Shown here: piece by piece, positions 1 to 49,369 of the stretch
Layout of the letters: the number at the start of each line of letters is the position of its first letter
How positions within the stretch are numbered: position 1 is the stretch's first letter
Made by a program: the position numbers and the translations under genes
The notes under the pieces: generated by a model
The model's input: only the letters and a program-made list of their open reading frames with translations
The model's database searches: none
What the model was told of the DNA's origin: nothing
NCBI GenBank assembly: GCA_946184165.1
Contig: CAMHEN010000004.1
Location: 1-49,369, forward strand
Direction of reading: 5' to 3'
From: an uncultured Clostridia bacterium
GTDB lineage: Bacteria > Bacillota > Clostridia > Oscillospirales > Oscillospiraceae
DNA: 49,369 bases

Positions 1-222
1 CCCGAGACGCAGATCTCCGTCCATGTGGCCTGGGGCTTCCGCAAGCAGAACACCGCCGTGATGATCGGCAAGTCCATCATCAACAAGGGCTCCAGCGTGG
101 ACATCGGCGAGCTCTGCCTGCAGTACGGCGGCGGCGGACACCGCAACGCCGGCACCTGCCAGCTCGACAACGACGTGGTCGACGAAAAGCTGCCCGATAT
201 CATCCGCGCGCTCAACGCCTGA
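1..222 (+). CDS. DHH-family phosphoesterase, C-terminal fragment (DHHA1 domain)
   Basis: The frame is open from the first base of the window, so the gene is cut at its 5' end and only about 73 codons remain. The visible part ends in the glycine-rich motif GGGGHRNAGTCQL, which is the signature of the DHHA1 substrate-binding domain of DHH/DHHA1 phosphoesterases (RecJ-like, NrnA-like and related nucleases or phosphodiesterases). Those enzymes hydrolyse phosphodiester bonds in oligonucleotides or cyclic dinucleotides using metal ligands in the N-terminal DHH domain, which lies outside this window. The exact substrate cannot be told from this piece. A 56-nt gap separates it from the next gene, which has its own ribosome binding site. 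Confidence 0.8.
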   Translation, partial: PETQISVHVAWGFRKQNTAVMIGKSIINKGSSVDIGELCLQYGGGGHRNAGTCQLDNDVVDEKLPDIIRALNA

Positions 223-278
223 GCCGGCGGTTTTGGTTTACATAACTTATAACAATAACGGAAAGGGAGCGTGTCAAC

Positions 279-917
279 ATGGTCATTCCGACAGTGCATT
301 TTCACAGTGATTACAGCCGCATCCCCCTGCGTATCGCCAAGGGCCACTTTGCAACGAATCACAGCCACATCAATTACTATATCGACATGACCTATACCAA
401 GCACCGTCTTGCCGAGGCACGGCAGGCCGCGGAGGAGCTGGTCATTCAGATGGACCGCAACGCCATTATCGACACGGTGCTCTGTCTTGACGGGACAGAG
501 GTGCTGGGCGCCTGCCTTGCCGAAGCCATGACCGCCGCCGGCATCCGCACCTCGAATGAGCACAATACCATGTACGTCATCACGCCGGAGTATACCTCCG
601 CAGGCCAGATGATCTTCCGTGAGAACACCGCACACCTGATCCGCAACCGCCGCGTCATCGTGCTGGCCGCCTCCGTCACCACCGGCGGCACCGTCCAGTC
701 CGCGATCCAGACGATCCACTACTACGGCGGCGCCTGCCTCGGTGCGTACAGCATCTTCTCCTGCCTGGATGAGTGCGAAGGTTTCCCCATCAAGTCGATC
801 TTCCGCTCCTCGCAGCTTGAGAGCTACCAGTGCGTGCCCGCCAGCCAGTGCCCCCAGTGCAAGGCCGGCGTGAAGCTGGACGCGCTGGTCAACAGCTACG
901 GCATATCCAGCTTCTGA
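279..917 (+). CDS. Phosphoribosyltransferase-like protein with altered PRPP loop (orotate PRTase-like)
   Basis: This 212-residue protein has the order of a type I phosphoribosyltransferase: an N-terminal hood-like region, then a beta strand and loop IVLAASVTTGGTVQSAI at about residues 126-142, which aligns with the PRPP-binding loop of orotate PRTase. In active family members two acidic residues (ED or DD) precede the TTGG turn; here the same positions are Ala-Ala-Ser. That loss suggests weak or no transferase activity, and possibly a PRPP-sensing or regulatory role as in PurR-type proteins. The C-terminal tail carries a CPQC pair that could bind metal. The start is supported by a GGAAAGGGAG element about 9 nt upstream. 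No biosynthetic partner lies next to it, so the pathway is unknown. Confidence 0.65.
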   Translation: MVIPTVHFHSDYSRIPLRIAKGHFATNHSHINYYIDMTYTKHRLAEARQAAEELVIQMDRNAIIDTVLCLDGTEVLGACLAEAMTAAGIRTSNEHNTMYVITPEYTSAGQMIFRENTAHLIRNRRVIVLAASVTTGGTVQSAIQTIHYYGGACLGAYSIFSCLDECEGFPIKSIFRSSQLESYQCVPASQCPQCKAGVKLDALVNSYGISSF

Positions 918-977
918 TCCGGCTCTTTCCGGAACGCCGGAATTATGTGAAGAATTCTTAAAGGCACCGTCCCCTTC

Positions 978-1006
978 TGGACAGGGGCCTGTCGGCGTGC
1001 TATTAT
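978..1006 (+). promoter_or_regulatory. Promoter of the CW_7 peptide gene
   Basis: TGGACA (978-983) and TATTAT (1001-1006) are separated by 17 nt and lie 43 nt before the start codon at 1049. A small inverted repeat GACAG-GGGC-CTGTC (981-994 region) overlaps the -35 box and spacer and could be an operator. Prediction from sequence only. Confidence 0.5.
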
Positions 1007-1048
1007 CCGGACAGACTCGGACGAGTAAAAATGACAGGAGGAATTACC

Positions 1049-1279
1049 ATGAGTGATATCAGCAAACTGAACGACAACGATCTGGGCGAGGTCGCAGGCG
1101 GCCGCCAAAGCGATTTGAGCATTGCCTACGAAGTGATCGATGGGAAGTGGGGCAACGGCCAGGACCGCATCAACAAGCTGCGCGCCGCGGGCTATGATCC
1201 CAATGCTGTCCAGCAGCTTGTGAACAGTCTGCTCAAGCAGCAGAAGCCCGTCACCTACAGAGATCCTTATCTCGGCTGA
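1049..1279 (+). CDS. Small double-glycine leader peptide carrying a CW_7 (CPL-7) cell-wall-binding domain
   Basis: I place the start at 1049 because a perfect AGGAGG lies at 1036-1041, inside the longer open frame that begins at 1031. The 76-residue product starts with an 18-residue segment ending LNDNDLGEVAGG. Leu -12, Asp -8, Leu -7, Val -4 and Gly-Gly -2/-1 fit the double-glycine leader consensus cut by peptidase-containing ABC exporters. The 58 residues after GG contain IAYEVIDGKWGNG, then DR...LRAAGYD and AVQQLVNSLL, the complete pattern of one CW_7/CPL-7 module known from the Cpl-7 phage lysozyme, which binds peptidoglycan muropeptide. No catalytic domain and no cysteine are present. 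No C39-peptidase transporter or immunity gene is in the window, so export would be in trans. A bacteriocin, a wall-targeted signal or a wall adaptor are all possible. Confidence 0.7.
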   Translation: MSDISKLNDNDLGEVAGGRQSDLSIAYEVIDGKWGNGQDRINKLRAAGYDPNAVQQLVNSLLKQQKPVTYRDPYLG

Positions 1280-1340
1280 TTGTCAAACCGGGGACTCCGC
1301 GAATCGGGCAGGAGGCTGAATGAGCCCCGACCTCTCACAT

Positions 1341-1370
1341 TGCCGTGTGTACCGTTCGGTACACACGGCA
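1341..1370. repeat. Perfect hairpin downstream of the CW_7 peptide gene
   Basis: Arms of 13 bp (TGCCGTGTGTACC and its complement) flank the tetraloop GTTC. No T-run follows, so alone it is not a typical terminator; it lies 20 nt before a second, larger palindrome and may protect the 3' end of the transcript. Confidence 0.75.
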
Positions 1371-1390
1371 CTTCAATCGCATAAGTGCAG

Positions 1391-1443
1391 AAACTCGTAC
1401 CGGTCAAGGATACTGCAGTATCCTTGACCGGTACGAGTTTTTT
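1391..1443. terminator. 50-bp perfect palindrome with T-run, bidirectional terminator between convergent genes
   Basis: Positions 1391-1415 are an exact reverse complement of 1416-1440, with no unpaired centre, and six T residues (1438-1443) close it on the plus strand. It sits between the plus-strand CW_7 peptide gene and the minus-strand gene ending at 1512, so it can end transcription from both sides. A fully perfect 25-bp arm is long for an intrinsic terminator. Confidence 0.8.
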
Positions 1444-1511
1444 GCCGGATATGGCCATATTGACGCCGGCAGGCTTTTCGGGTCGGCCAGGCCGTGCGGG
1501 AACGAGGCTTG

Positions 1512-2102
1512 TTATGCCGCCGCTTCCAGCGCGTCCTCGGGCTGGATGGAGCTGAGGATCAGGAAGGCCAGGGTCTGGGTGTCCTCCTCCGAGGTGACGG
1601 GGTAGATCGTGATCGTCACGATGTTGCCCGCATCCGTCAGGAGGGCGAGGCACCAATAGACGGCTTCGTCATTGTCCTCATCGGGGAGCAGGTACTCGAC
1701 AGCCGAGAGGCCATTCAGGGTCACGATCTCGACCCCGTCGATCTCCTCGGCGATCATGTCCTTCGCAAGCTCCTCCAGGTCGTCCCAGTCGCTTTCGTCA
1801 TAGGTGACGACCACGTACTCATCGTTCTCCGTGCCATAGTAGCCGATGAAGCCATCCTCCTTGTCCCCTTCTTCCAGCATGTCCGTAAACTCGTCGGGGA
1901 GCCAGAAGGTCAGGGCGATTTCATCAAAGGTGACGAAGCGGCCGCTGACGTCGGCTTCCTTGATGGCATCCTTCACATCAGACCAGAGATATTCCTTTAC
2001 TTCCTCACCCGCCGCGGCGGTCTTCTGTTTTGCCGCCATGGCAGAAACAGGGATGCTGCAGAGAATGCACAGCACGAGCATGAACGCGATCAGTTTTTTC
2101 AT
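1512..2102 (-). CDS. Exported acidic protein of unknown function
   Basis: I do not recognise a family. The product is about 196 residues. It begins MKKLIAFMLVLCILCSIPVSAMA, a clear signal peptide with a likely cut after AMA. The mature part is rich in Asp and Glu, with runs such as LEEGDKEDGF and YDESDWDDLEEL, and its alternating hydrophobic pattern (YVVVTY, VEIVTLNG, NIVTITIYPV) suggests a small alpha/beta fold. The start codon is chosen between two adjacent ATGs: AGGAGG is only 3 nt from the first (2105) and 6 nt from the second (2102), so the second fits better. It has its own promoter (2179-2206) and ends at the palindromic terminator at 1391-1443, so it is probably monocistronic. Confidence 0.75.
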   Translation of the reverse strand: MKKLIAFMLVLCILCSIPVSAMAAKQKTAAAGEEVKEYLWSDVKDAIKEADVSGRFVTFDEIALTFWLPDEFTDMLEEGDKEDGFIGYYGTENDEYVVVTYDESDWDDLEELAKDMIAEEIDGVEIVTLNGLSAVEYLLPDEDNDEAVYWCLALLTDAGNIVTITIYPVTSEEDTQTLAFLILSSIQPEDALEAAA

Positions 2103-2178
2103 CATATTCCTCCTCTTTTCATTCCGCATTGCTCTTACTCGATAGGAAGGGCGGATTCTTTGCCCTCCCCCATGTTAG

Positions 2179-2206
2179 ATTATACCTGATTCAGCAGGAA
2201 TTGCAA
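2179..2206 (-). promoter_or_regulatory. Promoter of the exported acidic protein gene
   Basis: On the minus strand, TTGCAA (2206-2201) and TATAAT (2184-2179) are 16 nt apart, about 77 nt before the ATG. Confidence 0.6.
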
Positions 2207-2417
2207 CTGCAAAATAAAAGCAATTCTCCGTCTTCCGGCGGCGGGCCCCGCATTACACGGCAAAACCGAGGGGCAGAGCTTAAAAACGCGGCGGCTATGT
2301 GCTCCTGATCTAAAGCTGCACCCGGCCGCTCCTCGATCTGGAGACCGTCTTCGCCGGTATGAAAAGGACCGCGGACGAATAAGTCCCTGTTATTCCCGGA
2401 AGCATAGAATATTTATA

Positions 2418-2446
2418 TTGAGGCAGGCGCAGTTTTGTGATAATAT
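2418..2446 (+). promoter_or_regulatory. Orphan promoter with downstream inverted repeat
   Basis: TTGAGG, 17-nt spacer, TAATAT. The 7-bp inverted repeat at 2448-2467 would lie at the start of the transcript. No credible gene follows on this strand for 1 kb; the promoter may serve a small RNA or a dead gene. Confidence 0.45.
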
Positions 2447-2770
2447 TAAGATATATTCACATATCTTATTGTGGATTATGGAGTCTGGGCCCGGAGCTTC
2501 GATAAGGCGGTCATCGTCCGGGTCGCGCCTCTGGTCTTTATCTTTATGGCGGCCATGACCCCGGCCCGGCGGCTCAATGATAACCGGGAGGACCATCCCC
2601 GCCGCGATGGCTTCAAGCGGGCCGACGGCCTCATGTGCGGGCGCAAAATGCAGCTCAAGGGCATGGGCGCCGCCGTCCGGGATTAAGCGAAGAGGACTGC
2701 GGCATAACGAAAAAGCGCGCAGCTCTCAGGGATCGATCCCGGATCGCCCTTTTGCCCGCGACAATAATAA

Positions 2771-2814
2771 ATTCCCGGACAAATGCGTGAAACAGCACAC
2801 ATTTGTCCGGGAAT
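2771..2814. repeat. Perfect 15-bp hairpin
   Basis: ATTCCCGGACAAATG and its exact complement with a 14-nt loop. It resembles in shape the long hairpins at 4865-4924 and 42884-42935. It lies 87 nt past the 3' end of the minus-strand gene at 2901 and could take part in ending that transcript. Confidence 0.6.
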
Positions 2815-2900
2815 CGCGCCGAAGGGACGGCTGCATCGGCGGGCCGATGAGGGCTGTCAGCCCCTGCAGTCGACCCTTTGCCGCCTCTTTCTGTCCTTTT

Positions 2901-3395
2901 CTATCGCTGCTCCGTGAGGGTGATGACGATACTGTCGTCCTCCAATCTGAGATCGGCGTGGTACCAGGGCGGGCCGACGGTGTTGTCCATCGTGCAGCCG
3001 TCCTCCCGCTCCTCAAGCTGAAAGCCCCGCTTGTCCGCATAGGCCCCGCGAATGCTCTCCCGCGCCTCCGGGTAGACCGCCTCCCCGTCCGTCGGGATGG
3101 TGACCGTGATCTGATAGACCCGGAACTTTGCCATATCAAAGGCGATCTCCGCCTCCCGGCCGAAGAGCTCGACATCGTGATACGCATAGCTGAGGTGCTG
3201 GCTGCGCCGGTCCGCCCGGCGCTCATCCGGCAGGCCGTAGTGCAGGAGCACCATGGAGGTCGGCGCACGGGTCTTCACCCGGTTTCCTATGATCCCGCAG
3301 CAGTCCTTTCCCGTGTATCGGAAGCTGAGACCCGTCTGCAAGAGAAGGGCCAGGGCAATGAGCATGATGATGCGGTTTTTTGTCTTACGCAGCAT
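2901..3395 (-). CDS. Small membrane-anchored or exported protein, unknown
   Basis: The product is 164 residues from the ATG at 3395, which is preceded by GCAGGAGGAAAAACC; an upstream in-frame ATG has no such site. The N-terminus MLRKTKNRIIMLIALALLLQ is a positively charged stretch followed by one hydrophobic helix without a lipobox, so the rest is probably outside the membrane, anchored or cleaved. The outer part contains the mixed beta pattern VYQITVTIPTDGEA and DSIVITLTEQR and three cysteines. I do not recognise a family. It is followed by no other minus-strand gene within 800 nt, and it has a promoter with a perfect TTGACA box immediately upstream. Confidence 0.7.
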   Translation of the reverse strand: MLRKTKNRIIMLIALALLLQTGLSFRYTGKDCCGIIGNRVKTRAPTSMVLLHYGLPDERRADRRSQHLSYAYHDVELFGREAEIAFDMAKFRVYQITVTIPTDGEAVYPEARESIRGAYADKRGFQLEEREDGCTMDNTVGPPWYHADLRLEDDSIVITLTEQR

Positions 3396-3449
3396 GGTTT
3401 TTCCTCCTGCGTTTTGATGGAGCATATCCGATCCCGGATACTTCATTTG

Positions 3450-3478
3450 AGTTTAGTATGATCCGGGGATCCTGTCAA
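3450..3478 (-). promoter_or_regulatory. Promoter of the gene starting at 3395
   Basis: On the minus strand TTGACA (3478-3473), 17-nt spacer, TAAACT (3455-3450). Confidence 0.6.
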
Positions 3479-3532
3479 TCCGTTTTTACGATTTATTTCC
3501 CTGCAGCTTTAAGAAAAAGGAGGGTGCACTTG

Positions 3533-4549
3533 ATGAACAGCCGCGGGCTTGTCAGCGTGATCATACCCGTTTACAATGTGCGCCCTTATCTGGAAGAGGC
3601 ACTGGACAGTGTTTTGCGCCAGAGCCACCGGAATCTCGAGATCCTCCTGATCGACGACGGCTCCACGGACGGGTCAGGCGAACTGTGCGATGTATACGCG
3701 AAAAAGGATGGGCGGGTCCATGTGCTTCACCGCATCCACAAGGGGCTCAGCGCCGCGCGCAACGCAGGGCTGGACGCGATGACCGGGGACGCCGTCGCCT
3801 TTCTCGACGCGGACGACGCATATGCCCCCGGCTTTGTCGAAGAAACCGTCTCCGCCATGGCGCGGGAGGGGGCAGATCTTGTGATCTGCCGCTTCACCTC
3901 TCACCCGGAGGCCGGTCCCCTGCGCCTTGAAGGCAGCGAGAAGCCATCGCCATCCATCGCAACCGGGAACTATGACAGGCCAGGCATTCTGCGTGCTCTC
4001 GCTGACGGGACAGTCAATATCAGCGTCTGGAACAAGCTCTACGCCCGGGAGCTGTGGAAGACGGTCCGCTTCCCTGAGGGGCATGTCTATGAAGATGTGG
4101 ACGTCGCCTTCGGTATCTTCAGTCTCTGCCGCAGCACCGTCGTGCTGGATCGGCCCCTGGTCCTGCACCGCAGACGCGCGGGCAGCATCTCAGGCACCTG
4201 CTCGGAGGAGAACATCCGGGACAGGGACCTTGCCGACTCCCATTTTGCCGCCTTCCTGGAGCAGCACACGCCGGAGCTCTTCACCCCCGGGCAGCTTGAA
4301 CACTATCGCCGTACCCGGCTCAAGCGGATGCTCCAGTACTATCTGGGCTATATTGCAAGCGCAAAAAAGCCGAAGAATCCCTTCGCCCGGGAGCTGCGGG
4401 AACGGATTCTGGACTACGCGAAGACAGCGGAGCTGCGCGGCTGCCCCCTCCGCGCGCGGGCGGTCTATCACGTGCTGCGCATCTGTCCGGTGCTTCTGAT
4501 GATCTACCCCCTGTACCGCAGCGTCCGCCATGTGCTTCACCGGCTGTGA
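3533..4549 (+). CDS. Family 2 glycosyltransferase
   Basis: The protein (338 residues from the ATG at 3533, preceded by AAGGAGG) has the GT-A fold layout of family GT2. An N-terminal strand LVSVIIPVYN is followed by the nucleotide-sugar binding motif IDDGSTDGS at about residues 38-46, and the metal-binding FLDADDAY lies near residue 90. A region EDVDVAFGIF near 185-195 matches the acceptor-side acidic motif of GT2 enzymes. There is no signal peptide; the C-terminus ends in a short hydrophobic-basic segment (ICPVLLMIYPLYRSVRHVL) that may touch the membrane. Such enzymes transfer a sugar from UDP- or dTDP-sugar to a polysaccharide or lipid acceptor. It stands alone here, so the acceptor is unknown. 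An in-frame coding-like stretch follows its stop codon. Confidence 0.88.
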   Translation: MNSRGLVSVIIPVYNVRPYLEEALDSVLRQSHRNLEILLIDDGSTDGSGELCDVYAKKDGRVHVLHRIHKGLSAARNAGLDAMTGDAVAFLDADDAYAPGFVEETVSAMAREGADLVICRFTSHPEAGPLRLEGSEKPSPSIATGNYDRPGILRALADGTVNISVWNKLYARELWKTVRFPEGHVYEDVDVAFGIFSLCRSTVVLDRPLVLHRRRAGSISGTCSEENIRDRDLADSHFAAFLEQHTPELFTPGQLEHYRRTRLKRMLQYYLGYIASAKKPKNPFARELRERILDYAKTAELRGCPLRARAVYHVLRICPVLLMIYPLYRSVRHVLHRL

Positions 4550-4735
4550 CGCCGGAGGGAGGCGTTCAGCCGTCGGCTGCGCACGGATTCGGCAGGTGCT
4601 CCGGATTCGGGCGCGCCGGAGCTCTATTCCTTCTCGCGTCCCCTGCCCGCGGAGATGTTTGCGCAGCAGATCCTCGACCGGGAATACAGCCCGAGGGCGG
4701 AAGCGCCTTGTCTGATCCTTTTTTTCAGAAAGTCG
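4550..4735 (+). pseudogene. Possible coding remnant in frame after the glycosyltransferase stop
   Basis: For about 60 codons after the TGA at 4547-4549 the same reading frame stays open with codon use like the neighbouring genes (mostly G or C in third positions) and reads ...PELYSFSRPLPAEMFAQQI and onward. It has no start codon with a ribosome binding site. It may be a lost C-terminal part of the transferase or the tail of another gene. This is a weak call. Confidence 0.25.
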
Positions 4736-4775
4736 ACATTGTCTGCTTCTTTATGAAAACCAGTATGACTTGAAT

Positions 4776-4924
4776 TTTACTGTGAAAGCGCTGCTTCCAC
4801 AGTAAATATTTGATTCAAGCGCCTGTTTCTCGCCCCTGGCGGGGCAACCGAAACAGATGCGCGAAAATTCCCATGCGCACATGCTTTCATACGGCGTGGA
4901 GCGATTTACGGCGCATGGGAATTT
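4776..4924 (+). ncRNA. Structured three-hairpin element, copy A1
   Basis: This 149-nt block is a close relative of 28276-28423. Three stems are visible: SL1 (TTTACTGTG...CACAGTAAA, 4776-4806), SL2 (GCGCCTGTTTC...GAAACAGATGCGC, 4819-4862, with an inner GCCCC/GGGGC stem), and SL3 (14-bp arms 4865-4878 and 4911-4924 around a 32-nt loop). Compared with copy A2 three base pairs in SL3 and one in SL2 change on both sides together. It lies between the 3' ends of the glycosyltransferase and the YczE-like gene. It could be a structured 3'-UTR RNA or a non-autonomous mobile element. No protein is encoded. Confidence 0.65.
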
Positions 4925-4978
4925 GCTGGAAATCCATAGTCAGCTTTCTGTCAGGGAGCAGTATTAAGAGCATAACAG

Positions 4979-5023
4979 AACCCAGGCGAAATCCGCAGCA
5001 GTACGGATTCGCCCGGGTTTTTC
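4979..5023 (+). terminator. Terminator-like hairpin
   Basis: AACCCAGGCGAAATCCG pairs with CGGATTCGCCCGGGTT (one bulge, one mismatch) and is followed by a T-run. It ends the region downstream of the glycosyltransferase on the plus strand. The remaining 5024-5158 shows nothing recognisable. Confidence 0.65.
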
Positions 5024-5158
5024 AATTTCTCGGAGCTTTTATGCTGCCGCATTCGCCTGTTCTTTCATACCCTTTTGGAGACTGAACACACCATAATACA
5101 GCTTAACAGAACAAAGAGGCCGCTCTCCCTATTTTGGCTCTTCAGCAATTGCGGGAAG

Positions 5159-5818
5159 CTACCGTTGGCACAGCTTTCGGACGGTCTTCTCGATGATGCG
5201 GCCGTTGATGGGAAGAAAGAAGCCCGCCACCGGACCGACAAGGAACATGCAGATCAGCGTCCCGACGCCGGCCTTTCCGCCGAGCAGCACGCCAAAAAGC
5301 AGAAAGCACCCGTCAACCCCGACACGGGTGAGGCTGAAGCGCCAGCGGGCCTTGTCGCTGAGGACAACAGCCACGAGGTCGTTGGGCCCGGTCCCGGCAT
5401 CCGAGCGGATCACGATGGTCATGCCATAGGCGAGGATCACGCAGCCCGACACCAGCATCAGCACCCGGATGGGCAGGGGCGCCCCCGCAAGGGGCTTCTC
5501 CAGCAGGGCCGTAAAAACGTCGATGATCGGCCCGCCGAAGATCATGCAGAGGGCCGTGCCAATCTTGAGATAGCTCCGGTCCACGATAAGCAGGACCAGC
5601 ACGATCAGAAGACTCACCGCCACGTGGACGCGGCCGTGGGTCAGCAGGGCAAGGCCGGTCAGCCGGACAAGACTCCGGTACAGGCCCTGCACCAGCACGT
5701 TGAAGGGGTCTGAGCCCAGGTCCGAGAGCAGAAAGAGCGTCACCCCCAGGTGGGCGATGCAGAGCCCCAGCATCAGAATCACGATGCGGACAGTGTATTC
5801 ACGCAGACTTTTTTTCAT
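5159..5818 (-). CDS. YczE/YitT-type integral membrane protein
   Basis: This 219-residue protein is mostly hydrophobic with about five membrane-spanning segments (near residues 10-30, 60-80, 85-110, 117-137, 165-200). It holds the family pattern LLSDLGSDPFNVLVQGL near the start and its echo SDAGTGPNDLVAVVLS in the middle, an internal repeat typical of the YczE/YyaS/YitT group of bacterial membrane proteins. Their substrate is not established. The start at 5818 is used because MKKSLREYTVR gives the usual cytoplasmic basic end; the purine-rich GGAAAGGA lies somewhat far (about 14 nt) upstream, so translation may be modest. It is followed downstream (in its own direction) by the terminator-like region at 4979-5023. 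It stands 52 nt beyond the 3' end of the AraC gene and could be transcribed together with it. Confidence 0.8.
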   Translation of the reverse strand: MKKSLREYTVRIVILMLGLCIAHLGVTLFLLSDLGSDPFNVLVQGLYRSLVRLTGLALLTHGRVHVAVSLLIVLVLLIVDRSYLKIGTALCMIFGGPIIDVFTALLEKPLAGAPLPIRVLMLVSGCVILAYGMTIVIRSDAGTGPNDLVAVVLSDKARWRFSLTRVGVDGCFLLFGVLLGGKAGVGTLICMFLVGPVAGFFLPINGRIIEKTVRKLCQR

Positions 5819-5869
5819 AGGCGTTCAGAGTCCTTTCCTCTTTTGCAGCAGCGGCCGAGCCGCGCTTTT

Positions 5870-7096
5870 CTACAGCATCTCCCGTGCCTGGAGGGAGCGG
5901 CGGTATTCGGTGGGGGTTGTGCCGTGGACCTTCTTAAAGGTGCGGGTGTAGTAGTTTGCATCGGAGAAGCCGCAGCGCTCCGCGATTTCCGGCATGCTCA
6001 GCGAAGTGCCGCTCAGGAGCTTCAGAGAGCGGCGCACGCGGGTAAGATTGATATAGTCCGTGACAGTCATGCCAACCTCCTTATGAAAGCGGGTCGAGAG
6101 ATAGTTTTTGTTCACGGCATACTTGTTGGCGAGACTCTCAAGCGTCACAGGCTCCATATAGTGGAAGTCCACGAAGTTCAGCACACCCCGCACGATGCCT
6201 GAATAACGCTCTCGCGAATAGGTCTGTACCAGCAGGCAGTAATGCCGGATCATGCGCGGCACCAGGGCCGAGACCTGGGCCTCGTTCTCCGCCCCCTCGA
6301 TCTCACGCAGCAGTTCCCCGCTCAGTCCGTCGATATACAGCGGGTGCACCTCCGCCTGCTGCACGGCCTTGCGCATGGCAGTGCTCGCGGCGATGACCAT
6401 GTCCTTGGCGTTGCGCAGGGGATCGTCCACCCGGGTGTCAAGGGCATAGCCCATAAACAGGTTCTGCTGATGTGTGGCCTCGGAGATATCCCCGCGGCGA
6501 ATGGCGTCGAGCATCTTGGTCTCGGTGGCGTAGCGCTCCTCGATGGCGGTGAAGGGGATAGCGGAGAGGGCGACGGAGGGCTTCTCCTTGACGCGCTCCG
6601 GCCGGTCATAGCGCACATTGTTCACGATCACGTCGGGGTTCCCCAGATAGCGGGAGAGGAAGGTGGAGAACATCTGCTGCCATCCGATCACGTCCCCCAC
6701 CACGGGCACGCGCTTAAATAGCCAGCGGATGGCCTCGATGGCGCTGTCCGAAAGAGTGTTCTGCCGGAGCAGCTCCCGGAAGTTTTCCTCACTGTAGTGG
6801 CGGTAGAGAAAAGGGCCAACGAAGTAGAAGCCGCCCCCCTCGTCCTCCCGCGCGGGGAAGACCAGATAGTGCAGGCCGAACTCGTCCTTATAGTCGATGA
6901 CGCCTTCCTGCGGTACAAGCGCCATCACCGAAACAACCTTGGCGGCGTAGTCATAATTCTCATAGAGCTGGGAGCGGAACTGATAGTCCAGCGCCGACGC
7001 CTCCGGCGCCGTACAGTCGGCGGGCAGCAGCAGGAACTGCACCCGGGACGCGCTGCAGATATCGCGCAGGACATCCCGTATATCCATGACGACCAT
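5870..7096 (-). CDS. AraC-family transcriptional regulator of the glycoside island
   Basis: The last ~100 residues form a double helix-turn-helix AraC DNA-binding domain: VTLESLANKYAVNKNYLSTR is the first and MPEIAERCGFSDANYYTRTF the second, ending FKKVHGTTPTEYRRSL. The N-terminal ~290 residues are a cytoplasmic sensor region without a recognisable cupin; their helical layout with VGPFLYRHYSEENFRELL resembles the sensor part of Gram-positive AraC regulators that lack a sugar-binding barrel. I chose the ATG at 7096 (408 aa) over a TTG 27 nt upstream because CAGG lies 10 nt ahead of it. It is transcribed divergently from the ABC operon, and a perfect 12-bp-arm palindrome overlaps its own promoter, so autoregulation and control of the importer are likely. 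Confidence 0.85.
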   Translation of the reverse strand: MVVMDIRDVLRDICSASRVQFLLLPADCTAPEASALDYQFRSQLYENYDYAAKVVSVMALVPQEGVIDYKDEFGLHYLVFPAREDEGGGFYFVGPFLYRHYSEENFRELLRQNTLSDSAIEAIRWLFKRVPVVGDVIGWQQMFSTFLSRYLGNPDVIVNNVRYDRPERVKEKPSVALSAIPFTAIEERYATETKMLDAIRRGDISEATHQQNLFMGYALDTRVDDPLRNAKDMVIAASTAMRKAVQQAEVHPLYIDGLSGELLREIEGAENEAQVSALVPRMIRHYCLLVQTYSRERYSGIVRGVLNFVDFHYMEPVTLESLANKYAVNKNYLSTRFHKEVGMTVTDYINLTRVRRSLKLLSGTSLSMPEIAERCGFSDANYYTRTFKKVHGTTPTEYRRSLQAREML

Positions 7097-7168
7097 AACA
7101 AATCGACCTGCTTTCCAACGCAAATGTTCGGATTGTGAAAGAAAAAACGGCTTTTGCCCCGAAACAAA

Positions 7169-7202
7169 GTGAATTTCATGCTTATTGTATCATGAAATTC
7201 AC
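7169..7202. promoter_or_regulatory. Palindromic operator candidate in the araC/ABC divergent region
   Basis: GTGAATTTCATG (7169-7180) and CATGAAATTCAC (7191-7202) are exact complements with a 10-nt centre. The site covers the -10 box and most of the spacer of the regulator promoter and lies 51 nt upstream of the -35 box of the ABC promoter, a good position for repression of araC and activation of the operon. Confidence 0.6.
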
Positions 7203-7212
7203 AATAATGCAA
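7184..7212 (-). promoter_or_regulatory. Promoter of the AraC regulator gene
   Basis: Minus strand: TTGCAT (7212-7207), 17-nt spacer, TACAAT (7189-7184). The palindrome 7169-7202 overlaps it. Confidence 0.6.
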
Positions 7213-7253
7213 CAAGATGTGAAAATTGTGCTAAAAGAAGTGAAGTGCGTCAA

Positions 7254-7282
7254 TTGGAGTCCGGGGCATCTTCGTGTAGAAT
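7254..7282 (+). promoter_or_regulatory. Promoter of the ABC importer operon
   Basis: TTGGAG (7254-7259), 17-nt spacer, TAGAAT (7277-7282), about 61 nt before the ATPase start at 7344. Confidence 0.6.
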
Positions 7283-7343
7283 AAGGTCAGTGAAATTCGG
7301 TCCCCGGCAGAGCAATCAAGACTACCCTACGAGGAGGAAGAAT

Positions 7344-8852
7344 ATGGAGAAGGAACCCATCATCGAAGTCCGGCATATGGTCAAGAACTTCGGACCTACC
7401 CGGGCGCTCCGTGATGTGGACGTCAGCTTCTACCGCGGTGAGATCCGTGGTCTCATCGGCGAGAACGGCAGCGGCAAGTCCACCATCACGTCCATCGTCG
7501 CAGGCATGCAGAAGCCGACCAGCGGCGAAATGTTCTACAAGGGCGAGCCCTGGAATCCCGCCAGCATGGTGGACGCCCAGCTTCACGGCATCAGCATGGT
7601 GCTGCAGGAGGCAAACACCATACCCAACTGCACCGTGGCGGAAAACATCTTTGCCGGCCGCTTCAACGAGTTTGCGAAAATGAACAGCTTCCTGAGCATG
7701 AAGAAGGTCAACAAGGCCGCCCAGGAGATTCTGGACAGCTTTGGTCTCAGCCACATCAAGGCCACCGACAGCATCAACAAGTACGGTTTTGAGGACCGCA
7801 AGCTCATCGAGATCGTGCGCTGTGTGTCCGACGAGACCGAGGTCTTCGTCGTTGACGAGACCACCACCGCCCTCTCCCTCGAGGGGCGCCAGCTTCTCTA
7901 CAAGCTCATCCACAAGCTCAAGGACAACGGCAAGAGCGTCATCTTCATCTCCCACGACATGGACGAGATCCTGGAGCAGTGCACCGACCTCACCGTCCTG
8001 CGCGACGGAGAGATCATCGGTCACCTCAACCGCGAAGAGATGGACGCCCCCGGCGCCGAGAAGAAGATCCGCTTCATGATGGTCGGCCGCGAGATCGGCG
8101 ACGCCTACTACCGCGAGGATTACGATTCCTCCCATCTGCCGGAGGTGGCGCTCAAGCTCGACCACATCAGCTTCGGTCCCATCAAAGACTTCTCCCTGGA
8201 GCTGCACAAGGGCGAGATTATCGGCTTCGGCGGCCTGTCCGGCTGTGGTATGCACGAGATCGGCCGCGCTGCCTTCGGGCTTGAGAAGCTCAGCGAGGGC
8301 AAGGTCGTGCGTGAGGGCAAGGAGATCAAGTCCTGCCTCGACGCCATCGAGTCCGGCATCGGCTACATCTCCAAAAACCGCGACACCGAGGCGCTGATCC
8401 TCGAGGGCTCCATCGGTGAGAATATCGTCCTGCCCTCCGTAAACGCCCTCTCCAAGGGAACCTTCGTGAGTCCCAAGGCGGAAAAGAAGCTCGCCGACGG
8501 CGAGATCGACAACTTCCGCATCAAGTGCTACAGCGGCAAGCAGTGGGTCAACACCCTCTCCGGCGGCAACAAGCAGAAGGTCTCCTTCTCCAAGTGGACC
8601 GCCAAGAAGTCCGACGTGCTCATCATGGACTGCCCCACCCGCGGCGTGGACATCGGCGTCAAGCAGTTCATGTACCACGTGATCGCCGAGATGAAGCAGC
8701 AGGGCAAGTCCATCATCCTCATCAGCGAGGAGCTGGGCGAGCTCATCGGCATGGCCGACAAGATCCTCATCATGAAGGACTTTGAGGTCACCCATGAGTT
8801 CATGCGCGACCCCAAGCTCAGCGAGACGGACATCATCGAATACATGATCTAA
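7344..8852 (+). CDS. Sugar ABC importer ATP-binding protein (Mgl/Rbs type, two fused ATPase domains)
   Basis: The start at 7344 follows GAGGAGGAAGAAT. The 502-residue protein has two ATPase domains, as in RbsA/MglA/XylG. Domain 1 has Walker A GENGSGKST, Q-loop LQE, Walker B VFVVDETTT and switch histidine ISHD, but the usual signature (LSVGQQQ) is replaced by KYGFEDRKLIEI. Domain 2 has the degenerate Walker A GLSGCGMHEIG common in this family and a canonical signature LSGGNKQKVSFSKW; its Walker B reads LIMDCPTRGVD, where the usual catalytic Glu is Cys. So one composite ATP site looks intact and the other has lost signature, Walker A and catalytic Glu together. It works at the inner face of the membrane with the two permeases encoded downstream; 13 nt separate it from the first. 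Confidence 0.9.
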   Translation: MEKEPIIEVRHMVKNFGPTRALRDVDVSFYRGEIRGLIGENGSGKSTITSIVAGMQKPTSGEMFYKGEPWNPASMVDAQLHGISMVLQEANTIPNCTVAENIFAGRFNEFAKMNSFLSMKKVNKAAQEILDSFGLSHIKATDSINKYGFEDRKLIEIVRCVSDETEVFVVDETTTALSLEGRQLLYKLIHKLKDNGKSVIFISHDMDEILEQCTDLTVLRDGEIIGHLNREEMDAPGAEKKIRFMMVGREIGDAYYREDYDSSHLPEVALKLDHISFGPIKDFSLELHKGEIIGFGGLSGCGMHEIGRAAFGLEKLSEGKVVREGKEIKSCLDAIESGIGYISKNRDTEALILEGSIGENIVLPSVNALSKGTFVSPKAEKKLADGEIDNFRIKCYSGKQWVNTLSGGNKQKVSFSKWTAKKSDVLIMDCPTRGVDIGVKQFMYHVIAEMKQQGKSIILISEELGELIGMADKILIMKDFEVTHEFMRDPKLSETDIIEYMI

Positions 8853-8865
8853 GGAGGAGAAGAGA

Positions 8866-9870
8866 ATGCCTGAAACTGTCACCTCCCGGCGCACGGACGA
8901 ACGCACCAGCTTTTTCACCTTCGTCAAAAACCACACCATGGATCTGCTGGCCTACGCGGGCCTTGCGGTCATGCTGATCCTCTTCCTCATCTTCAACAGC
9001 GGCCCGCGCCTCATGTATAACTTCTCCGCGGTGGTTCAGGCGGCGGCGGTGTACTCCATCCTCGCCCTCGGCGCCGTGTTCATCTACTCCATGGGCTTCA
9101 TGGACGTATCGCTCGGTCAGCAGGTCGGCGTGTACGTCATCCTCATGATCCTCATCGGCAACAAGATCGGCGGTCCCGCGGGCGTCGTGGTGGGCTTTCT
9201 TGTGACGCTCGCCCTGGCGCTGGCCTGCGGCGCCATCAACGGCGCGGTGTCGATCTTCCTCGGCCTGCCGAGCATCGTGACAAGCCTTTTCCTGATGTTC
9301 TTCTTCACAGGCGCGCAGTACCTGCTGATGGAGTCCACCGGCGAGAACACCATCAAGCTCCTCCAGACCGTCAAGCCCGCCGACCGCAATACCTATACCT
9401 TGATGCTCATCGGCATCATCGCCCTGCTGGCCGTCATCGGCACCTACTTCTTCAACTACACGAAGCTCGGCAAGTACACCCGCGCCATCGGCGCAAACAA
9501 GGTCGCCGCGAAGCAGAGCGGCATCAGCCTTGTCAAGTGGCAGGTGCTGGGCTACATGGCTCTCGGCTTCTGCGCCGCCGTGGCGAGCTTTGTGCTCCTC
9601 ACCCGCACCGGCACTGCCGGCAAGGGCACCGGCTCCGGCTACGCGATGGACATCATGATCTGCCTCATTCTCGGCGGCATGCCCCTCAAGGGCGGCATGA
9701 AGTCCAAAATCTCCTGCGCGCTCGTGGGCGCGTTCACCTACACCCTCCTCTCGAATGTTCTGACCACGATGGGCGTCCCGCTCAACTGGGTCAACTTCGT
9801 CAAAGCCTGCATCTTCCTTGTCATCGTCCTTTTGACCTGTCGGAAGCCTAACGGGGTACTTCCCAGGTAA
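8866..9870 (+). CDS. Sugar ABC importer permease 1 (RbsC/MglC family)
   Basis: A 334-residue integral membrane protein with about 8-10 hydrophobic segments. It contains the loop GFMDVSLGQQVGVYV, the counterpart of the IDLSVG motif that marks BPD_transp_2 permeases of the ribose/galactose class. Towards the C-terminus the stretch DIMICLILGGMPLKGGMKSK corresponds to the conserved cytoplasmic contact with the ATPase. The ATG at 8866 is preceded by AAGGAGGAGAAGAGA. It probably pairs with permease 2 (11139) to form a heterodimeric channel, since both are encoded in one operon and differ in sequence. It is 34 nt from the binding-protein gene. Confidence 0.88.
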   Translation: MPETVTSRRTDERTSFFTFVKNHTMDLLAYAGLAVMLILFLIFNSGPRLMYNFSAVVQAAAVYSILALGAVFIYSMGFMDVSLGQQVGVYVILMILIGNKIGGPAGVVVGFLVTLALALACGAINGAVSIFLGLPSIVTSLFLMFFFTGAQYLLMESTGENTIKLLQTVKPADRNTYTLMLIGIIALLAVIGTYFFNYTKLGKYTRAIGANKVAAKQSGISLVKWQVLGYMALGFCAAVASFVLLTRTGTAGKGTGSGYAMDIMICLILGGMPLKGGMKSKISCALVGAFTYTLLSNVLTTMGVPLNWVNFVKACIFLVIVLLTCRKPNGVLPR

Positions 9871-9904
9871 GCAATACACACACTACATCAAAATGGAGGT
9901 AACT

Positions 9905-11071
9905 ATGAAAAGCACCAAGAAAGTTCTCGCGCTTGTTCTGACCCTCGCGCTCGTCTTCGCGCTGGCCGCCCCGACGGCCATGGCCAAGGCCCGCACCACC
10001 AAGATCGGCGTCGGCCTGTACCAGGATTCCGGCGCCGCCGTCACCGCCGTCAAGGCCTATCTCGGCAGCCTTGAGGACGCCCTGAATGTCAAGTTCACTT
10101 ACACCGTTCTCTCCAACACCGATGAGGCCCAGAACATCACCAAGGTGCAGGAGCTCATCGCCGCCGGCTGTGACGGCATCATCTGCACCATGGACATGGG
10201 CACCGAGGCCATCCTGCAGGAGTGCGCCGACGCGGGCGTCTACCTCGCGGGCTACCTCTGCGACTACGATACCTCCTTCCGCAACAACTATGACAACGTC
10301 TTCAAAAACGAGTTCTTCCTCGGCACCGTCGCCGACGGCGGCTGCGCCGACGAGGCGAGACGCGGCTACGACTTCTTCGACAGCGTCATCGAGTATAACG
10401 AGCGCACCCCCGACGCCCCCATCCGCCATGTCGCGATGACCGTCTTCCCCGCTTTCGCCTTCCCCTACCAGCAGAGCTTCGCCGCCCAGTTTGTCGAGAA
10501 GGTTGAGGAGTACAACGCCGCCAATCCCGACAAGGCCATCGAAGTCGATCCTCTCAGCGATGAGACCGACATCCTCATGTTCCGCCCGATGGACTCCACC
10601 TACTTCAGCAAGCACCCCGGCATTGACGCCATCGTTTCCATCTGCTCCGGCTCCTTCGTGTACCCCACGATGGTGTCCGCCGGTGTGTCCAACACCATGA
10701 AGCTCTTTGCCGCCGGCTACAACGACGGTGACGAGGCCGTGTTCGGCTCTAAGGGCGCCTACCAGATGGAGATCGTGAGCCCTGTTGAGGCCATCACTTA
10801 CCCGCTGGTGCTCCTCCTGAACAAGATCAACGGCGTGGAGTTCCCCGACCAGCCCGCTGAGGCTGAGCGCCGCGGCGTCTCCGTGCTCGTCATCAACTCC
10901 GACGAGGACCTTGCCAAGTTCCAGCACAGCATTTACCTGAGCTTTAAGCCCGAGGATGCCTTCCTCAGCCCCGAGGACGTTGTGGCTCTCACCGCTTACA
11001 ATAACCCCGACGCCACCTACGCCGGTCTGGTTGAGATTCTCAACCACATGACCATCGACGACATCCAGTAA
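9905..11071 (+). CDS. Sugar ABC importer substrate-binding protein (Peripla_BP_4-like), without lipobox
   Basis: The true start is the ATG at 9905, because the ATG at 9893 lies in the GGAGGT ribosome binding site. The 388-residue product has a signal peptide MKSTKKVLALVLTLALVFAL that ends in APTAMA, a signal peptidase I site. It has no Cys in a lipobox, which is unusual for a binding protein of a cell with one membrane, because release would lose it; retention must come from another route if the cell is monoderm. After the signal it has the two-domain binding-protein pattern: KIGVGLYQDSG, then QELIAAGCDGIICTMDMG and the hinge-like VISVCSGSF counterpart AIVSICSGSF. It captures the sugar or glycoside outside and delivers it to the permeases. 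The substrate cannot be read from the sequence; the neighbours suggest a rhamnosylated or mixed glycoside. Confidence 0.85.
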   Translation: MKSTKKVLALVLTLALVFALAAPTAMAKARTTKIGVGLYQDSGAAVTAVKAYLGSLEDALNVKFTYTVLSNTDEAQNITKVQELIAAGCDGIICTMDMGTEAILQECADAGVYLAGYLCDYDTSFRNNYDNVFKNEFFLGTVADGGCADEARRGYDFFDSVIEYNERTPDAPIRHVAMTVFPAFAFPYQQSFAAQFVEKVEEYNAANPDKAIEVDPLSDETDILMFRPMDSTYFSKHPGIDAIVSICSGSFVYPTMVSAGVSNTMKLFAAGYNDGDEAVFGSKGAYQMEIVSPVEAITYPLVLLLNKINGVEFPDQPAEAERRGVSVLVINSDEDLAKFQHSIYLSFKPEDAFLSPEDVVALTAYNNPDATYAGLVEILNHMTIDDIQ

Positions 11072-11087
11072 GCCAACATGAATTGTC

Positions 11088-11111
11088 CCCGGTACCCCTC
11101 GGGGTACCGGG
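11088..11111 (+). repeat. Hairpin between binding-protein and permease 2 genes
   Basis: Exact 11-bp arms CCCGGTACCCC and GGGGTACCGGG with a 2-nt centre, 16 nt after the binding-protein stop. There is no T-run. Such a hairpin can protect the upstream mRNA and let the binding protein be made in excess over the permeases. Confidence 0.65.
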
Positions 11112-11138
11112 AGACACCGACAGTCAGAAGGAGCCACT

Positions 11139-12134
11139 ATGAAACTTACAAAAAAGATTTTTCTGACCCTGTTGTTCCCCGTGCTCATGTTCCTTGCCAT
11201 GTGGGCGATCACAGCGGCGAACCCCGCCTGCTACGTCAACGGCAAGTTTATCTTCCTCGGCTTCGACCTGGTGCGCTTCGTTGTGCTCAACGCCTGCCAG
11301 AGCATCTGCGTCGCTCTCGCGATCTGGATGCAGCTCAAAAACGGCCGCTTTGACTTCTCCAACGGCGCGGCCATGATTCTCACCGCCATTATCGCCGGCA
11401 ACATCGGGCTTCGCAGCGGCAGCCCCTGGATCACGCTTATCGTGGCAGTACTCTGCGGCATCGTGCTCTGCGCCTTCACCGCGGCGGTCTACATGCTGGG
11501 GCGGCTCCCCATCGTGATTGCCACCATCGGCGTCACTCTTTTGTATGAGTCTCTGACCTACCTCATCTTCGGCGGCGGCGGCATCAGCAACTTCTACCAG
11601 AATGACACGCTCTCCATCTTCGGCCACCTGCCCGGCGTCTTTCTGCCGACGCTTCTGGCCATGGGCATCTTCCTCTTCTACTCCAACTACACCGTCACCG
11701 GCCGCAAGGGCAAAATCCTGGCGAACAACCAGGCCGCCGGCGTCAACATCGGCATCTGGGAGGAGGCCAACGTCTCCCAGACCGCCATGTTCTGCGGCGC
11801 GATCGTCGGCCTCGCCGCCACGATCTATGTCTCCCAGAATCAGGTTCTGCCGCAGTCCGGTCTGTCCACCGCCGGCATCATGTTCTCCTACATTGTGCCG
11901 GTGTACATGGGCATGTTCATCGGTCTTGCCTCCAACGACGTGATCGGCATCTCCATCGCCGCCATCGGCATGGCCATCTTCAACTACGGTCTCAACTGCA
12001 TGAATCTCGGCGGCGGCGGCTGGCAGCAGATCATCATGGGTGTGTTTGTCATGTGCTTCTACACCTTCTCTGCCCAGCTCGACAACATCAAGAAGGTCTT
12101 CCGCCGCATGACCAAAAAGGAAGCCGTCGCCTGA
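11139..12134 (+). CDS. Sugar ABC importer permease 2
   Basis: A 331-residue membrane protein of the same family as permease 1, with about 8-10 hydrophobic segments. The loop KNGRFDFSNGAAMILTAII is the counterpart of the IDLSVG motif, and YVSQNQVLPQSGLSTAG is the second conserved region of this family. The start follows AGAAGGAGCCACT. The operon order ATPase, permease, binding protein, permease is less common than ATPase, permease, permease, binding protein, and it separates the two half-channels by the binding-protein gene and a hairpin. A terminator follows 31 nt later, so the importer ends here and the hydrolase genes need their own promoter or read-through. Confidence 0.85.
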   Translation: MKLTKKIFLTLLFPVLMFLAMWAITAANPACYVNGKFIFLGFDLVRFVVLNACQSICVALAIWMQLKNGRFDFSNGAAMILTAIIAGNIGLRSGSPWITLIVAVLCGIVLCAFTAAVYMLGRLPIVIATIGVTLLYESLTYLIFGGGGISNFYQNDTLSIFGHLPGVFLPTLLAMGIFLFYSNYTVTGRKGKILANNQAAGVNIGIWEEANVSQTAMFCGAIVGLAATIYVSQNQVLPQSGLSTAGIMFSYIVPVYMGMFIGLASNDVIGISIAAIGMAIFNYGLNCMNLGGGGWQQIIMGVFVMCFYTFSAQLDNIKKVFRRMTKKEAVA

Positions 12135-12165
12135 CGGGAAGCAAAAAATCCATACCGAAAAAGGT

Positions 12166-12197
12166 GGGAGGTGGCAGGTTTGCCGCCTCCCATTTTT
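12166..12197 (+). terminator. Terminator after the ABC importer operon
   Basis: GGGAGGTGGCA and TGCCGCCTCCC (one G-U pair) with loop GGTT, followed by ATTTTT. Confidence 0.8.
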
Positions 12198-12204
12198 AAT
12201 CAGG

Positions 12205-12221
12205 TGCGAACAAGGTTCGCA
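12205..12221. repeat. Short hairpin TGCGAAC-AAG-GTTCGCA before the rhamnosidase gene
   Basis: Exact 7-bp arms with the same AAG loop and core as the hairpin after the GH2 gene at 20629-20655 (GCGAACAAGGTTCGC is shared). It lies just 5' of a weak -10-like TATATT (12238-12243) and could be an operator or a remnant of the stop-codon hairpin family. Confidence 0.5.
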
Positions 12222-12256
12222 GGCTGTAAATGCCAACTATATTTAGGAGATTGTAT

Positions 12257-15007
12257 ATGGAAATCTATAGCCTGAAAATAAACGGCGTTCGGGAGCCGCT
12301 GGGCTTTGAGCTGCCCTGGGTATCCGTGTCCTGGAAAGTGCGCGATACCCGGAGCGCCCGCATGGCGAAGGCGCGGCTGCTCATCTCCGGAGACGCCGGG
12401 TTTACCGATATCCTGTATAAGAAAGAGGGCCGGGAGCTCAACGCCCTCGGTGAGACGGCGGCGCTTTCGCTGCAGCCCCGCACCCGCTATTTCGTGCGCG
12501 TGGAGGTCACCGGCGATTGCGGCGACAGCGCCGCGGCCGAGACCTTCTTTGAGACCGGCAAGAGGGACGAGGCCTTTTCCGCCTCCTGGATCGGCACACA
12601 GCCGGAAGACCGCTTCCACCCCCTCTTCTTTCGCAGCTTCAGGCTGAAGGAGGCGCCTGTCTCCGCGCGGCTCTATGCCGCGGGTCTCGGCCTCTACGAG
12701 GCGTATCTCGACGGGGAGAAGGTCGGCAGCGAATTTCTCGCCCCGTACTGCAACGACTATAACGAAGCCGTGCAGATCCAGACCTATGACGTGACCGGGC
12801 TTCTGCACGCGGGGGAGAACCTCTTTGAGATCCTCTGCGGCAACGGCTGGTACAAAGGCCGCCTCGGCTATGAGGGAGCACGTGAGGTCTACGGCGACCG
12901 CTTCATGGCGCTTGCCGAGCTGCACATCCGCTTTGCCGACGGGAGCACGCTTGTCTGCGGCACCGACGAGAGCTGGCACTACCGCGCGAGCGACTTTGCC
13001 ATGAGCGACATCTACGACGGCGAGTGCCTCGACCGCACACTTTGGGCCGGGAAGGAAAATCCCACAAGGCCCGTCGCCGTTTTGGAGCCGCGCAGGACCG
13101 TGGACCGCTACAGTCTGCCGGTCATTGTCAAATATACTCTTCCGGTCAAGGAGCTCATCCACACCCCGGCCGGGGAGTGGGTGCTGGATTTCGGCCAGAA
13201 CTTCACGGGCTTTGTGTCCTACACCCAGAACTTCCCCGCCGGGACGACAATCACGCTCGACCACGGGGAGATCCTTCAAAACGGCAATTTCTACAACGAC
13301 AACTACCGTACAGCCAAGGCGCAGATGATCTATGTCTCCGGCGGAGAGCGGGAGACTGTGCGCGCCCACTTCACTTATTTCGGCTTTCGCTATGTCCGCG
13401 TCACCGGCTGGCCCGGCGAACCGAAGGCGGAGGACTTCCGGGGCGAGGTGCTCTACTCCGATCTCGACACCTCGGCGGAGTTCGAAAGCTCCGACGAAAA
13501 GCTCAACCGTCTCGCGAAAAATGCCTTCTGGGGCCAGCGCTCCAACTTCCTCGACATGCCCACGGACTGCCCCCAGCGGGACGAGCGTCTGGGCTGGACC
13601 GGCGACGCGCAGGTCTTCTCCCCGACGGCCTGCTTCCAAATGGATACCCGCGCCTTCTACCGGAAGTTCCTCAAGGACCTGCGGCTCGACCAGGTCAAAA
13701 ACGGCGGTGCGGTGGCAAATTACCTGCCGAATTTTTCCAAGGGGGTACCGGGCGGTTCCAGCGTGTGGGGGGACGTGGCGTCCTTCCTTCCGATGACGCT
13801 GTATGATTTCTACGGCGACCTGGAGGCCCTGCGCGAGAGCTACCCCCTCATGCATGACTGGCTGGAGTGGATCCTCCGGCAGGATGAGGAGCACGGCGGC
13901 AAGCGCCTCTGGAACTTCGGCTTCCACTTCGGCGACTGGCTCGCCCAGGACGGTGTGACGCCCCAGAGCATGAAGGGCGGCACGGACGACTTCTTTGTCG
14001 CCAGCATGTATTACTACGCCACCGCCGGGAAGCTCGCCCGGGCGGCCCAGCTCCTCGGCAAGGCCGGAGACGCGGAGCGCTATGAAAGGCTTGCGGAGGA
14101 GATTCGCGCGGCGATCCTGCGCGAGTACTTCTCCCCCGCCGGCAATCTCTGCATCAACACCCAGACGGCCTATCTCCTGTGCCTGAACTTCGGCGTCTAT
14201 ATCGACAGGGACCGCATCGTGCAGGGCCTCAAGACGAGGCTCCAGAAGGACTGCTGGAAGATCAAAGGCGGCTTTGTGGGCGCGACCATGATGTGCAGGG
14301 TTCTCGCCGAAAACGGGATGGAGGATCTTGCCTCCTACTTCCTCTTCCAGAAGGGCTTCCCCGGCTGGATGCACTGTGTCGATCTCGGCGCCACTACGAT
14401 CTGGGAACGCTGGAACTCTGTGCTGGACGACGGCAGCATCAGCGGCACAGGCATGAATTCTCTCAACCACTATTCCTACGGCTCGGTGATGGAGTACGTG
14501 TTCCGGGATCTCGCGGGTCTGCAGAGTCTCGCCCCGGGCTATACCCGCGTGCGCTTCGCGCCGCAGCCCACCTGGCGGCTGCAGGAGCTCAGCTTTGCCT
14601 TTGAATCCGCAGGCGGACGCTATGCCTCCCACTGGCGCATCAACGAGGATGGCACACTGACCCTGCGCTTCGAGGTGCCCTTCGGCTGCACAGCTCAGGC
14701 GGTCCTGCCCGGAAGCGGCGAGATCCTGGAGCTCGAGGCCGGAGTGTTCGAGAAGACCTACACCCCCGCTGTCGATTACCGCCTCAAGTACGGCATGGAG
14801 AGCCGTCTGGACGAGGTGATCGGCGACGAGGAGGCCATCGCCCTCCTGCGGGAGGATCTGCCCCCCGCCATCGGTCTCATCGAGACCGGGGACGTGGAGT
14901 TCTACGGCATGCGATTTTCCGAGCTCCAGTTCCTCTTCTTCCGAGGCTTCAATCCCCCGATGGTCCAGGAGGGCACCCGACGGCTGTTCCGGCTCAGGGC
15001 GTTCTGA
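12257..15007 (+). CDS. Alpha-L-rhamnosidase, glycoside hydrolase family 78
   Basis: The ATG at 12257 follows AGGAGATTGTAT. The protein has 916 residues, the usual size. N-terminal beta domains (with LRTD-type strands such as GLGLYEAYLDGEKVG near residue 140) match the rhamnosidase N and concanavalin-like domains. The catalytic (alpha/alpha)6 barrel carries TDCPQRDERLGWTGDAQ at about residues 436-452; the acidic residues D437, E443 and D450 sit where GH78 has its general acid and water-activating residues. Later WERWNSV and NHYSYGSVMEYVFRDLAGL are standard GH78 active-site segments. No signal peptide, so it acts in the cytoplasm on imported glycosides, releasing L-rhamnose. An extra ~100-residue tail (after about residue 830) ends in FFRGFNPPMVQEGTRRLFRL, beyond the normal C-terminal beta domain; its role is unknown. 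It is first in the hydrolase series. Confidence 0.92.
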   Translation: MEIYSLKINGVREPLGFELPWVSVSWKVRDTRSARMAKARLLISGDAGFTDILYKKEGRELNALGETAALSLQPRTRYFVRVEVTGDCGDSAAAETFFETGKRDEAFSASWIGTQPEDRFHPLFFRSFRLKEAPVSARLYAAGLGLYEAYLDGEKVGSEFLAPYCNDYNEAVQIQTYDVTGLLHAGENLFEILCGNGWYKGRLGYEGAREVYGDRFMALAELHIRFADGSTLVCGTDESWHYRASDFAMSDIYDGECLDRTLWAGKENPTRPVAVLEPRRTVDRYSLPVIVKYTLPVKELIHTPAGEWVLDFGQNFTGFVSYTQNFPAGTTITLDHGEILQNGNFYNDNYRTAKAQMIYVSGGERETVRAHFTYFGFRYVRVTGWPGEPKAEDFRGEVLYSDLDTSAEFESSDEKLNRLAKNAFWGQRSNFLDMPTDCPQRDERLGWTGDAQVFSPTACFQMDTRAFYRKFLKDLRLDQVKNGGAVANYLPNFSKGVPGGSSVWGDVASFLPMTLYDFYGDLEALRESYPLMHDWLEWILRQDEEHGGKRLWNFGFHFGDWLAQDGVTPQSMKGGTDDFFVASMYYYATAGKLARAAQLLGKAGDAERYERLAEEIRAAILREYFSPAGNLCINTQTAYLLCLNFGVYIDRDRIVQGLKTRLQKDCWKIKGGFVGATMMCRVLAENGMEDLASYFLFQKGFPGWMHCVDLGATTIWERWNSVLDDGSISGTGMNSLNHYSYGSVMEYVFRDLAGLQSLAPGYTRVRFAPQPTWRLQELSFAFESAGGRYASHWRINEDGTLTLRFEVPFGCTAQAVLPGSGEILELEAGVFEKTYTPAVDYRLKYGMESRLDEVIGDEEAIALLREDLPPAIGLIETGDVEFYGMRFSELQFLFFRGFNPPMVQEGTRRLFRLRAF

Positions 15008-15257
15008 GAACTGTAATATTATCCGCCCGCTGCCGGATGACGTACCGCGCCGCGGGCGGTCGGGGACGGCCCCTACGTAATAAAAAGTCCGTCCCTCACC
15101 GCAGGAGACGGCGTTCTCGACGTCCCGGCGGGTTAAGCTGCACTTTTCCCAATTTCCCCGCGGCGAATCGGGAAATCATCCGTTATTACCGCCCGCAGGG
15201 GCAAGTCCCTCCCCTGCGGCGAAAATCCCATCTATCGTAACGACAAGGAGTTTAAAC
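15008..15257. other. Hairpin-rich spacer between GH78 and GH3 genes
   Basis: The 250-nt spacer has no gene. Hairpins include GTCGGGGACGGCCCCTAC-type (15059-15077), a CCCCGCGG-centred ATTTCCC...GGGAAAT stem (near 15150-15176), and CCGCAGGGG...CCCCTGCGG (about 15193-15220). None has a T-run, so read-through into the GH3 gene is likely. Confidence 0.5.
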
Positions 15258-17012
15258 ATGATTGATCTTAAAGCCAATCCCTTTTACCTTTCGGATGAGG
15301 ATATATGTTGGGTCGAGCAGACCCTGGCTTCCATGACGCTGGAGGAGAAGGCGGGGCAGATCTTCTGCGCGCTGGGTCTCGGCGACAATGAGGATATGCT
15401 GCGCGGCATGATCTGCGGCATCGGCGTGGGCGGCATGATGTACCGCCCCGGCCCCAAGGCCGTCATCCAGGAGACCCACCGCAAGATCCAGAACATGGCG
15501 AAGATCCCCCTGCTGCTGGCTGCAAACACCGAGGCCGGCGGAAGCGGTCTGTCCTTCGAGGGCACGGGCTTCGGCGCGCCCATGGCCGTCGCCGCCACCG
15601 GCAAGGTCGAGAACGCATACCGCATGGGCTATGTGGCCTGCAAGGAGGGCGCAGCAATGGGTCTCAACTGGTCCTTCGCCCCCATCATCGATATCGACCG
15701 GGAATTCCACAACCCCATCACCAACACCCGTACCTTCGGCTCCGACCCCGAGAGGGTCCTGGCCTGCGCGTCCGAATACTGCAGGGCCGCCGACGAGTGC
15801 GGCGTCGCCGTGTCCATCAAGCACTTCCCCGGCGACGGCGTGGATGAGCGCGACCAGCACATCCTGACAAGCGTCAACTCCCTCGACTGTGAGGAGTGGA
15901 TGCAGACCTACGGCAATATCTACAAGACTCTCATCGACCAGGGAGCAAAGACCGTCATGGTCGGCCACATCGCCCAGCCCGCCTGGGCAAAGCGCATCAA
16001 TCCCGCCATCAGCAAAAAGGATTCCCTCTGCCCCGCGAGTCTGAGCAAGGAAATTCTGACCGGGCTCCTGCGCGGCGAGCTCGGCTTCAACGGACTCGTG
16101 TCCACCGACTCCTCCGCCATGGTGGGCTTCACTGCCGCCATGCCCCGCCGCCTCGCCGTGCCGACGGCCATCGAGGCCGGCTGCGACATGGTCCTCTTCA
16201 ACAAGGACATTCGCGAGGATTACGGCTATGTGCTCGCAGGCGTGCAGGAGGGTATTTTGAGCATGGAACGCCTGAACGACGCCGTGACCCGTATTCTCGC
16301 CACCAAGGCCTCCCTCGGCCTGCACAAAAAACAGGCGGCGGGCACCCTCGTCCCCGGACCGGAGGCCCTGGAGGAAGTCGGCTGCGCCGAGCACAGGGCC
16401 TGGAGTGAAGAGGTCGCGGACGAGGCCGTCACTCTCGTGCACGACCGGCAGAATCTCCTGCCCATCTCTCCAAAGAAGTTCCGCCGGGTATACCTGAATG
16501 TCATCCAGAAGACCAACGATCCCGAGGACCCCACCGTCCTCGCCTGGAAGAAGCTCTTCGAGGAGGAGGGCTTTGAGGTCACGGTGCGCGACCGCCGCGT
16601 CAGCATCGACCCCTCGGACTTCGACACGCCGGTGCTGCCGCCGGAGAAGGCCGCCCTCATGAGCGAGCTCTACCGCGGCGTGGAGGACACACGCAAGTAC
16701 TATGACCTCTATGTCTACATCGCCCACATGCAGAATGCCTCCAACAACACCACCCTGCGCCTCAACTGGAACGTCTGCTTCGGCCTCGGCGACGACGCCC
16801 CCTGGCTCTGCGCCGAGGTGCCGGTCATGATGATCAGCACCGCCTACCCCTACCACCTCTTCGACGCACCCATGATCGACACCTTCATCAACGCCTACAG
16901 CGGCGAGCCGCAGTTTAAGCGCGCCATCATGGACAAACTCATGGGCAGAAGCGAATTCAAGGGCGTAAGCCCCGTCGATCCCTACTGCGGAAAGGACTAT
17001 CTGAAATACTGA
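15258..17012 (+). CDS. Glycoside hydrolase family 3 protein (copy 1)
   Basis: The 584-residue protein starts after AAGGAGTTTAAAC. It has the GH3 N-terminal barrel: the segment KHFPGDGVDERDQHI (about residues 188-202) is the family signature, with a short Asp...His loop as in the NagZ branch, and VSTDSSAMVGF holds the likely nucleophile D284. A C-terminal flavodoxin-like half follows from about residue 400 (RRVYLNVIQKTN...). GH3 enzymes remove beta-linked glucose, xylose or N-acetylglucosamine; the DxxxDQH loop favours the N-acetylhexosaminidase-like subgroup, but the neighbours speak for a plant glycoside, so the substrate is open. No signal peptide. It is a paralogue of the protein at 20845: both start ...DLKA-PFYL-D--I-WVE-T-ASM. 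The MATE gene begins 4 nt after its stop. Confidence 0.88.
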   Translation: MIDLKANPFYLSDEDICWVEQTLASMTLEEKAGQIFCALGLGDNEDMLRGMICGIGVGGMMYRPGPKAVIQETHRKIQNMAKIPLLLAANTEAGGSGLSFEGTGFGAPMAVAATGKVENAYRMGYVACKEGAAMGLNWSFAPIIDIDREFHNPITNTRTFGSDPERVLACASEYCRAADECGVAVSIKHFPGDGVDERDQHILTSVNSLDCEEWMQTYGNIYKTLIDQGAKTVMVGHIAQPAWAKRINPAISKKDSLCPASLSKEILTGLLRGELGFNGLVSTDSSAMVGFTAAMPRRLAVPTAIEAGCDMVLFNKDIREDYGYVLAGVQEGILSMERLNDAVTRILATKASLGLHKKQAAGTLVPGPEALEEVGCAEHRAWSEEVADEAVTLVHDRQNLLPISPKKFRRVYLNVIQKTNDPEDPTVLAWKKLFEEEGFEVTVRDRRVSIDPSDFDTPVLPPEKAALMSELYRGVEDTRKYYDLYVYIAHMQNASNNTTLRLNWNVCFGLGDDAPWLCAEVPVMMISTAYPYHLFDAPMIDTFINAYSGEPQFKRAIMDKLMGRSEFKGVSPVDPYCGKDYLKY

Positions 17013-17016
17013 ACTA

Positions 17017-18372
17017 ATGCGTACTTCCTCGCTTGATATGACACGGGGGGACGTGCTGGGCGGGATTCTCGCCTTCTCCGTCCCTTCGCTGATCGGAAAC
17101 CTTTTACATCAGGTTTACTCCCTCACAGACAGCATCGTCGTAGGCCGCATCCTCGGCATGGAGGCCCTCGCGGCGGTCGGCTGCACGATGCCGCTCATTT
17201 TGCTGCTCGCGGCGCTGATGATCGGCACCAACATCGGCGTCGGCGTCCTGCTGAGCCAGGCCTTCGGCGCCCGCGACATGCGGCGCATGCGCCGGGGCTT
17301 TCTCAACAGCCTCTATGTGGGACTCGGGATCTCGCTGGTGCTCGCGGTGATCGGCGCCCCGCTCGCAAGGCCCATCCTTGTGCTGATGGGCACGCCGGAA
17401 GGGCCGCTGAAAAACGCCGTGGAATATCTCCGCATCAACTTTCTCACCTGCTTCTGCCCCATGTTCTACTATCTGTTCTCCTGCGCGTTTCGCGGCATGG
17501 GGGACAGCCGGACGGATCTCTACTGCCTCATGGTGTCGGTCGCGATGAACGTGGTGCTGGATATCCTGTTCGTGGCGATATTTCACTGGGGTGTGGCAGG
17601 CTCCGCCTGGGCCACCGCCCTTGCCCAGCTCACCTCCGCGGTGTTCGCGGCAGTGCTTCTCTTCCGGAAATATCCCAGCATGCGGCCGGAGCGGGCGGAT
17701 CTCATCCCGGACAAGGCGCTCATCGCCCAGATCGGCAGACTCTCCGTCCCCATCGCCGCCCAGTCCGCCTTCAACAACATCGGCAATCTTGTGGCCCAGG
17801 GGGCGGTCAACGCCTTCGGCGCGGTGGTCATGGCCGCCTATACCGCGGCGGGCCGCATCGGCGCTTTCGCGCTGATGCCGCTGGAGACCGTCGGCAACAC
17901 CCTGTCCATCTATGTCGGCCAGAACTACGGCGCGGGAAACAGGGAGCGGATCGAGGAAGGCCGTCGTGTCTCACTGCGGCTCCAGTTTCTGCTGTCCACC
18001 GTATTGGGACTTCTGCTCATCCTATTCGGAAAGCCCATCACGAGCCTCTTTCTCGCGGACGCCGACGAGGAGCTTCTGCGCGTATCTTACACGTATCTCC
18101 TTATCACCGCGGCGCCGGGCTTTCTCGCGGGCCTGATGCTCACCTTCCAGCAGCTTCTGCGCGGCGTCGGCGACACCCGCGCTTCCATGATCGGCGGCGT
18201 CATCCAGCTCCTCACCAAGGTGGCGGTGATCGCCCTGGGGGCGCAGGTCTTCCACAGCCTGAATGCGGTGTGGGCGGCCTGGCCCGTCTCCTTCGCCTCG
18301 GCGGCGCTGTATCTCTATCTGCATCTGAAAAAGAAAAGCGTTCTCCGCGCTCGTTTCACAAAAACGCCCTGA
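17017..18372 (+). CDS. MATE-family efflux transporter
   Basis: A 451-residue membrane protein with twelve hydrophobic segments in two halves. The start of the family is clear in GGILAFSVPSLIGNLLHQVY and SLTDSIVVGRILGMEALAAVG, and the second half repeats it (LSVPIAAQSAFNNIGNLVAQGAVNAFG). MATE proteins export organic cations, drugs or plant phenolics in exchange for Na+ or H+. It starts only 4 nt after the GH3 stop and has no strong ribosome binding site, so it is probably translated by coupling. Its place inside a run of cytoplasmic glycoside hydrolases suggests that it removes a product, for example the aglycone left after deglycosylation. That role is inference. A 45-nt gap leads to the GH2 gene. 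Confidence 0.9.
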   Translation: MRTSSLDMTRGDVLGGILAFSVPSLIGNLLHQVYSLTDSIVVGRILGMEALAAVGCTMPLILLLAALMIGTNIGVGVLLSQAFGARDMRRMRRGFLNSLYVGLGISLVLAVIGAPLARPILVLMGTPEGPLKNAVEYLRINFLTCFCPMFYYLFSCAFRGMGDSRTDLYCLMVSVAMNVVLDILFVAIFHWGVAGSAWATALAQLTSAVFAAVLLFRKYPSMRPERADLIPDKALIAQIGRLSVPIAAQSAFNNIGNLVAQGAVNAFGAVVMAAYTAAGRIGAFALMPLETVGNTLSIYVGQNYGAGNRERIEEGRRVSLRLQFLLSTVLGLLLILFGKPITSLFLADADEELLRVSYTYLLITAAPGFLAGLMLTFQQLLRGVGDTRASMIGGVIQLLTKVAVIALGAQVFHSLNAVWAAWPVSFASAALYLYLHLKKKSVLRARFTKTP

Positions 18373-18417
18373 GCGTTCTTTCCAGTTCATGAAAGTCTTC
18401 ACGAAAGAGAGTTGCCT

Positions 18418-20628
18418 ATGAAAACAATTTCCTTATGCAGCGGCTGGCTTTTTCGCAAGCTGCCGGACTGCGCCCCGGAAACCTTTGAGACCTTGCCCGA
18501 GGGCGGCTATGAGGCCGTGACCCTCCCCCACACCTGGTACAGTGACGACGACCAGTACCGGGGTCTCACCGCCTATACCCGGGATGTCGCCTGGGAGGCG
18601 GACTGGGAATGTGTGTACCTCTCCTTCGACGGGGCGGACCAGCGCTGCCTCGTCTATGCCGACGGGGTGAAGCTCTCGGAACACCGCGGCGCTTACGCCC
18701 GCTTCCGCGTCCCGCTCACCCGTCCCGCCTCCGGCGTCACGAAGCTCACGGTCCTGCTGGACAACCGCCAGGACGAGACCATCTCGCCCCACTTTGGGGA
18801 CTTTACAGTCTTCGGCGGCCTGTATAGGCCGGTGGAGCTTCTTGTCTGCGAAAAGGATCATTTCGACTACGGTTTTTACGGCACCGACGGCGTGATCGCC
18901 CGCGCAGCTCTCCGGGACGGCGAGGGCGTGGTCTCGCTCGAGCCCCATGTCTGCACGGACAGGGCGGACGCCGTGATCGTCTATACCCTCATCGATCCGA
19001 AGGGAAAGACCGCGGGCTTCCGCGCGGCCCGCGTCGGGGAGGCCGTGACGCTCACGATACAGGAGCCCGCCCTCTGGAACGGGCGCGGGGGAGCCGCGCT
19101 CTACACCCTGCACGCCGCGCTGCGCGTCGGGGGGCGGGCCTCGGATCTCACAACGCTGCGCCTCGGCTTCCGCAGTCTCTCTCTGAGCGCGGAGGAGGGC
19201 CTTTTCCTCAACGGGGAGCATGTGCGTCTGCGCGGCGTTGCGAAGCACCAGGACATCGGCCTCAAGTACAGTGCGGTAAGCGCGGAGGAGATCCGCGCCG
19301 ACTTCGACCTCATTGACGACATAGGCGCAAACGCCGTGCGTCTTTCCCACTATCAGCATGCCCAGACCGCCTATACCTGCGCGGACGAGCGGGGGCTTCT
19401 CGTCTGGGCGGAGATCCCCATGCTCAAGATGACCGAGGATCAGGTCCTCTTTGAAAACGCAAAGCAGCAGCTTACGGAGCTCATCCTCCAGAACATCCAC
19501 CATCCGTCCATCTTCTGCTGGGGCATCCAGAACGAGATCGCCATGTTCAAAGACGCGCCCTACATGCACGAACAGTGCACGGCCCTGCACGAGATCTGCA
19601 AAGCACTCGACCCGGGCCGCTTTTCCGCCTGCGCGAATCTCTACCCCCTGAAGCCCAAGAGCCGGCTTAATGAGATCACGGATCTCGTCGGCTACAACAT
19701 CTACTTCGGCTGGTACTATGGGCAGATGACGGACTACGCAGACTATCTGGACCGCTTTCACAAGGCCCGCCCCGCGCTGCCGCTGGGTATCTCCGAGTAC
19801 GGCGTGGACTCCAATCTCGCCCTGCACGCTGAGAACCCGCACATCAAGGACTATACCGAGGAGTATCAGGCCCTCTGGCACGAGACGGTCTATCCCCAGA
19901 TCGAAGCGCGGCCCTGGCTCTGGGGCAGCTTTGTGTGGAACATGTTCGACTTCTCCAGCGCCCGCAGGAACGAAGGCGGCGTGAAGTTTGTAAACGGCAA
20001 GGGTCTCGTCTCCCGGGACCGTCTTACGAAAAAGGACGCCTTTTATTACTATAAAGCAAAATGGTCGGCTGATCCCTTCGTCCACCTCTGCGGCCACCGC
20101 TTCGCAAAGCGCTGCCGCGAGAGCGTGAACGTCAAGGTCTACACCAATCAGGACGCCGTGTGCCTCACGCTCAACGGCGCATTCTTTGCCGAGGGCCGGA
20201 ACAACGGCAACGGCACCGTGGTCTTTGAAAACGTCCCGCTCCTCCCGGGCGAGAACCGTCTGGAGGCGAGCCGCGGCGACCTCTCCGACGCTCTGGTATT
20301 TGCGCGTGTCGAGACCCCGGAGGAGAGCTACGTTCTCCCGGGCGCGGAGGAAGGCGAGGTCAAGAACTGGTTCCTGACCGACGATTACACCCGTCAGGGC
20401 TACTTCTCCGTCAACGACACGGCAAACGACGTGCTGGACGATCCCGCCGCCCGCGCCGTGCTGGAAAAGTACGTGCCGGGCCTTGTGAAGGTCATGACGG
20501 AGAAAAACGTGATCCCCCTGGGGCTCACCATCAAGAGCATCCTCAGCCATGACGCGGACCCCGCCGAGGCGGAGGCTGTCACAAAAAAGATCAACGCCGA
20601 ACTCAACGAGATCGAGAACACATTTTAA
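18418..20628 (+). CDS. Glycoside hydrolase family 2 protein (beta-galactosidase/beta-glucuronidase type)
   Basis: A 736-residue enzyme with the GH2 order: a jelly-roll sugar-binding domain (about 1-170, containing VTLPHTWYSDDD), an immunoglobulin-like domain (about 175-260) and a TIM barrel starting at FLNGEHVRLRGVAKHQDIG. The acid/base Glu is E373 in CWGIQNEIA and the nucleophile is E460 in LGISEYGVDSN. After the barrel a DUF4982-like beta segment (VNVKVYTNQDAVCLTLNG) and a C-terminal helical piece follow. The ATG at 18418 was preferred to a TTG 6 nt upstream. No signal peptide. Family members hydrolyse terminal beta-galactose, -glucuronic acid or -mannose; the sugar cannot be chosen here. 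Its stop codon TAA at 20626-20628 runs directly into a hairpin element. Confidence 0.9.
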   Translation: MKTISLCSGWLFRKLPDCAPETFETLPEGGYEAVTLPHTWYSDDDQYRGLTAYTRDVAWEADWECVYLSFDGADQRCLVYADGVKLSEHRGAYARFRVPLTRPASGVTKLTVLLDNRQDETISPHFGDFTVFGGLYRPVELLVCEKDHFDYGFYGTDGVIARAALRDGEGVVSLEPHVCTDRADAVIVYTLIDPKGKTAGFRAARVGEAVTLTIQEPALWNGRGGAALYTLHAALRVGGRASDLTTLRLGFRSLSLSAEEGLFLNGEHVRLRGVAKHQDIGLKYSAVSAEEIRADFDLIDDIGANAVRLSHYQHAQTAYTCADERGLLVWAEIPMLKMTEDQVLFENAKQQLTELILQNIHHPSIFCWGIQNEIAMFKDAPYMHEQCTALHEICKALDPGRFSACANLYPLKPKSRLNEITDLVGYNIYFGWYYGQMTDYADYLDRFHKARPALPLGISEYGVDSNLALHAENPHIKDYTEEYQALWHETVYPQIEARPWLWGSFVWNMFDFSSARRNEGGVKFVNGKGLVSRDRLTKKDAFYYYKAKWSADPFVHLCGHRFAKRCRESVNVKVYTNQDAVCLTLNGAFFAEGRNNGNGTVVFENVPLLPGENRLEASRGDLSDALVFARVETPEESYVLPGAEEGEVKNWFLTDDYTRQGYFSVNDTANDVLDDPAARAVLEKYVPGLVKVMTEKNVIPLGLTIKSILSHDADPAEAEAVTKKINAELNEIENTF

Positions 20629-20790
20629 TCAATTGCGAACAAGGTTCGCAATTGAGGTACTCGCGCTTATCGCACGCGGCACTGCGTGACACACCGCGTT
20701 CGGTCGGCGCGAGGCCTCGCATTGCTCGGCTCAGGGTGTTTTTGCGGCGGCAAAGCTGCCGCAGAAACGAATTGAATTGCCTTCGGGGTC
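20629..20790. repeat. Stop-codon-linked hairpin element, copy B1
   Basis: Immediately after the GH2 stop, TCAATTGCGAAC (20629-20640) and GTTCGCAATTGA (20644-20655) form a perfect 12-bp stem with loop AAG. Then follows a GC-rich block in which 20702-20741 matches 47791-47830 at 34 of 40 positions (GGTCGGCG...CTCAGG.TGTTT), and further hairpins (GAATTG...CAATTC about 20769-20798). There is no gene here. It lies inside the hydrolase series, between GH2 and the second GH3, and carries no clear terminator. Confidence 0.65.
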
Positions 20791-20844
20791 ACAATTCAAA
20801 CCTTCCGCAATCAACGAACAACATGTTTAAAAGGAGGTCAAGCC

Positions 20845-22593
20845 ATGGTAGATCTGAAAGCGAAGCCCTTTTATCTGAATGATCAGGAGATCCGGTGGGT
20901 GGAGGACACCATTGCCTCCATGCCCCTGGATGAAAAGCTCAGCCAGCTCTTCGTGCTCTTAAAGCCCGTGCCCGGCGTAAACGAGGAGCAGATCAAGACT
21001 CTCATGCAGTCTGCCCGCCCGGGCGGGATGCGCTGGCAGGGCGGCAATAAGGAGACGGTGGCGCGGCAGAACCGCCTCTTCCAGCAATACAGCCGCATCC
21101 CCGTCCTCATCGCCGGCAACTGTGACGACGGCGGCAACGGCGTTCTCCCGAAGGAGGGGACCTTCGTCGCCACCGCGGCGGAGGCCGGCGCGTCCGAGGG
21201 GACCGAGACCGCCTACCGCATCGGCTTCGTGGCTGGGCGCGAGGCCAGCGCCATTGGCGTCAACTGGATGTTCAACCCCGTGGCCGATGTGTACAAAAAC
21301 TGGCGCAACACCATCGTGAACACACGCTCCTTCGGCTCTGACCCCGGGCGCGTGACCGAGTGCGTGCGCGCCTACATCCGCGGCATCAAGGATGCAAACC
21401 CGAACATGGCCTGCACCTGCAAGCACTTCCCCGGCGACGGCTGGGACGAGCTGGACCCCCATATCTCCCCGGCCCATAACGAGGCTTCCGTGGAGGAGTG
21501 GATGGCAAGCTACGGCCTTGTATACAAAACCATGATCGACGAGGGGCTGGAGACTGTCATGACCGGACAGATCAGCCTCCCCGCCTGGAGCCGCAGGGTA
21601 CGCCCCGGCATCCGCAACGAGGAGATCCTGCCCGCCTCTCTCGCCCCCGAGCTTTTGCAGGATCTGCTGCGCGGGGAGCTGGGCTTCAACGGCCTCATCA
21701 TCTCCGACGCCTCCCACATGATCGGCATGGCGGGCGTCATGGCACGCCGGGACGCGGTGCCCAGGGCCATCGCCGCGGGCTGCGACATGTTCCTCTTTGC
21801 CAATGACTTTGAGGAGGATCTGGGCTATCTCCGCGCGGGGTATGAGAGCGGCATCGTCACCGAGGAGCGCCTCTCCGACGCGCTGCACCGCGTCCTCGGG
21901 CTCAAGGCCCATCTCCGGCTCTATGATGACGCCGTGCGCTATCCCGATCCCAGGCTCCTGGACGAGGTCGGCTGCCCGCAGTTCCGGCAGTACACCGCCG
22001 AGGCCGCCGACAGGGGCGTGACCCTTGTAAAGGACACCCGCGCCCTCCTGCCCATCGACCCGAAGGAGAAGAACAGGGCGCTTCTCATCTATGTCCGCTC
22101 CACCCCGAACTCCAAGGGCGACAGCGGCGACGGCGTGCGCGAAAGAATCACGGCGGAATTGGAGCGCGTCGGCTTCACCGTGACCCAGTGCCCCAGCTTC
22201 TATGACCGGGAGAACACCGAGGGCGTCAATCCCATGAACTTCGTGCGCATGATGATGATGGACCGGCGCGAGGACTTCAAGAAGAAGTACGACGTGGTGT
22301 TCGTGTTTGTGAACGTCAAGGGCTACGCCCAGAAGAACGTGGAGCGCCTGAGCTGGTCCAGCGGCCACTCCATGGAGCTGCCCTGGTACACCGAGGAGGT
22401 CCCCACCGTGGGCGTGAGCTTAAACTACACGAACCACCTGGTGGATCTCGCGAACATCCACACCTTCATAAACGCGTACGGGCCAAACACGGAGAACATC
22501 CGCGCGGCGGTCGAGAAGATCGCGGGCCTGAGCGAGTTTCACGGGATTGCGGACGACACGGTCTTTTGCGGCCGCTGGGACACGAGACTATAA
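20845..22593 (+). CDS. Glycoside hydrolase family 3 protein (copy 2)
   Basis: The start follows AAAAGGAGGTCAAGCC. The 582-residue protein is a diverged copy of the one at 15258, with the same length and motif order: LKAKPFYLNDQEIRWVEDT at the N-terminus, CKHFPGDGWDELDPHI near residue 192, and LIISDASHMIGMAGVM holding the likely nucleophile Asp, then a C-terminal half beginning near RALLIYVRSTPNS. In copy 1 the loop is DERDQH, here DELDPH; the family acid/base loop is therefore kept in both but differs in detail, as expected for two substrates or two positions in one substrate. No signal peptide. The stop TAA (22591-22593) is followed at once by TCAAATTGCG, the start of another hairpin element of the kind seen at 20629. 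Confidence 0.88.
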   Translation: MVDLKAKPFYLNDQEIRWVEDTIASMPLDEKLSQLFVLLKPVPGVNEEQIKTLMQSARPGGMRWQGGNKETVARQNRLFQQYSRIPVLIAGNCDDGGNGVLPKEGTFVATAAEAGASEGTETAYRIGFVAGREASAIGVNWMFNPVADVYKNWRNTIVNTRSFGSDPGRVTECVRAYIRGIKDANPNMACTCKHFPGDGWDELDPHISPAHNEASVEEWMASYGLVYKTMIDEGLETVMTGQISLPAWSRRVRPGIRNEEILPASLAPELLQDLLRGELGFNGLIISDASHMIGMAGVMARRDAVPRAIAAGCDMFLFANDFEEDLGYLRAGYESGIVTEERLSDALHRVLGLKAHLRLYDDAVRYPDPRLLDEVGCPQFRQYTAEAADRGVTLVKDTRALLPIDPKEKNRALLIYVRSTPNSKGDSGDGVRERITAELERVGFTVTQCPSFYDRENTEGVNPMNFVRMMMMDRREDFKKKYDVVFVFVNVKGYAQKNVERLSWSSGHSMELPWYTEEVPTVGVSLNYTNHLVDLANIHTFINAYGPNTENIRAAVEKIAGLSEFHGIADDTVFCGRWDTRL

Positions 22594-22700
22594 TCAAATT
22601 GCGTCAGCAGCTTCTAAGGCCCCCTTGCCTAAAAAAGGGGCATAGAGGCGAGTGTGCGCACTGGGGCACTTCCCTTTTTCTAATGGGGGCTTCAGAGGAT
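22594..22700. repeat. Inverted-repeat element between GH3 copy 2 and the HAD gene
   Basis: TCAAATTGCG directly after the stop resembles the left half-stem of the B elements but lacks its partner. It is followed by an imperfect inverted repeat of about 25 nt per arm (22614-22640 AAGGCCCCCTT...AAAAAAGGGG against 22671-22696 CCCTTTTTCTAATGGGGGCTT) enclosing the small palindrome AGTG-TGCG-CACT. The shape is that of a miniature transposable element or a large 3' hairpin. A TATAAT (22740-22745) lies further on without a good -35 box. Confidence 0.5.
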
Positions 22701-22779
22701 TTCTGACTTAAAGCAATACCTGCATACCTTTATCCGCCCATATAATCAGTTTACATAAAACTTGTTTAGGAGAAAGAAC

Positions 22780-23412
22780 ATGAAAGCTGTTATTTTTGAC
22801 CTTGACGGCGTCATTTGCTTCACCGACAAATACCACTATCAGGCGTGGAAGGCGCTGGCGGACCGGCTCGGCATCTACTTTGACGAACAGATCAACAACC
22901 GCCTTCGCGGCGTGAGCCGCATGGCAAGTCTCGACATCGTGCTTGAGCGGGCAGAGCGCAGCTACTCCCAGGAGGAGAAGGATGCCTTCGCCGCAGAGAA
23001 GAACGCGACCTATGTGGAGCTTTTGCAGCAGATGAACCCCCGCGACCTCTCGGACGAGGTGCGCGAGACGCTCAACGCTCTGCGCGAGGGGGGCTACAAG
23101 CTCGCCATCGGCTCGAGCAGTAAGAATACCAAACTCATTCTCTCCCGCCTCGGTCTCGGCGATTTCTTCGACGCCATCTCCGACGGGACGAACATCACCC
23201 ACTCCAAGCCCGACCCGGAAGTCTTCCTCAAAGCCGCCGAGATGCTGGCTCTTGACCCTGCCGAGTGCCTCGTGGTGGAGGACGCCAAGGCCGGTATCCA
23301 GGCGGCCCACGCGGGCGGCTTTCAAAGCGCCGGGATCGGCGAGGCCTCCGAGCATCCCAACTGCACCTATCCTATCGCGCACTTCGGCGATTTGAAAAAA
23401 ATCTTACTGTAA
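22780..23412 (+). CDS. pgmB: Beta-phosphoglucomutase-like HAD phosphatase/mutase
   Basis: The ATG at 22780 follows TTTAGGAGAAAGAAC. The 210-residue product begins MKAVIFDLDGVICFTDKYHY, the HAD motif I with the D-x-D pair and the cap-domain start (YHYQAWKAL) characteristic of beta-phosphoglucomutase. RGVSRMASLDIVL is the substrate-contact segment of that subgroup; motif II is IGSSSKNT, and motif IV is VVEDAKAGIQAA. Beta-PGM turns beta-glucose 1-phosphate into glucose 6-phosphate and normally partners with a glycoside phosphorylase of family GH65 or similar. No such phosphorylase gene is in the window, so its supplier may lie elsewhere. It has a 12-nt gap to the next HAD gene and is likely co-transcribed with it. 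Confidence 0.85.
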   Translation: MKAVIFDLDGVICFTDKYHYQAWKALADRLGIYFDEQINNRLRGVSRMASLDIVLERAERSYSQEEKDAFAAEKNATYVELLQQMNPRDLSDEVRETLNALREGGYKLAIGSSSKNTKLILSRLGLGDFFDAISDGTNITHSKPDPEVFLKAAEMLALDPAECLVVEDAKAGIQAAHAGGFQSAGIGEASEHPNCTYPIAHFGDLKKILL

Positions 23413-23424
23413 GGAGTGTATTTC

Positions 23425-24261
23425 ATGTCTGCGCTGGACGATTTCAAGAAGGCCAAAAAGCTCTGTGTCTGCGTCGATTCCGACGGCTGCGCCATGGACA
23501 CCATGAACATCAAGCACATCCGCTGCTTCGGCCCCTGCATGGTGGACGAGTGGAGGCTCGATGCGTGGCGCGAGGCGATCCTCGAACGCTGGAACGTCAT
23601 CAACCTCTACTCCGGCACCCGCGGCATCAACCGCTTCAAGGGTCTCGCCATGGCCCTTGGGGAGATCAACACCCAATACACCCCCATTGCGGGCGTGGAG
23701 GCGCTGATCGACTGGGCGGACAACGCCCCCGAGCTCTCCAACGATGCCATTAGAAAAGAGCTCGGCCGCGACCCCATCTTCCAGAAGGCCCTCAACTGGA
23801 GCATTGCGGTCAACAAAGCCATCACCGAGCTTCCCCAGGAGGAGGTCAGGCCCTTCGGCCACGTGCGCGAGGCTCTCGCGGCGGCGCACAAAGTCGCCGA
23901 CGTGGTAGTGGTCTCCAGTGCGAACCCCGAGGCGGTGCGCGAGGAGTGGAAGCGTTTCGGCCTAATCGAGGACGTGGACCTCCTCTGCACCCAGGAGATG
24001 GGCAGCAAGGCTTACTGCATAGCCCGGCTCTGCGAGAAGGGTTACGGGCTTGAGAACATCCTCATGTGCGGCGACGCCCCGGGCGACGACCAGGCCGCCG
24101 CATCCAACGGCGTGCTGTATTACCCCATCCTCGTAAGCCACGAGAACGAGAGCTGGCAGCTCTTTCTGGACGAGGCGCTCGGGCGCTTCGCCGACGGCAG
24201 CTACGCCGGGGCCTATCAGGCAGAGCGCCGCGCGGCCTTCAACCGCAACCTGGGGCTTTGA
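23425..24261 (+). CDS. HAD-superfamily hydrolase, unknown substrate
   Basis: The ATG at 23425 follows TAAGGAGTGTATTTC, in preference to an ATG 9 nt upstream. The 278-residue protein has HAD motif I as VCVDSDGCAMDTM (nucleophile and general acid Asp), motif II as VVVVSSANPEAV, motif III Lys in GSKAYC, and motif IV as MCGDAPGDDQAA. A large insert with CFGPCMVDEW after motif I forms the cap and is unlike beta-PGM, so this is a different subgroup. It probably dephosphorylates a small sugar phosphate or related metabolite. The gene lies between pgmB (12 nt) and the nucleoside hydrolase gene (12 nt), clearly in the same transcript. Confidence 0.82.
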   Translation: MSALDDFKKAKKLCVCVDSDGCAMDTMNIKHIRCFGPCMVDEWRLDAWREAILERWNVINLYSGTRGINRFKGLAMALGEINTQYTPIAGVEALIDWADNAPELSNDAIRKELGRDPIFQKALNWSIAVNKAITELPQEEVRPFGHVREALAAAHKVADVVVVSSANPEAVREEWKRFGLIEDVDLLCTQEMGSKAYCIARLCEKGYGLENILMCGDAPGDDQAAASNGVLYYPILVSHENESWQLFLDEALGRFADGSYAGAYQAERRAAFNRNLGL

Positions 24262-24273
24262 GGAGAGCGGGAT

Positions 24274-25206
24274 ATGAAGCGTGAAGCTCTCCTCTCCCGC
24301 ATGGGGATGCGCCTGCCGATGCATAAGCAGATCCGCGTTATCATCTCCAGCGATGTGGCGAACGAGGCGGACGACCCGTACGCCATCGTCCACCAGCTCC
24401 TCACGCCCCTGTTCGACGTGCGCGGCATTATCGCCGCCCATTTTGAGAGCAAGGCCCCCGGCACCGAGACCACCATGGAAAAGAGCTTTCAAGAATTATG
24501 TAAACTCATGAAAGCCATTGACATTGACGACGTGCCCGCGCTGCGCGGCTGCACTGCTCCCCTGCGGGATGTGCATGACACACCGACGAGCGAAGGCGTG
24601 GACTTTCTCATCCGGGAAGCCCTGCGGGACGATCCGCGCCCCCTCTATGTGACGGCCCAGGGCGCGCTGTCCGATATTGCCGCGGCCCTCAACCGCTGCC
24701 CGGAGATCGGGGAGAGGATGACCGTGGTCTGGATCGGCGGCTTCCCATACCCTGCGGGCGGGGCGGAGTTCAATCTCATGCAGGATGTGGCGGCGGGACG
24801 CGTGCTTATGGCGTCCAAAGCGGCGGTGTGGCAGCTTCCGGTGAATGTCTACAGCACCATGGAGGTCACCATGGCGGAGCTTGCCTCACGCGTCCGCCCC
24901 TGCGGCGCAGTGGGCCGCTATCTCTATGACGAGATGGAGGCCTACAATCTCCGTAATGACGACGCCCCGGGTCTTCGCAACGGGGAAAACTGGTGCCTCG
25001 GCGATTCCCCGGTGGTGGGGGCGCTGCTGGGCTGCGGCTGGCGCGGCAATTTCCATATGGAGACCGCCCCGCTCATCTCTGACGACATGCGCTATCTCCC
25101 CAACCCCGGCGGAAAAGAGATCCGCATTTATGATTACGTGGACGTTCGCTTCATTCTCGAAGACATGTATGCGAAGCTCAGGCTCTGCAGTGGGCCCGAA
25201 ACATAA
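24274..25206 (+). CDS. Nucleoside hydrolase family protein
   Basis: A 310-residue protein with the N-terminal pattern RVIISSDVANEADDPYAIV, the calcium-binding Asp cluster (D...DD) of inosine-uridine-preferring nucleoside hydrolases. RPLYVTAQGALSDIAAALN and TVVWIGGFPYPAGGAEFN are the further active-site strands, and NENWCL-like NGENWCLGDSP holds the downstream acidic residue. Classic members cut the N-glycosidic bond of ribonucleosides. Here it lies between a HAD hydrolase and GH43, so it may act on a ribosyl or furanosyl O-glycoside or a glycosylated nucleoside; this is inference. The start follows GAGGAGAGCGGGAT. It is 14 nt from the GH43 gene. Confidence 0.85.
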   Translation: MKREALLSRMGMRLPMHKQIRVIISSDVANEADDPYAIVHQLLTPLFDVRGIIAAHFESKAPGTETTMEKSFQELCKLMKAIDIDDVPALRGCTAPLRDVHDTPTSEGVDFLIREALRDDPRPLYVTAQGALSDIAAALNRCPEIGERMTVVWIGGFPYPAGGAEFNLMQDVAAGRVLMASKAAVWQLPVNVYSTMEVTMAELASRVRPCGAVGRYLYDEMEAYNLRNDDAPGLRNGENWCLGDSPVVGALLGCGWRGNFHMETAPLISDDMRYLPNPGGKEIRIYDYVDVRFILEDMYAKLRLCSGPET

Positions 25207-25220
25207 CGGAGGAATCAACC

Positions 25221-26720
25221 ATGGAGCAGATTTATAATCCCTATCTCCCCCTGTGGGAGCATATCCCGGACGGGGAGCCCCATCTCTTCGGAGACCGGGT
25301 GTATATCTACGGCTCCCACGATGTGGCAGGCGGCACCGCCTACTGCGAGGACCACTACTGTGTCTGGTCCGCGCCGAAGGATAACCTGCGGGACTGGCGC
25401 TGCGACGGTGTCAGCTACCGCCGCGATCAGGACCCCAGCAACGCTGCCGACGACAAACAGCTCTGGGCTCCGGACGTAACCCGGGGGCCGGACGGCCGCT
25501 ACTATCTCTACTACTGTTTCAGCTTTTATCCCGAGGTCGGCGTCGCCGTGAGCGACAGACCCGAGGGGCCTTTTGCATTCTACGGCCATGTCCACTATCC
25601 ACCCCACATTCTCGGCGGGAAGACCGTACAGGAGGGCATGGTGTTCGACCCTGCGGTGCTCACGGATGACGACGGGCGCGTTTTTCTCTACTACGGTTTC
25701 GCCCCCGCCTGCGAGAAGGAATTCAAATTCCCGGAGCTTACGGAGGAGGATCTCGCCGCAATGCAGGAGGAGCAGCGTGCGCGCATCGAGGCGATGAGGG
25801 CCCTGCCCATGGGCGAGAACTCCATGGTCATGGAGCTGGAGTCCGACATGCTCACCGCGAAGGAGGAGCCGCGCGTACTCATCCCCGGCGGACGCCACAC
25901 CGCAGGCACGGGCTTTGAGGGCCACGGCTTTTTTGAGGCTTCCTCTATCCGCAAGATAAACGGCAAATACTACTTTGTCTATTCCAGCCACAAGAGCCAT
26001 GAGCTCTGCTACGCCGTGAGCGACAGGCCGGACGGCGGTTTCGTCTACGGCGGCACCATCGTCTCCAACGGCGACGTCGGCCTCAAGGGGCGCAGCGACC
26101 CGGTTTATCCCCTGGGCAACAACCACGGCGGGCTTGTAGAAGTGGACGGTCAGCTCTATATCTTCTACCACCGCCAGACAAACGGCACCGAGTTTTCGCG
26201 TCAGGGCTGCGCCGAGCGCGTGGAGCTCAAGGCTGACGGCAGTATCCCTCAGGTGGAGATCACGAGCTGCGGGCTCAACGGCGCGCCGCTAAACGCCTCC
26301 GGCAGCTACCCCGCCGCAATCGTCTGCCATCTGACAGACCCGAGCGTGACCAATGTCATCGACTACGGCGACCCGAAGATGAAGGAGCAGATCCGCGTCA
26401 CGGAGCGCCAGAACGTGAGCTTTGTCACCGGCATCCGGGACGGTGCGGTGCTCGGCTGGAAGTATTTCGACTTTCTAAACGCGAGCTTCCTGGGCCTTGA
26501 GCTCCGCGGCAGCCTTGACGGGACCATCACCATCTCCCACAATATCAGGGGGCTCAACCCCATCGGAGCCGTCGAGGTGCACGGGTCTGTGGAGGACTGG
26601 TCCATGGCGCTGCTGCCCATCACGCCGAAGAAGGGCACGCGTCCTCTCTACCTCCGCTATGACGGCAAGGGCGAATGGGAGCTCAAGACGCTCTGCTTCT
26701 TCTCGGACTACGCCCTCTGA
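25221..26720 (+). CDS. Glycoside hydrolase family 43 protein
   Basis: The ATG at 25221 follows GGAGGAATCAACC. The 499-residue enzyme has the five-bladed propeller of GH43: a catalytic base Asp near the start in HIPDGEPHLFGDRVYIYGSHD, the transition-state Asp in LWAPDVTRGPDGRYYLYY, and the acid Glu in FFEASSIRKINGKYYFVYSS. The last ~130 residues (about 365-499) form a jelly-roll-like beta module that may bind sugar. Enzymes of this family release alpha-L-arabinofuranose or beta-xylose, and some act on galactan. No signal peptide, so the substrate is an imported oligosaccharide. With GH78, GH2 and two GH3 enzymes it covers the sugars of pectin side chains or plant glycosides. It is last in the hydrolase series. 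Confidence 0.9.
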   Translation: MEQIYNPYLPLWEHIPDGEPHLFGDRVYIYGSHDVAGGTAYCEDHYCVWSAPKDNLRDWRCDGVSYRRDQDPSNAADDKQLWAPDVTRGPDGRYYLYYCFSFYPEVGVAVSDRPEGPFAFYGHVHYPPHILGGKTVQEGMVFDPAVLTDDDGRVFLYYGFAPACEKEFKFPELTEEDLAAMQEEQRARIEAMRALPMGENSMVMELESDMLTAKEEPRVLIPGGRHTAGTGFEGHGFFEASSIRKINGKYYFVYSSHKSHELCYAVSDRPDGGFVYGGTIVSNGDVGLKGRSDPVYPLGNNHGGLVEVDGQLYIFYHRQTNGTEFSRQGCAERVELKADGSIPQVEITSCGLNGAPLNASGSYPAAIVCHLTDPSVTNVIDYGDPKMKEQIRVTERQNVSFVTGIRDGAVLGWKYFDFLNASFLGLELRGSLDGTITISHNIRGLNPIGAVEVHGSVEDWSMALLPITPKKGTRPLYLRYDGKGEWELKTLCFFSDYAL

Positions 26721-26841
26721 GTCAAGCTGCGCTGCTTTTGCAGGGTGCTTCGGCAGCAGCACAAACGCTTTCCCAGCGCTGTTGATCCGGATTGCTTCCG
26801 CAGTTTCCATCTTGCCGCAGTCCCTTGTTTTTCGATTGCGC

Positions 26842-26870
26842 TTGACAGAATCCGGCGTTTTTATTATGAT
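26842..26870 (+). promoter_or_regulatory. Strong promoter of the sugar-kinase gene
   Basis: TTGACA (26842-26847), 17-nt spacer, TATGAT (26865-26870), 65 nt before the ATG at 26936. This shows the kinase can be expressed without the upstream operon. The rest of 26721-26841 holds nothing recognisable. Confidence 0.7.
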
Positions 26871-26935
26871 AGTCCGCAGCGCGAGCAGGACCGCCCGTGT
26901 CTTTCCGAATAATCTGATGGAAAGAGGTGAACTGT

Positions 26936-28063
26936 ATGGAGAGCAATTCCGGCGAAAACATCCGGGAAAAGCTCGCTTATATCTGCAGGGAGTTTCGCAT
27001 TCCGGGGGAACTGATCCTGTACCGCTTGATCCCCACCGGGCACATCAATACCGCCTATTACGTCGCCCTCTACGACGGAAACGAGGTACGGCAGTTTCTG
27101 GTCCAGAAGGTCAACTGGTATGTCTTCAAGGAACCGGTCAGTATGATGCACAACATTGATCTTATCACGAAGCATATCATGAGCAAGGAGCGCACCCTCG
27201 AACGCCGCAGAAGACTGCACTTTCATCACACGGCCGAGGGCAACAACTATGTGATCCTCGGAGAGGGCGAAAACGCCGAGTTCTGGCGGCTCTATAACTT
27301 CATCGAGAACGCCGTCTCCTTCGAAACCGCCGACGGCAACGCTGAGGTACTGCGCATGTCGGGCAAGGCCTTCGGCAAGTTTAACCGCCAGCTCCAGGAC
27401 TTTGACGCCTCCCTGCTGGTGGAATCCATCCCGCATTTTCATGACACGGTCTACCGGATGAACAGCTTCTTCGACATCGTCGGCGAGGATCCCCTCGGCC
27501 GGGTGAAAGACGCAGAGGAGGAGATCGCCCTCATCCGCGAGTACCGGGACTTTGCAGGGACGCTCTGTCGGCAGATCGACCGGGGAGAGCTGCCGATCCG
27601 CGTCACCCACAACGACACCAAGACCAACAACATTCTCTTTGACCGGGACACCCTGGACCCCCTTGTGATCATCGACCTTGACACCTGCATGCCGGGTCTC
27701 GCCTGCTATGACTTTGGCGACACGATTCGATTTGCGGCCTGTACCGCAGAGGAGGACGAGAAAGATTGCAGCCGGATGAAGCTCGACCTCAAGCTCTTCC
27801 GCGCCTACACGGAGGGCTATCTCGCCGAGACGCGGGAGTTCCTCACCGACGCCGAGCGTGACTCTCTCGCAACGGGCGCCGCCGTCATCACGCTGGAGCT
27901 TGCGTCCCGCTTCCTCGGGGATTATCTTATGGGGGACAAGTACTTCCGCATCGACTACCCCGAGCACAACCTGGTCCGCGCCAGGGCGCAGCTTGCGCTG
28001 TTCCGGGACATGATGCTGCATATGGACGAAATGCGTGCGATCATCCGGGAGTGCTCCTGCTGA
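26936..28063 (+). CDS. APH-fold phosphotransferase, N-acetylhexosamine 1-kinase-like
   Basis: The ATG at 26936 is used because AAAGAGG lies 8 nt before it; a GTG three codons upstream overlaps that site. The 375-residue protein has the aminoglycoside phosphotransferase fold: catalytic loop THNDTKTNNILFD (the HxDxxxxN pattern with Asp and Asn) and metal-binding VIIDLDTCMPG, followed by DFGDTIRFAA. The N-terminal half starts with YRLIPTGHINTAYYV, the nucleotide-binding strand set. This arrangement is like N-acetylhexosamine 1-kinase (NahK/LnpB), which phosphorylates GlcNAc or GalNAc at C1, so the enzyme likely acts on a free sugar or amino sugar. It lies last in the island but has its own promoter and terminator. 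Confidence 0.82.
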   Translation: MESNSGENIREKLAYICREFRIPGELILYRLIPTGHINTAYYVALYDGNEVRQFLVQKVNWYVFKEPVSMMHNIDLITKHIMSKERTLERRRRLHFHHTAEGNNYVILGEGENAEFWRLYNFIENAVSFETADGNAEVLRMSGKAFGKFNRQLQDFDASLLVESIPHFHDTVYRMNSFFDIVGEDPLGRVKDAEEEIALIREYRDFAGTLCRQIDRGELPIRVTHNDTKTNNILFDRDTLDPLVIIDLDTCMPGLACYDFGDTIRFAACTAEEDEKDCSRMKLDLKLFRAYTEGYLAETREFLTDAERDSLATGAAVITLELASRFLGDYLMGDKYFRIDYPEHNLVRARAQLALFRDMMLHMDEMRAIIRECSC

Positions 28064-28080
28064 ATACATAGCATCGTGCA

Positions 28081-28120
28081 AAAAAAGCGGATCCGCAAGG
28101 CATTGCGGATCCGCTTTTTT
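28081..28120. terminator. Bidirectional terminator after the kinase gene
   Basis: Exact 17-bp arms (AAAAAAGCGGATCCGCA and its complement) with a 6-nt loop AGGCAT. T-runs lie on both strands, so it can also stop transcripts from the minus-strand genes beyond. Confidence 0.85.
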
Positions 28121-28132
28121 ATTGCATTTTCG

Positions 28133-28275
28133 GTCATACTGGAACCTCATGAAAACCTTTAATCGCTTAAAGGTTTTCATAGCGCCCAAAGGCGCGTAGA
28201 GGATCTGCATGAGACGTGTTTTCAGCGTTTTGCGCTGAAAACGCCGCAGAAGCTGCGGCGTTCTTGATCAAAGAA
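28133..28275. repeat. Hairpin array beside element A2
   Basis: Within 143 nt at least four near-perfect hairpins occur in a row: TGAAAACCTTT...AAAGGTTTTCA, GCGCCCAAAGGCGC, GTTTTCAGCG...CGCTGAAAAC and GCCGCAGAAGCTGCGGC. TCATACTGG at its left end recurs inverted at 4761-4770 near copy A1. No coding sequence is present. Confidence 0.6.
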
Positions 28276-28423
28276 TTTACTGTGAAAGCTCCGCTTCCAC
28301 AGTAAAGATTGATCCAAGCGCCTGTTTCTCGCCGCTCACGCGGCAACCGAAACAGATGCGAAAAACACCCATGCGTTATGAGCTTTCATGCGTTGTGGAG
28401 CGGATTGCGACGCATGGGTGTTT
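28276..28423 (+). ncRNA. Structured three-hairpin element, copy A2
   Basis: The counterpart of 4776-4924 with the same three stems and almost the same length (148 nt). SL1 is 28276-28306, SL2 28318-28360, SL3 arms are 28363-28376 and 28410-28423. In SL3 the arms AAACACCCATGCGT/ACGCATGGGTGTTT replace AAATTCCCATGCGC/GCGCATGGGAATTT, so three pairs are changed on both sides. In SL2 the inner stem GCCGC/GCGGC replaces GCCCC/GGGGC. The SL3 loop keeps GCTTTCAT and GTGGAGCG. On the opposite strand the element ends at the stop codon of the 5-formyl-THF cyclo-ligase gene. Confidence 0.65.
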
Positions 28424-28438
28424 AATCAAGAAATAGTA

Positions 28439-28990
28439 TCAATCACTTACGACATTGTCCATTTGGACGTCGTGTGTTTCCGTCGGAAGACGGTCTGCCA
28501 GGAGCGCGCGGTAACAGAGGCAAATCGTCGGGCAGCCGTTAAGACGCAGAAAGCGGTCATAGTACCCCGCGCCGTGGCCGAGGCGGTCGCCGGCCCGGGT
28601 CGCTGTGACACAGGGGACGACGGCAAGGTCGATTTCCCCAAGAGCCGCCGCCTCCGCGTCTTCCGCGGGCTCCGGGATGCCGTGGGTGCCGGGACGCAGC
28701 TCTTCGACGTTCCGGATGCGCAGAGCCTTCATCGTCCGGTCTGGACAGCAGAACGGCACATAGACCCGCTTCCCCGCCGTGAACGCCGCATCAATGAGCG
28801 TACGCGTATCGGGCTCTGTCCATATGCTGACGTAGAGGAAGACGCTCCGCGCCCGCTGCCAGCGTTCATCCCGCAACACGGCCTCCAGGATGGCGCGGTC
28901 GGCTTTCTCTCTGTATTGAGGCGTCAGCGCCGCGCCGCGGGCTTTATATTCCCGGCGCAGGCGCTTTTTCAGTTCCCTTGTATCCTCCAT
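28439..28990 (-). CDS. 5-formyltetrahydrofolate cyclo-ligase
   Basis: The 183-residue product starts at MEDTRELKKRLRREYKARG, a standard N-terminus for this enzyme. The conserved ATP/folate segments are visible: WTEPDTRTLIDAAFTAGKRV in the middle and the C-terminal glycine loop DRLGHGAGYYDRFL, the family hallmark. The enzyme converts 5-formyl-THF to 5,10-methenyl-THF with ATP in the cytoplasm. Longer in-frame starts upstream run into lysA and are not used; the chosen ATG is 4 nt after the lysA stop, which fits translational coupling. Its stop TGA (28441-28439) is also the first three bases of a TGATACTATT motif that recurs after two other minus-strand genes. Confidence 0.9.
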   Translation of the reverse strand: MEDTRELKKRLRREYKARGAALTPQYREKADRAILEAVLRDERWQRARSVFLYVSIWTEPDTRTLIDAAFTAGKRVYVPFCCPDRTMKALRIRNVEELRPGTHGIPEPAEDAEAAALGEIDLAVVPCVTATRAGDRLGHGAGYYDRFLRLNGCPTICLCYRALLADRLPTETHDVQMDNVVSD

Positions 28991-28994
28991 CGCT

Positions 28995-30290
28995 TTACAC
29001 ATCCAGGGCGCAGAGCGTGTCCAGCCCCTCGCGGCGGACGGCGACATAGCTCTCCCCTTCCCGCAGCATGACCACGGGAGGGCGGCCCAGGCGGTTATAG
29101 TTGGATGCCATGGAATAGTTATAGGCACCGGTGGTACAGACGGCAACCCTGTCGCCGCGCTTGATATCGGCGGGCAGCGTGACGGCGGGCTGGAGGATAT
29201 CGCCGCTCTCACAGCAGCGGCCCGCGAGATCGAACACTGCCGTCTCTCCCGCGTCTTTCTCCGCGTGCAGGACGGTATATTCGGAGCCGTAGAGACAGTA
29301 GCGGGGATTGTCCGTCATGCCGCCGTCCACGATCACGTGGTTCTTGAAGCCCGGGATGCGCTTGACCGCGGAGACCGTATAGACCGTGAGGCCCGCGTCC
29401 GCTACGATGCTGCGCCCCGGTTCCATGAGGATCACGGGCATGGGCAGCCCCGTCTTCTCCGCGAGAGCGTGCATGTGAACCGCCAGCGCCGCGATGCGGC
29501 CGGGGATATCCGTCTGTTTATCGGCGTCCACATAGCGGACGCCATAGCCCCCGCCGAGATTCAGCGTCCCTGTCACATAGCCGAGCTTCTCCCGAAGCTC
29601 AAGCATAAAGGCGAACATCAGATCGGCGGTGTCTTCGAAGACAGTCTCGTCAAAGACCATGGAGCCCACATGACAGTGCAGGCCGCAGAGCTCCACATGC
29701 TCCGCTGCGAGGGCCGCCTTCACAAATTCCAGGGCCTGGCCCGTGCCGATGGGGACGCCGAACTTCACGTCCACCCGCCCGGTGTTCACGGCCTCATAGG
29801 TGTGGGGATCGATGCCCGGCGTGACGCGGAGCAGGATCTTCTGCCGCAGACCGCACAGGCCCGCCTCGGCGTCCAGGGCCGCGAGCTCCTCCTCGCCGTC
29901 GACAACGAAGCACCCCACGCCCTGCTCCAGCGCATAGCGGATATCCTCATCCGTTTTGCCGTCGCCGTGGAACCAGATGTTTGATGCCGGGAAGCCAGCC
30001 GCAAGCGCCGTATGGATCTCCCCGCGGGAGACGGCGTCCACGCCCATCCCCTCCTCCGCCATGATGCGGTACATCTGCTTGAAGGCGCAGGCCTTCCCTG
30101 CGTAAAGGGGCAGCGCCGCGTCCCCGAAGGCTGTACGGAAGGCATCCTTGTACATCCGGCAGTTTTCGCGGATGCGCGTCTCGTCCATCAGGTAGAGAGG
30201 TGTCCCGTACCGGTCCGCGAGGGCGCAGACGTCCTGTCCAGCAAAGAGAAGGGCGCCGTTCCCGGCGCGTGTGATATTGCTTGTGAGCAT
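28995..30290 (-). CDS. lysA: Diaminopimelate decarboxylase
   Basis: The product (431 residues) is a fold III PLP enzyme. The N-terminal YLMDETRIRENCRMY and the lysine segment PLYAGKACAFKQMYRIM (Lys forms the PLP Schiff base) come first, with GGGYGVRYVDADK binding phosphate and CESGDIL near the C-terminus giving the catalytic Cys of the decarboxylases. It makes L-lysine from meso-DAP. The open frame reaches 30326, but the -10 box (30330-30325) overlaps that ATG, so translation must start later; MLTSNITRAGN at 30290 fits. It heads a two-gene transcript with 5-formyl-THF cyclo-ligase. No lysine riboswitch was seen in the short leader. Confidence 0.92.
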   Translation of the reverse strand: MLTSNITRAGNGALLFAGQDVCALADRYGTPLYLMDETRIRENCRMYKDAFRTAFGDAALPLYAGKACAFKQMYRIMAEEGMGVDAVSRGEIHTALAAGFPASNIWFHGDGKTDEDIRYALEQGVGCFVVDGEEELAALDAEAGLCGLRQKILLRVTPGIDPHTYEAVNTGRVDVKFGVPIGTGQALEFVKAALAAEHVELCGLHCHVGSMVFDETVFEDTADLMFAFMLELREKLGYVTGTLNLGGGYGVRYVDADKQTDIPGRIAALAVHMHALAEKTGLPMPVILMEPGRSIVADAGLTVYTVSAVKRIPGFKNHVIVDGGMTDNPRYCLYGSEYTVLHAEKDAGETAVFDLAGRCCESGDILQPAVTLPADIKRGDRVAVCTTGAYNYSMASNYNRLGRPPVVMLREGESYVAVRREGLDTLCALDV

Positions 30291-30324
30291 GGGCTTCACC
30301 GTTCCTGTCAGAAATGATGTGCGC

Positions 30325-30353
30325 ATTTTAGCACATTACCGAAATAAAGTCAA
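30325..30353 (-). promoter_or_regulatory. Promoter of lysA
   Basis: Minus strand: TTGACT (30353-30348), 17-nt spacer, TAAAAT (30330-30325). The -10 box overlaps the upstream ATG, ruling that start out. Confidence 0.65.
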
Positions 30354-30570
30354 GGCGGATCTGCTGCGATGAAAAGCTCCCCGGCTCGGAGCAGGGCATC
30401 CTCCAGCAGCTCTGCCGCCTGCCGCGTGTCCCCTGTCTCAAGCAGGTCAGCGCCTCGAGGCCGCAGCGCAGAGGATCGCATACATTTCAGGATAGAAAAG
30501 CACGGCGCGATCGAGGGCGAGAGATCAAGGCGGATCTGAACGTCAAGCCCGCCAGACGGCAGACAAAGAA
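30354..30570 (-). pseudogene. Possible frameshifted coding remnant
   Basis: On the minus strand two frames read like protein one after the other: LALDRAVLFYPEMYAIL, then, shifted, ETGDTRQAAELLEDALLRAG ending at a stop near 30350. Codon use is like the neighbours. No start codon with a ribosome binding site exists. It may be the end of a helical-repeat protein whose 5' part is gone. Weak. Confidence 0.25.
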
Positions 30571-30572
30571 AT

Positions 30573-30612
30573 AAGCAAAGCACCCGGGTTTGAGCTTCCG
30601 GGTGCTTTGCTT
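30573..30612. terminator. Terminator downstream of the LysM/beta-repeat gene
   Basis: Exact 15-bp arms AAGCAAAGCACCCGG and CCGGGTGCTTTGCTT, 10-nt loop. It lies 92 nt beyond the stop of the minus-strand gene at 30704. Confidence 0.75.
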
Positions 30613-30703
30613 TATCTGGTTTTTCCCTCCAAGTGAGCGACAGGACCGGAGCCCTGCCGCTCAGGGGGGAGATATAGGGGAATTGGCTCTTTTGTTCCGC
30701 CGA

Positions 30704-33700
30704 TCAGGGATTGCAGGTGAAGGTCAGGGTGACCGCTGCAGTCGTGTTCGGGACGATGTAGCCACCGTAGTAGTTGTTGGTGGTGAGACCGTCGGAAACA
30801 TTCGTGATCGCGAAGGCATTGCCCTTGGCGGAGTAGGTGATCCTGTCGTCAACCTTCAGATTGATGGCGCCGGTGATGGAGTCGTCATACTCAGTGGCGG
30901 TGTTGCCGTTGATGCTGACCATCAGCTTGTGGCCGGCGGGGATCGCGAAGCTCACGCTGACGGTTCTCACCTCGTAGGAAACCGTGACGAGGGCGCCGCC
31001 CGCGGGCATATTGAAGCTCGCGCCGGTTGTACCGTCGGCGACGAAGTTGCCGTCCTTATCGGTGACGGTGACGTTGGTCACCACGTACTTGCCGCTGTCG
31101 GAGGCTGCCACGTCAACCGGAGTGCCGGTGGCCACATTGCCGATGTCGATCGGGCTGCCGGCAGAGGTGGCGGAGATCACGGGGCTGATGCCATAGTCAT
31201 TGGATGTGATGTAGAGCTTGTTGCCCACAGGCGCCAGCGTGATGTTCAGCACGGGGCTGCCGGCGGGAACCACGAACTCGTCTGTGCTGGTGACCGCATA
31301 ACCCGCCTCAGCGGAGGCGATGCTGAGCACGTCGCCGACATTTGCCGTGATCGTGCCGCTGCCGTTGTAGACATTGCCGTTGATGAAGGCATTTGCGCCG
31401 GCAGGCGTGATGTTGTAGGTGACAGACACAGGTGCGCTCTGGAAGATCGCGCCGAAGATGGTGGTACCGGGCTGGACCGTGAACTTCCAGACGTTGGGGC
31501 CGGTGCTGTGGAGGTTCGCGGTGTTGATCATACCGTTGGCGTAGATCTTGAGATCGCCCTCGCCCAGGTTGTTGAAGCCGGGATCAGGCTGATCGAAGAC
31601 GTAGACCACATCGCCGACCCTGAAGTCCGTGACCAGCGGATCGGTGGTGTTGGGGCCGGAGCGGAAGATCAGGGTGCCGTTGTGCACCTGGTCCTGCAGG
31701 ACGATGGGCAGATCCACGACCTGCTTCTCGACTCTGATGCGGACCTCGACATTGTCGCTGGGCATCGTAAACCAGATACCCTCGCCGGAGGCGCTGTTGT
31801 CGTAGTAGGGAACCGTCACACCGGCGGTGGTGTTCAGAATCTCGACAGAGGAGATGACCATGCCCTGCGCTCTCGCAAACTCGGTGCGGCCGACCATGAT
31901 CTGCGCGCCGAAGGCGACATTGTCGAAGGTGGTGTCCGCTGCCACGTCGCGGTAGTTCGCACCGTTGGTGCTGACCTGGACGTAGCCGCTGGTGACGGGC
32001 GTACCGTCCGCCTCAGCCACTCTGACTCTCAGAGAGTAGGCGACCTCGGCGAAGTTCACGGAGATGCTCACAGGAGAAGACGGCATCTGGAAGACGAAGA
32101 AGTTTCTTGCAGCGCCGCCGATGGTCCAGCCGGTCACCGCGAACGGGACGATACGGTTGGAGTCGCCTTCCAGTGCGACAATGCTGATGTCATTGGCGGT
32201 CACGTTGTACATACCGTTGGCGGAATCCACCAGGATCGCGACATAGTCGCCGGGGATTGCGGCCTTCTGGTAGGAGGACGGATTGATATTGTTGGTGCCG
32301 TCCGTTGCCACGATGCTGTAGTGACCGGCGCCGACATTGCCGTACTGCGTGGAGCTGAGCTGGGTAAAGTCAAGCGGATTGCGGTCGAGGAGCAGGAACT
32401 CCACATTGCCCTTGTTCGCATCGTAGTAGGCGTTGAGGGCGCGGAGTGCGGGCTGGAACGGGGTCTTGGGTCTGAGGATGGCGACGATCTCAAGGTTCTT
32501 TGCGCGCTCGTCGATCATCTGGAAGTTGTAGAAGTAGTTCCTGACGTCTGCGATATACTCGTGGCCGTCGATGCGGAAGCCCATCATGTCGTACTGGGAG
32601 ACGCCGGACTCGGTCATCGCGACGACGACGGCGTCGCCGTAGTTCACGTTGACCGTGGTGGCGGCAGCGGGGCTGTTGTCCACGGCGCCGATGTCGCCGT
32701 TGATGGCGATCTGCCACAGACCCTGGCCGTTGAGGTTGTTGCCGGCCTCATCGACGCAGCGCATGGTGATTGTGAAGGGTGCGGCGTCGAATGCGACCTG
32801 GATGTACACGCCCTCGGCCGGCATCACGAAGCTGTAGCTGAAGGTGCCGTCCGCGTTCGCAATGGGCGTCAGCGTCACGATAGCGCCGTTGTCCTTGCGG
32901 GTTACGATGAGCTTGTCGGCGTAGTTGGTCAGCGTACCGGTCCAGCGGTAGCCGAAGGCAGCACGCGGTGTGAGGACGACGGTGTCGCCGGGCATGCAGG
33001 CGGCTGCGGAGTTCGCGCCAACTCTGTAGTTCACATCGCCGGCGCCTCTGATAACGGCGTACTGGCCAATGGCAACCGTGCCGCGCTCAAAGTAGGCGTG
33101 AATGACGATGTCCTGATCGGGCATCTGGAAGTAGCCGTTGAGGTTGGCCTGGCTGTTCGCCTCTTCCAGAGCCGGGATCACGTTGCCGCTTGCATCGGTG
33201 ATCTCGTAGCGGGCGAAGGCCATCCCCTCACCGCAGGCGCTGCGCAGATCGATGTAATCGCCGTAGAAGACGTTGCTGTTGAGCTGTCTGAGCTCTCTGG
33301 TGGCGTCGTTGGAAGTCTGGCCGTTGGCCTTGAATTCGCCGGTGAAGGCCTGGTTATTGCGGTTGATGGTGGCAGTAAAGCTGCAGTTCTGGTACCCGGC
33401 AGGCGCGGAGGCGCTGTTGAGATAGAACTGAGAGGTGATGGTGTGCGCGCCGCCTCTGAAGATCGGCGTGATGGTGACGCCGCCCTTCGGCATCACGAAG
33501 GTGTTCGTGCCGGACATGGTGACCTTGAGCCCGTCGCTGTTGCGGACGATGTCATAGCCGGTGACCACGTAAGCGGAATCGTAATCGGGATCGGTGGTGT
33601 CGACCGCGAGGGTGACCGTGGCGCCGGTATTGGCTTCGGTGACCACATTGCCGCCGACCTGTGCCACGACCTTGTTGCCGACCGCAGGCAGAATCACGAT

Positions 33701-35410
33701 GTTGTTGCCCTTGGAGCCGAAGGTGACCACGACGTCCACATCGAAGCCGGGCATGGTGAAGGTGTTGCTGAACACATTCACAGCAGCGCCGGTCGCGTGG
33801 TTGGTCACGGACAGGGCCGTCGGCTCATAGCCTTCGTTGGCCTTGGTGACAACGGTGACCAGAGCGCCCTTGGCCGCGCGGGTCACGGCGTTGCCGTTGA
33901 CCTGGAGGTAGAAGCTGCCGGACTGCTCGCTGACATTGCCGGCGGCGTCGACCGTGCTCACGTAGAAGGCATAGGTGGAAACAGGCTTGAGCGTAACTTC
34001 CACAAAGGCCACAGCGTCGGGCATGAGGAAAGCGTTGGACGCGCTCACGGAAATCGCCGTCTTGTTGGTGGCAGAGATGGACTTGTTGTAGTAGGCCGTG
34101 ACATTCTGGATCTCATAGTTGGGATCGGTGCTGCGGATCACGACCGCCGCGCCCTTGACCGCGGACAGGACGGACACGCCGCCGACGGAGGCGCTGGCCT
34201 TGCCGCTGTAGTTGGAGATGATCTTGATGTCATGACCGCTCTTGATGGATGCGTCAACACGCACATCGCAGCTCGGCATGATGAAGCTGTCGCCGCTCAG
34301 GCGCAGGTCAGCCAGGCCGTTTGCGTGCTTGACCGTCAGGGACTCGATAGCCTTGCCGGAGTTGGTCTCGGTGACCACGGTGACGGTTGCGCCGGCGGGC
34401 GCCGCAGTGACGACCGTATTGTTCACGTAGAAGAGCATGGTGCCGTCCGAGGAGGACATGCCGCTCGAGAGCTTATAGAGCTTGGACGTGGTGGTGGTCG
34501 TCGTCGTGGTGGTGCCGTTGCCGTCGGTGACCGAGGTGGTGCTGGTCGAGGTGGCCGTGGAACCGGGGTTGCCGGTGCCGGGCATGGAGACCATCATCGG
34601 CTGCGGGTACAGGAACAGCTCACCGGCCTTGATCGCGCCGAGGTCGTCCTTGTTGTTCAGCGCCTCGAGCAGTCTCTTGACGGCGTTGTAGTTGAGGCCG
34701 TGGCTGGCCGTGATCGCGTAGGCGGTATCCTTATTGACGAGCCTGTGCGCCATGACCGCGTAGCAGGTGGTGCCCACGGACGGGCAGACCGGCGTCGGGA
34801 TGATCAGGGTGTCGCCCGCTCTGACGTTCTTCCAGTTGGAGATGCCGTTCACATTTGCGATGAACGAAGAGAACTTCGAGAAGTTGACGCCCAGGTTGTT
34901 GCACACGCCGGAAACCGTTTCGCCGTAGGACATGGTATAGGGCACCAGGTAGTAGGCGAGGATATCCGCGTTGGCAGCGGCGTTGGACGCAGAGTTGACC
35001 GTGCTGGTCGACGCCGTGGACGCAGTGCCAGTCGTGGCAGTCCCCGTCACGGCGGTGCCTGTCACGGCGGTGCCGGCGGAGTAGGCATTGACGCGCGCAC
35101 TGTTCAGGTTGTTGCTGATAACCGTCGCGTCATAGTCGCTCGCAGGCAGAATAAGCGTCTTGCCGACAGCCAGCTTGTTCCACTGGCCGTCATTGATGTT
35201 GTTGAGCGCCATAATTGCGTCCTTGCAGGTGTAGTAGTTCAGACCCAATCTCTGGCAGATCCTCAACACGAAGTCGCCCTGCGCCATCGTATATTCGACG
35301 ACGTTGGCGCCATACATAGTGCTGTCTGCATAGGCGGAGACGGAAATGCCCGAGAACAGGGACAAAACCATCATAACCGTCAGCAACATACTTATGATCC
35401 GTTTCTTCAT
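30704..35410 (-). CDS. Giant exported protein: three LysM-like domains plus about 13 beta-repeats
   Basis: The 1568-residue protein begins with the signal peptide MKKRIISMLLTVMMVLSLFS, cut near SAYA. Three LysM-like domains follow (about 35-95, 150-205, 210-275): EYTMAQGDFVLRICQRLGLN, PYTMSYGETVSGVCNNLGVN and HRLVNKDTAYAITASHGLN, each ending in a LxxPxx-type strand. They are joined by Thr/Ser-rich linkers, one with nine Thr in a row. From about residue 310 to the end, some 13 blocks of 70-140 residues repeat a pattern of beta strands ending F-MP---V-V---F, as in divergent InlB-B/Flg_new-type repeats. There is no LPxTG motif or membrane tail; LysM probably binds it to the wall. It may be an adhesin or a structural wall protein. 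SD is GGGGGAGCAACT. Confidence 0.85.
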   Translation of the reverse strand: MKKRIISMLLTVMMVLSLFSGISVSAYADSTMYGANVVEYTMAQGDFVLRICQRLGLNYYTCKDAIMALNNINDGQWNKLAVGKTLILPASDYDATVISNNLNSARVNAYSAGTAVTGTAVTGTATTGTASTASTSTVNSASNAAANADILAYYLVPYTMSYGETVSGVCNNLGVNFSKFSSFIANVNGISNWKNVRAGDTLIIPTPVCPSVGTTCYAVMAHRLVNKDTAYAITASHGLNYNAVKRLLEALNNKDDLGAIKAGELFLYPQPMMVSMPGTGNPGSTATSTSTTSVTDGNGTTTTTTTTTSKLYKLSSGMSSSDGTMLFYVNNTVVTAAPAGATVTVVTETNSGKAIESLTVKHANGLADLRLSGDSFIMPSCDVRVDASIKSGHDIKIISNYSGKASASVGGVSVLSAVKGAAVVIRSTDPNYEIQNVTAYYNKSISATNKTAISVSASNAFLMPDAVAFVEVTLKPVSTYAFYVSTVDAAGNVSEQSGSFYLQVNGNAVTRAAKGALVTVVTKANEGYEPTALSVTNHATGAAVNVFSNTFTMPGFDVDVVVTFGSKGNNIVILPAVGNKVVAQVGGNVVTEANTGATVTLAVDTTDPDYDSAYVVTGYDIVRNSDGLKVTMSGTNTFVMPKGGVTITPIFRGGAHTITSQFYLNSASAPAGYQNCSFTATINRNNQAFTGEFKANGQTSNDATRELRQLNSNVFYGDYIDLRSACGEGMAFARYEITDASGNVIPALEEANSQANLNGYFQMPDQDIVIHAYFERGTVAIGQYAVIRGAGDVNYRVGANSAAACMPGDTVVLTPRAAFGYRWTGTLTNYADKLIVTRKDNGAIVTLTPIANADGTFSYSFVMPAEGVYIQVAFDAAPFTITMRCVDEAGNNLNGQGLWQIAINGDIGAVDNSPAAATTVNVNYGDAVVVAMTESGVSQYDMMGFRIDGHEYIADVRNYFYNFQMIDERAKNLEIVAILRPKTPFQPALRALNAYYDANKGNVEFLLLDRNPLDFTQLSSTQYGNVGAGHYSIVATDGTNNINPSSYQKAAIPGDYVAILVDSANGMYNVTANDISIVALEGDSNRIVPFAVTGWTIGGAARNFFVFQMPSSPVSISVNFAEVAYSLRVRVAEADGTPVTSGYVQVSTNGANYRDVAADTTFDNVAFGAQIMVGRTEFARAQGMVISSVEILNTTAGVTVPYYDNSASGEGIWFTMPSDNVEVRIRVEKQVVDLPIVLQDQVHNGTLIFRSGPNTTDPLVTDFRVGDVVYVFDQPDPGFNNLGEGDLKIYANGMINTANLHSTGPNVWKFTVQPGTTIFGAIFQSAPVSVTYNITPAGANAFINGNVYNGSGTITANVGDVLSIASAEAGYAVTSTDEFVVPAGSPVLNITLAPVGNKLYITSNDYGISPVISATSAGSPIDIGNVATGTPVDVAASDSGKYVVTNVTVTDKDGNFVADGTTGASFNMPAGGALVTVSYEVRTVSVSFAIPAGHKLMVSINGNTATEYDDSITGAINLKVDDRITYSAKGNAFAITNVSDGLTTNNYYGGYIVPNTTAAVTLTFTCNP

Positions 35411-35520
35411 AGTTGCTCCCCCTAATAACTACCCTCACGGGTAAAATGATTACTGTGCTTTGGATTTGCGTTGAATCGCGGACTTTCCAAAAGTTAAAAA
35501 AGCATTACGATTCGGCTATA

Positions 35521-35549
35521 ATATTACAACAACTCTTTCTAAATTGCAA
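35521..35549 (-). promoter_or_regulatory. Promoter of the LysM/beta-repeat gene
   Basis: Minus strand: TTGCAA (35549-35544), 17-nt spacer, TAATAT (35526-35521), about 110 nt before the ATG. Confidence 0.6.
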
Positions 35550-35847
35550 GACCTAAAAGCGAAAAAATTTCAACTTATTGCAATTTGGTGACGTCTCCGT
35601 CTGCTGCCGCAATCCGCGAGGCCTTGATTTTCAAGGGTTTGCACCGTCCCCCTCTTTGCCTTCCGTCTGCCGCAGAGCAGAGGAAATCCGCCGGGGCGCC
35701 GCTTCCGTTCGCTCTATAAGACGCGGCCGAAGCAAAATTGTTCCCGGCCTCTTCCTTCTTTTTTCATTCCTTCCTCTGCGTGGGCCTTGTGTTTTTTCCG
35801 GCCGGATGATACACTGTCGCCATCAAGATCAGACGGCGGGTGATACC
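35550..35847. other. Spacer before the RluA gene
   Basis: No gene with a start signal is visible. A possible plus-strand promoter is TTGTGT (35787-35792), 17 nt, TACACT (35810-35815), 32 nt before the RluA start. The remainder shows nothing. Confidence 0.4.
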
Positions 35848-36501
35848 ATGGATATTCCTATTTTATATTGCGATGATTCCCTGGCCGTCTGTCTCAAGCC
35901 CGCGGGGGTGGATTCCGAGGGGGCCGGGATGCCGATGCTCCTTGCCGGGAAACTCGGCCAGCCGGGGGTCTTCTGCGTGCACCGGCTGGACAAATCCGTC
36001 AGCGGCGTGATGGTCTACGCCCTCACGCGGGAGTGTGCCGCGGCTCTCTCCCGGCTGATGGGCGCGGGGCAGTTTCAAAAGGAGTATCTCGCCGTCGCCC
36101 ACGGGGCTATCCCGGAAACGGAGGGGACACTCCGCGATCTGCTGTTTCACGACAGGGCAAAGAACAAGAGCTATGTGGTCAAGCGGCAGCGCAGCGGTGT
36201 AAAGGAAGCTCTTCTGGATTACCGCGTGCTCGGCTGCGCGGAGGGTCTCTCCCTGCTTCGGGTTCGCCTGCACACAGGGCGCACCCACCAGATCCGCGTG
36301 CAGTTTGCCTCCCGCTGTCATCCGCTGGCCGGGGACGTGAAATACGGCAGTCCCCTGCGGGACTGCCCGATCGCTCTGTTTTCCCACGCCCTTGCCTTCC
36401 CGCACCCGGGGACGGGACAGGCTCTCTCCTTTTCCGCATCGCCGCCCGGGAGCTTTCCCTGGACACTTTTTAATCTGACGCCTGACGGAGGAAAAACATG
36501 A
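35848..36501 (+). CDS. RluA-family pseudouridine synthase
   Basis: The 217-residue product starts MDIPILYCDDSLAVCLKPAG, the standard N-terminal strand set of the RluA catalytic domain. The catalytic Asp lies in FCVHRLDKSVSGVMVYAL, and GRTHQIRVQFAS marks the C-terminal active-site strand. There is no S4 domain, so it belongs to the short RluA/RluC-like class. It isomerises uridine to pseudouridine in rRNA or tRNA in the cytoplasm. The start is set by the family N-terminus; the ribosome binding site (GGCGGGTG) is weak. Its stop overlaps the start of prmA by ATGA, a sign of coupling. Confidence 0.9.
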   Translation: MDIPILYCDDSLAVCLKPAGVDSEGAGMPMLLAGKLGQPGVFCVHRLDKSVSGVMVYALTRECAAALSRLMGAGQFQKEYLAVAHGAIPETEGTLRDLLFHDRAKNKSYVVKRQRSGVKEALLDYRVLGCAEGLSLLRVRLHTGRTHQIRVQFASRCHPLAGDVKYGSPLRDCPIALFSHALAFPHPGTGQALSFSASPPGSFPWTLFNLTPDGGKT

Positions 36502-37421
36502 GATACATTGAAGTGACCCTGAACACACCGAAGGAGGAGCTGGACGCCCGCTGCGAGCAGATGGCCGCGATGGGCGCGGGCGGCTTCGTCATCGAGAACG
36601 AGGAAGATTTCCGGGACTTTCTGGAGCACAACCGCCAGTACTGGGACTATGTGGATCAGGAGCTTGCGGACAGCTTTTCCGGCGTCAGCCGCATCAAGTG
36701 CTACCTGACGGACGACGAAGAGGGGCTTTCGATCCTGCGGGCCTTCCGCGAGAGCTGGCCGGAGCTCACCACCGCCTTTGTGGAGGACAGCGACTGGGAA
36801 AACAACTGGCGCGAGTTCTACAAGCCCATTGAGGTGGGCGAGAAGCTCGTGGTGGTGCCCGAGTGGGAGCAGGCCCCGGACGACGGGCGCATCCCGCTGC
36901 GGCTCGACCCGGGTCTCATCTTCGGCACCGGCAGCCACGCCACGACCCGCATGTGTCTTGCGGCGCTGGAGCCCTTCAGCGGCCCCGGTGTGCGGGTGCT
37001 GGACCTCGGCTGCGGCAGCGGCATTCTCGGCATCGGGGCGCTGCTGCTTGGCTGTGAGCGCTGTCTCGGCGTAGATATCGACCCGAAGGCCCCGGACGTG
37101 GTGCTGTCAAACGCCGCCCTCAACGAGATCGGCTCAGACCGCATGACAGCCTGGGCGGGCGATATTCTGGGAGACGAGGGTCTGCGTGCGCGCATAGGCG
37201 GGGGCTGGCAGCTCGTGCTGGCCAACATCGTTGCCGACGTGATCATCCCCCTGTCCGGACTGGTCGGCCGCTTTCTCGCGCCGGGCGGGGTGTTCATCTG
37301 CTCCGGGATCATTGAGAACCGCTGGCCGGAGACCGCGGCCGCCCTCCGTGCAAACAGCTTTGATATCCTGGATCACCGCTCCGAGGAGGAGTGGCACTGC
37401 TTCGTCTGCAGAGCGAAATGA
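36498..37421 (+). CDS. prmA: Ribosomal protein L11 methyltransferase
   Basis: The 307-residue protein has the typical order of PrmA: an N-terminal beta-alpha domain starting MRYIEVTLNTPKEELD, the linker DSDWENNWREFYKPIEVG and the SAM-binding domain. LDPGLIFGTGSHATTRMCL is the conserved entry loop, VLDLGCGSGILGIGALLLG is motif I, GVDIDPKA binds the ribose, and LVLANIVADVIIPL is the catalytic motif. It methylates L11 with SAM in the cytoplasm. It overlaps rluA by 4 nt (ATGA) and probably shares its transcript. A hairpin terminator follows at once. Confidence 0.93.
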   Translation: MRYIEVTLNTPKEELDARCEQMAAMGAGGFVIENEEDFRDFLEHNRQYWDYVDQELADSFSGVSRIKCYLTDDEEGLSILRAFRESWPELTTAFVEDSDWENNWREFYKPIEVGEKLVVVPEWEQAPDDGRIPLRLDPGLIFGTGSHATTRMCLAALEPFSGPGVRVLDLGCGSGILGIGALLLGCERCLGVDIDPKAPDVVLSNAALNEIGSDRMTAWAGDILGDEGLRARIGGGWQLVLANIVADVIIPLSGLVGRFLAPGGVFICSGIIENRWPETAAALRANSFDILDHRSEEEWHCFVCRAK

Positions 37422-37427
37422 CAGGAA

Positions 37428-37459
37428 AAAGCAGGAGCCGAACGGCTCCTGCTTTCTTA
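37428..37459. terminator. Bidirectional terminator between prmA and the Pro-rich gene
   Basis: 12-bp exact arms AAAGCAGGAGCC and GGCTCCTGCTTT, loop GAAC, T-rich after it on the plus strand and A-rich before it. Confidence 0.75.
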
Positions 37460-37476
37460 TCATATTTATATTCTGT

Positions 37477-38127
37477 TTATTGAATGGGGATGACTTCGCC
37501 CTCATTGTCCTCCTGCCAGATCGTGGGCCCGCCGGCGGAATCCCCGTCCATGGAATCCCCGCTGTAGCTGAACGCCGGATTTTCATCCTGTGCTACACTC
37601 ACATTGTCCTGATTCTGGAAGATGAGGTCGAAATTGTCGTTTGCGATGACACCGCTGTCGTTGATGGTACCGCCGGTGTCGTCCCGCTGAACCCATTCAT
37701 CGCCGCCATCCTCCCCATCGGACGGGTCCACATATTCTCCGTCATACTCTCCATCGTATTCCCCTTCGTCCCCCTCCCAGTCCTGCTGCGGGGGCCACTG
37801 CTGCTGGGCCGGCGGGATGTACGCCGCAGTGTTCGGCTGCTGCGCGGGGGTATAGACGGGCGGCTCGGTCGGCTCCGGCGTGGGCGGCGCAGAGGGCAGC
37901 ACCACAGGCGTCGGCGTGGGCGGCGGCGTCGGTCTGGGCGTCGCGGCGGCAGCCTGTATGCGCGGCAGGACCACCTGCTCCGCGGCGGCGGCATCGGCTG
38001 CACGCTGCTCCGGTGTGGAGAAGCCCCTCGCGAAGCCGAAGAGCGGCGACATCAGCACCACCGCGAGGATTACGATGAGCCCCAGGGCTATGTTTACGGC
38101 CCGTGCGGCCTTGTTCTTCCTGTTCAT
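37477..38127 (-). CDS. Membrane-anchored Pro-rich, acidic-repeat protein
   Basis: The ATG at 38127 follows AAAGGAGTGTGCAGC. The 216-residue protein has one N-terminal transmembrane helix (about residues 15-35, VNIALGLIVILAVVLMSPLF) preceded by a basic stretch. Outside it is disordered: Pro/Thr/Gln-rich linker with TPRPTPPPTPTPVV and PPTPEPTEPPVY, then the triple acidic unit EGEYDGEYDGEYVD, then an acidic tail ending EGEVIPIQ. No enzymatic domain is visible. Pro-rich stalks like this often carry proteins through the wall. I do not recognise a family. It lies 85 nt downstream of the transglutaminase-like gene and may be co-transcribed. A hairpin lies just before its ribosome binding site. Confidence 0.75.
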   Translation of the reverse strand: MNRKNKAARAVNIALGLIVILAVVLMSPLFGFARGFSTPEQRAADAAAAEQVVLPRIQAAAATPRPTPPPTPTPVVLPSAPPTPEPTEPPVYTPAQQPNTAAYIPPAQQQWPPQQDWEGDEGEYDGEYDGEYVDPSDGEDGGDEWVQRDDTGGTINDSGVIANDNFDLIFQNQDNVSVAQDENPAFSYSGDSMDGDSAGGPTIWQEDNEGEVIPIQ

Positions 38128-38142
38128 GCTGCACACTCCTTT

Positions 38143-38184
38143 ATACTATCCCTTGAAAGAAAGTTTCTTATCAAGGAATAGTAT
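38143..38184 (-). promoter_or_regulatory. Hairpin next to the ribosome binding site of the Pro-rich gene
   Basis: ATACTATCCCTTGA (38143-38156) pairs with TCAAGGAATAGTAT (38171-38184), one mismatch that is G-U in the minus-strand RNA. The stem ends 2 nt before AAAGGAG, so it may affect translation or mark the join between two genes. The same 5' motif (TCATACTATTCCTTGAT on the minus strand) recurs at 28424-28441 and 41197-41213. Confidence 0.55.
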
Positions 38185-38211
38185 GACTCCGTTTTCAGGG
38201 AAAACGCCGGT

Positions 38212-40689
38212 TCAGGCGCCGAAATAGTTTTCCGCGGCGCGGTTGTAGAGGAAAAGGGCACGGGCGAGATCGGCCATGTCCGAGTCGCCGCGCTCGATCG
38301 CGTTCTTGGCGTAGCCGAGGACGCTCGTGATGATGGTGTAGGTATTGGCACCGTCCGTAACGGTGAAGCGGTGCGGGGTATCCAGGGCGTCGGCGGCGAT
38401 ATTTTCCACGGTAAGGTAGCTTGTGCCGTCGCTCTTCCTGCTCAGGATAGCCTCCCTGCCGTCGATCGCATAGTTGTAGCGGCCGAGCTCCGCGCCGTCC
38501 CCGAACTGCAGATATACGCGCAGGCTGTTGTCCGCCTCAAACATGACGGAGATGGCGGCTCCCGTCAGGCCCGCCGGCTTTTCCCCCTGGGTGGTCGTGG
38601 CCCAATTTTCGAGATTTGCGGCGGTGACCGCCTTTACCTCGCCGCGCAGCGTCTGCCCGCTCCTGTGGAAATAGTTCTGAGCCGCGGCGCCATAATCCTC
38701 CAAAGCCTGAGCCAGAGCGCGCATGTTTCCGTTTGCGGTGGTGCTCTTCATCTCCCGGGCATAGTCCATGGCAGAAAAGAAGAAGCCGTTGGGGTAGGTG
38801 GTTCCGCTTCGTGAGCTGATGGACACCGGGTTGCCGCCTCCGTCGAAGATCCTGGCCTGTACGGGAACGGCGATGCTGTCAGCGCCCACATTGCAGTAGA
38901 AGCAGCTGTACTCCCCCTCCTGCCGACATTCGGACAGAGGCACGGTCAAAACCGTCTCCCCCTCCCTGCTGAAGCGTATGACGGCTTCGGGATCTTCCGT
39001 CAGCCGCCTTGGCAGTTCAAAGTAGTACTTGATGCGAAGCATCCCGTCAAAGAGGAGGGATACCTGGTGAATGACCGCCTCCTGCTCGGCGCCGTAGTCT
39101 GTCTCCGGGAAATCATAGGCGGCGAAGGCGCCGCTCAGGAACTCATCGCCCAGCTCGTGGCCCTGCAGCCAGTTTGTGCGGCCCTTGAGATAGAAGAGCC
39201 ACTCTGCCGTACTGCGGCCCGTCTCCCAGGTCGCGTCCAGGGCATAGTAGTGCCTGCCGTCGGCGCGAACGATATTCCAGGCGTGGCCCATGCCGTTGCT
39301 GGTCACGATGCGCGCGTCCAGCCCCATCTCGAGGCACAGGCGGTAAAAGGCCACCGCGACACCCTGGCACGCGGCCCTGCCGTTCACCAGCGCGTCATAG
39401 GCGGTGAAGACAATAGGATCGTCCTCCGCGTAGTCATAGTCCACAGTGCCGCTGAGATACGCATAGACGGCGCGGATCTTCGCCTCGTCGCTCTTGCCGG
39501 CGGGGGCAAGCTCCCCGAGCACGGCGGCCACGCGGCCCGTGAGCTCCGCCTCCTGGTCGTAGGTCGTGAAATAAAGGGGTGAATAGACGAAACTGTAATA
39601 ATACTCGCCCGGCGTTTCCCCGTTTGCGGCCGAGCCGCTGCAGGTGACGCCGCCGTATTCATAGCGCAGGTAGTCCCCCTCGGTGGGGGCACCGGTGTGC
39701 CGGATGGCGATATCATAGAGCATCCAGCAGATCTGCTCCCAGACCTCATCCGTAGGCCTGATGCCGCATTTGATGCGGATGCCGATCTCCCGCTGGCGCT
39801 GGATAAGGCCCCGCTTGAGGGCGGCTCCTGCAGCCTCCGGATTGTCGTAGACCACCGGGGTGGTCACTTCAAAGCCGCCGGAGATCTCGCTCAACAGCTC
39901 CGCGAGACTCTCTTCTGGACTGACGGAGGGCGCGGGAATTGCACTCTCCGGGATCAGACGGGCATAATAGGGATTGATCGCCGTGGAGGACAGGCAGACG
40001 CTCACGGCCTTCTCCGGCAGGTTGAGCGCGACGGTCTGCATGCCGCTCTCATCCACACGGAAGCTGCCCTCAGCCTCGACGCCGTCCCGGTAATCATAGC
40101 GGTAGAGGCCGGGCGGCAACAGGTAGCAGCCGTAGTGGATCTCCCCCGTGGCGGGATCTGTATAGGGGGGCAGGACCGCCCCGTCCGCGCTCTGCACCGT
40201 GAGAGCCGCCGGGTTTTCCGCGCCCTCCAGAATCACCGGCATGAGGCGTGTATCCTCCCCGCGATCAGGGGCGAGCTCCGGTGAATCAATCCCGGGCTCC
40301 GCCGGGGGATCGGCGGACTGCGCCGCGGGGTTGATCTCTACCTCGCGCGTGAACCCGTCCAGCGTGAGACTCTGCCGGATAAGCCCGTCGGTGAGGGAAG
40401 CGGGATCGGGACAGGTATAGGAATAGGTACCGGGAGGCAGCAGATAGCTCTGGGCGCCGTCCGTCTCCTCGCCCCGGGGAAGAATCACATTTCCCTCCGC
40501 GTCGAAAAGGGTGACGTCCGCGCCTGTGATGCGCAGACTGACGAGCCGGCTGGGACGCGCTGCCTCCGCCTCCATCGGATCATCCGCGGGCAGTATCTCC
40601 TCCGCCTCCTCGGCGAAGGCTGAAGACGGCAGGAGCCCCGCGAGCAGGAGCAGCGCCAGCAGCAGCGATATCAGGCTTTTTCTGTTCAC
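38212..40689 (-). CDS. Exported transglutaminase-like protein with duplicated beta domains
   Basis: The start is GTG (40689), preceded by GAGGTGAG; the 825-residue protein begins with signal peptide MNRKSLISLLLALLLLAGLL (cut near SAFA). Two related N-terminal beta domains follow (about 45-125 and 145-235), each with a central YLLPPG-Y-Y segment (SYLLPPGTYSY and CYLLPPGLYRY), a tandem duplication. The middle (about 350-500) is a transglutaminase-like cysteine peptidase core: Cys in NGRAACQGVAVAFYRLC, His in NGMGHAWNIV, Asp in YYALDATW, the complete triad. The C-terminal third has further beta strands and helical segments. It may cross-link or cleave proteins at the wall. Its promoter is shared in type with that of the Amidase_6 gene. 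Confidence 0.85.
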   Translation of the reverse strand: MNRKSLISLLLALLLLAGLLPSSAFAEEAEEILPADDPMEAEAARPSRLVSLRITGADVTLFDAEGNVILPRGEETDGAQSYLLPPGTYSYTCPDPASLTDGLIRQSLTLDGFTREVEINPAAQSADPPAEPGIDSPELAPDRGEDTRLMPVILEGAENPAALTVQSADGAVLPPYTDPATGEIHYGCYLLPPGLYRYDYRDGVEAEGSFRVDESGMQTVALNLPEKAVSVCLSSTAINPYYARLIPESAIPAPSVSPEESLAELLSEISGGFEVTTPVVYDNPEAAGAALKRGLIQRQREIGIRIKCGIRPTDEVWEQICWMLYDIAIRHTGAPTEGDYLRYEYGGVTCSGSAANGETPGEYYYSFVYSPLYFTTYDQEAELTGRVAAVLGELAPAGKSDEAKIRAVYAYLSGTVDYDYAEDDPIVFTAYDALVNGRAACQGVAVAFYRLCLEMGLDARIVTSNGMGHAWNIVRADGRHYYALDATWETGRSTAEWLFYLKGRTNWLQGHELGDEFLSGAFAAYDFPETDYGAEQEAVIHQVSLLFDGMLRIKYYFELPRRLTEDPEAVIRFSREGETVLTVPLSECRQEGEYSCFYCNVGADSIAVPVQARIFDGGGNPVSISSRSGTTYPNGFFFSAMDYAREMKSTTANGNMRALAQALEDYGAAAQNYFHRSGQTLRGEVKAVTAANLENWATTTQGEKPAGLTGAAISVMFEADNSLRVYLQFGDGAELGRYNYAIDGREAILSRKSDGTSYLTVENIAADALDTPHRFTVTDGANTYTIITSVLGYAKNAIERGDSDMADLARALFLYNRAAENYFGA

Positions 40690-40776
40690 AGGGCTCTCAC
40701 CTCAGCTTCAGTCAAGGACAGGAGGGTCCGCGTATTTTCATTGACATATCACAATTTACATAATTCGTTACACACT

Positions 40777-40804
40777 ATAATATCAGAATGGGCAAAAATG
40801 TCAA
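40777..40804 (-). promoter_or_regulatory. Promoter of the transglutaminase-like gene (sister promoter 1)
   Basis: Minus strand: GCTTGACA (-35 at 40804-40799), 16-nt spacer, TATTAT (40782-40777). The downstream leader holds GAATTATGTAAATT. Almost the same cassette precedes the Amidase_6 gene at 42779-42806. Confidence 0.65.
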
Positions 40805-40807
40805 GCA

Positions 40808-40852
40808 AAAACCCCGCAAATCCGGGCTCTGTTCCCGGATTTGCGGGGTTTT
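40808..40852. terminator. Terminator between Amidase_6 gene and sister promoter 1
   Basis: Exact 19-bp arms (40808-40826 and 40834-40852) with loop CTCTGTT, T-runs on both strands. On the minus strand it closes the Amidase_6 transcript just before the next promoter. Confidence 0.85.
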
Positions 40853-41218
40853 CATACTGATTATATTAAAGAGCAGACAATGCCTGCTTTTTATAATGAT
40901 CATCGCATGGCGAAATCAATCGAGGACTCGATTGATTTCGCTGCCAAACGACAAGTTTGGCAGCGAATGATTTTATAATCATTCGCGCGATGCTCATTGC
41001 AATGAATATATGGCGCCGCAGCCAACCTGCGGCGCTGAGCCGCAGAGCGGCTCGGTGGAACGCCTTGCGGCGTTTCGCCATCATATAGTCATTATAGCGC
41101 CGCATGGCGCGTTTATAATCGTAGGAGACGTCAGTTGCGCCAGCAACTGTATGCCGCCGGAGGCGGCATCTATTCAATAAACAGTGTCGACTTTTTATTG
41201 AATAATAGTATCAGTATG
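40853..41218. repeat. Hairpin-array element C with terminal inverted repeats
   Basis: About 366 nt, no gene. Its ends match as an inverted repeat: CATACTGATTATATTA at 40853-40868 against the complement of 41203-41218 (CATACTGATACTATTA). In between about a dozen short perfect hairpins follow each other, such as GAAATCAATCGA...TCGATTGATTTC, GCTGCCAAAC...GTTTGGCAGC, GCGCCGCAG...CTGCGGCGC, GAGCCGC...GCGGCTC, CAGTTGC...GCAACTG, ATGCCGCC...GGCGGCAT and ATTCAATAAA...TTTATTGAAT. It lies just after the stop of the Amidase_6 gene. Confidence 0.65.
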
Positions 41219-41230
41219 GTTTGAGCATCC

Positions 41231-42694
41231 TCAGCTCATGGGCATGAAGGTAAAGCCCCTCTGCCACGCATAGATCTCCGCCTGGCTGCCGCGGACACCG
41301 AAGATCGTGAGGCCGTTGACGCCGTCAAAGGCGGTCGTGTCGATCCGTGTGCAGGACCTGGGGATAAACACATAGCGCAGGTTCCGGCAGTTTGAGAAGG
41401 CGCGGGGTCCGACCTCCTCCGTATGCTCTGACAGCGCCGCAAAGCGGAACGCGCAGCCTGCGAAGGCATCCTCCTCGACGAGGGTCACCGCGTCGGGAAG
41501 GACAAAATCCGGCTGTATCCACACCGCGTAGAGCGTGACGCTCGCATCCTTCGTATAGCTGCCGCCGGGCAAATATGTCGGCGCTGCCGCATCTGCGCTC
41601 TCCGCCCAGCCGAGGAAGCAGGCGCCCTCACGCGCGGGGATCGCCGAGGACAGCGTCAGCGCGGTGCCCGGCGCTTTCTCCTGGGCCTCAGGCGCACCCG
41701 TCCCGCCGTTTGCGTTGTAGGTGACGGTATAGATCGCCCGGTTTACGGCAAAGTAGACCGGATCTGCGCTGGTGTTGGCATAGTCGCTGCCGTCGGGCAG
41801 ACGGGCGTTTCCGTTATAAGCCTTGAGGATCACCGCGTATTCCCCCGGCTCCAGGGTGAGCTTGAAGCCGCTCTGCACATTCTGGTACTGGTCCACGAAC
41901 TCGTAGGAACCGGCTGCATTCTTTTTGCCGAGGAGCAGCTTGTAGTAGGTGGTGTTTACGGTGTCGCCCCAGGAGAAGGTGATGGGCTTGCCCGCCTCAT
42001 AGGACGACAGCATCCCGGTCAGGATTGGCTTGCCGGGGTAGACCGTTTCACGGGAGCCGTTTAACTGGATCACCATGTATCTGGCCGCTCCCAGCGTCCA
42101 CTCGGCTGTACAGTGCGGCTGGGAGTGGCAGCAGATATAGCGCGAATCGCCGGAATCGTTGACGCAGATCGCCGCATGGTCAAAGGTACCGTCCTGGTCC
42201 CAGTCGTAGAACAGCACATCTCCCATGGAGATGTCGCTTACCGTGGGGAAAAGCACGAACTTATAGCCCTGGTTTGCGAGATATACCGCGAGCTTGTGCG
42301 GCGTCGTCCAGGAGTCGTTATAGTTATCCCGCGAGATCCAGTACCAGTCGGGCGTCATGCTCATGCCGCCGGTATACAGACACTGGGAGACAAAGTTTGT
42401 GCAGTCGCCGTAGCCCTCGGCCTCCCAGTTGTACCACTCCATGTTGAAAGAATTCCACCATTTGATGGCGTAATTTGCGGCGGACGCCGCGTTGTATGTA
42501 TTTGCGGCGGCAAAAACCAAATCCGTCTCGTGCTGCTCGAAGCCGTCATTCCAGGTCGATGCGGGCGGTGCGGGAAGCTGCGCTTCCGGTTTCCCGGCTG
42601 TGTTTTCCCCATCGGCAAAGGCCGCTGTCCCGAGGCACAGGCACAGGCTGAGACACAGCAGCAGCGCCGGCAGCCTTCTTGTTATGGCTCTCAT
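41231..42694 (-). CDS. Exported Amidase_6 protein with InlB-B-like and LRR_5 domains
   Basis: The ATG at 42694 follows GAGGAGGACCCGTG. The 487-residue product has the signal peptide MRAITRRLPALLLCLSLCLCL (cut near AAFA). Residues about 60-215 match the putative amidase domain Amidase_6: AANYAIKWWN, then YGDCTNFVSQCLYTGG with the likely catalytic Cys, and FDHAAICVN with the His. A fibronectin-like beta segment is followed by one InlB-B/Flg_new repeat (YTVTYNANGGTGAPEAQ ... VTLYAVW) and a short BspA-type LRR_5 tail (LVEEDAFAGCAF, VGPRAFSNCRNLRYVFIPRS). It may cut or modify wall peptides while the C-terminal modules bind a partner. Its promoter is a near copy of that of the transglutaminase-like gene. 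Confidence 0.87.
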   Translation of the reverse strand: MRAITRRLPALLLCLSLCLCLGTAAFADGENTAGKPEAQLPAPPASTWNDGFEQHETDLVFAAANTYNAASAANYAIKWWNSFNMEWYNWEAEGYGDCTNFVSQCLYTGGMSMTPDWYWISRDNYNDSWTTPHKLAVYLANQGYKFVLFPTVSDISMGDVLFYDWDQDGTFDHAAICVNDSGDSRYICCHSQPHCTAEWTLGAARYMVIQLNGSRETVYPGKPILTGMLSSYEAGKPITFSWGDTVNTTYYKLLLGKKNAAGSYEFVDQYQNVQSGFKLTLEPGEYAVILKAYNGNARLPDGSDYANTSADPVYFAVNRAIYTVTYNANGGTGAPEAQEKAPGTALTLSSAIPAREGACFLGWAESADAAAPTYLPGGSYTKDASVTLYAVWIQPDFVLPDAVTLVEEDAFAGCAFRFAALSEHTEEVGPRAFSNCRNLRYVFIPRSCTRIDTTAFDGVNGLTIFGVRGSQAEIYAWQRGFTFMPMS

Positions 42695-42778
42695 CACGGG
42701 TCCTCCTCTGTTCACAAAGCTCCCGCTCCGCGGAAGTTGATATTAACATATTTTGATTTACATAATTTGTATGTCTTT

Positions 42779-42806
42779 ATCATAGCAGATTGGCGAAAAA
42801 TGTCAA
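42779..42806 (-). promoter_or_regulatory. Promoter of the Amidase_6 gene (sister promoter 2)
   Basis: Minus strand: GCTTGACA (-35 at 42806-42801), 16-nt spacer, TATGAT (42784-42779), then AAATTATGTAAATC in the leader. Compared with 40777-40804 the -35, spacer length, and the ATTATGTAAAT box are the same. Confidence 0.7.
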
Positions 42807-42883
42807 GCAAAACCGTTTCCTCCAGGGGCGGATACGTGGAGTCTGTGAAGCCGACGGTCTGTGCCTGCCAGCTGAAAGATACG

Positions 42884-42935
42884 CAGAAATGTGAGGCGAA
42901 TCCGCAGCTTCGTGCGAAATCGCCTCACATTTCTG
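42884..42935. repeat. Perfect 16-bp hairpin
   Basis: CAGAAATGTGAGGCGA and its exact complement around a 20-nt loop that shares ATCCGCAGC with the terminator at 4979-5023. It lies between the Amidase_6 promoter and the 3' end of pepT. The rest of 42936-43045 shows nothing. Confidence 0.6.
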
Positions 42936-43045
42936 ATGTTTTGAATTGGTCCGCCGGCCTGCCCCAGGGTCCGCCTCCGGAAGCGGTGGGCATAATCCGC
43001 TCAGCGCCGCAGGAGAGCGGTGAAGGCAGCGTCGTGATCTGTATC

Positions 43046-44281
43046 TCAGTTCTCCTGTTCGGCCTCCGCGCTTTTTTCGCAGAGAATGTTCAGCAGGATC
43101 TCCACGACCTTGTCCATGTCCTCGACCGTGATATGCTCATAGGGGCCGTGGAAGGCGGCGCCGCCGGTGCCGAGATTCGGGCAGGGCAGGCCGCTGAAGG
43201 AGAGGCGCGCCCCATCGGTTCCGCCGCGGATCGGGCGAACCGCAGGCTCGAGCCCCGCAAGGCGGATCGCCCGCTCAGCGCGGTCGATGACCGCCCGGTG
43301 CTCCGCGAGGATCTCCGCCATGTTTTGGTACTGCACGGTGATCGTGAGTCTGACGGTCCCCTCGCCATACTCCGCGTTGAGGGTCTGCTCGATTTCGCGC
43401 AGCTTCCCGCAGCGGGCCGCGAAGCGCGCAGCGTCATGGTCCCGCACGATATAGCGCAGCTCGGCGCCGCTCACATCCCCCTTCATGTCGGTCAGGTGGA
43501 AGAAGCCCTCGTAGCCCTCGGTACAGGCGGGGATCTCCTGCGGCGGGAGGAGCGCGTTGATGCGCATGGCGAGCAGGGAGGCGTTGACCATCACATCCTT
43601 GGCGGCACCCGGATGGACACTCACGCCCCGAACCGTGAAGACGGCGGAGGCGGCGTTGAAGGTCTCGAAGTTGAACTCCTCCGCCGTGTGTCCGTCCACC
43701 GTATAGGCGAAATCCGCTCCGAAGCGGTCAAACTCCAGCAGCGCCGCCCCGTGGCCGATCTCCTCGTCCGGCGTGAAGCAGACCGCCACGGCGCAGTGGG
43801 GCCTGCCGTCGCGCAGGAGCCTCTCGCAGGCGGTGATGATCTCGGCCACGCCCGCCTTGTCGTCCGCCCCCAGGAGCGTCGTTCCGTCGGAAGTGATGAG
43901 GGTCTTGCCGGCAGCGCGGGTGAGATCCGGGAAGTCCTCCGGGCGCAGTACCAGACCGCTCTCCCCGAGGGGCAGGTCTCCCCCATCGTAATCCGGGTGC
44001 AGAACAGGCCTCACCCCGGTGCCCGAAAAGTCGGGCGAGGTGTCGATGTGGGCGATGAGGCCGATCACCGGCTCCGCCTCCATGCCGGGGCTTGCGGGCA
44101 GGAAGCCGTAGGTATAGGCGTTGGGGCTTGTATAGACCTGCCGGAGTCCCAGATCCTGGATCTCGTTGTGCAGGAGCCAGGAGAAGGCGTATTGCTTTTC
44201 GGTACTGGGCGTGGCGTCGGCATCGTCCCGGCTCTGGGTGTCGATCGCCGCGTAGCGCAGCAGACGTTCATATGCTCTCAT
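43046..44281 (-). CDS. pepT: Peptidase T (M20B tripeptidase)
   Basis: The ATG at 44281 follows GAAGAGGGATACT; a TTG 15 nt upstream is not needed. The 411-residue protein has the PepT motifs: GLIAHIDTSPDFSG (zinc-binding His and the catalytic Asp), LLGADDKAGVAEI (bridging Asp), FTPDEEIGHGA (catalytic and zinc Glu), YTVDGHTAEEFNFE and, near the end, IRGGTDGARLSFSGLPCPNLGTGG. It is a cytoplasmic di-zinc aminotripeptidase that removes the N-terminal residue of tripeptides. Length is typical (about 410). It is separated from ylmH by 90 nt and is likely a separate transcript. Confidence 0.93.
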   Translation of the reverse strand: MRAYERLLRYAAIDTQSRDDADATPSTEKQYAFSWLLHNEIQDLGLRQVYTSPNAYTYGFLPASPGMEAEPVIGLIAHIDTSPDFSGTGVRPVLHPDYDGGDLPLGESGLVLRPEDFPDLTRAAGKTLITSDGTTLLGADDKAGVAEIITACERLLRDGRPHCAVAVCFTPDEEIGHGAALLEFDRFGADFAYTVDGHTAEEFNFETFNAASAVFTVRGVSVHPGAAKDVMVNASLLAMRINALLPPQEIPACTEGYEGFFHLTDMKGDVSGAELRYIVRDHDAARFAARCGKLREIEQTLNAEYGEGTVRLTITVQYQNMAEILAEHRAVIDRAERAIRLAGLEPAVRPIRGGTDGARLSFSGLPCPNLGTGGAAFHGPYEHITVEDMDKVVEILLNILCEKSAEAEQEN

Positions 44282-44371
44282 AGTATCCCTCTTCAAACAT
44301 AATGCAGTCCAGAAAATCGGACAGCTAACGTGCTATCATACAGTTGCGGAAAGACACGAACGCTTTCTGCT

Positions 44372-45115
44372 TTATCTATAGAGCTCCGCGGTCACAAACA
44401 GCCGCCCCTTGCGAGAGCTGCCGCCGATTTCCGCGACGCGGCCCTTACCCGCGCCGTGCAGAGAGATCACGTCTCCCTCCCGGACAGGCGCGTCAGGCTT
44501 GAGGCACTCGGCATAGTTCAGGCTCAAAGCCCCGAGGGCGATCTGCCGGGCGCACTCGGTGCGCGAGAGGTGAAAGAGCCCCGCCGCCACCGCGTCGAGC
44601 CTGGGGCTCATGACCGTGAAGCGCCGCTCCTCCGTGTGCTTCCCGCGGCGCGGGATCTCGCCAAGGGCGATCTGCTCCGCCTTGACCCCATAGCGCCCCA
44701 CCTTCTCGATACCGAGGAGGTGGCGCAGGACGCTCGGTTGACATAATATGAATGCCTCTGATCCTTCGACCAGGATGTCGCCGACCCACTCGCGGCCGAC
44801 GCCCATGCCGAGGATGGCGCCCATGTAGTCCCGGTGCCCGGGTTCGCCGAAGAAGGCTTTGAGGCGCAGAGCGCAGATATGCTCCGCGAGCTCAGGGCCG
44901 TCCTCCTCCATCCATTCGGGCAGGAAGAAGGCCATGGTGCGCTCGGCCTCCGGGAAGCCGCCGTGAAAGACCATGCGGGCAGAGCGCAGGGCGGGCTCAT
45001 GCTCCAGGGCATAGCGCTCCGCCGGGGTGAGAAAGCCCGTGTTCGTGGTCACGCCTCTCCCCTCACAGCGGCGCGCAAGGTCCAGGGCGCGTTTAAGAAT
45101 CTCTTCGTGTTCCAT
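44372..45115 (-). CDS. ylmH: YlmH-like S4-domain RNA-binding protein
   Basis: The 247-residue product has the layout of YlmH: an N-terminal helical part ending RYALEHEPAL, a central alpha/beta part with GAILGMGVGREWVGDILV and FILCQPSVLRHLLGIEKVG, and a C-terminal S4 domain (about 180-247) with RLDAVAAGLFHLSRTECARQI and VREGDVISLHGAGKGRV. YlmH of Bacillus binds rRNA or tRNA on 50S subunits carrying stalled chains and can act in ribosome-associated quality control like RqcP; it was first linked to the division cluster. Its ATG lies inside the end of the upstream GTPase-nuclease gene (23-nt overlap), so the two are translated together. It is not next to divIVA or sepF here. Confidence 0.88.
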   Translation of the reverse strand: MEHEEILKRALDLARRCEGRGVTTNTGFLTPAERYALEHEPALRSARMVFHGGFPEAERTMAFFLPEWMEEDGPELAEHICALRLKAFFGEPGHRDYMGAILGMGVGREWVGDILVEGSEAFILCQPSVLRHLLGIEKVGRYGVKAEQIALGEIPRRGKHTEERRFTVMSPRLDAVAAGLFHLSRTECARQIALGALSLNYAECLKPDAPVREGDVISLHGAGKGRVAEIGGSSRKGRLFVTAELYR

Positions 45116-47687
45116 CGATCAGTCTCGTTTTGTGGGCGTTAAAGTTGGATTTTTTCAGCACGTCCTCGATCTGGGTGAGGGCCCATTCCAGCTCCCCCTT
45201 GAACTCGCCTGAGGAGCAGCGCAGCACACCCGAGCGCAGGGCCGACAGGCGGATCAGGTTGTCGCTCGTCACGATGCGGACGGTGTAGTTTTTGCCGATC
45301 TCGTCCACGAGGCGCTCGATATAGGCGTCGCCCGTCTCTCCATCCTTTGTGTAGGCCACGGAAATGTCGTGATACTCGCTGCGGGAGCCGGGGTTTCCAG
45401 GCGTGCGAAAACCGTCGAATACCAGGATGACCTTGTCCCCGGTGAAGCCCGCATAGCCCGAGAGGATATCCATGAGCCGCCCGCGTGCGAGATCCAGCCG
45501 CTCCGCCGCAAGGGTCTTGAGCTCGTCCCAGGCGAAGATGAGGTTGTAGCCGTCGACGATGACGGTCTCTTTTTTGCCGGGTGTGCGGGGCACGTCTGTG
45601 ACGGCGGCGTTCACCTGCCGCGCCCGATACTCTGGGCGGCGGATGGGCCCGAACTCCCGCTCCATGATGGCCTCCAGTTCCCGCTCGTCGATATCCAGAC
45701 TGCGAAAACGGGGCAGGACGGGTTTGAGTTCCTCCTCCCGTTTTGGCTTCAGGACGCTCTCGAGGTGCATATACCGCGGCACCTCATCCCAGCGCACGTT
45801 CATCCCCGCCCCGTGGGCGCAGAAGACGGAGTCTGCGGGGTTAGCCTCGTCCCGCTCCGGCAGGTAGGCGATCTCCTCGACGATGCGCTTCTGCTCGGTA
45901 CAGGGGCGGTAGCCGCAGGGCGCGAGACTCAGCCGCCCACGTCCGTGCGTGTAGGCCGGCAGCTCCTCCATATAGCCGTTGAGCTTCGCTGCCGGGGCCG
46001 CGCCCTCGAGGCGCAGATACTCCCCGCGCTCCTCCGGGGAGGAGAAGCTGCCGTTCATGGCGCGCACATCGCTGATGGCGCGGCCGATCTGTTCTGCGGG
46101 GACCTCCAGCGCGAAACTATACCAGGGCTCGAGCAAAACGCTCTCCGCCTGCATGAGGCCCTGCCGCACGGCGCGGTAGGTGGCCTCGCGAAAATCACCG
46201 CCCTCGGTGTGCTTGAGATGCGCCCTGCCCGCGGCAAGGGTGATGCGCATGTCCGTGATGGGCGAGCCCGTGAGCACGCCCCGGTGCCGTTTCTCCGCGA
46301 GATGCGTTAGGATGAGGCGCTGCCAGTTGCGGTCCAGCGCATCTTCGGGACAGATGCTGTCAAAGCTCAGGCCGCTCCCCTGGGGAAGGGGTTCGAGAAG
46401 GAGGTGTACCTCCGCATAGTGGCGCAAAGGCTCAAAATGCCCCACGCCCTCCACAGTGTTCCGGATCGTCTCCCGGTAGAGGACGCGTCCTGTGTCAAGC
46501 TCGACACGGGCATCAAAGCGCTCCTGCACCAGGCTCCGGAAGATCTCCGCCTGGACGTGCCCCATAAGCTGGACGCTGATCTCACGCGCCTGCGAGTTCC
46601 AGACGATGTGGAGCTGCGGGTCCTCCTGATCGAGCTGCATGAGCTTCGGCAGAAGCAGCATGGGATCCGTCCCCTTCTCGAGGCGCAGGCGATAGCTCAT
46701 GACCGGCTCCAGAACCGCGCTCTCCGCATCCGCCGCCGCGCCCAGCCCCTGTCCGGGGCGGGTGGCGCTCAGCCCCAGGGCGGCGCATACCCAGCCCGCG
46801 CCCGCCTCCTCCGTCGTCTCAAATCTGGCGCCGGAGTAGATGCGCAGGGCGCTGATTCTTTCCTCAAGCATCTCGCCGGAGGCATCTCTATACTTTAATA
46901 AGGAACGCACGCGTAAGCGCCCGCCTGTGACCTTGAGCCAGGTGAGGCGGTTGCCCTGGACGTCGCGGGAGATTTTATAGACCCGGGCGGAAAATTCCTC
47001 CCCATATCCCGGCTGCGGTGCGAACCGGGAGAGGGCCTCCAGAAATTCGCCCACCCCGTCAGTCTTGAGTCCCGATCCGAAAAAGCAGGGGAAGAGCCGC
47101 CGCCCGGCAATCAGCTTCCGCACGTCGTCGTCCGGGATATCGCCGGTCTCGAGATAGCGCTCCATGGTCTCCTCATCGCAGAGGGCGATGCTGTCCAGCT
47201 TCTCTGCCGAAGCGAAATCCACACAGCGCTCCGAGAGGCGTTCGGAAAGCTCGCGCATGATGGCCTCGCGCCCCGGTCCCGGCAGATCCATTTTCGTCAC
47301 AAAGAGGAAGGTCGGCACGGTGTAGCGCTCCAGGAGTTTCCAGAGAGTCTCCGTGTGAGCCTGGACCCCGTCGGTCCCGCTGATGACCAGCACGGCGCAG
47401 TCCAGGACGCGGAGAGTCCGCTCCGTCTCCGCCGAGAAGTCCGCGTGGCCGGGCGTATCGAGAAGGGTCAGGCTCCCCTCCCCCAGGGGCAGGATGGCCT
47501 GCTTGGAGAAGATGGTGATGCCGCGCTGCCGCTCAAGAGTGTGATTGTCAAGAAAGCTGCTGCGGTGGTCGACCCGGCCCAGGGTTTTCAGTTTTCCGGA
47601 AAGGTAGAGCATGGCCTCCGACAGGGTGGTCTTGCCCGCGTCCACATGGGCCAGAATGCCCAGGACGGTATTGCGTTCATTTCTCAT
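45093..47687 (-). CDS. EF-G/TetM-like ribosome-binding GTPase fused to a YacP/Rae1-type NYN nuclease domain
   Basis: The 864-residue protein combines two functions. Residues 1-~690 follow the Tet(M)/EF-G order: G1 AHVDAGKT, G2 RGITI, G3 DTPGH, G4 TKMD (normally NKxD; here Thr for Asn), domain 2 (ARVYKISRDVQGNRLTWLKV) and domain 4/5 regions including LLEPWYSFALEVP. From residue 707 a NYN/PIN-like domain follows: VIVDGYNLIFAW (D712), LVFDGFRTPG (D758), ETGDAYIERL (D787) and IVTSDNLIRL (D809), all likely metal-binding acids. YacP (Rae1) of Bacillus cuts mRNA in the ribosomal A site. The fusion therefore suggests ribosome loading plus mRNA cleavage. Related fusions are often named tetracycline resistance proteins; I do not infer resistance. 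It ends inside ylmH. Confidence 0.85.
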   Translation of the reverse strand: MRNERNTVLGILAHVDAGKTTLSEAMLYLSGKLKTLGRVDHRSSFLDNHTLERQRGITIFSKQAILPLGEGSLTLLDTPGHADFSAETERTLRVLDCAVLVISGTDGVQAHTETLWKLLERYTVPTFLFVTKMDLPGPGREAIMRELSERLSERCVDFASAEKLDSIALCDEETMERYLETGDIPDDDVRKLIAGRRLFPCFFGSGLKTDGVGEFLEALSRFAPQPGYGEEFSARVYKISRDVQGNRLTWLKVTGGRLRVRSLLKYRDASGEMLEERISALRIYSGARFETTEEAGAGWVCAALGLSATRPGQGLGAAADAESAVLEPVMSYRLRLEKGTDPMLLLPKLMQLDQEDPQLHIVWNSQAREISVQLMGHVQAEIFRSLVQERFDARVELDTGRVLYRETIRNTVEGVGHFEPLRHYAEVHLLLEPLPQGSGLSFDSICPEDALDRNWQRLILTHLAEKRHRGVLTGSPITDMRITLAAGRAHLKHTEGGDFREATYRAVRQGLMQAESVLLEPWYSFALEVPAEQIGRAISDVRAMNGSFSSPEERGEYLRLEGAAPAAKLNGYMEELPAYTHGRGRLSLAPCGYRPCTEQKRIVEEIAYLPERDEANPADSVFCAHGAGMNVRWDEVPRYMHLESVLKPKREEELKPVLPRFRSLDIDERELEAIMEREFGPIRRPEYRARQVNAAVTDVPRTPGKKETVIVDGYNLIFAWDELKTLAAERLDLARGRLMDILSGYAGFTGDKVILVFDGFRTPGNPGSRSEYHDISVAYTKDGETGDAYIERLVDEIGKNYTVRIVTSDNLIRLSALRSGVLRCSSGEFKGELEWALTQIEDVLKKSNFNAHKTRLIDGTRRDS

Positions 47688-47693
47688 GCCTGC

Positions 47694-47722
47694 ATTTTAC
47701 CAGTTTCTACACGAAGAATCAA
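47694..47722 (-). promoter_or_regulatory. Promoter of the GTPase-nuclease gene, possibly giving a leaderless mRNA
   Basis: Minus strand: TTGATT (47722-47717), 17-nt spacer, TAAAAT (47699-47694), only 6 nt (GCAGGC) before the ATG at 47687. Transcription would begin at or next to the start codon. Confidence 0.6.
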
Positions 47723-47732
47723 TATCATTAGT

Positions 47733-47830
47733 CGATTGCAAAACTGTGATTTTGCAATCGAGAACTCCCGTCCGCGCACAGGGCGGACCCGGTCGGCGGG
47801 ATGCCTCGCCTTGGTCGACTCAGGATGTTT
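47733..47830. repeat. Hairpin element copy B2
   Basis: CGATTGCAAAA and TTTTGCAATCG (11-bp exact, 47733-47760) are followed by GTCCGC...GCGGAC and by 47791-47830, which matches 20702-20741 at 34 of 40 positions. No gene in this region. The remaining 47831-48104 is the upstream region of the response regulator. Confidence 0.6.
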
Positions 47831-47963
47831 CTAAAATAGAAAAGCTCTTTCAAAAAAACCAATGGCCCTTTAGCGAAAATGTTGTTATGTAACCTTTTGC
47901 ATATTGCATGCAGAAAGATATTTGATTTTCTGAAACTTTGTCTATTATTTTTGTAAAAGACGT

Positions 47964-47971
47964 GTTATAAT
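47964..47971 (+). promoter_or_regulatory. Extended -10 promoter of the two-component operon
   Basis: TATAAT (47966-47971) preceded by TG plus one base (positions 47963-47965), with no clear -35 box. It would give a leader of about 125 nt before the response regulator ATG. Confidence 0.45.
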
Positions 47972-48104
47972 TGGATGGTATATTGCAATCAATTTTTCCC
48001 GCTGTTTCCGTTTTAATCTGTTTTCAGGTTTGGCGGCTCTGCTTTTCTACGCTAAACAACGTCACTTTTTGTTGAAAAAAGGTTTCAGATAAGGGGTACT
48101 CAAC

Positions 48105-48794
48105 ATGAAAAAGATACTGGTTTTAGAAGATGAATCCAATATCCGCAGCTTTGTCGTCATCAATCTGCGCCGCAGCGGGTTTGAGCCGATTGAGGCCTGC
48201 AACGGTGAAGAGGCGCTGGAGAAGCTGAAGGTCAATCCCGACATCTGTCTTGCGCTGCTGGACGTGATGCTGCCGGATATCGACGGCTTTGAGGTCTGCC
48301 GCCGCATCCGCGCCTCCGGCTCCAAGATGGGCATCATCATGCTCACGGCGAAAAACCAGGAGATCGACAAGGTCACGGGACTCATGACCGGCGCGGACGA
48401 CTACGTCACCAAGCCCTTCTCCCCGGCGGAGCTCACCGCGCGGGTCGACGCGCTGATCCGCCGCCTCGGCGTGGGCGACGACGAGAAGTCCTCCACCGAG
48501 ATCGTGAGCGGTCCCTTCCTGCTCAACACCCGCAACCGCACACTGGAGAAAAACGGCCAGCGTCTCAAGCTCACCCAGATCGAGTACATGCTCATCAAGC
48601 TCTTCATGGAAAACCCCGGCAAGGCCATGAGCCGCGAGGATATCCTCTCCGCCGTCTGGGGCAGCGACTTCGCGGGCGAGCTCAAGACCGTGGACGTGAA
48701 CATCCGGAGACTGCGCATCAAGATCGAAAACGACCCGACCGAGCCGGAGTATCTCACCACCGTGTGGGGATACGGGTACAAGTGGGGATACTAA
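48105..48794 (+). CDS. OmpR/PhoB-family response regulator
   Basis: The 229-residue protein has a receiver domain (1-~115) with MKKILVLEDESNIR (acidic pocket), phosphoacceptor D53 in ALLDVMLPD, Thr in IIMLTAKN and Lys in DYVTKPFSP. A winged-helix DNA-binding domain follows (about 130-229): LKLTQIEYMLIKLFMENPG, SREDILSAVWG and TVDVNIRRLRIKIENDP, ending YLTTVWGYGYKW. It is phosphorylated by the kinase gene downstream and then binds promoter DNA. The ribosome binding site is weak (GATAAGGGG). Its TAA stop is followed directly by a hairpin element (AATCAAATGAATGGC...), and 208 nt separate it from the kinase gene. Target genes are unknown. Confidence 0.92.
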   Translation: MKKILVLEDESNIRSFVVINLRRSGFEPIEACNGEEALEKLKVNPDICLALLDVMLPDIDGFEVCRRIRASGSKMGIIMLTAKNQEIDKVTGLMTGADDYVTKPFSPAELTARVDALIRRLGVGDDEKSSTEIVSGPFLLNTRNRTLEKNGQRLKLTQIEYMLIKLFMENPGKAMSREDILSAVWGSDFAGELKTVDVNIRRLRIKIENDPTEPEYLTTVWGYGYKWGY

Positions 48795-48960
48795 AATCAA
48801 ATGAATGGCACAGCCATTCATTTGAAGTTTGCAGCCCGGTGCGCGCACTCGCTGCCTGCCGGCGGCAGGCAGCTCGCACACTTCCGGGCTGAGCGGTATT
48901 TTTCGCGAGGTACACGCCCCCGCGAAAAATGATCATTATTTTTCGCTTGTGCGAAAAACT
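48795..48960. repeat. Stop-codon-linked hairpin element, copy B3
   Basis: Directly after the regulator stop, TCAAATGAATGGC and its exact complement (48797-48809/48813-48825, loop ACA) form a 13-bp stem. Then an outer stem CAGCCCGG/CCGGGCTG (48832-48839/48884-48891) encloses GCTGCCTGCC/GGCAGGCAGC (48851-48860/48864-48873). Two more follow: ATTTTTCGCG/CGCGAAAAAT (48898-48930) and TTTTTCGC/GCGAAAAA (48939-48958). No T-run follows, so read-through to the kinase is expected. Confidence 0.65.
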
Positions 48961-49002
48961 CTGCGAGGCTTTGGCTTTGCGTTTATTTAGGAAGTACAGC
49001 TC

Positions 49003-49369
49003 ATGTTTGGCAATTTACGGACACAACTGCTGCTGTCGAGCATTGCGGCGCTGGCGCTGCTGCTGATGGGCATCTGGGCCTCCACCCATGGACTGATGGC
49101 CTGGGCGACAGCGATCTATATTGCGGTGTGCGTCTTTGTCCTCGCCATCAACTTTTGGTTCTGGTTCTGTGTGGCGCGGCCCCTGAAAAAGCTGCGGGAC
49201 TTTGCAAAGCGCATCTCCTCCGGCAGCTTTGGGCTCAAGACTGAGGAGTTTGAGGAGGACGAGATCGGCTATCTCGCCGAGGAGATCAACGGCATCTCCG
49301 AGAAGACCGCCCTTGCCGAGAAGACCAGGACGGAGTTTATCTCCCAGGTCTCCCACGAGCTGCGCACCC
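49003..49369 (+). CDS. Sensor histidine kinase, N-terminal fragment
   Basis: The ATG at 49003 follows TTTAGGAAGTACAGCTC. The frame runs off the window after about 122 codons. Two membrane helices are visible (about residues 8-24 and 28-52, the loop between them only a few residues) so there is almost no outer sensor domain; the signal may be sensed in the membrane. A HAMP-like linker follows (RPLKKLRDFAKRISSG, EFEEDEIGYLAEEING), then the start of HisKA with the phosphoacceptor His in QVSHELRT. The catalytic ATPase domain lies beyond the end. It is the partner of the response regulator upstream. Confidence 0.9.
   Translation, partial: MFGNLRTQLLLSSIAALALLLMGIWASTHGLMAWATAIYIAVCVFVLAINFWFWFCVARPLKKLRDFAKRISSGSFGLKTEEFEEDEIGYLAEEINGISEKTALAEKTRTEFISQVSHELRT

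Follow-up and report, generated by a model that had tools for sequence, protein, structure and literature searches.

The window, by which we mean the whole 49,369-nucleotide stretch analysed, carries two structured blocks on its forward strand, A1 (4776..4924) and A2 (28276..28423). Both lie between the 3' ends of convergent genes: A1 between an ORF for a glycosyltransferase (3380-4549, +) and a YitT-like ORF (5159-5818, -), and A2 between an APH-like ORF (26927-28063, +) and that of a 5-FTHF cyclo-ligase (28439-29212, -). The hairpins of A1 are S1 (4776..4806), whose first TTT is the target side, S2 (4819..4862), with an internal loop UC/AACC and a 3' bulge AT, and S3 (4865..4924), which ends in a terminal TTT. 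Those of A2 occupy positions 28276..28306, 28319..28360 and 28363..28423, respectively. A sequence-only reading had described these stems and the convergent neighbours, and both are borne out, as are the compensatory changes it reported between the two blocks: three pairs of S3 are altered on both sides (T-A to C-G, T-A to A-T and C-G to T-A), and in the inner stem of S2 a single C-G pair has become G-C.

Folded as single-stranded DNA, both blocks form the three stems with z-scores of -6.6 (A1) and -5.8 (A2), and none of 200 shuffles of either block folded as well as the original. A1, A2 and 11 hand-chosen relatives made up a set of 13 type I elements, from which the degenerate, duplicate or cut copies L026, L031, L050 and L150 were omitted. 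Here 93.0% of the cells were paired, compared to 83.7% with the 3' letters shuffled, and 47 cells were changed on both sides, compared to 16.0 ± 2.9. A slid-structure control gave 32-44% pairing. The number of further pair types in this set showed no excess over the shuffles (25 vs 25.0).

A2 is itself nested in a second repeat (28136..28439, +), which the sequence-only reading had missed. This outer element (ATACTGGAACC...ATAGTAT) is palindromic with A2 at its apex, and a 3-bp TTT repeat is seen there. It was recognised in 20 copies in the window's genome, 16 of which are without the core (three of these are cut by contig ends), and the element at the apex was found in both orientations.

A family built around the S2 hairpin

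A1 and A2 are members of a family and not an isolated pair. When other genomes were scanned with a pattern, S2 turned up in at least 115 stretches, and the taxa named among the 80 titles listed for these are Oscillospiraceae, Ruminococcaceae and other Clostridia. Carriers that are in culture include Pseudoflavonifractor capillosus and laboratory isolates of Anaerofilum. The element is about 110-150 nt long and has no gene inside. S2, the hairpin common to all subfamilies, lies in its centre, and the hairpins that flank it, H1 and H3, vary by subfamily; in type I, to which A2 and the more divergent A1 belong, they are S1 and S3. By exact patterns, carrier genomes contain 1-17 copies of S2. The window's genome has 17 exact matches to the S2 motif, and nine of them, A2 included, lie in near-identical full elements.

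The patterns used to collect the copies impose the loop TC/AACC, the closing C-G and three apical pairs, so the near-invariance of these parts is uninformative. At the six pairs that the scan pattern leaves free, 873 of 924 cells are paired in 154 distinct copies (four chance viral 50-mers were excluded), whereas shuffling gives a mean of 599 and a maximum of 630. The middle stem, which the pattern imposes in part, has 7 bp in 134 of the 158 instances with at least 5 bp that were kept. Of the loop parts that had been called conserved, the 3' side of S2, CAACCGAAACAG, is indeed common to the subfamilies once its variable stem letters are set aside, whereas GCTTTCAT and GTGGAGCG belong to the S3 of close type I copies.

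Plasmid and phage collections gave no match to the A2 core, and the strict pattern found none in IMG/VR. The relaxed pattern matched eight IMG/VR stretches. In seven of them, by eye, the match lies in other sequence and the stems are missing, whereas L278 shows the architecture of the element.

Occupied and empty sites, targets and ends

Discrete insertion events are seen between relatives at three sites, which represent three classes of position: type I behind a terminator-like hairpin, sub-a just past a -10 box, and sub-b between a ribosome-binding site and a start codon. At the def/fmt overlap, the empty site of G700 reads ..GGAGGAAGC|ATG and the filled site of G581 reads ..GGAGGAAG|element|ATG, with 98.7% identity between the Fmt proteins; S2 is absent from this site in 16 of 17 genomes across the genus, G581 being its sole carrier there. 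The miaB promoter is empty in G708 and G000 and filled in G027, where ATGCTAAAATA stands on both sides of the element. Between clpP and clpX, G031 is empty and G022 is filled at a TTTT behind a terminator-like hairpin. Together with the nine near-identical full copies in one genome, these pairs support the option of a non-autonomous mobile element, which had been one of three put forward for the two blocks.

Short targets are found 5' of the element, namely TTT in type I, TAA or TA by the start codon in sub-b, and a TATAATA-like -10 box in sub-a. The first two fit insertion 3' of a short left-flank target, and for the 11-bp repeat at miaB this reading and that of a true duplication are both tenable. 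In the window's own genome, TTT stands on the left of all 12 type I copies and on the right of 11; the one without it, L012, is a shortened copy. At their right ends, sub-a closes with a new -10 box and sub-b with a new ribosome-binding site. The -10 hexamers of the two ends match each other in 30 of 47 sub-a copies, orthologous ones such as L135, L246 and L303 included, which is just slightly more than the 22.9 of permutations, whose maximum was 30. There are also tandem arrays of sub-a copies, which fit insertion at an element end that itself serves as a target.

The outer hairpin arms agree with the host target in several copies, and the pairing in native copies extends over 3 to about 12 nt. 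In sub-b, an internal arm pairs with host bases before and in the start codon. The total, for 20 of 22 copies scored, is 48, compared to a permuted mean of 24.6, and was reached in 0 of 2000 permutations, in which shared ancestry remains; in four of these 20 copies (L120, L131, L147 and L214) the arm extension into the host is absent. A separate candidate, that sub-b is a short-peptide gene, was suggested by an ATG of S2 that is in frame in some copies, and it was rejected as neither the frame nor the ATG is kept (by eye).

Mechanism and alternative explanations

The explanation we favour, with moderate confidence, is that the two blocks are copies of a small mobile DNA element, which is non-autonomous, acts as a single-stranded hairpin, is targeted by base pairing, and works in the manner of IS200/IS605 or REP elements. 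Searches for the enzyme that moves it found none. S2 would be the site read by this enzyme, presumably a hairpin-reading protein and probably one for all subfamilies. In the hairpin on either side of S2 (H1 left, H3 right), the outer arm would be, or match, the host target. A single-stranded DNA intermediate would select its target through pairing of the internal arms, in the way of IS608 guide sequences, and would probably favour DNA that RNA polymerase has opened. It would insert 3' of the short target and, its own end being the same or a similar motif, would leave the motif on both sides. Several observations count against this explanation. The ends at the three empty sites differ: miaB has a direct repeat of 11 bp, fmt has no repeat but one changed base, and clpX has an inexact TTT. 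The two hexamers of sub-a copies agree little more often than in permutations, four of the 20 scored sub-b copies have no arm extension into the host, and Y1_Tnp was not found in 11 of 17 S2-bearing genomes. More speculatively, and with considerable doubt, the family might represent a novel class of mobile element. Such an element would enter RNA-polymerase-opened DNA by base pairing at the promoter bubble, the translation-start pause and the terminator T-tract, would land on a few bases of the expression signal and would rebuild it with its own end, making insertions into promoters and operon junctions nearly silent.

The alternative that survives best, which we nevertheless regard as unlikely, concerns the same mobile element and differs in the origin of the H1 and H3 arms. 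These would be copied from the target at insertion, by fold-back and target-templated synthesis, instead of choosing the target by pairing. Complementary arms are present, but their placement relative to the hairpin is unlike that of the guide 5' of the IS200/IS605 hairpin, and they could be target-copied. At miaB, the internal arm ATATTTTAGCAT complements the unusual -10 box of that promoter, TGCTAAAAT, which is present in the empty relatives too, whereas the usual sub-a arm is TTATACCA. Some sub-c arms match the host flank over about 9-11 nt (L196 and L133, by eye), others over only about 4-6 nt. Copying is harder to reconcile with left and right ends that often differ and with the single arm sequence shared by the nine near-identical type I copies.

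An improbable reading is that of a cis-acting, riboswitch-like RNA leader that sequesters the ribosome-binding site, is kept by selection and has spread as a module. Sub-b looks the part: its H3 pairs with the ribosome-binding site, and in 19 of 21 copies the start codon stands 2 nt further on. This set was picked by eye from H3 and omits L159 (which has lost its right end), L252 (in which GGTCATA is followed at once by the start codon) and L278. Sub-a copies point at the downstream gene in 56 cases vs 13, by a crude ORF count in which 28 of 90 were scored as lying inside some ORF. Type I, however, occurs in both orientations relative to its neighbours (10 vs 8), the downstream genes are unrelated to one another, and the one filled fmt site faces 16 empty congeners. 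Furthermore, G-T pairs (14) are no commoner than C-A mismatches (22), which favours DNA rather than RNA structure. Given this result and the diverse positions and neighbouring genes, the earlier suggestion that the element serves primarily as a small RNA or 3'-UTR RNA finds no support. Rfam 15 gave no match at the gathering score for the whole window, nor any for 12 loci taken from the 115 of the pattern scan, which include sub-a, sub-b, sub-c and sub-d, and a permissive search around A1 returned only matches far below threshold.

Still less probable is a REP-type element whose mover is a resident TnpA-REP (RAYT). A single hairpin with conserved mismatches would suit it, and in an early subset RAYT-like genes were present in 5 of 7 core-positive genomes vs 2-3 of 16 core-negative congeners, one of which (G015) does carry S2. 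This link was not borne out in a second set, where Y1 genes as a whole were unlinked to the element: Y1_Tnp (PF01797) is present in 6 of 17 carriers vs 8 of 16 other genomes. The 11 S2-bearing genomes in which it was not found include G581, G027, G503, G589, G474, G679, G624 and G018, all of them 94-100% complete. In an earlier sample PF01797 was found in 17 of 37 genomes, G000 (67% complete) being among those without. A GT[AG]G tetranucleotide stands at the 5' foot in only 3 of 167 distinct copies, and in a scan of 48 PF01797 loci a single one, L088, had an S2. L088 is a remnant of an IS200-like tnpA that lacks its start, with S2 about 120 nt downstream, and the two were judged to be adjacent by chance. 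A search for an autonomous version among the 40 largest ORF clusters of the 115 loci found no gene that keeps a constant position next to S2; the largest cluster, of ABC-type ATPases (by eye), comprises 15 loci at distances from 0 to >3 kb, and the next clusters comprise 7, 6 and fewer loci.

A classical MITE, moved by cut-and-paste by a DDE transposase with target-site duplication, is the least probable: the 11-bp direct repeat at miaB and the 3-bp TTT of the outer repeat would agree with it, but the repeat length varies among the sites compared (0, 3 and 11) and A1 and A2 have no terminal inverted repeats, matching at 3 of 15 and 2 of 15 positions, below the shuffled means of 3.5 and 3.9, respectively.

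Significance and relation to known elements

Small repeats in bacteria tend to be regarded as random insertions between genes. The family described here is united by one rigid hairpin and has subfamilies devoted to different expression signals that carry replacement signals at their ends, and the occupied and empty pairs at the def/fmt overlap and the miaB promoter show these replacement signals directly. Some promoters and ribosome-binding sites in these bacteria are thus element-derived, which is relevant to annotation. The family also makes two questions testable, namely by what means a mobile element locates start codons or -10 boxes and which non-Y1 enzyme could accomplish this. If entry into RNA-polymerase-opened DNA by pairing is true, the family would represent a natural targetable insertion system with an enzyme that recognises S2.

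BOX, RUP and SPRITE of streptococci, ERIC and Correia are, by their description in PMC3049150, small interspersed structured repeats that may affect genes and are probably parasitic, BOX being modular. Compared by that description only, our element resembles them as a small structured interspersed repeat; replacement signals at a -10 box or in the gap between ribosome-binding site and start are not part of the description there. REP/BIME sequences, in which TnpA-REP (RAYT) recognises REP as a single strand (PMC8266576 and PMC6006769), are likewise intergenic, have a hairpin with conserved mismatches and form tandem arrays. Unlike REP, the element is without a GTAG foot, has defined ends and flanking target-matching hairpins, and shows no RAYT linkage. 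IS200/IS605 elements (IS608, ISDra2) have hairpins near their ends, insert 3' of a short target motif that is kept at the left flank, and have internal guide sequences that pair with the cleavage motif, as set out in PMC5934647. Our element, in contrast, is gene-less at about 110-150 nt, has a single shared hairpin in its centre where those elements have two subterminal ones, and closes with a target-like motif; no Y1 transposase was found in 11 of 17 carriers. It nevertheless resembles the elements described there (PMC5934647) in the hairpins near its ends, in its probable insertion 3' of a short left-flank target motif, and in internal sequences that may pair with the target.

Structure and spread of the element

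The two blocks described in the sequence-only reading, A1 (4776-4924) and A2 (28276-28423), are present as stated and are both copies of the type I element. Folded as single DNA strands, each forms the three hairpins S1, S2 and S3 (z = -6.6 for A1 and -5.8 for A2), and none of 200 shuffles of either folded as well; the minus strands gave z = -6.5 and -7.2, respectively. In an alignment of 13 type I elements that we chose by hand, 93.0% of the cells were paired versus 83.7% in shuffles, and 47 cells were changed on both sides versus 16.0 ± 2.9, with no excess of further pair types over the shuffles. Pairing in the same alignment fell to 32-44% when the structure was slid by 1-3 columns.

The central hairpin S2, common to all subfamilies, is built of three stems. 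The apical and middle ones are separated by the internal loop UC/AACC, which is closed by C-G, and a 3' bulge of 2 nt lies between the middle stem and the outer one. Exactly 7 bp in the middle stem and a 22-nt core are found in 134 of the 158 instances with a middle stem of at least 5 bp. The constancy of the loop letters is no measure of conservation, as they were set by the collecting patterns. The six pairs that the scan pattern left free are paired in 873 of 924 cells (154 distinct copies; shuffled mean 599, maximum 630), and the last middle-stem pair is C-G 69 times, G-C 62 times and A-T 8 times. Among 2310 cells of S2, there are 14 G-T and 22 C-A, and the type I alignment has nine of each. 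As general background, G-U is normally far better tolerated than A-C in RNA helices. Because G-T is here no commoner than C-A, what is under selection seems to be DNA structure or strict complementarity.

Scanning genome contigs with an S2 pattern gave at least 115 stretches, and the 80 titles listed include Oscillospiraceae, Ruminococcaceae, Clostridiales, Anaerofilum, Oscillibacter and Pseudoflavonifractor. The exact S2 patterns occur in 16 of 250 sampled genomes of the family of the window's genome and in 2 of 391 of its class, both in that family. A DNA query with the type I core matched 15 of 60 genomes including the window's own, all of one genus.

Subfamilies are told apart by the hairpins flanking S2, H1 and H3. 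These contain CTGTGAAAGC.. in type I and GTAAACG.. in sub-c; the arms (hairpin strands) of sub-a carry -10 boxes, H3 of sub-b carries a ribosome-binding site, and sub-d is a fifth subfamily by H1/H3. A rough automatic assignment placed 90 of 176 copies in sub-a, 23 in type I, 22 in sub-b, 14 in sub-c and 5 in sub-d, leaving 22 others. Tandem sub-a arrays have units of 110-113 nt (L113, L134, L136). At the -10 position 5' of miaB in genome G035 (L366) there is a sub-c-like hairpin, TCGTAAACG...GCGTTTACTA, with no S2, perhaps a remnant or a solo arm.

Empty and filled sites

The window's genome (G000; 2.26 Mb, 165 contigs, 67% complete, the window being contig C4) was queried with A2. This gave nine full-length copies, eight of them at 100% and the ninth at 99%, a shortened copy of 96 nt, two divergent copies (A1 and L011) and two further weaker or partial matches. 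The CTCGCCNCT...GGCAACCG motif occurs 17 times in this genome and its reversed control 0 times. The copy count is a lower bound, since three contigs (L016-L018) end within the repeat. TTT adjoins the left end in 12 of 12 copies and the right end in 11, the remaining copy lacking its right end. At a mosaic locus on contig C45 (L013/L020/L021), S1-, S2- and S3-like hairpins recur with their order and orientation altered; these are apparently nested or rearranged elements.

A2 itself sits within a second repeat, the outer element (ATACTRGAACC...TAGTAT; 28136-28439 in the window), whose left part has 39 matches in the genome, including fragments and hairpin halves. Twenty copies were recognised by their left-end pattern; four contain the type I core and in 16, three of them cut by contig ends, none was seen. 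Three loci outside these 20 (L002, L003, L006) have the core and lack the full left end. The empty apex reads GATTAAATCT-TTT-AATCAG (L059 and others), or GATTAAAAGA-TTT-AATC on the other strand, whereas the intact filled apex of L008 reads GATTAAAAGA-TTT-ACTG...GTG-TTT-AATCAG in the direction of the core. Hence, TTT is single when the site is empty and flanks the core on both sides when it is filled. Both core orientations occur (L006, L008 versus L002, L007, L009). The outer element belongs to a second, multi-hairpin repeat family (ATACTA...TAGTAT; L052-L081), in which the bases adjoining the two ends are identical in all 15 copies whose left and right ends were recognised, a 1-bp direct repeat.

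Empty sites in relatives show insertion of the element. In genome G581, a sub-b copy lies between GGAGGAAG and the ATG of fmt; it is absent in G700 (Fmt 98.7% identical) and 15 other congeners. Where the site is empty, the def frame 5' of fmt runs to a TGA that overlaps the start codon; where it is filled, the frame stops at a TGA within the element. The miaB promoter contains a sub-a copy in G027 and is empty in G708 and G000; the empty site has a single ATGCTAAAATA, which is found to the left and to the right of the element where the site is filled. Between clpP and clpX, a type I copy is present in G022 and absent in G031 (95%). Its position is the TTTT that follows a terminator-like hairpin, and on the right it ends in ATT, not TTT. 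S2 was found in one of 30 miaB loci and one of 30 clpX loci, L338 being uninformative in the latter set. Among seven loci of the G498 genus, S2 is present in 3/3 close relatives and 0/4 distant ones, which are too diverged for alignment.

Arms and host expression signals

Of 21 sub-b copies, 19 have a gap of exactly 2 nt before the start codon and one a gap of 1 nt, the last being left unscored; the genes that follow encode unrelated proteins. By eye, the copies read have a purine-rich ribosome-binding site directly 5' of their left end. A long upstream frame ends at or near the left end in 11 of 23 copies: at a host stop at that end (L120, L160, L205, L216, L278), at a stop slightly 5' of it (L116, L147, one L149 copy) or at the element's own TGA (L170, L173, L252). 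The remaining 12 showed no frame of this kind, or one that ran on. Pairing of the internal arm extends to host bases towards or into the start codon with a total of 48 over 20 of 22 copies, four of which show no extension; permuted hosts gave a mean of 24.6 and a maximum of 45 (0 of 2000 reached 48), lineages being ignored in these statistics.

For sub-a, promoters were examined in 47 copies that have a TGN-hexamer to the left and to the right. A -35 box (at least 4/6 matches) is found 16-18 bp 5' of the left hexamer in 20 copies and of the right one in none, shuffled upstream sequence giving 11%. Therefore, in many copies the left -10 is that of the host promoter and the right -10 is a substitute. 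The two hexamers are identical in 30 of the 47 copies, a modest excess over permutation (22.9, maximum 30). The arm of the miaB element fits a promoter variant and not the subfamily consensus. Two sub-a copies of one genome (G474; L256, L269) are at promoters with the same rare -10, TAGAAT; the arms match on both sides in one and on the left only in the other.

Mobilization and known analogues

No open reading frame recurs at a fixed place beside S2 among the 115 loci listed. PF01797 (Y1) was found in 6 of 17 S2-bearing genomes and in 8 of 16 others, one of which (G031) has the type I core by DNA search. It was not found in G581, which is 100% complete and carries a recent insertion, and in only one of 48 Y1 loci scanned (L088) is S2 close to the Y1 gene. 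An IMG/VR contig (L278, 1-4481) has three consecutive serine recombinase genes. An S2 element separates the first from the second and, by eye, has a ribosome-binding site on one side and a TTG start codon on the other; we set the recombinase aside as mobilizing enzyme and take it as one more host gene. RAYT-like genes are present at L092, L095, L096 and L097. In the first three, GDPCGRP- or GRPP-type stretches occur in one frame or another, perhaps a REP inside the gene.

The three target classes would have in common DNA opened by RNA polymerase (the promoter bubble, the terminator and pause sites at start codons), and this may be their unifying feature. Pausing at translation starts is mentioned in PMC5234074. 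A literature search, weak in that subscription papers were poorly covered, found no previously described family matching the element. In our judgement, it is unusual in its one rigid hairpin, in arms that match the target, in its insertion at expression signals with their replacement, and in that its transposase was not found in the genomes searched. For the element's mechanism, IS608 offers the closest working analogy. Its guide sequences pair with the target, and designed versions of them can be as long as 12-17 nt (PMC5934647). In kind, the element is an ordinary small non-autonomous mobile repeat, with BOX/RUP/SPRITE repeats (PMC3049150) and REP elements (PMC8266576, PMC6006769) as known analogues.
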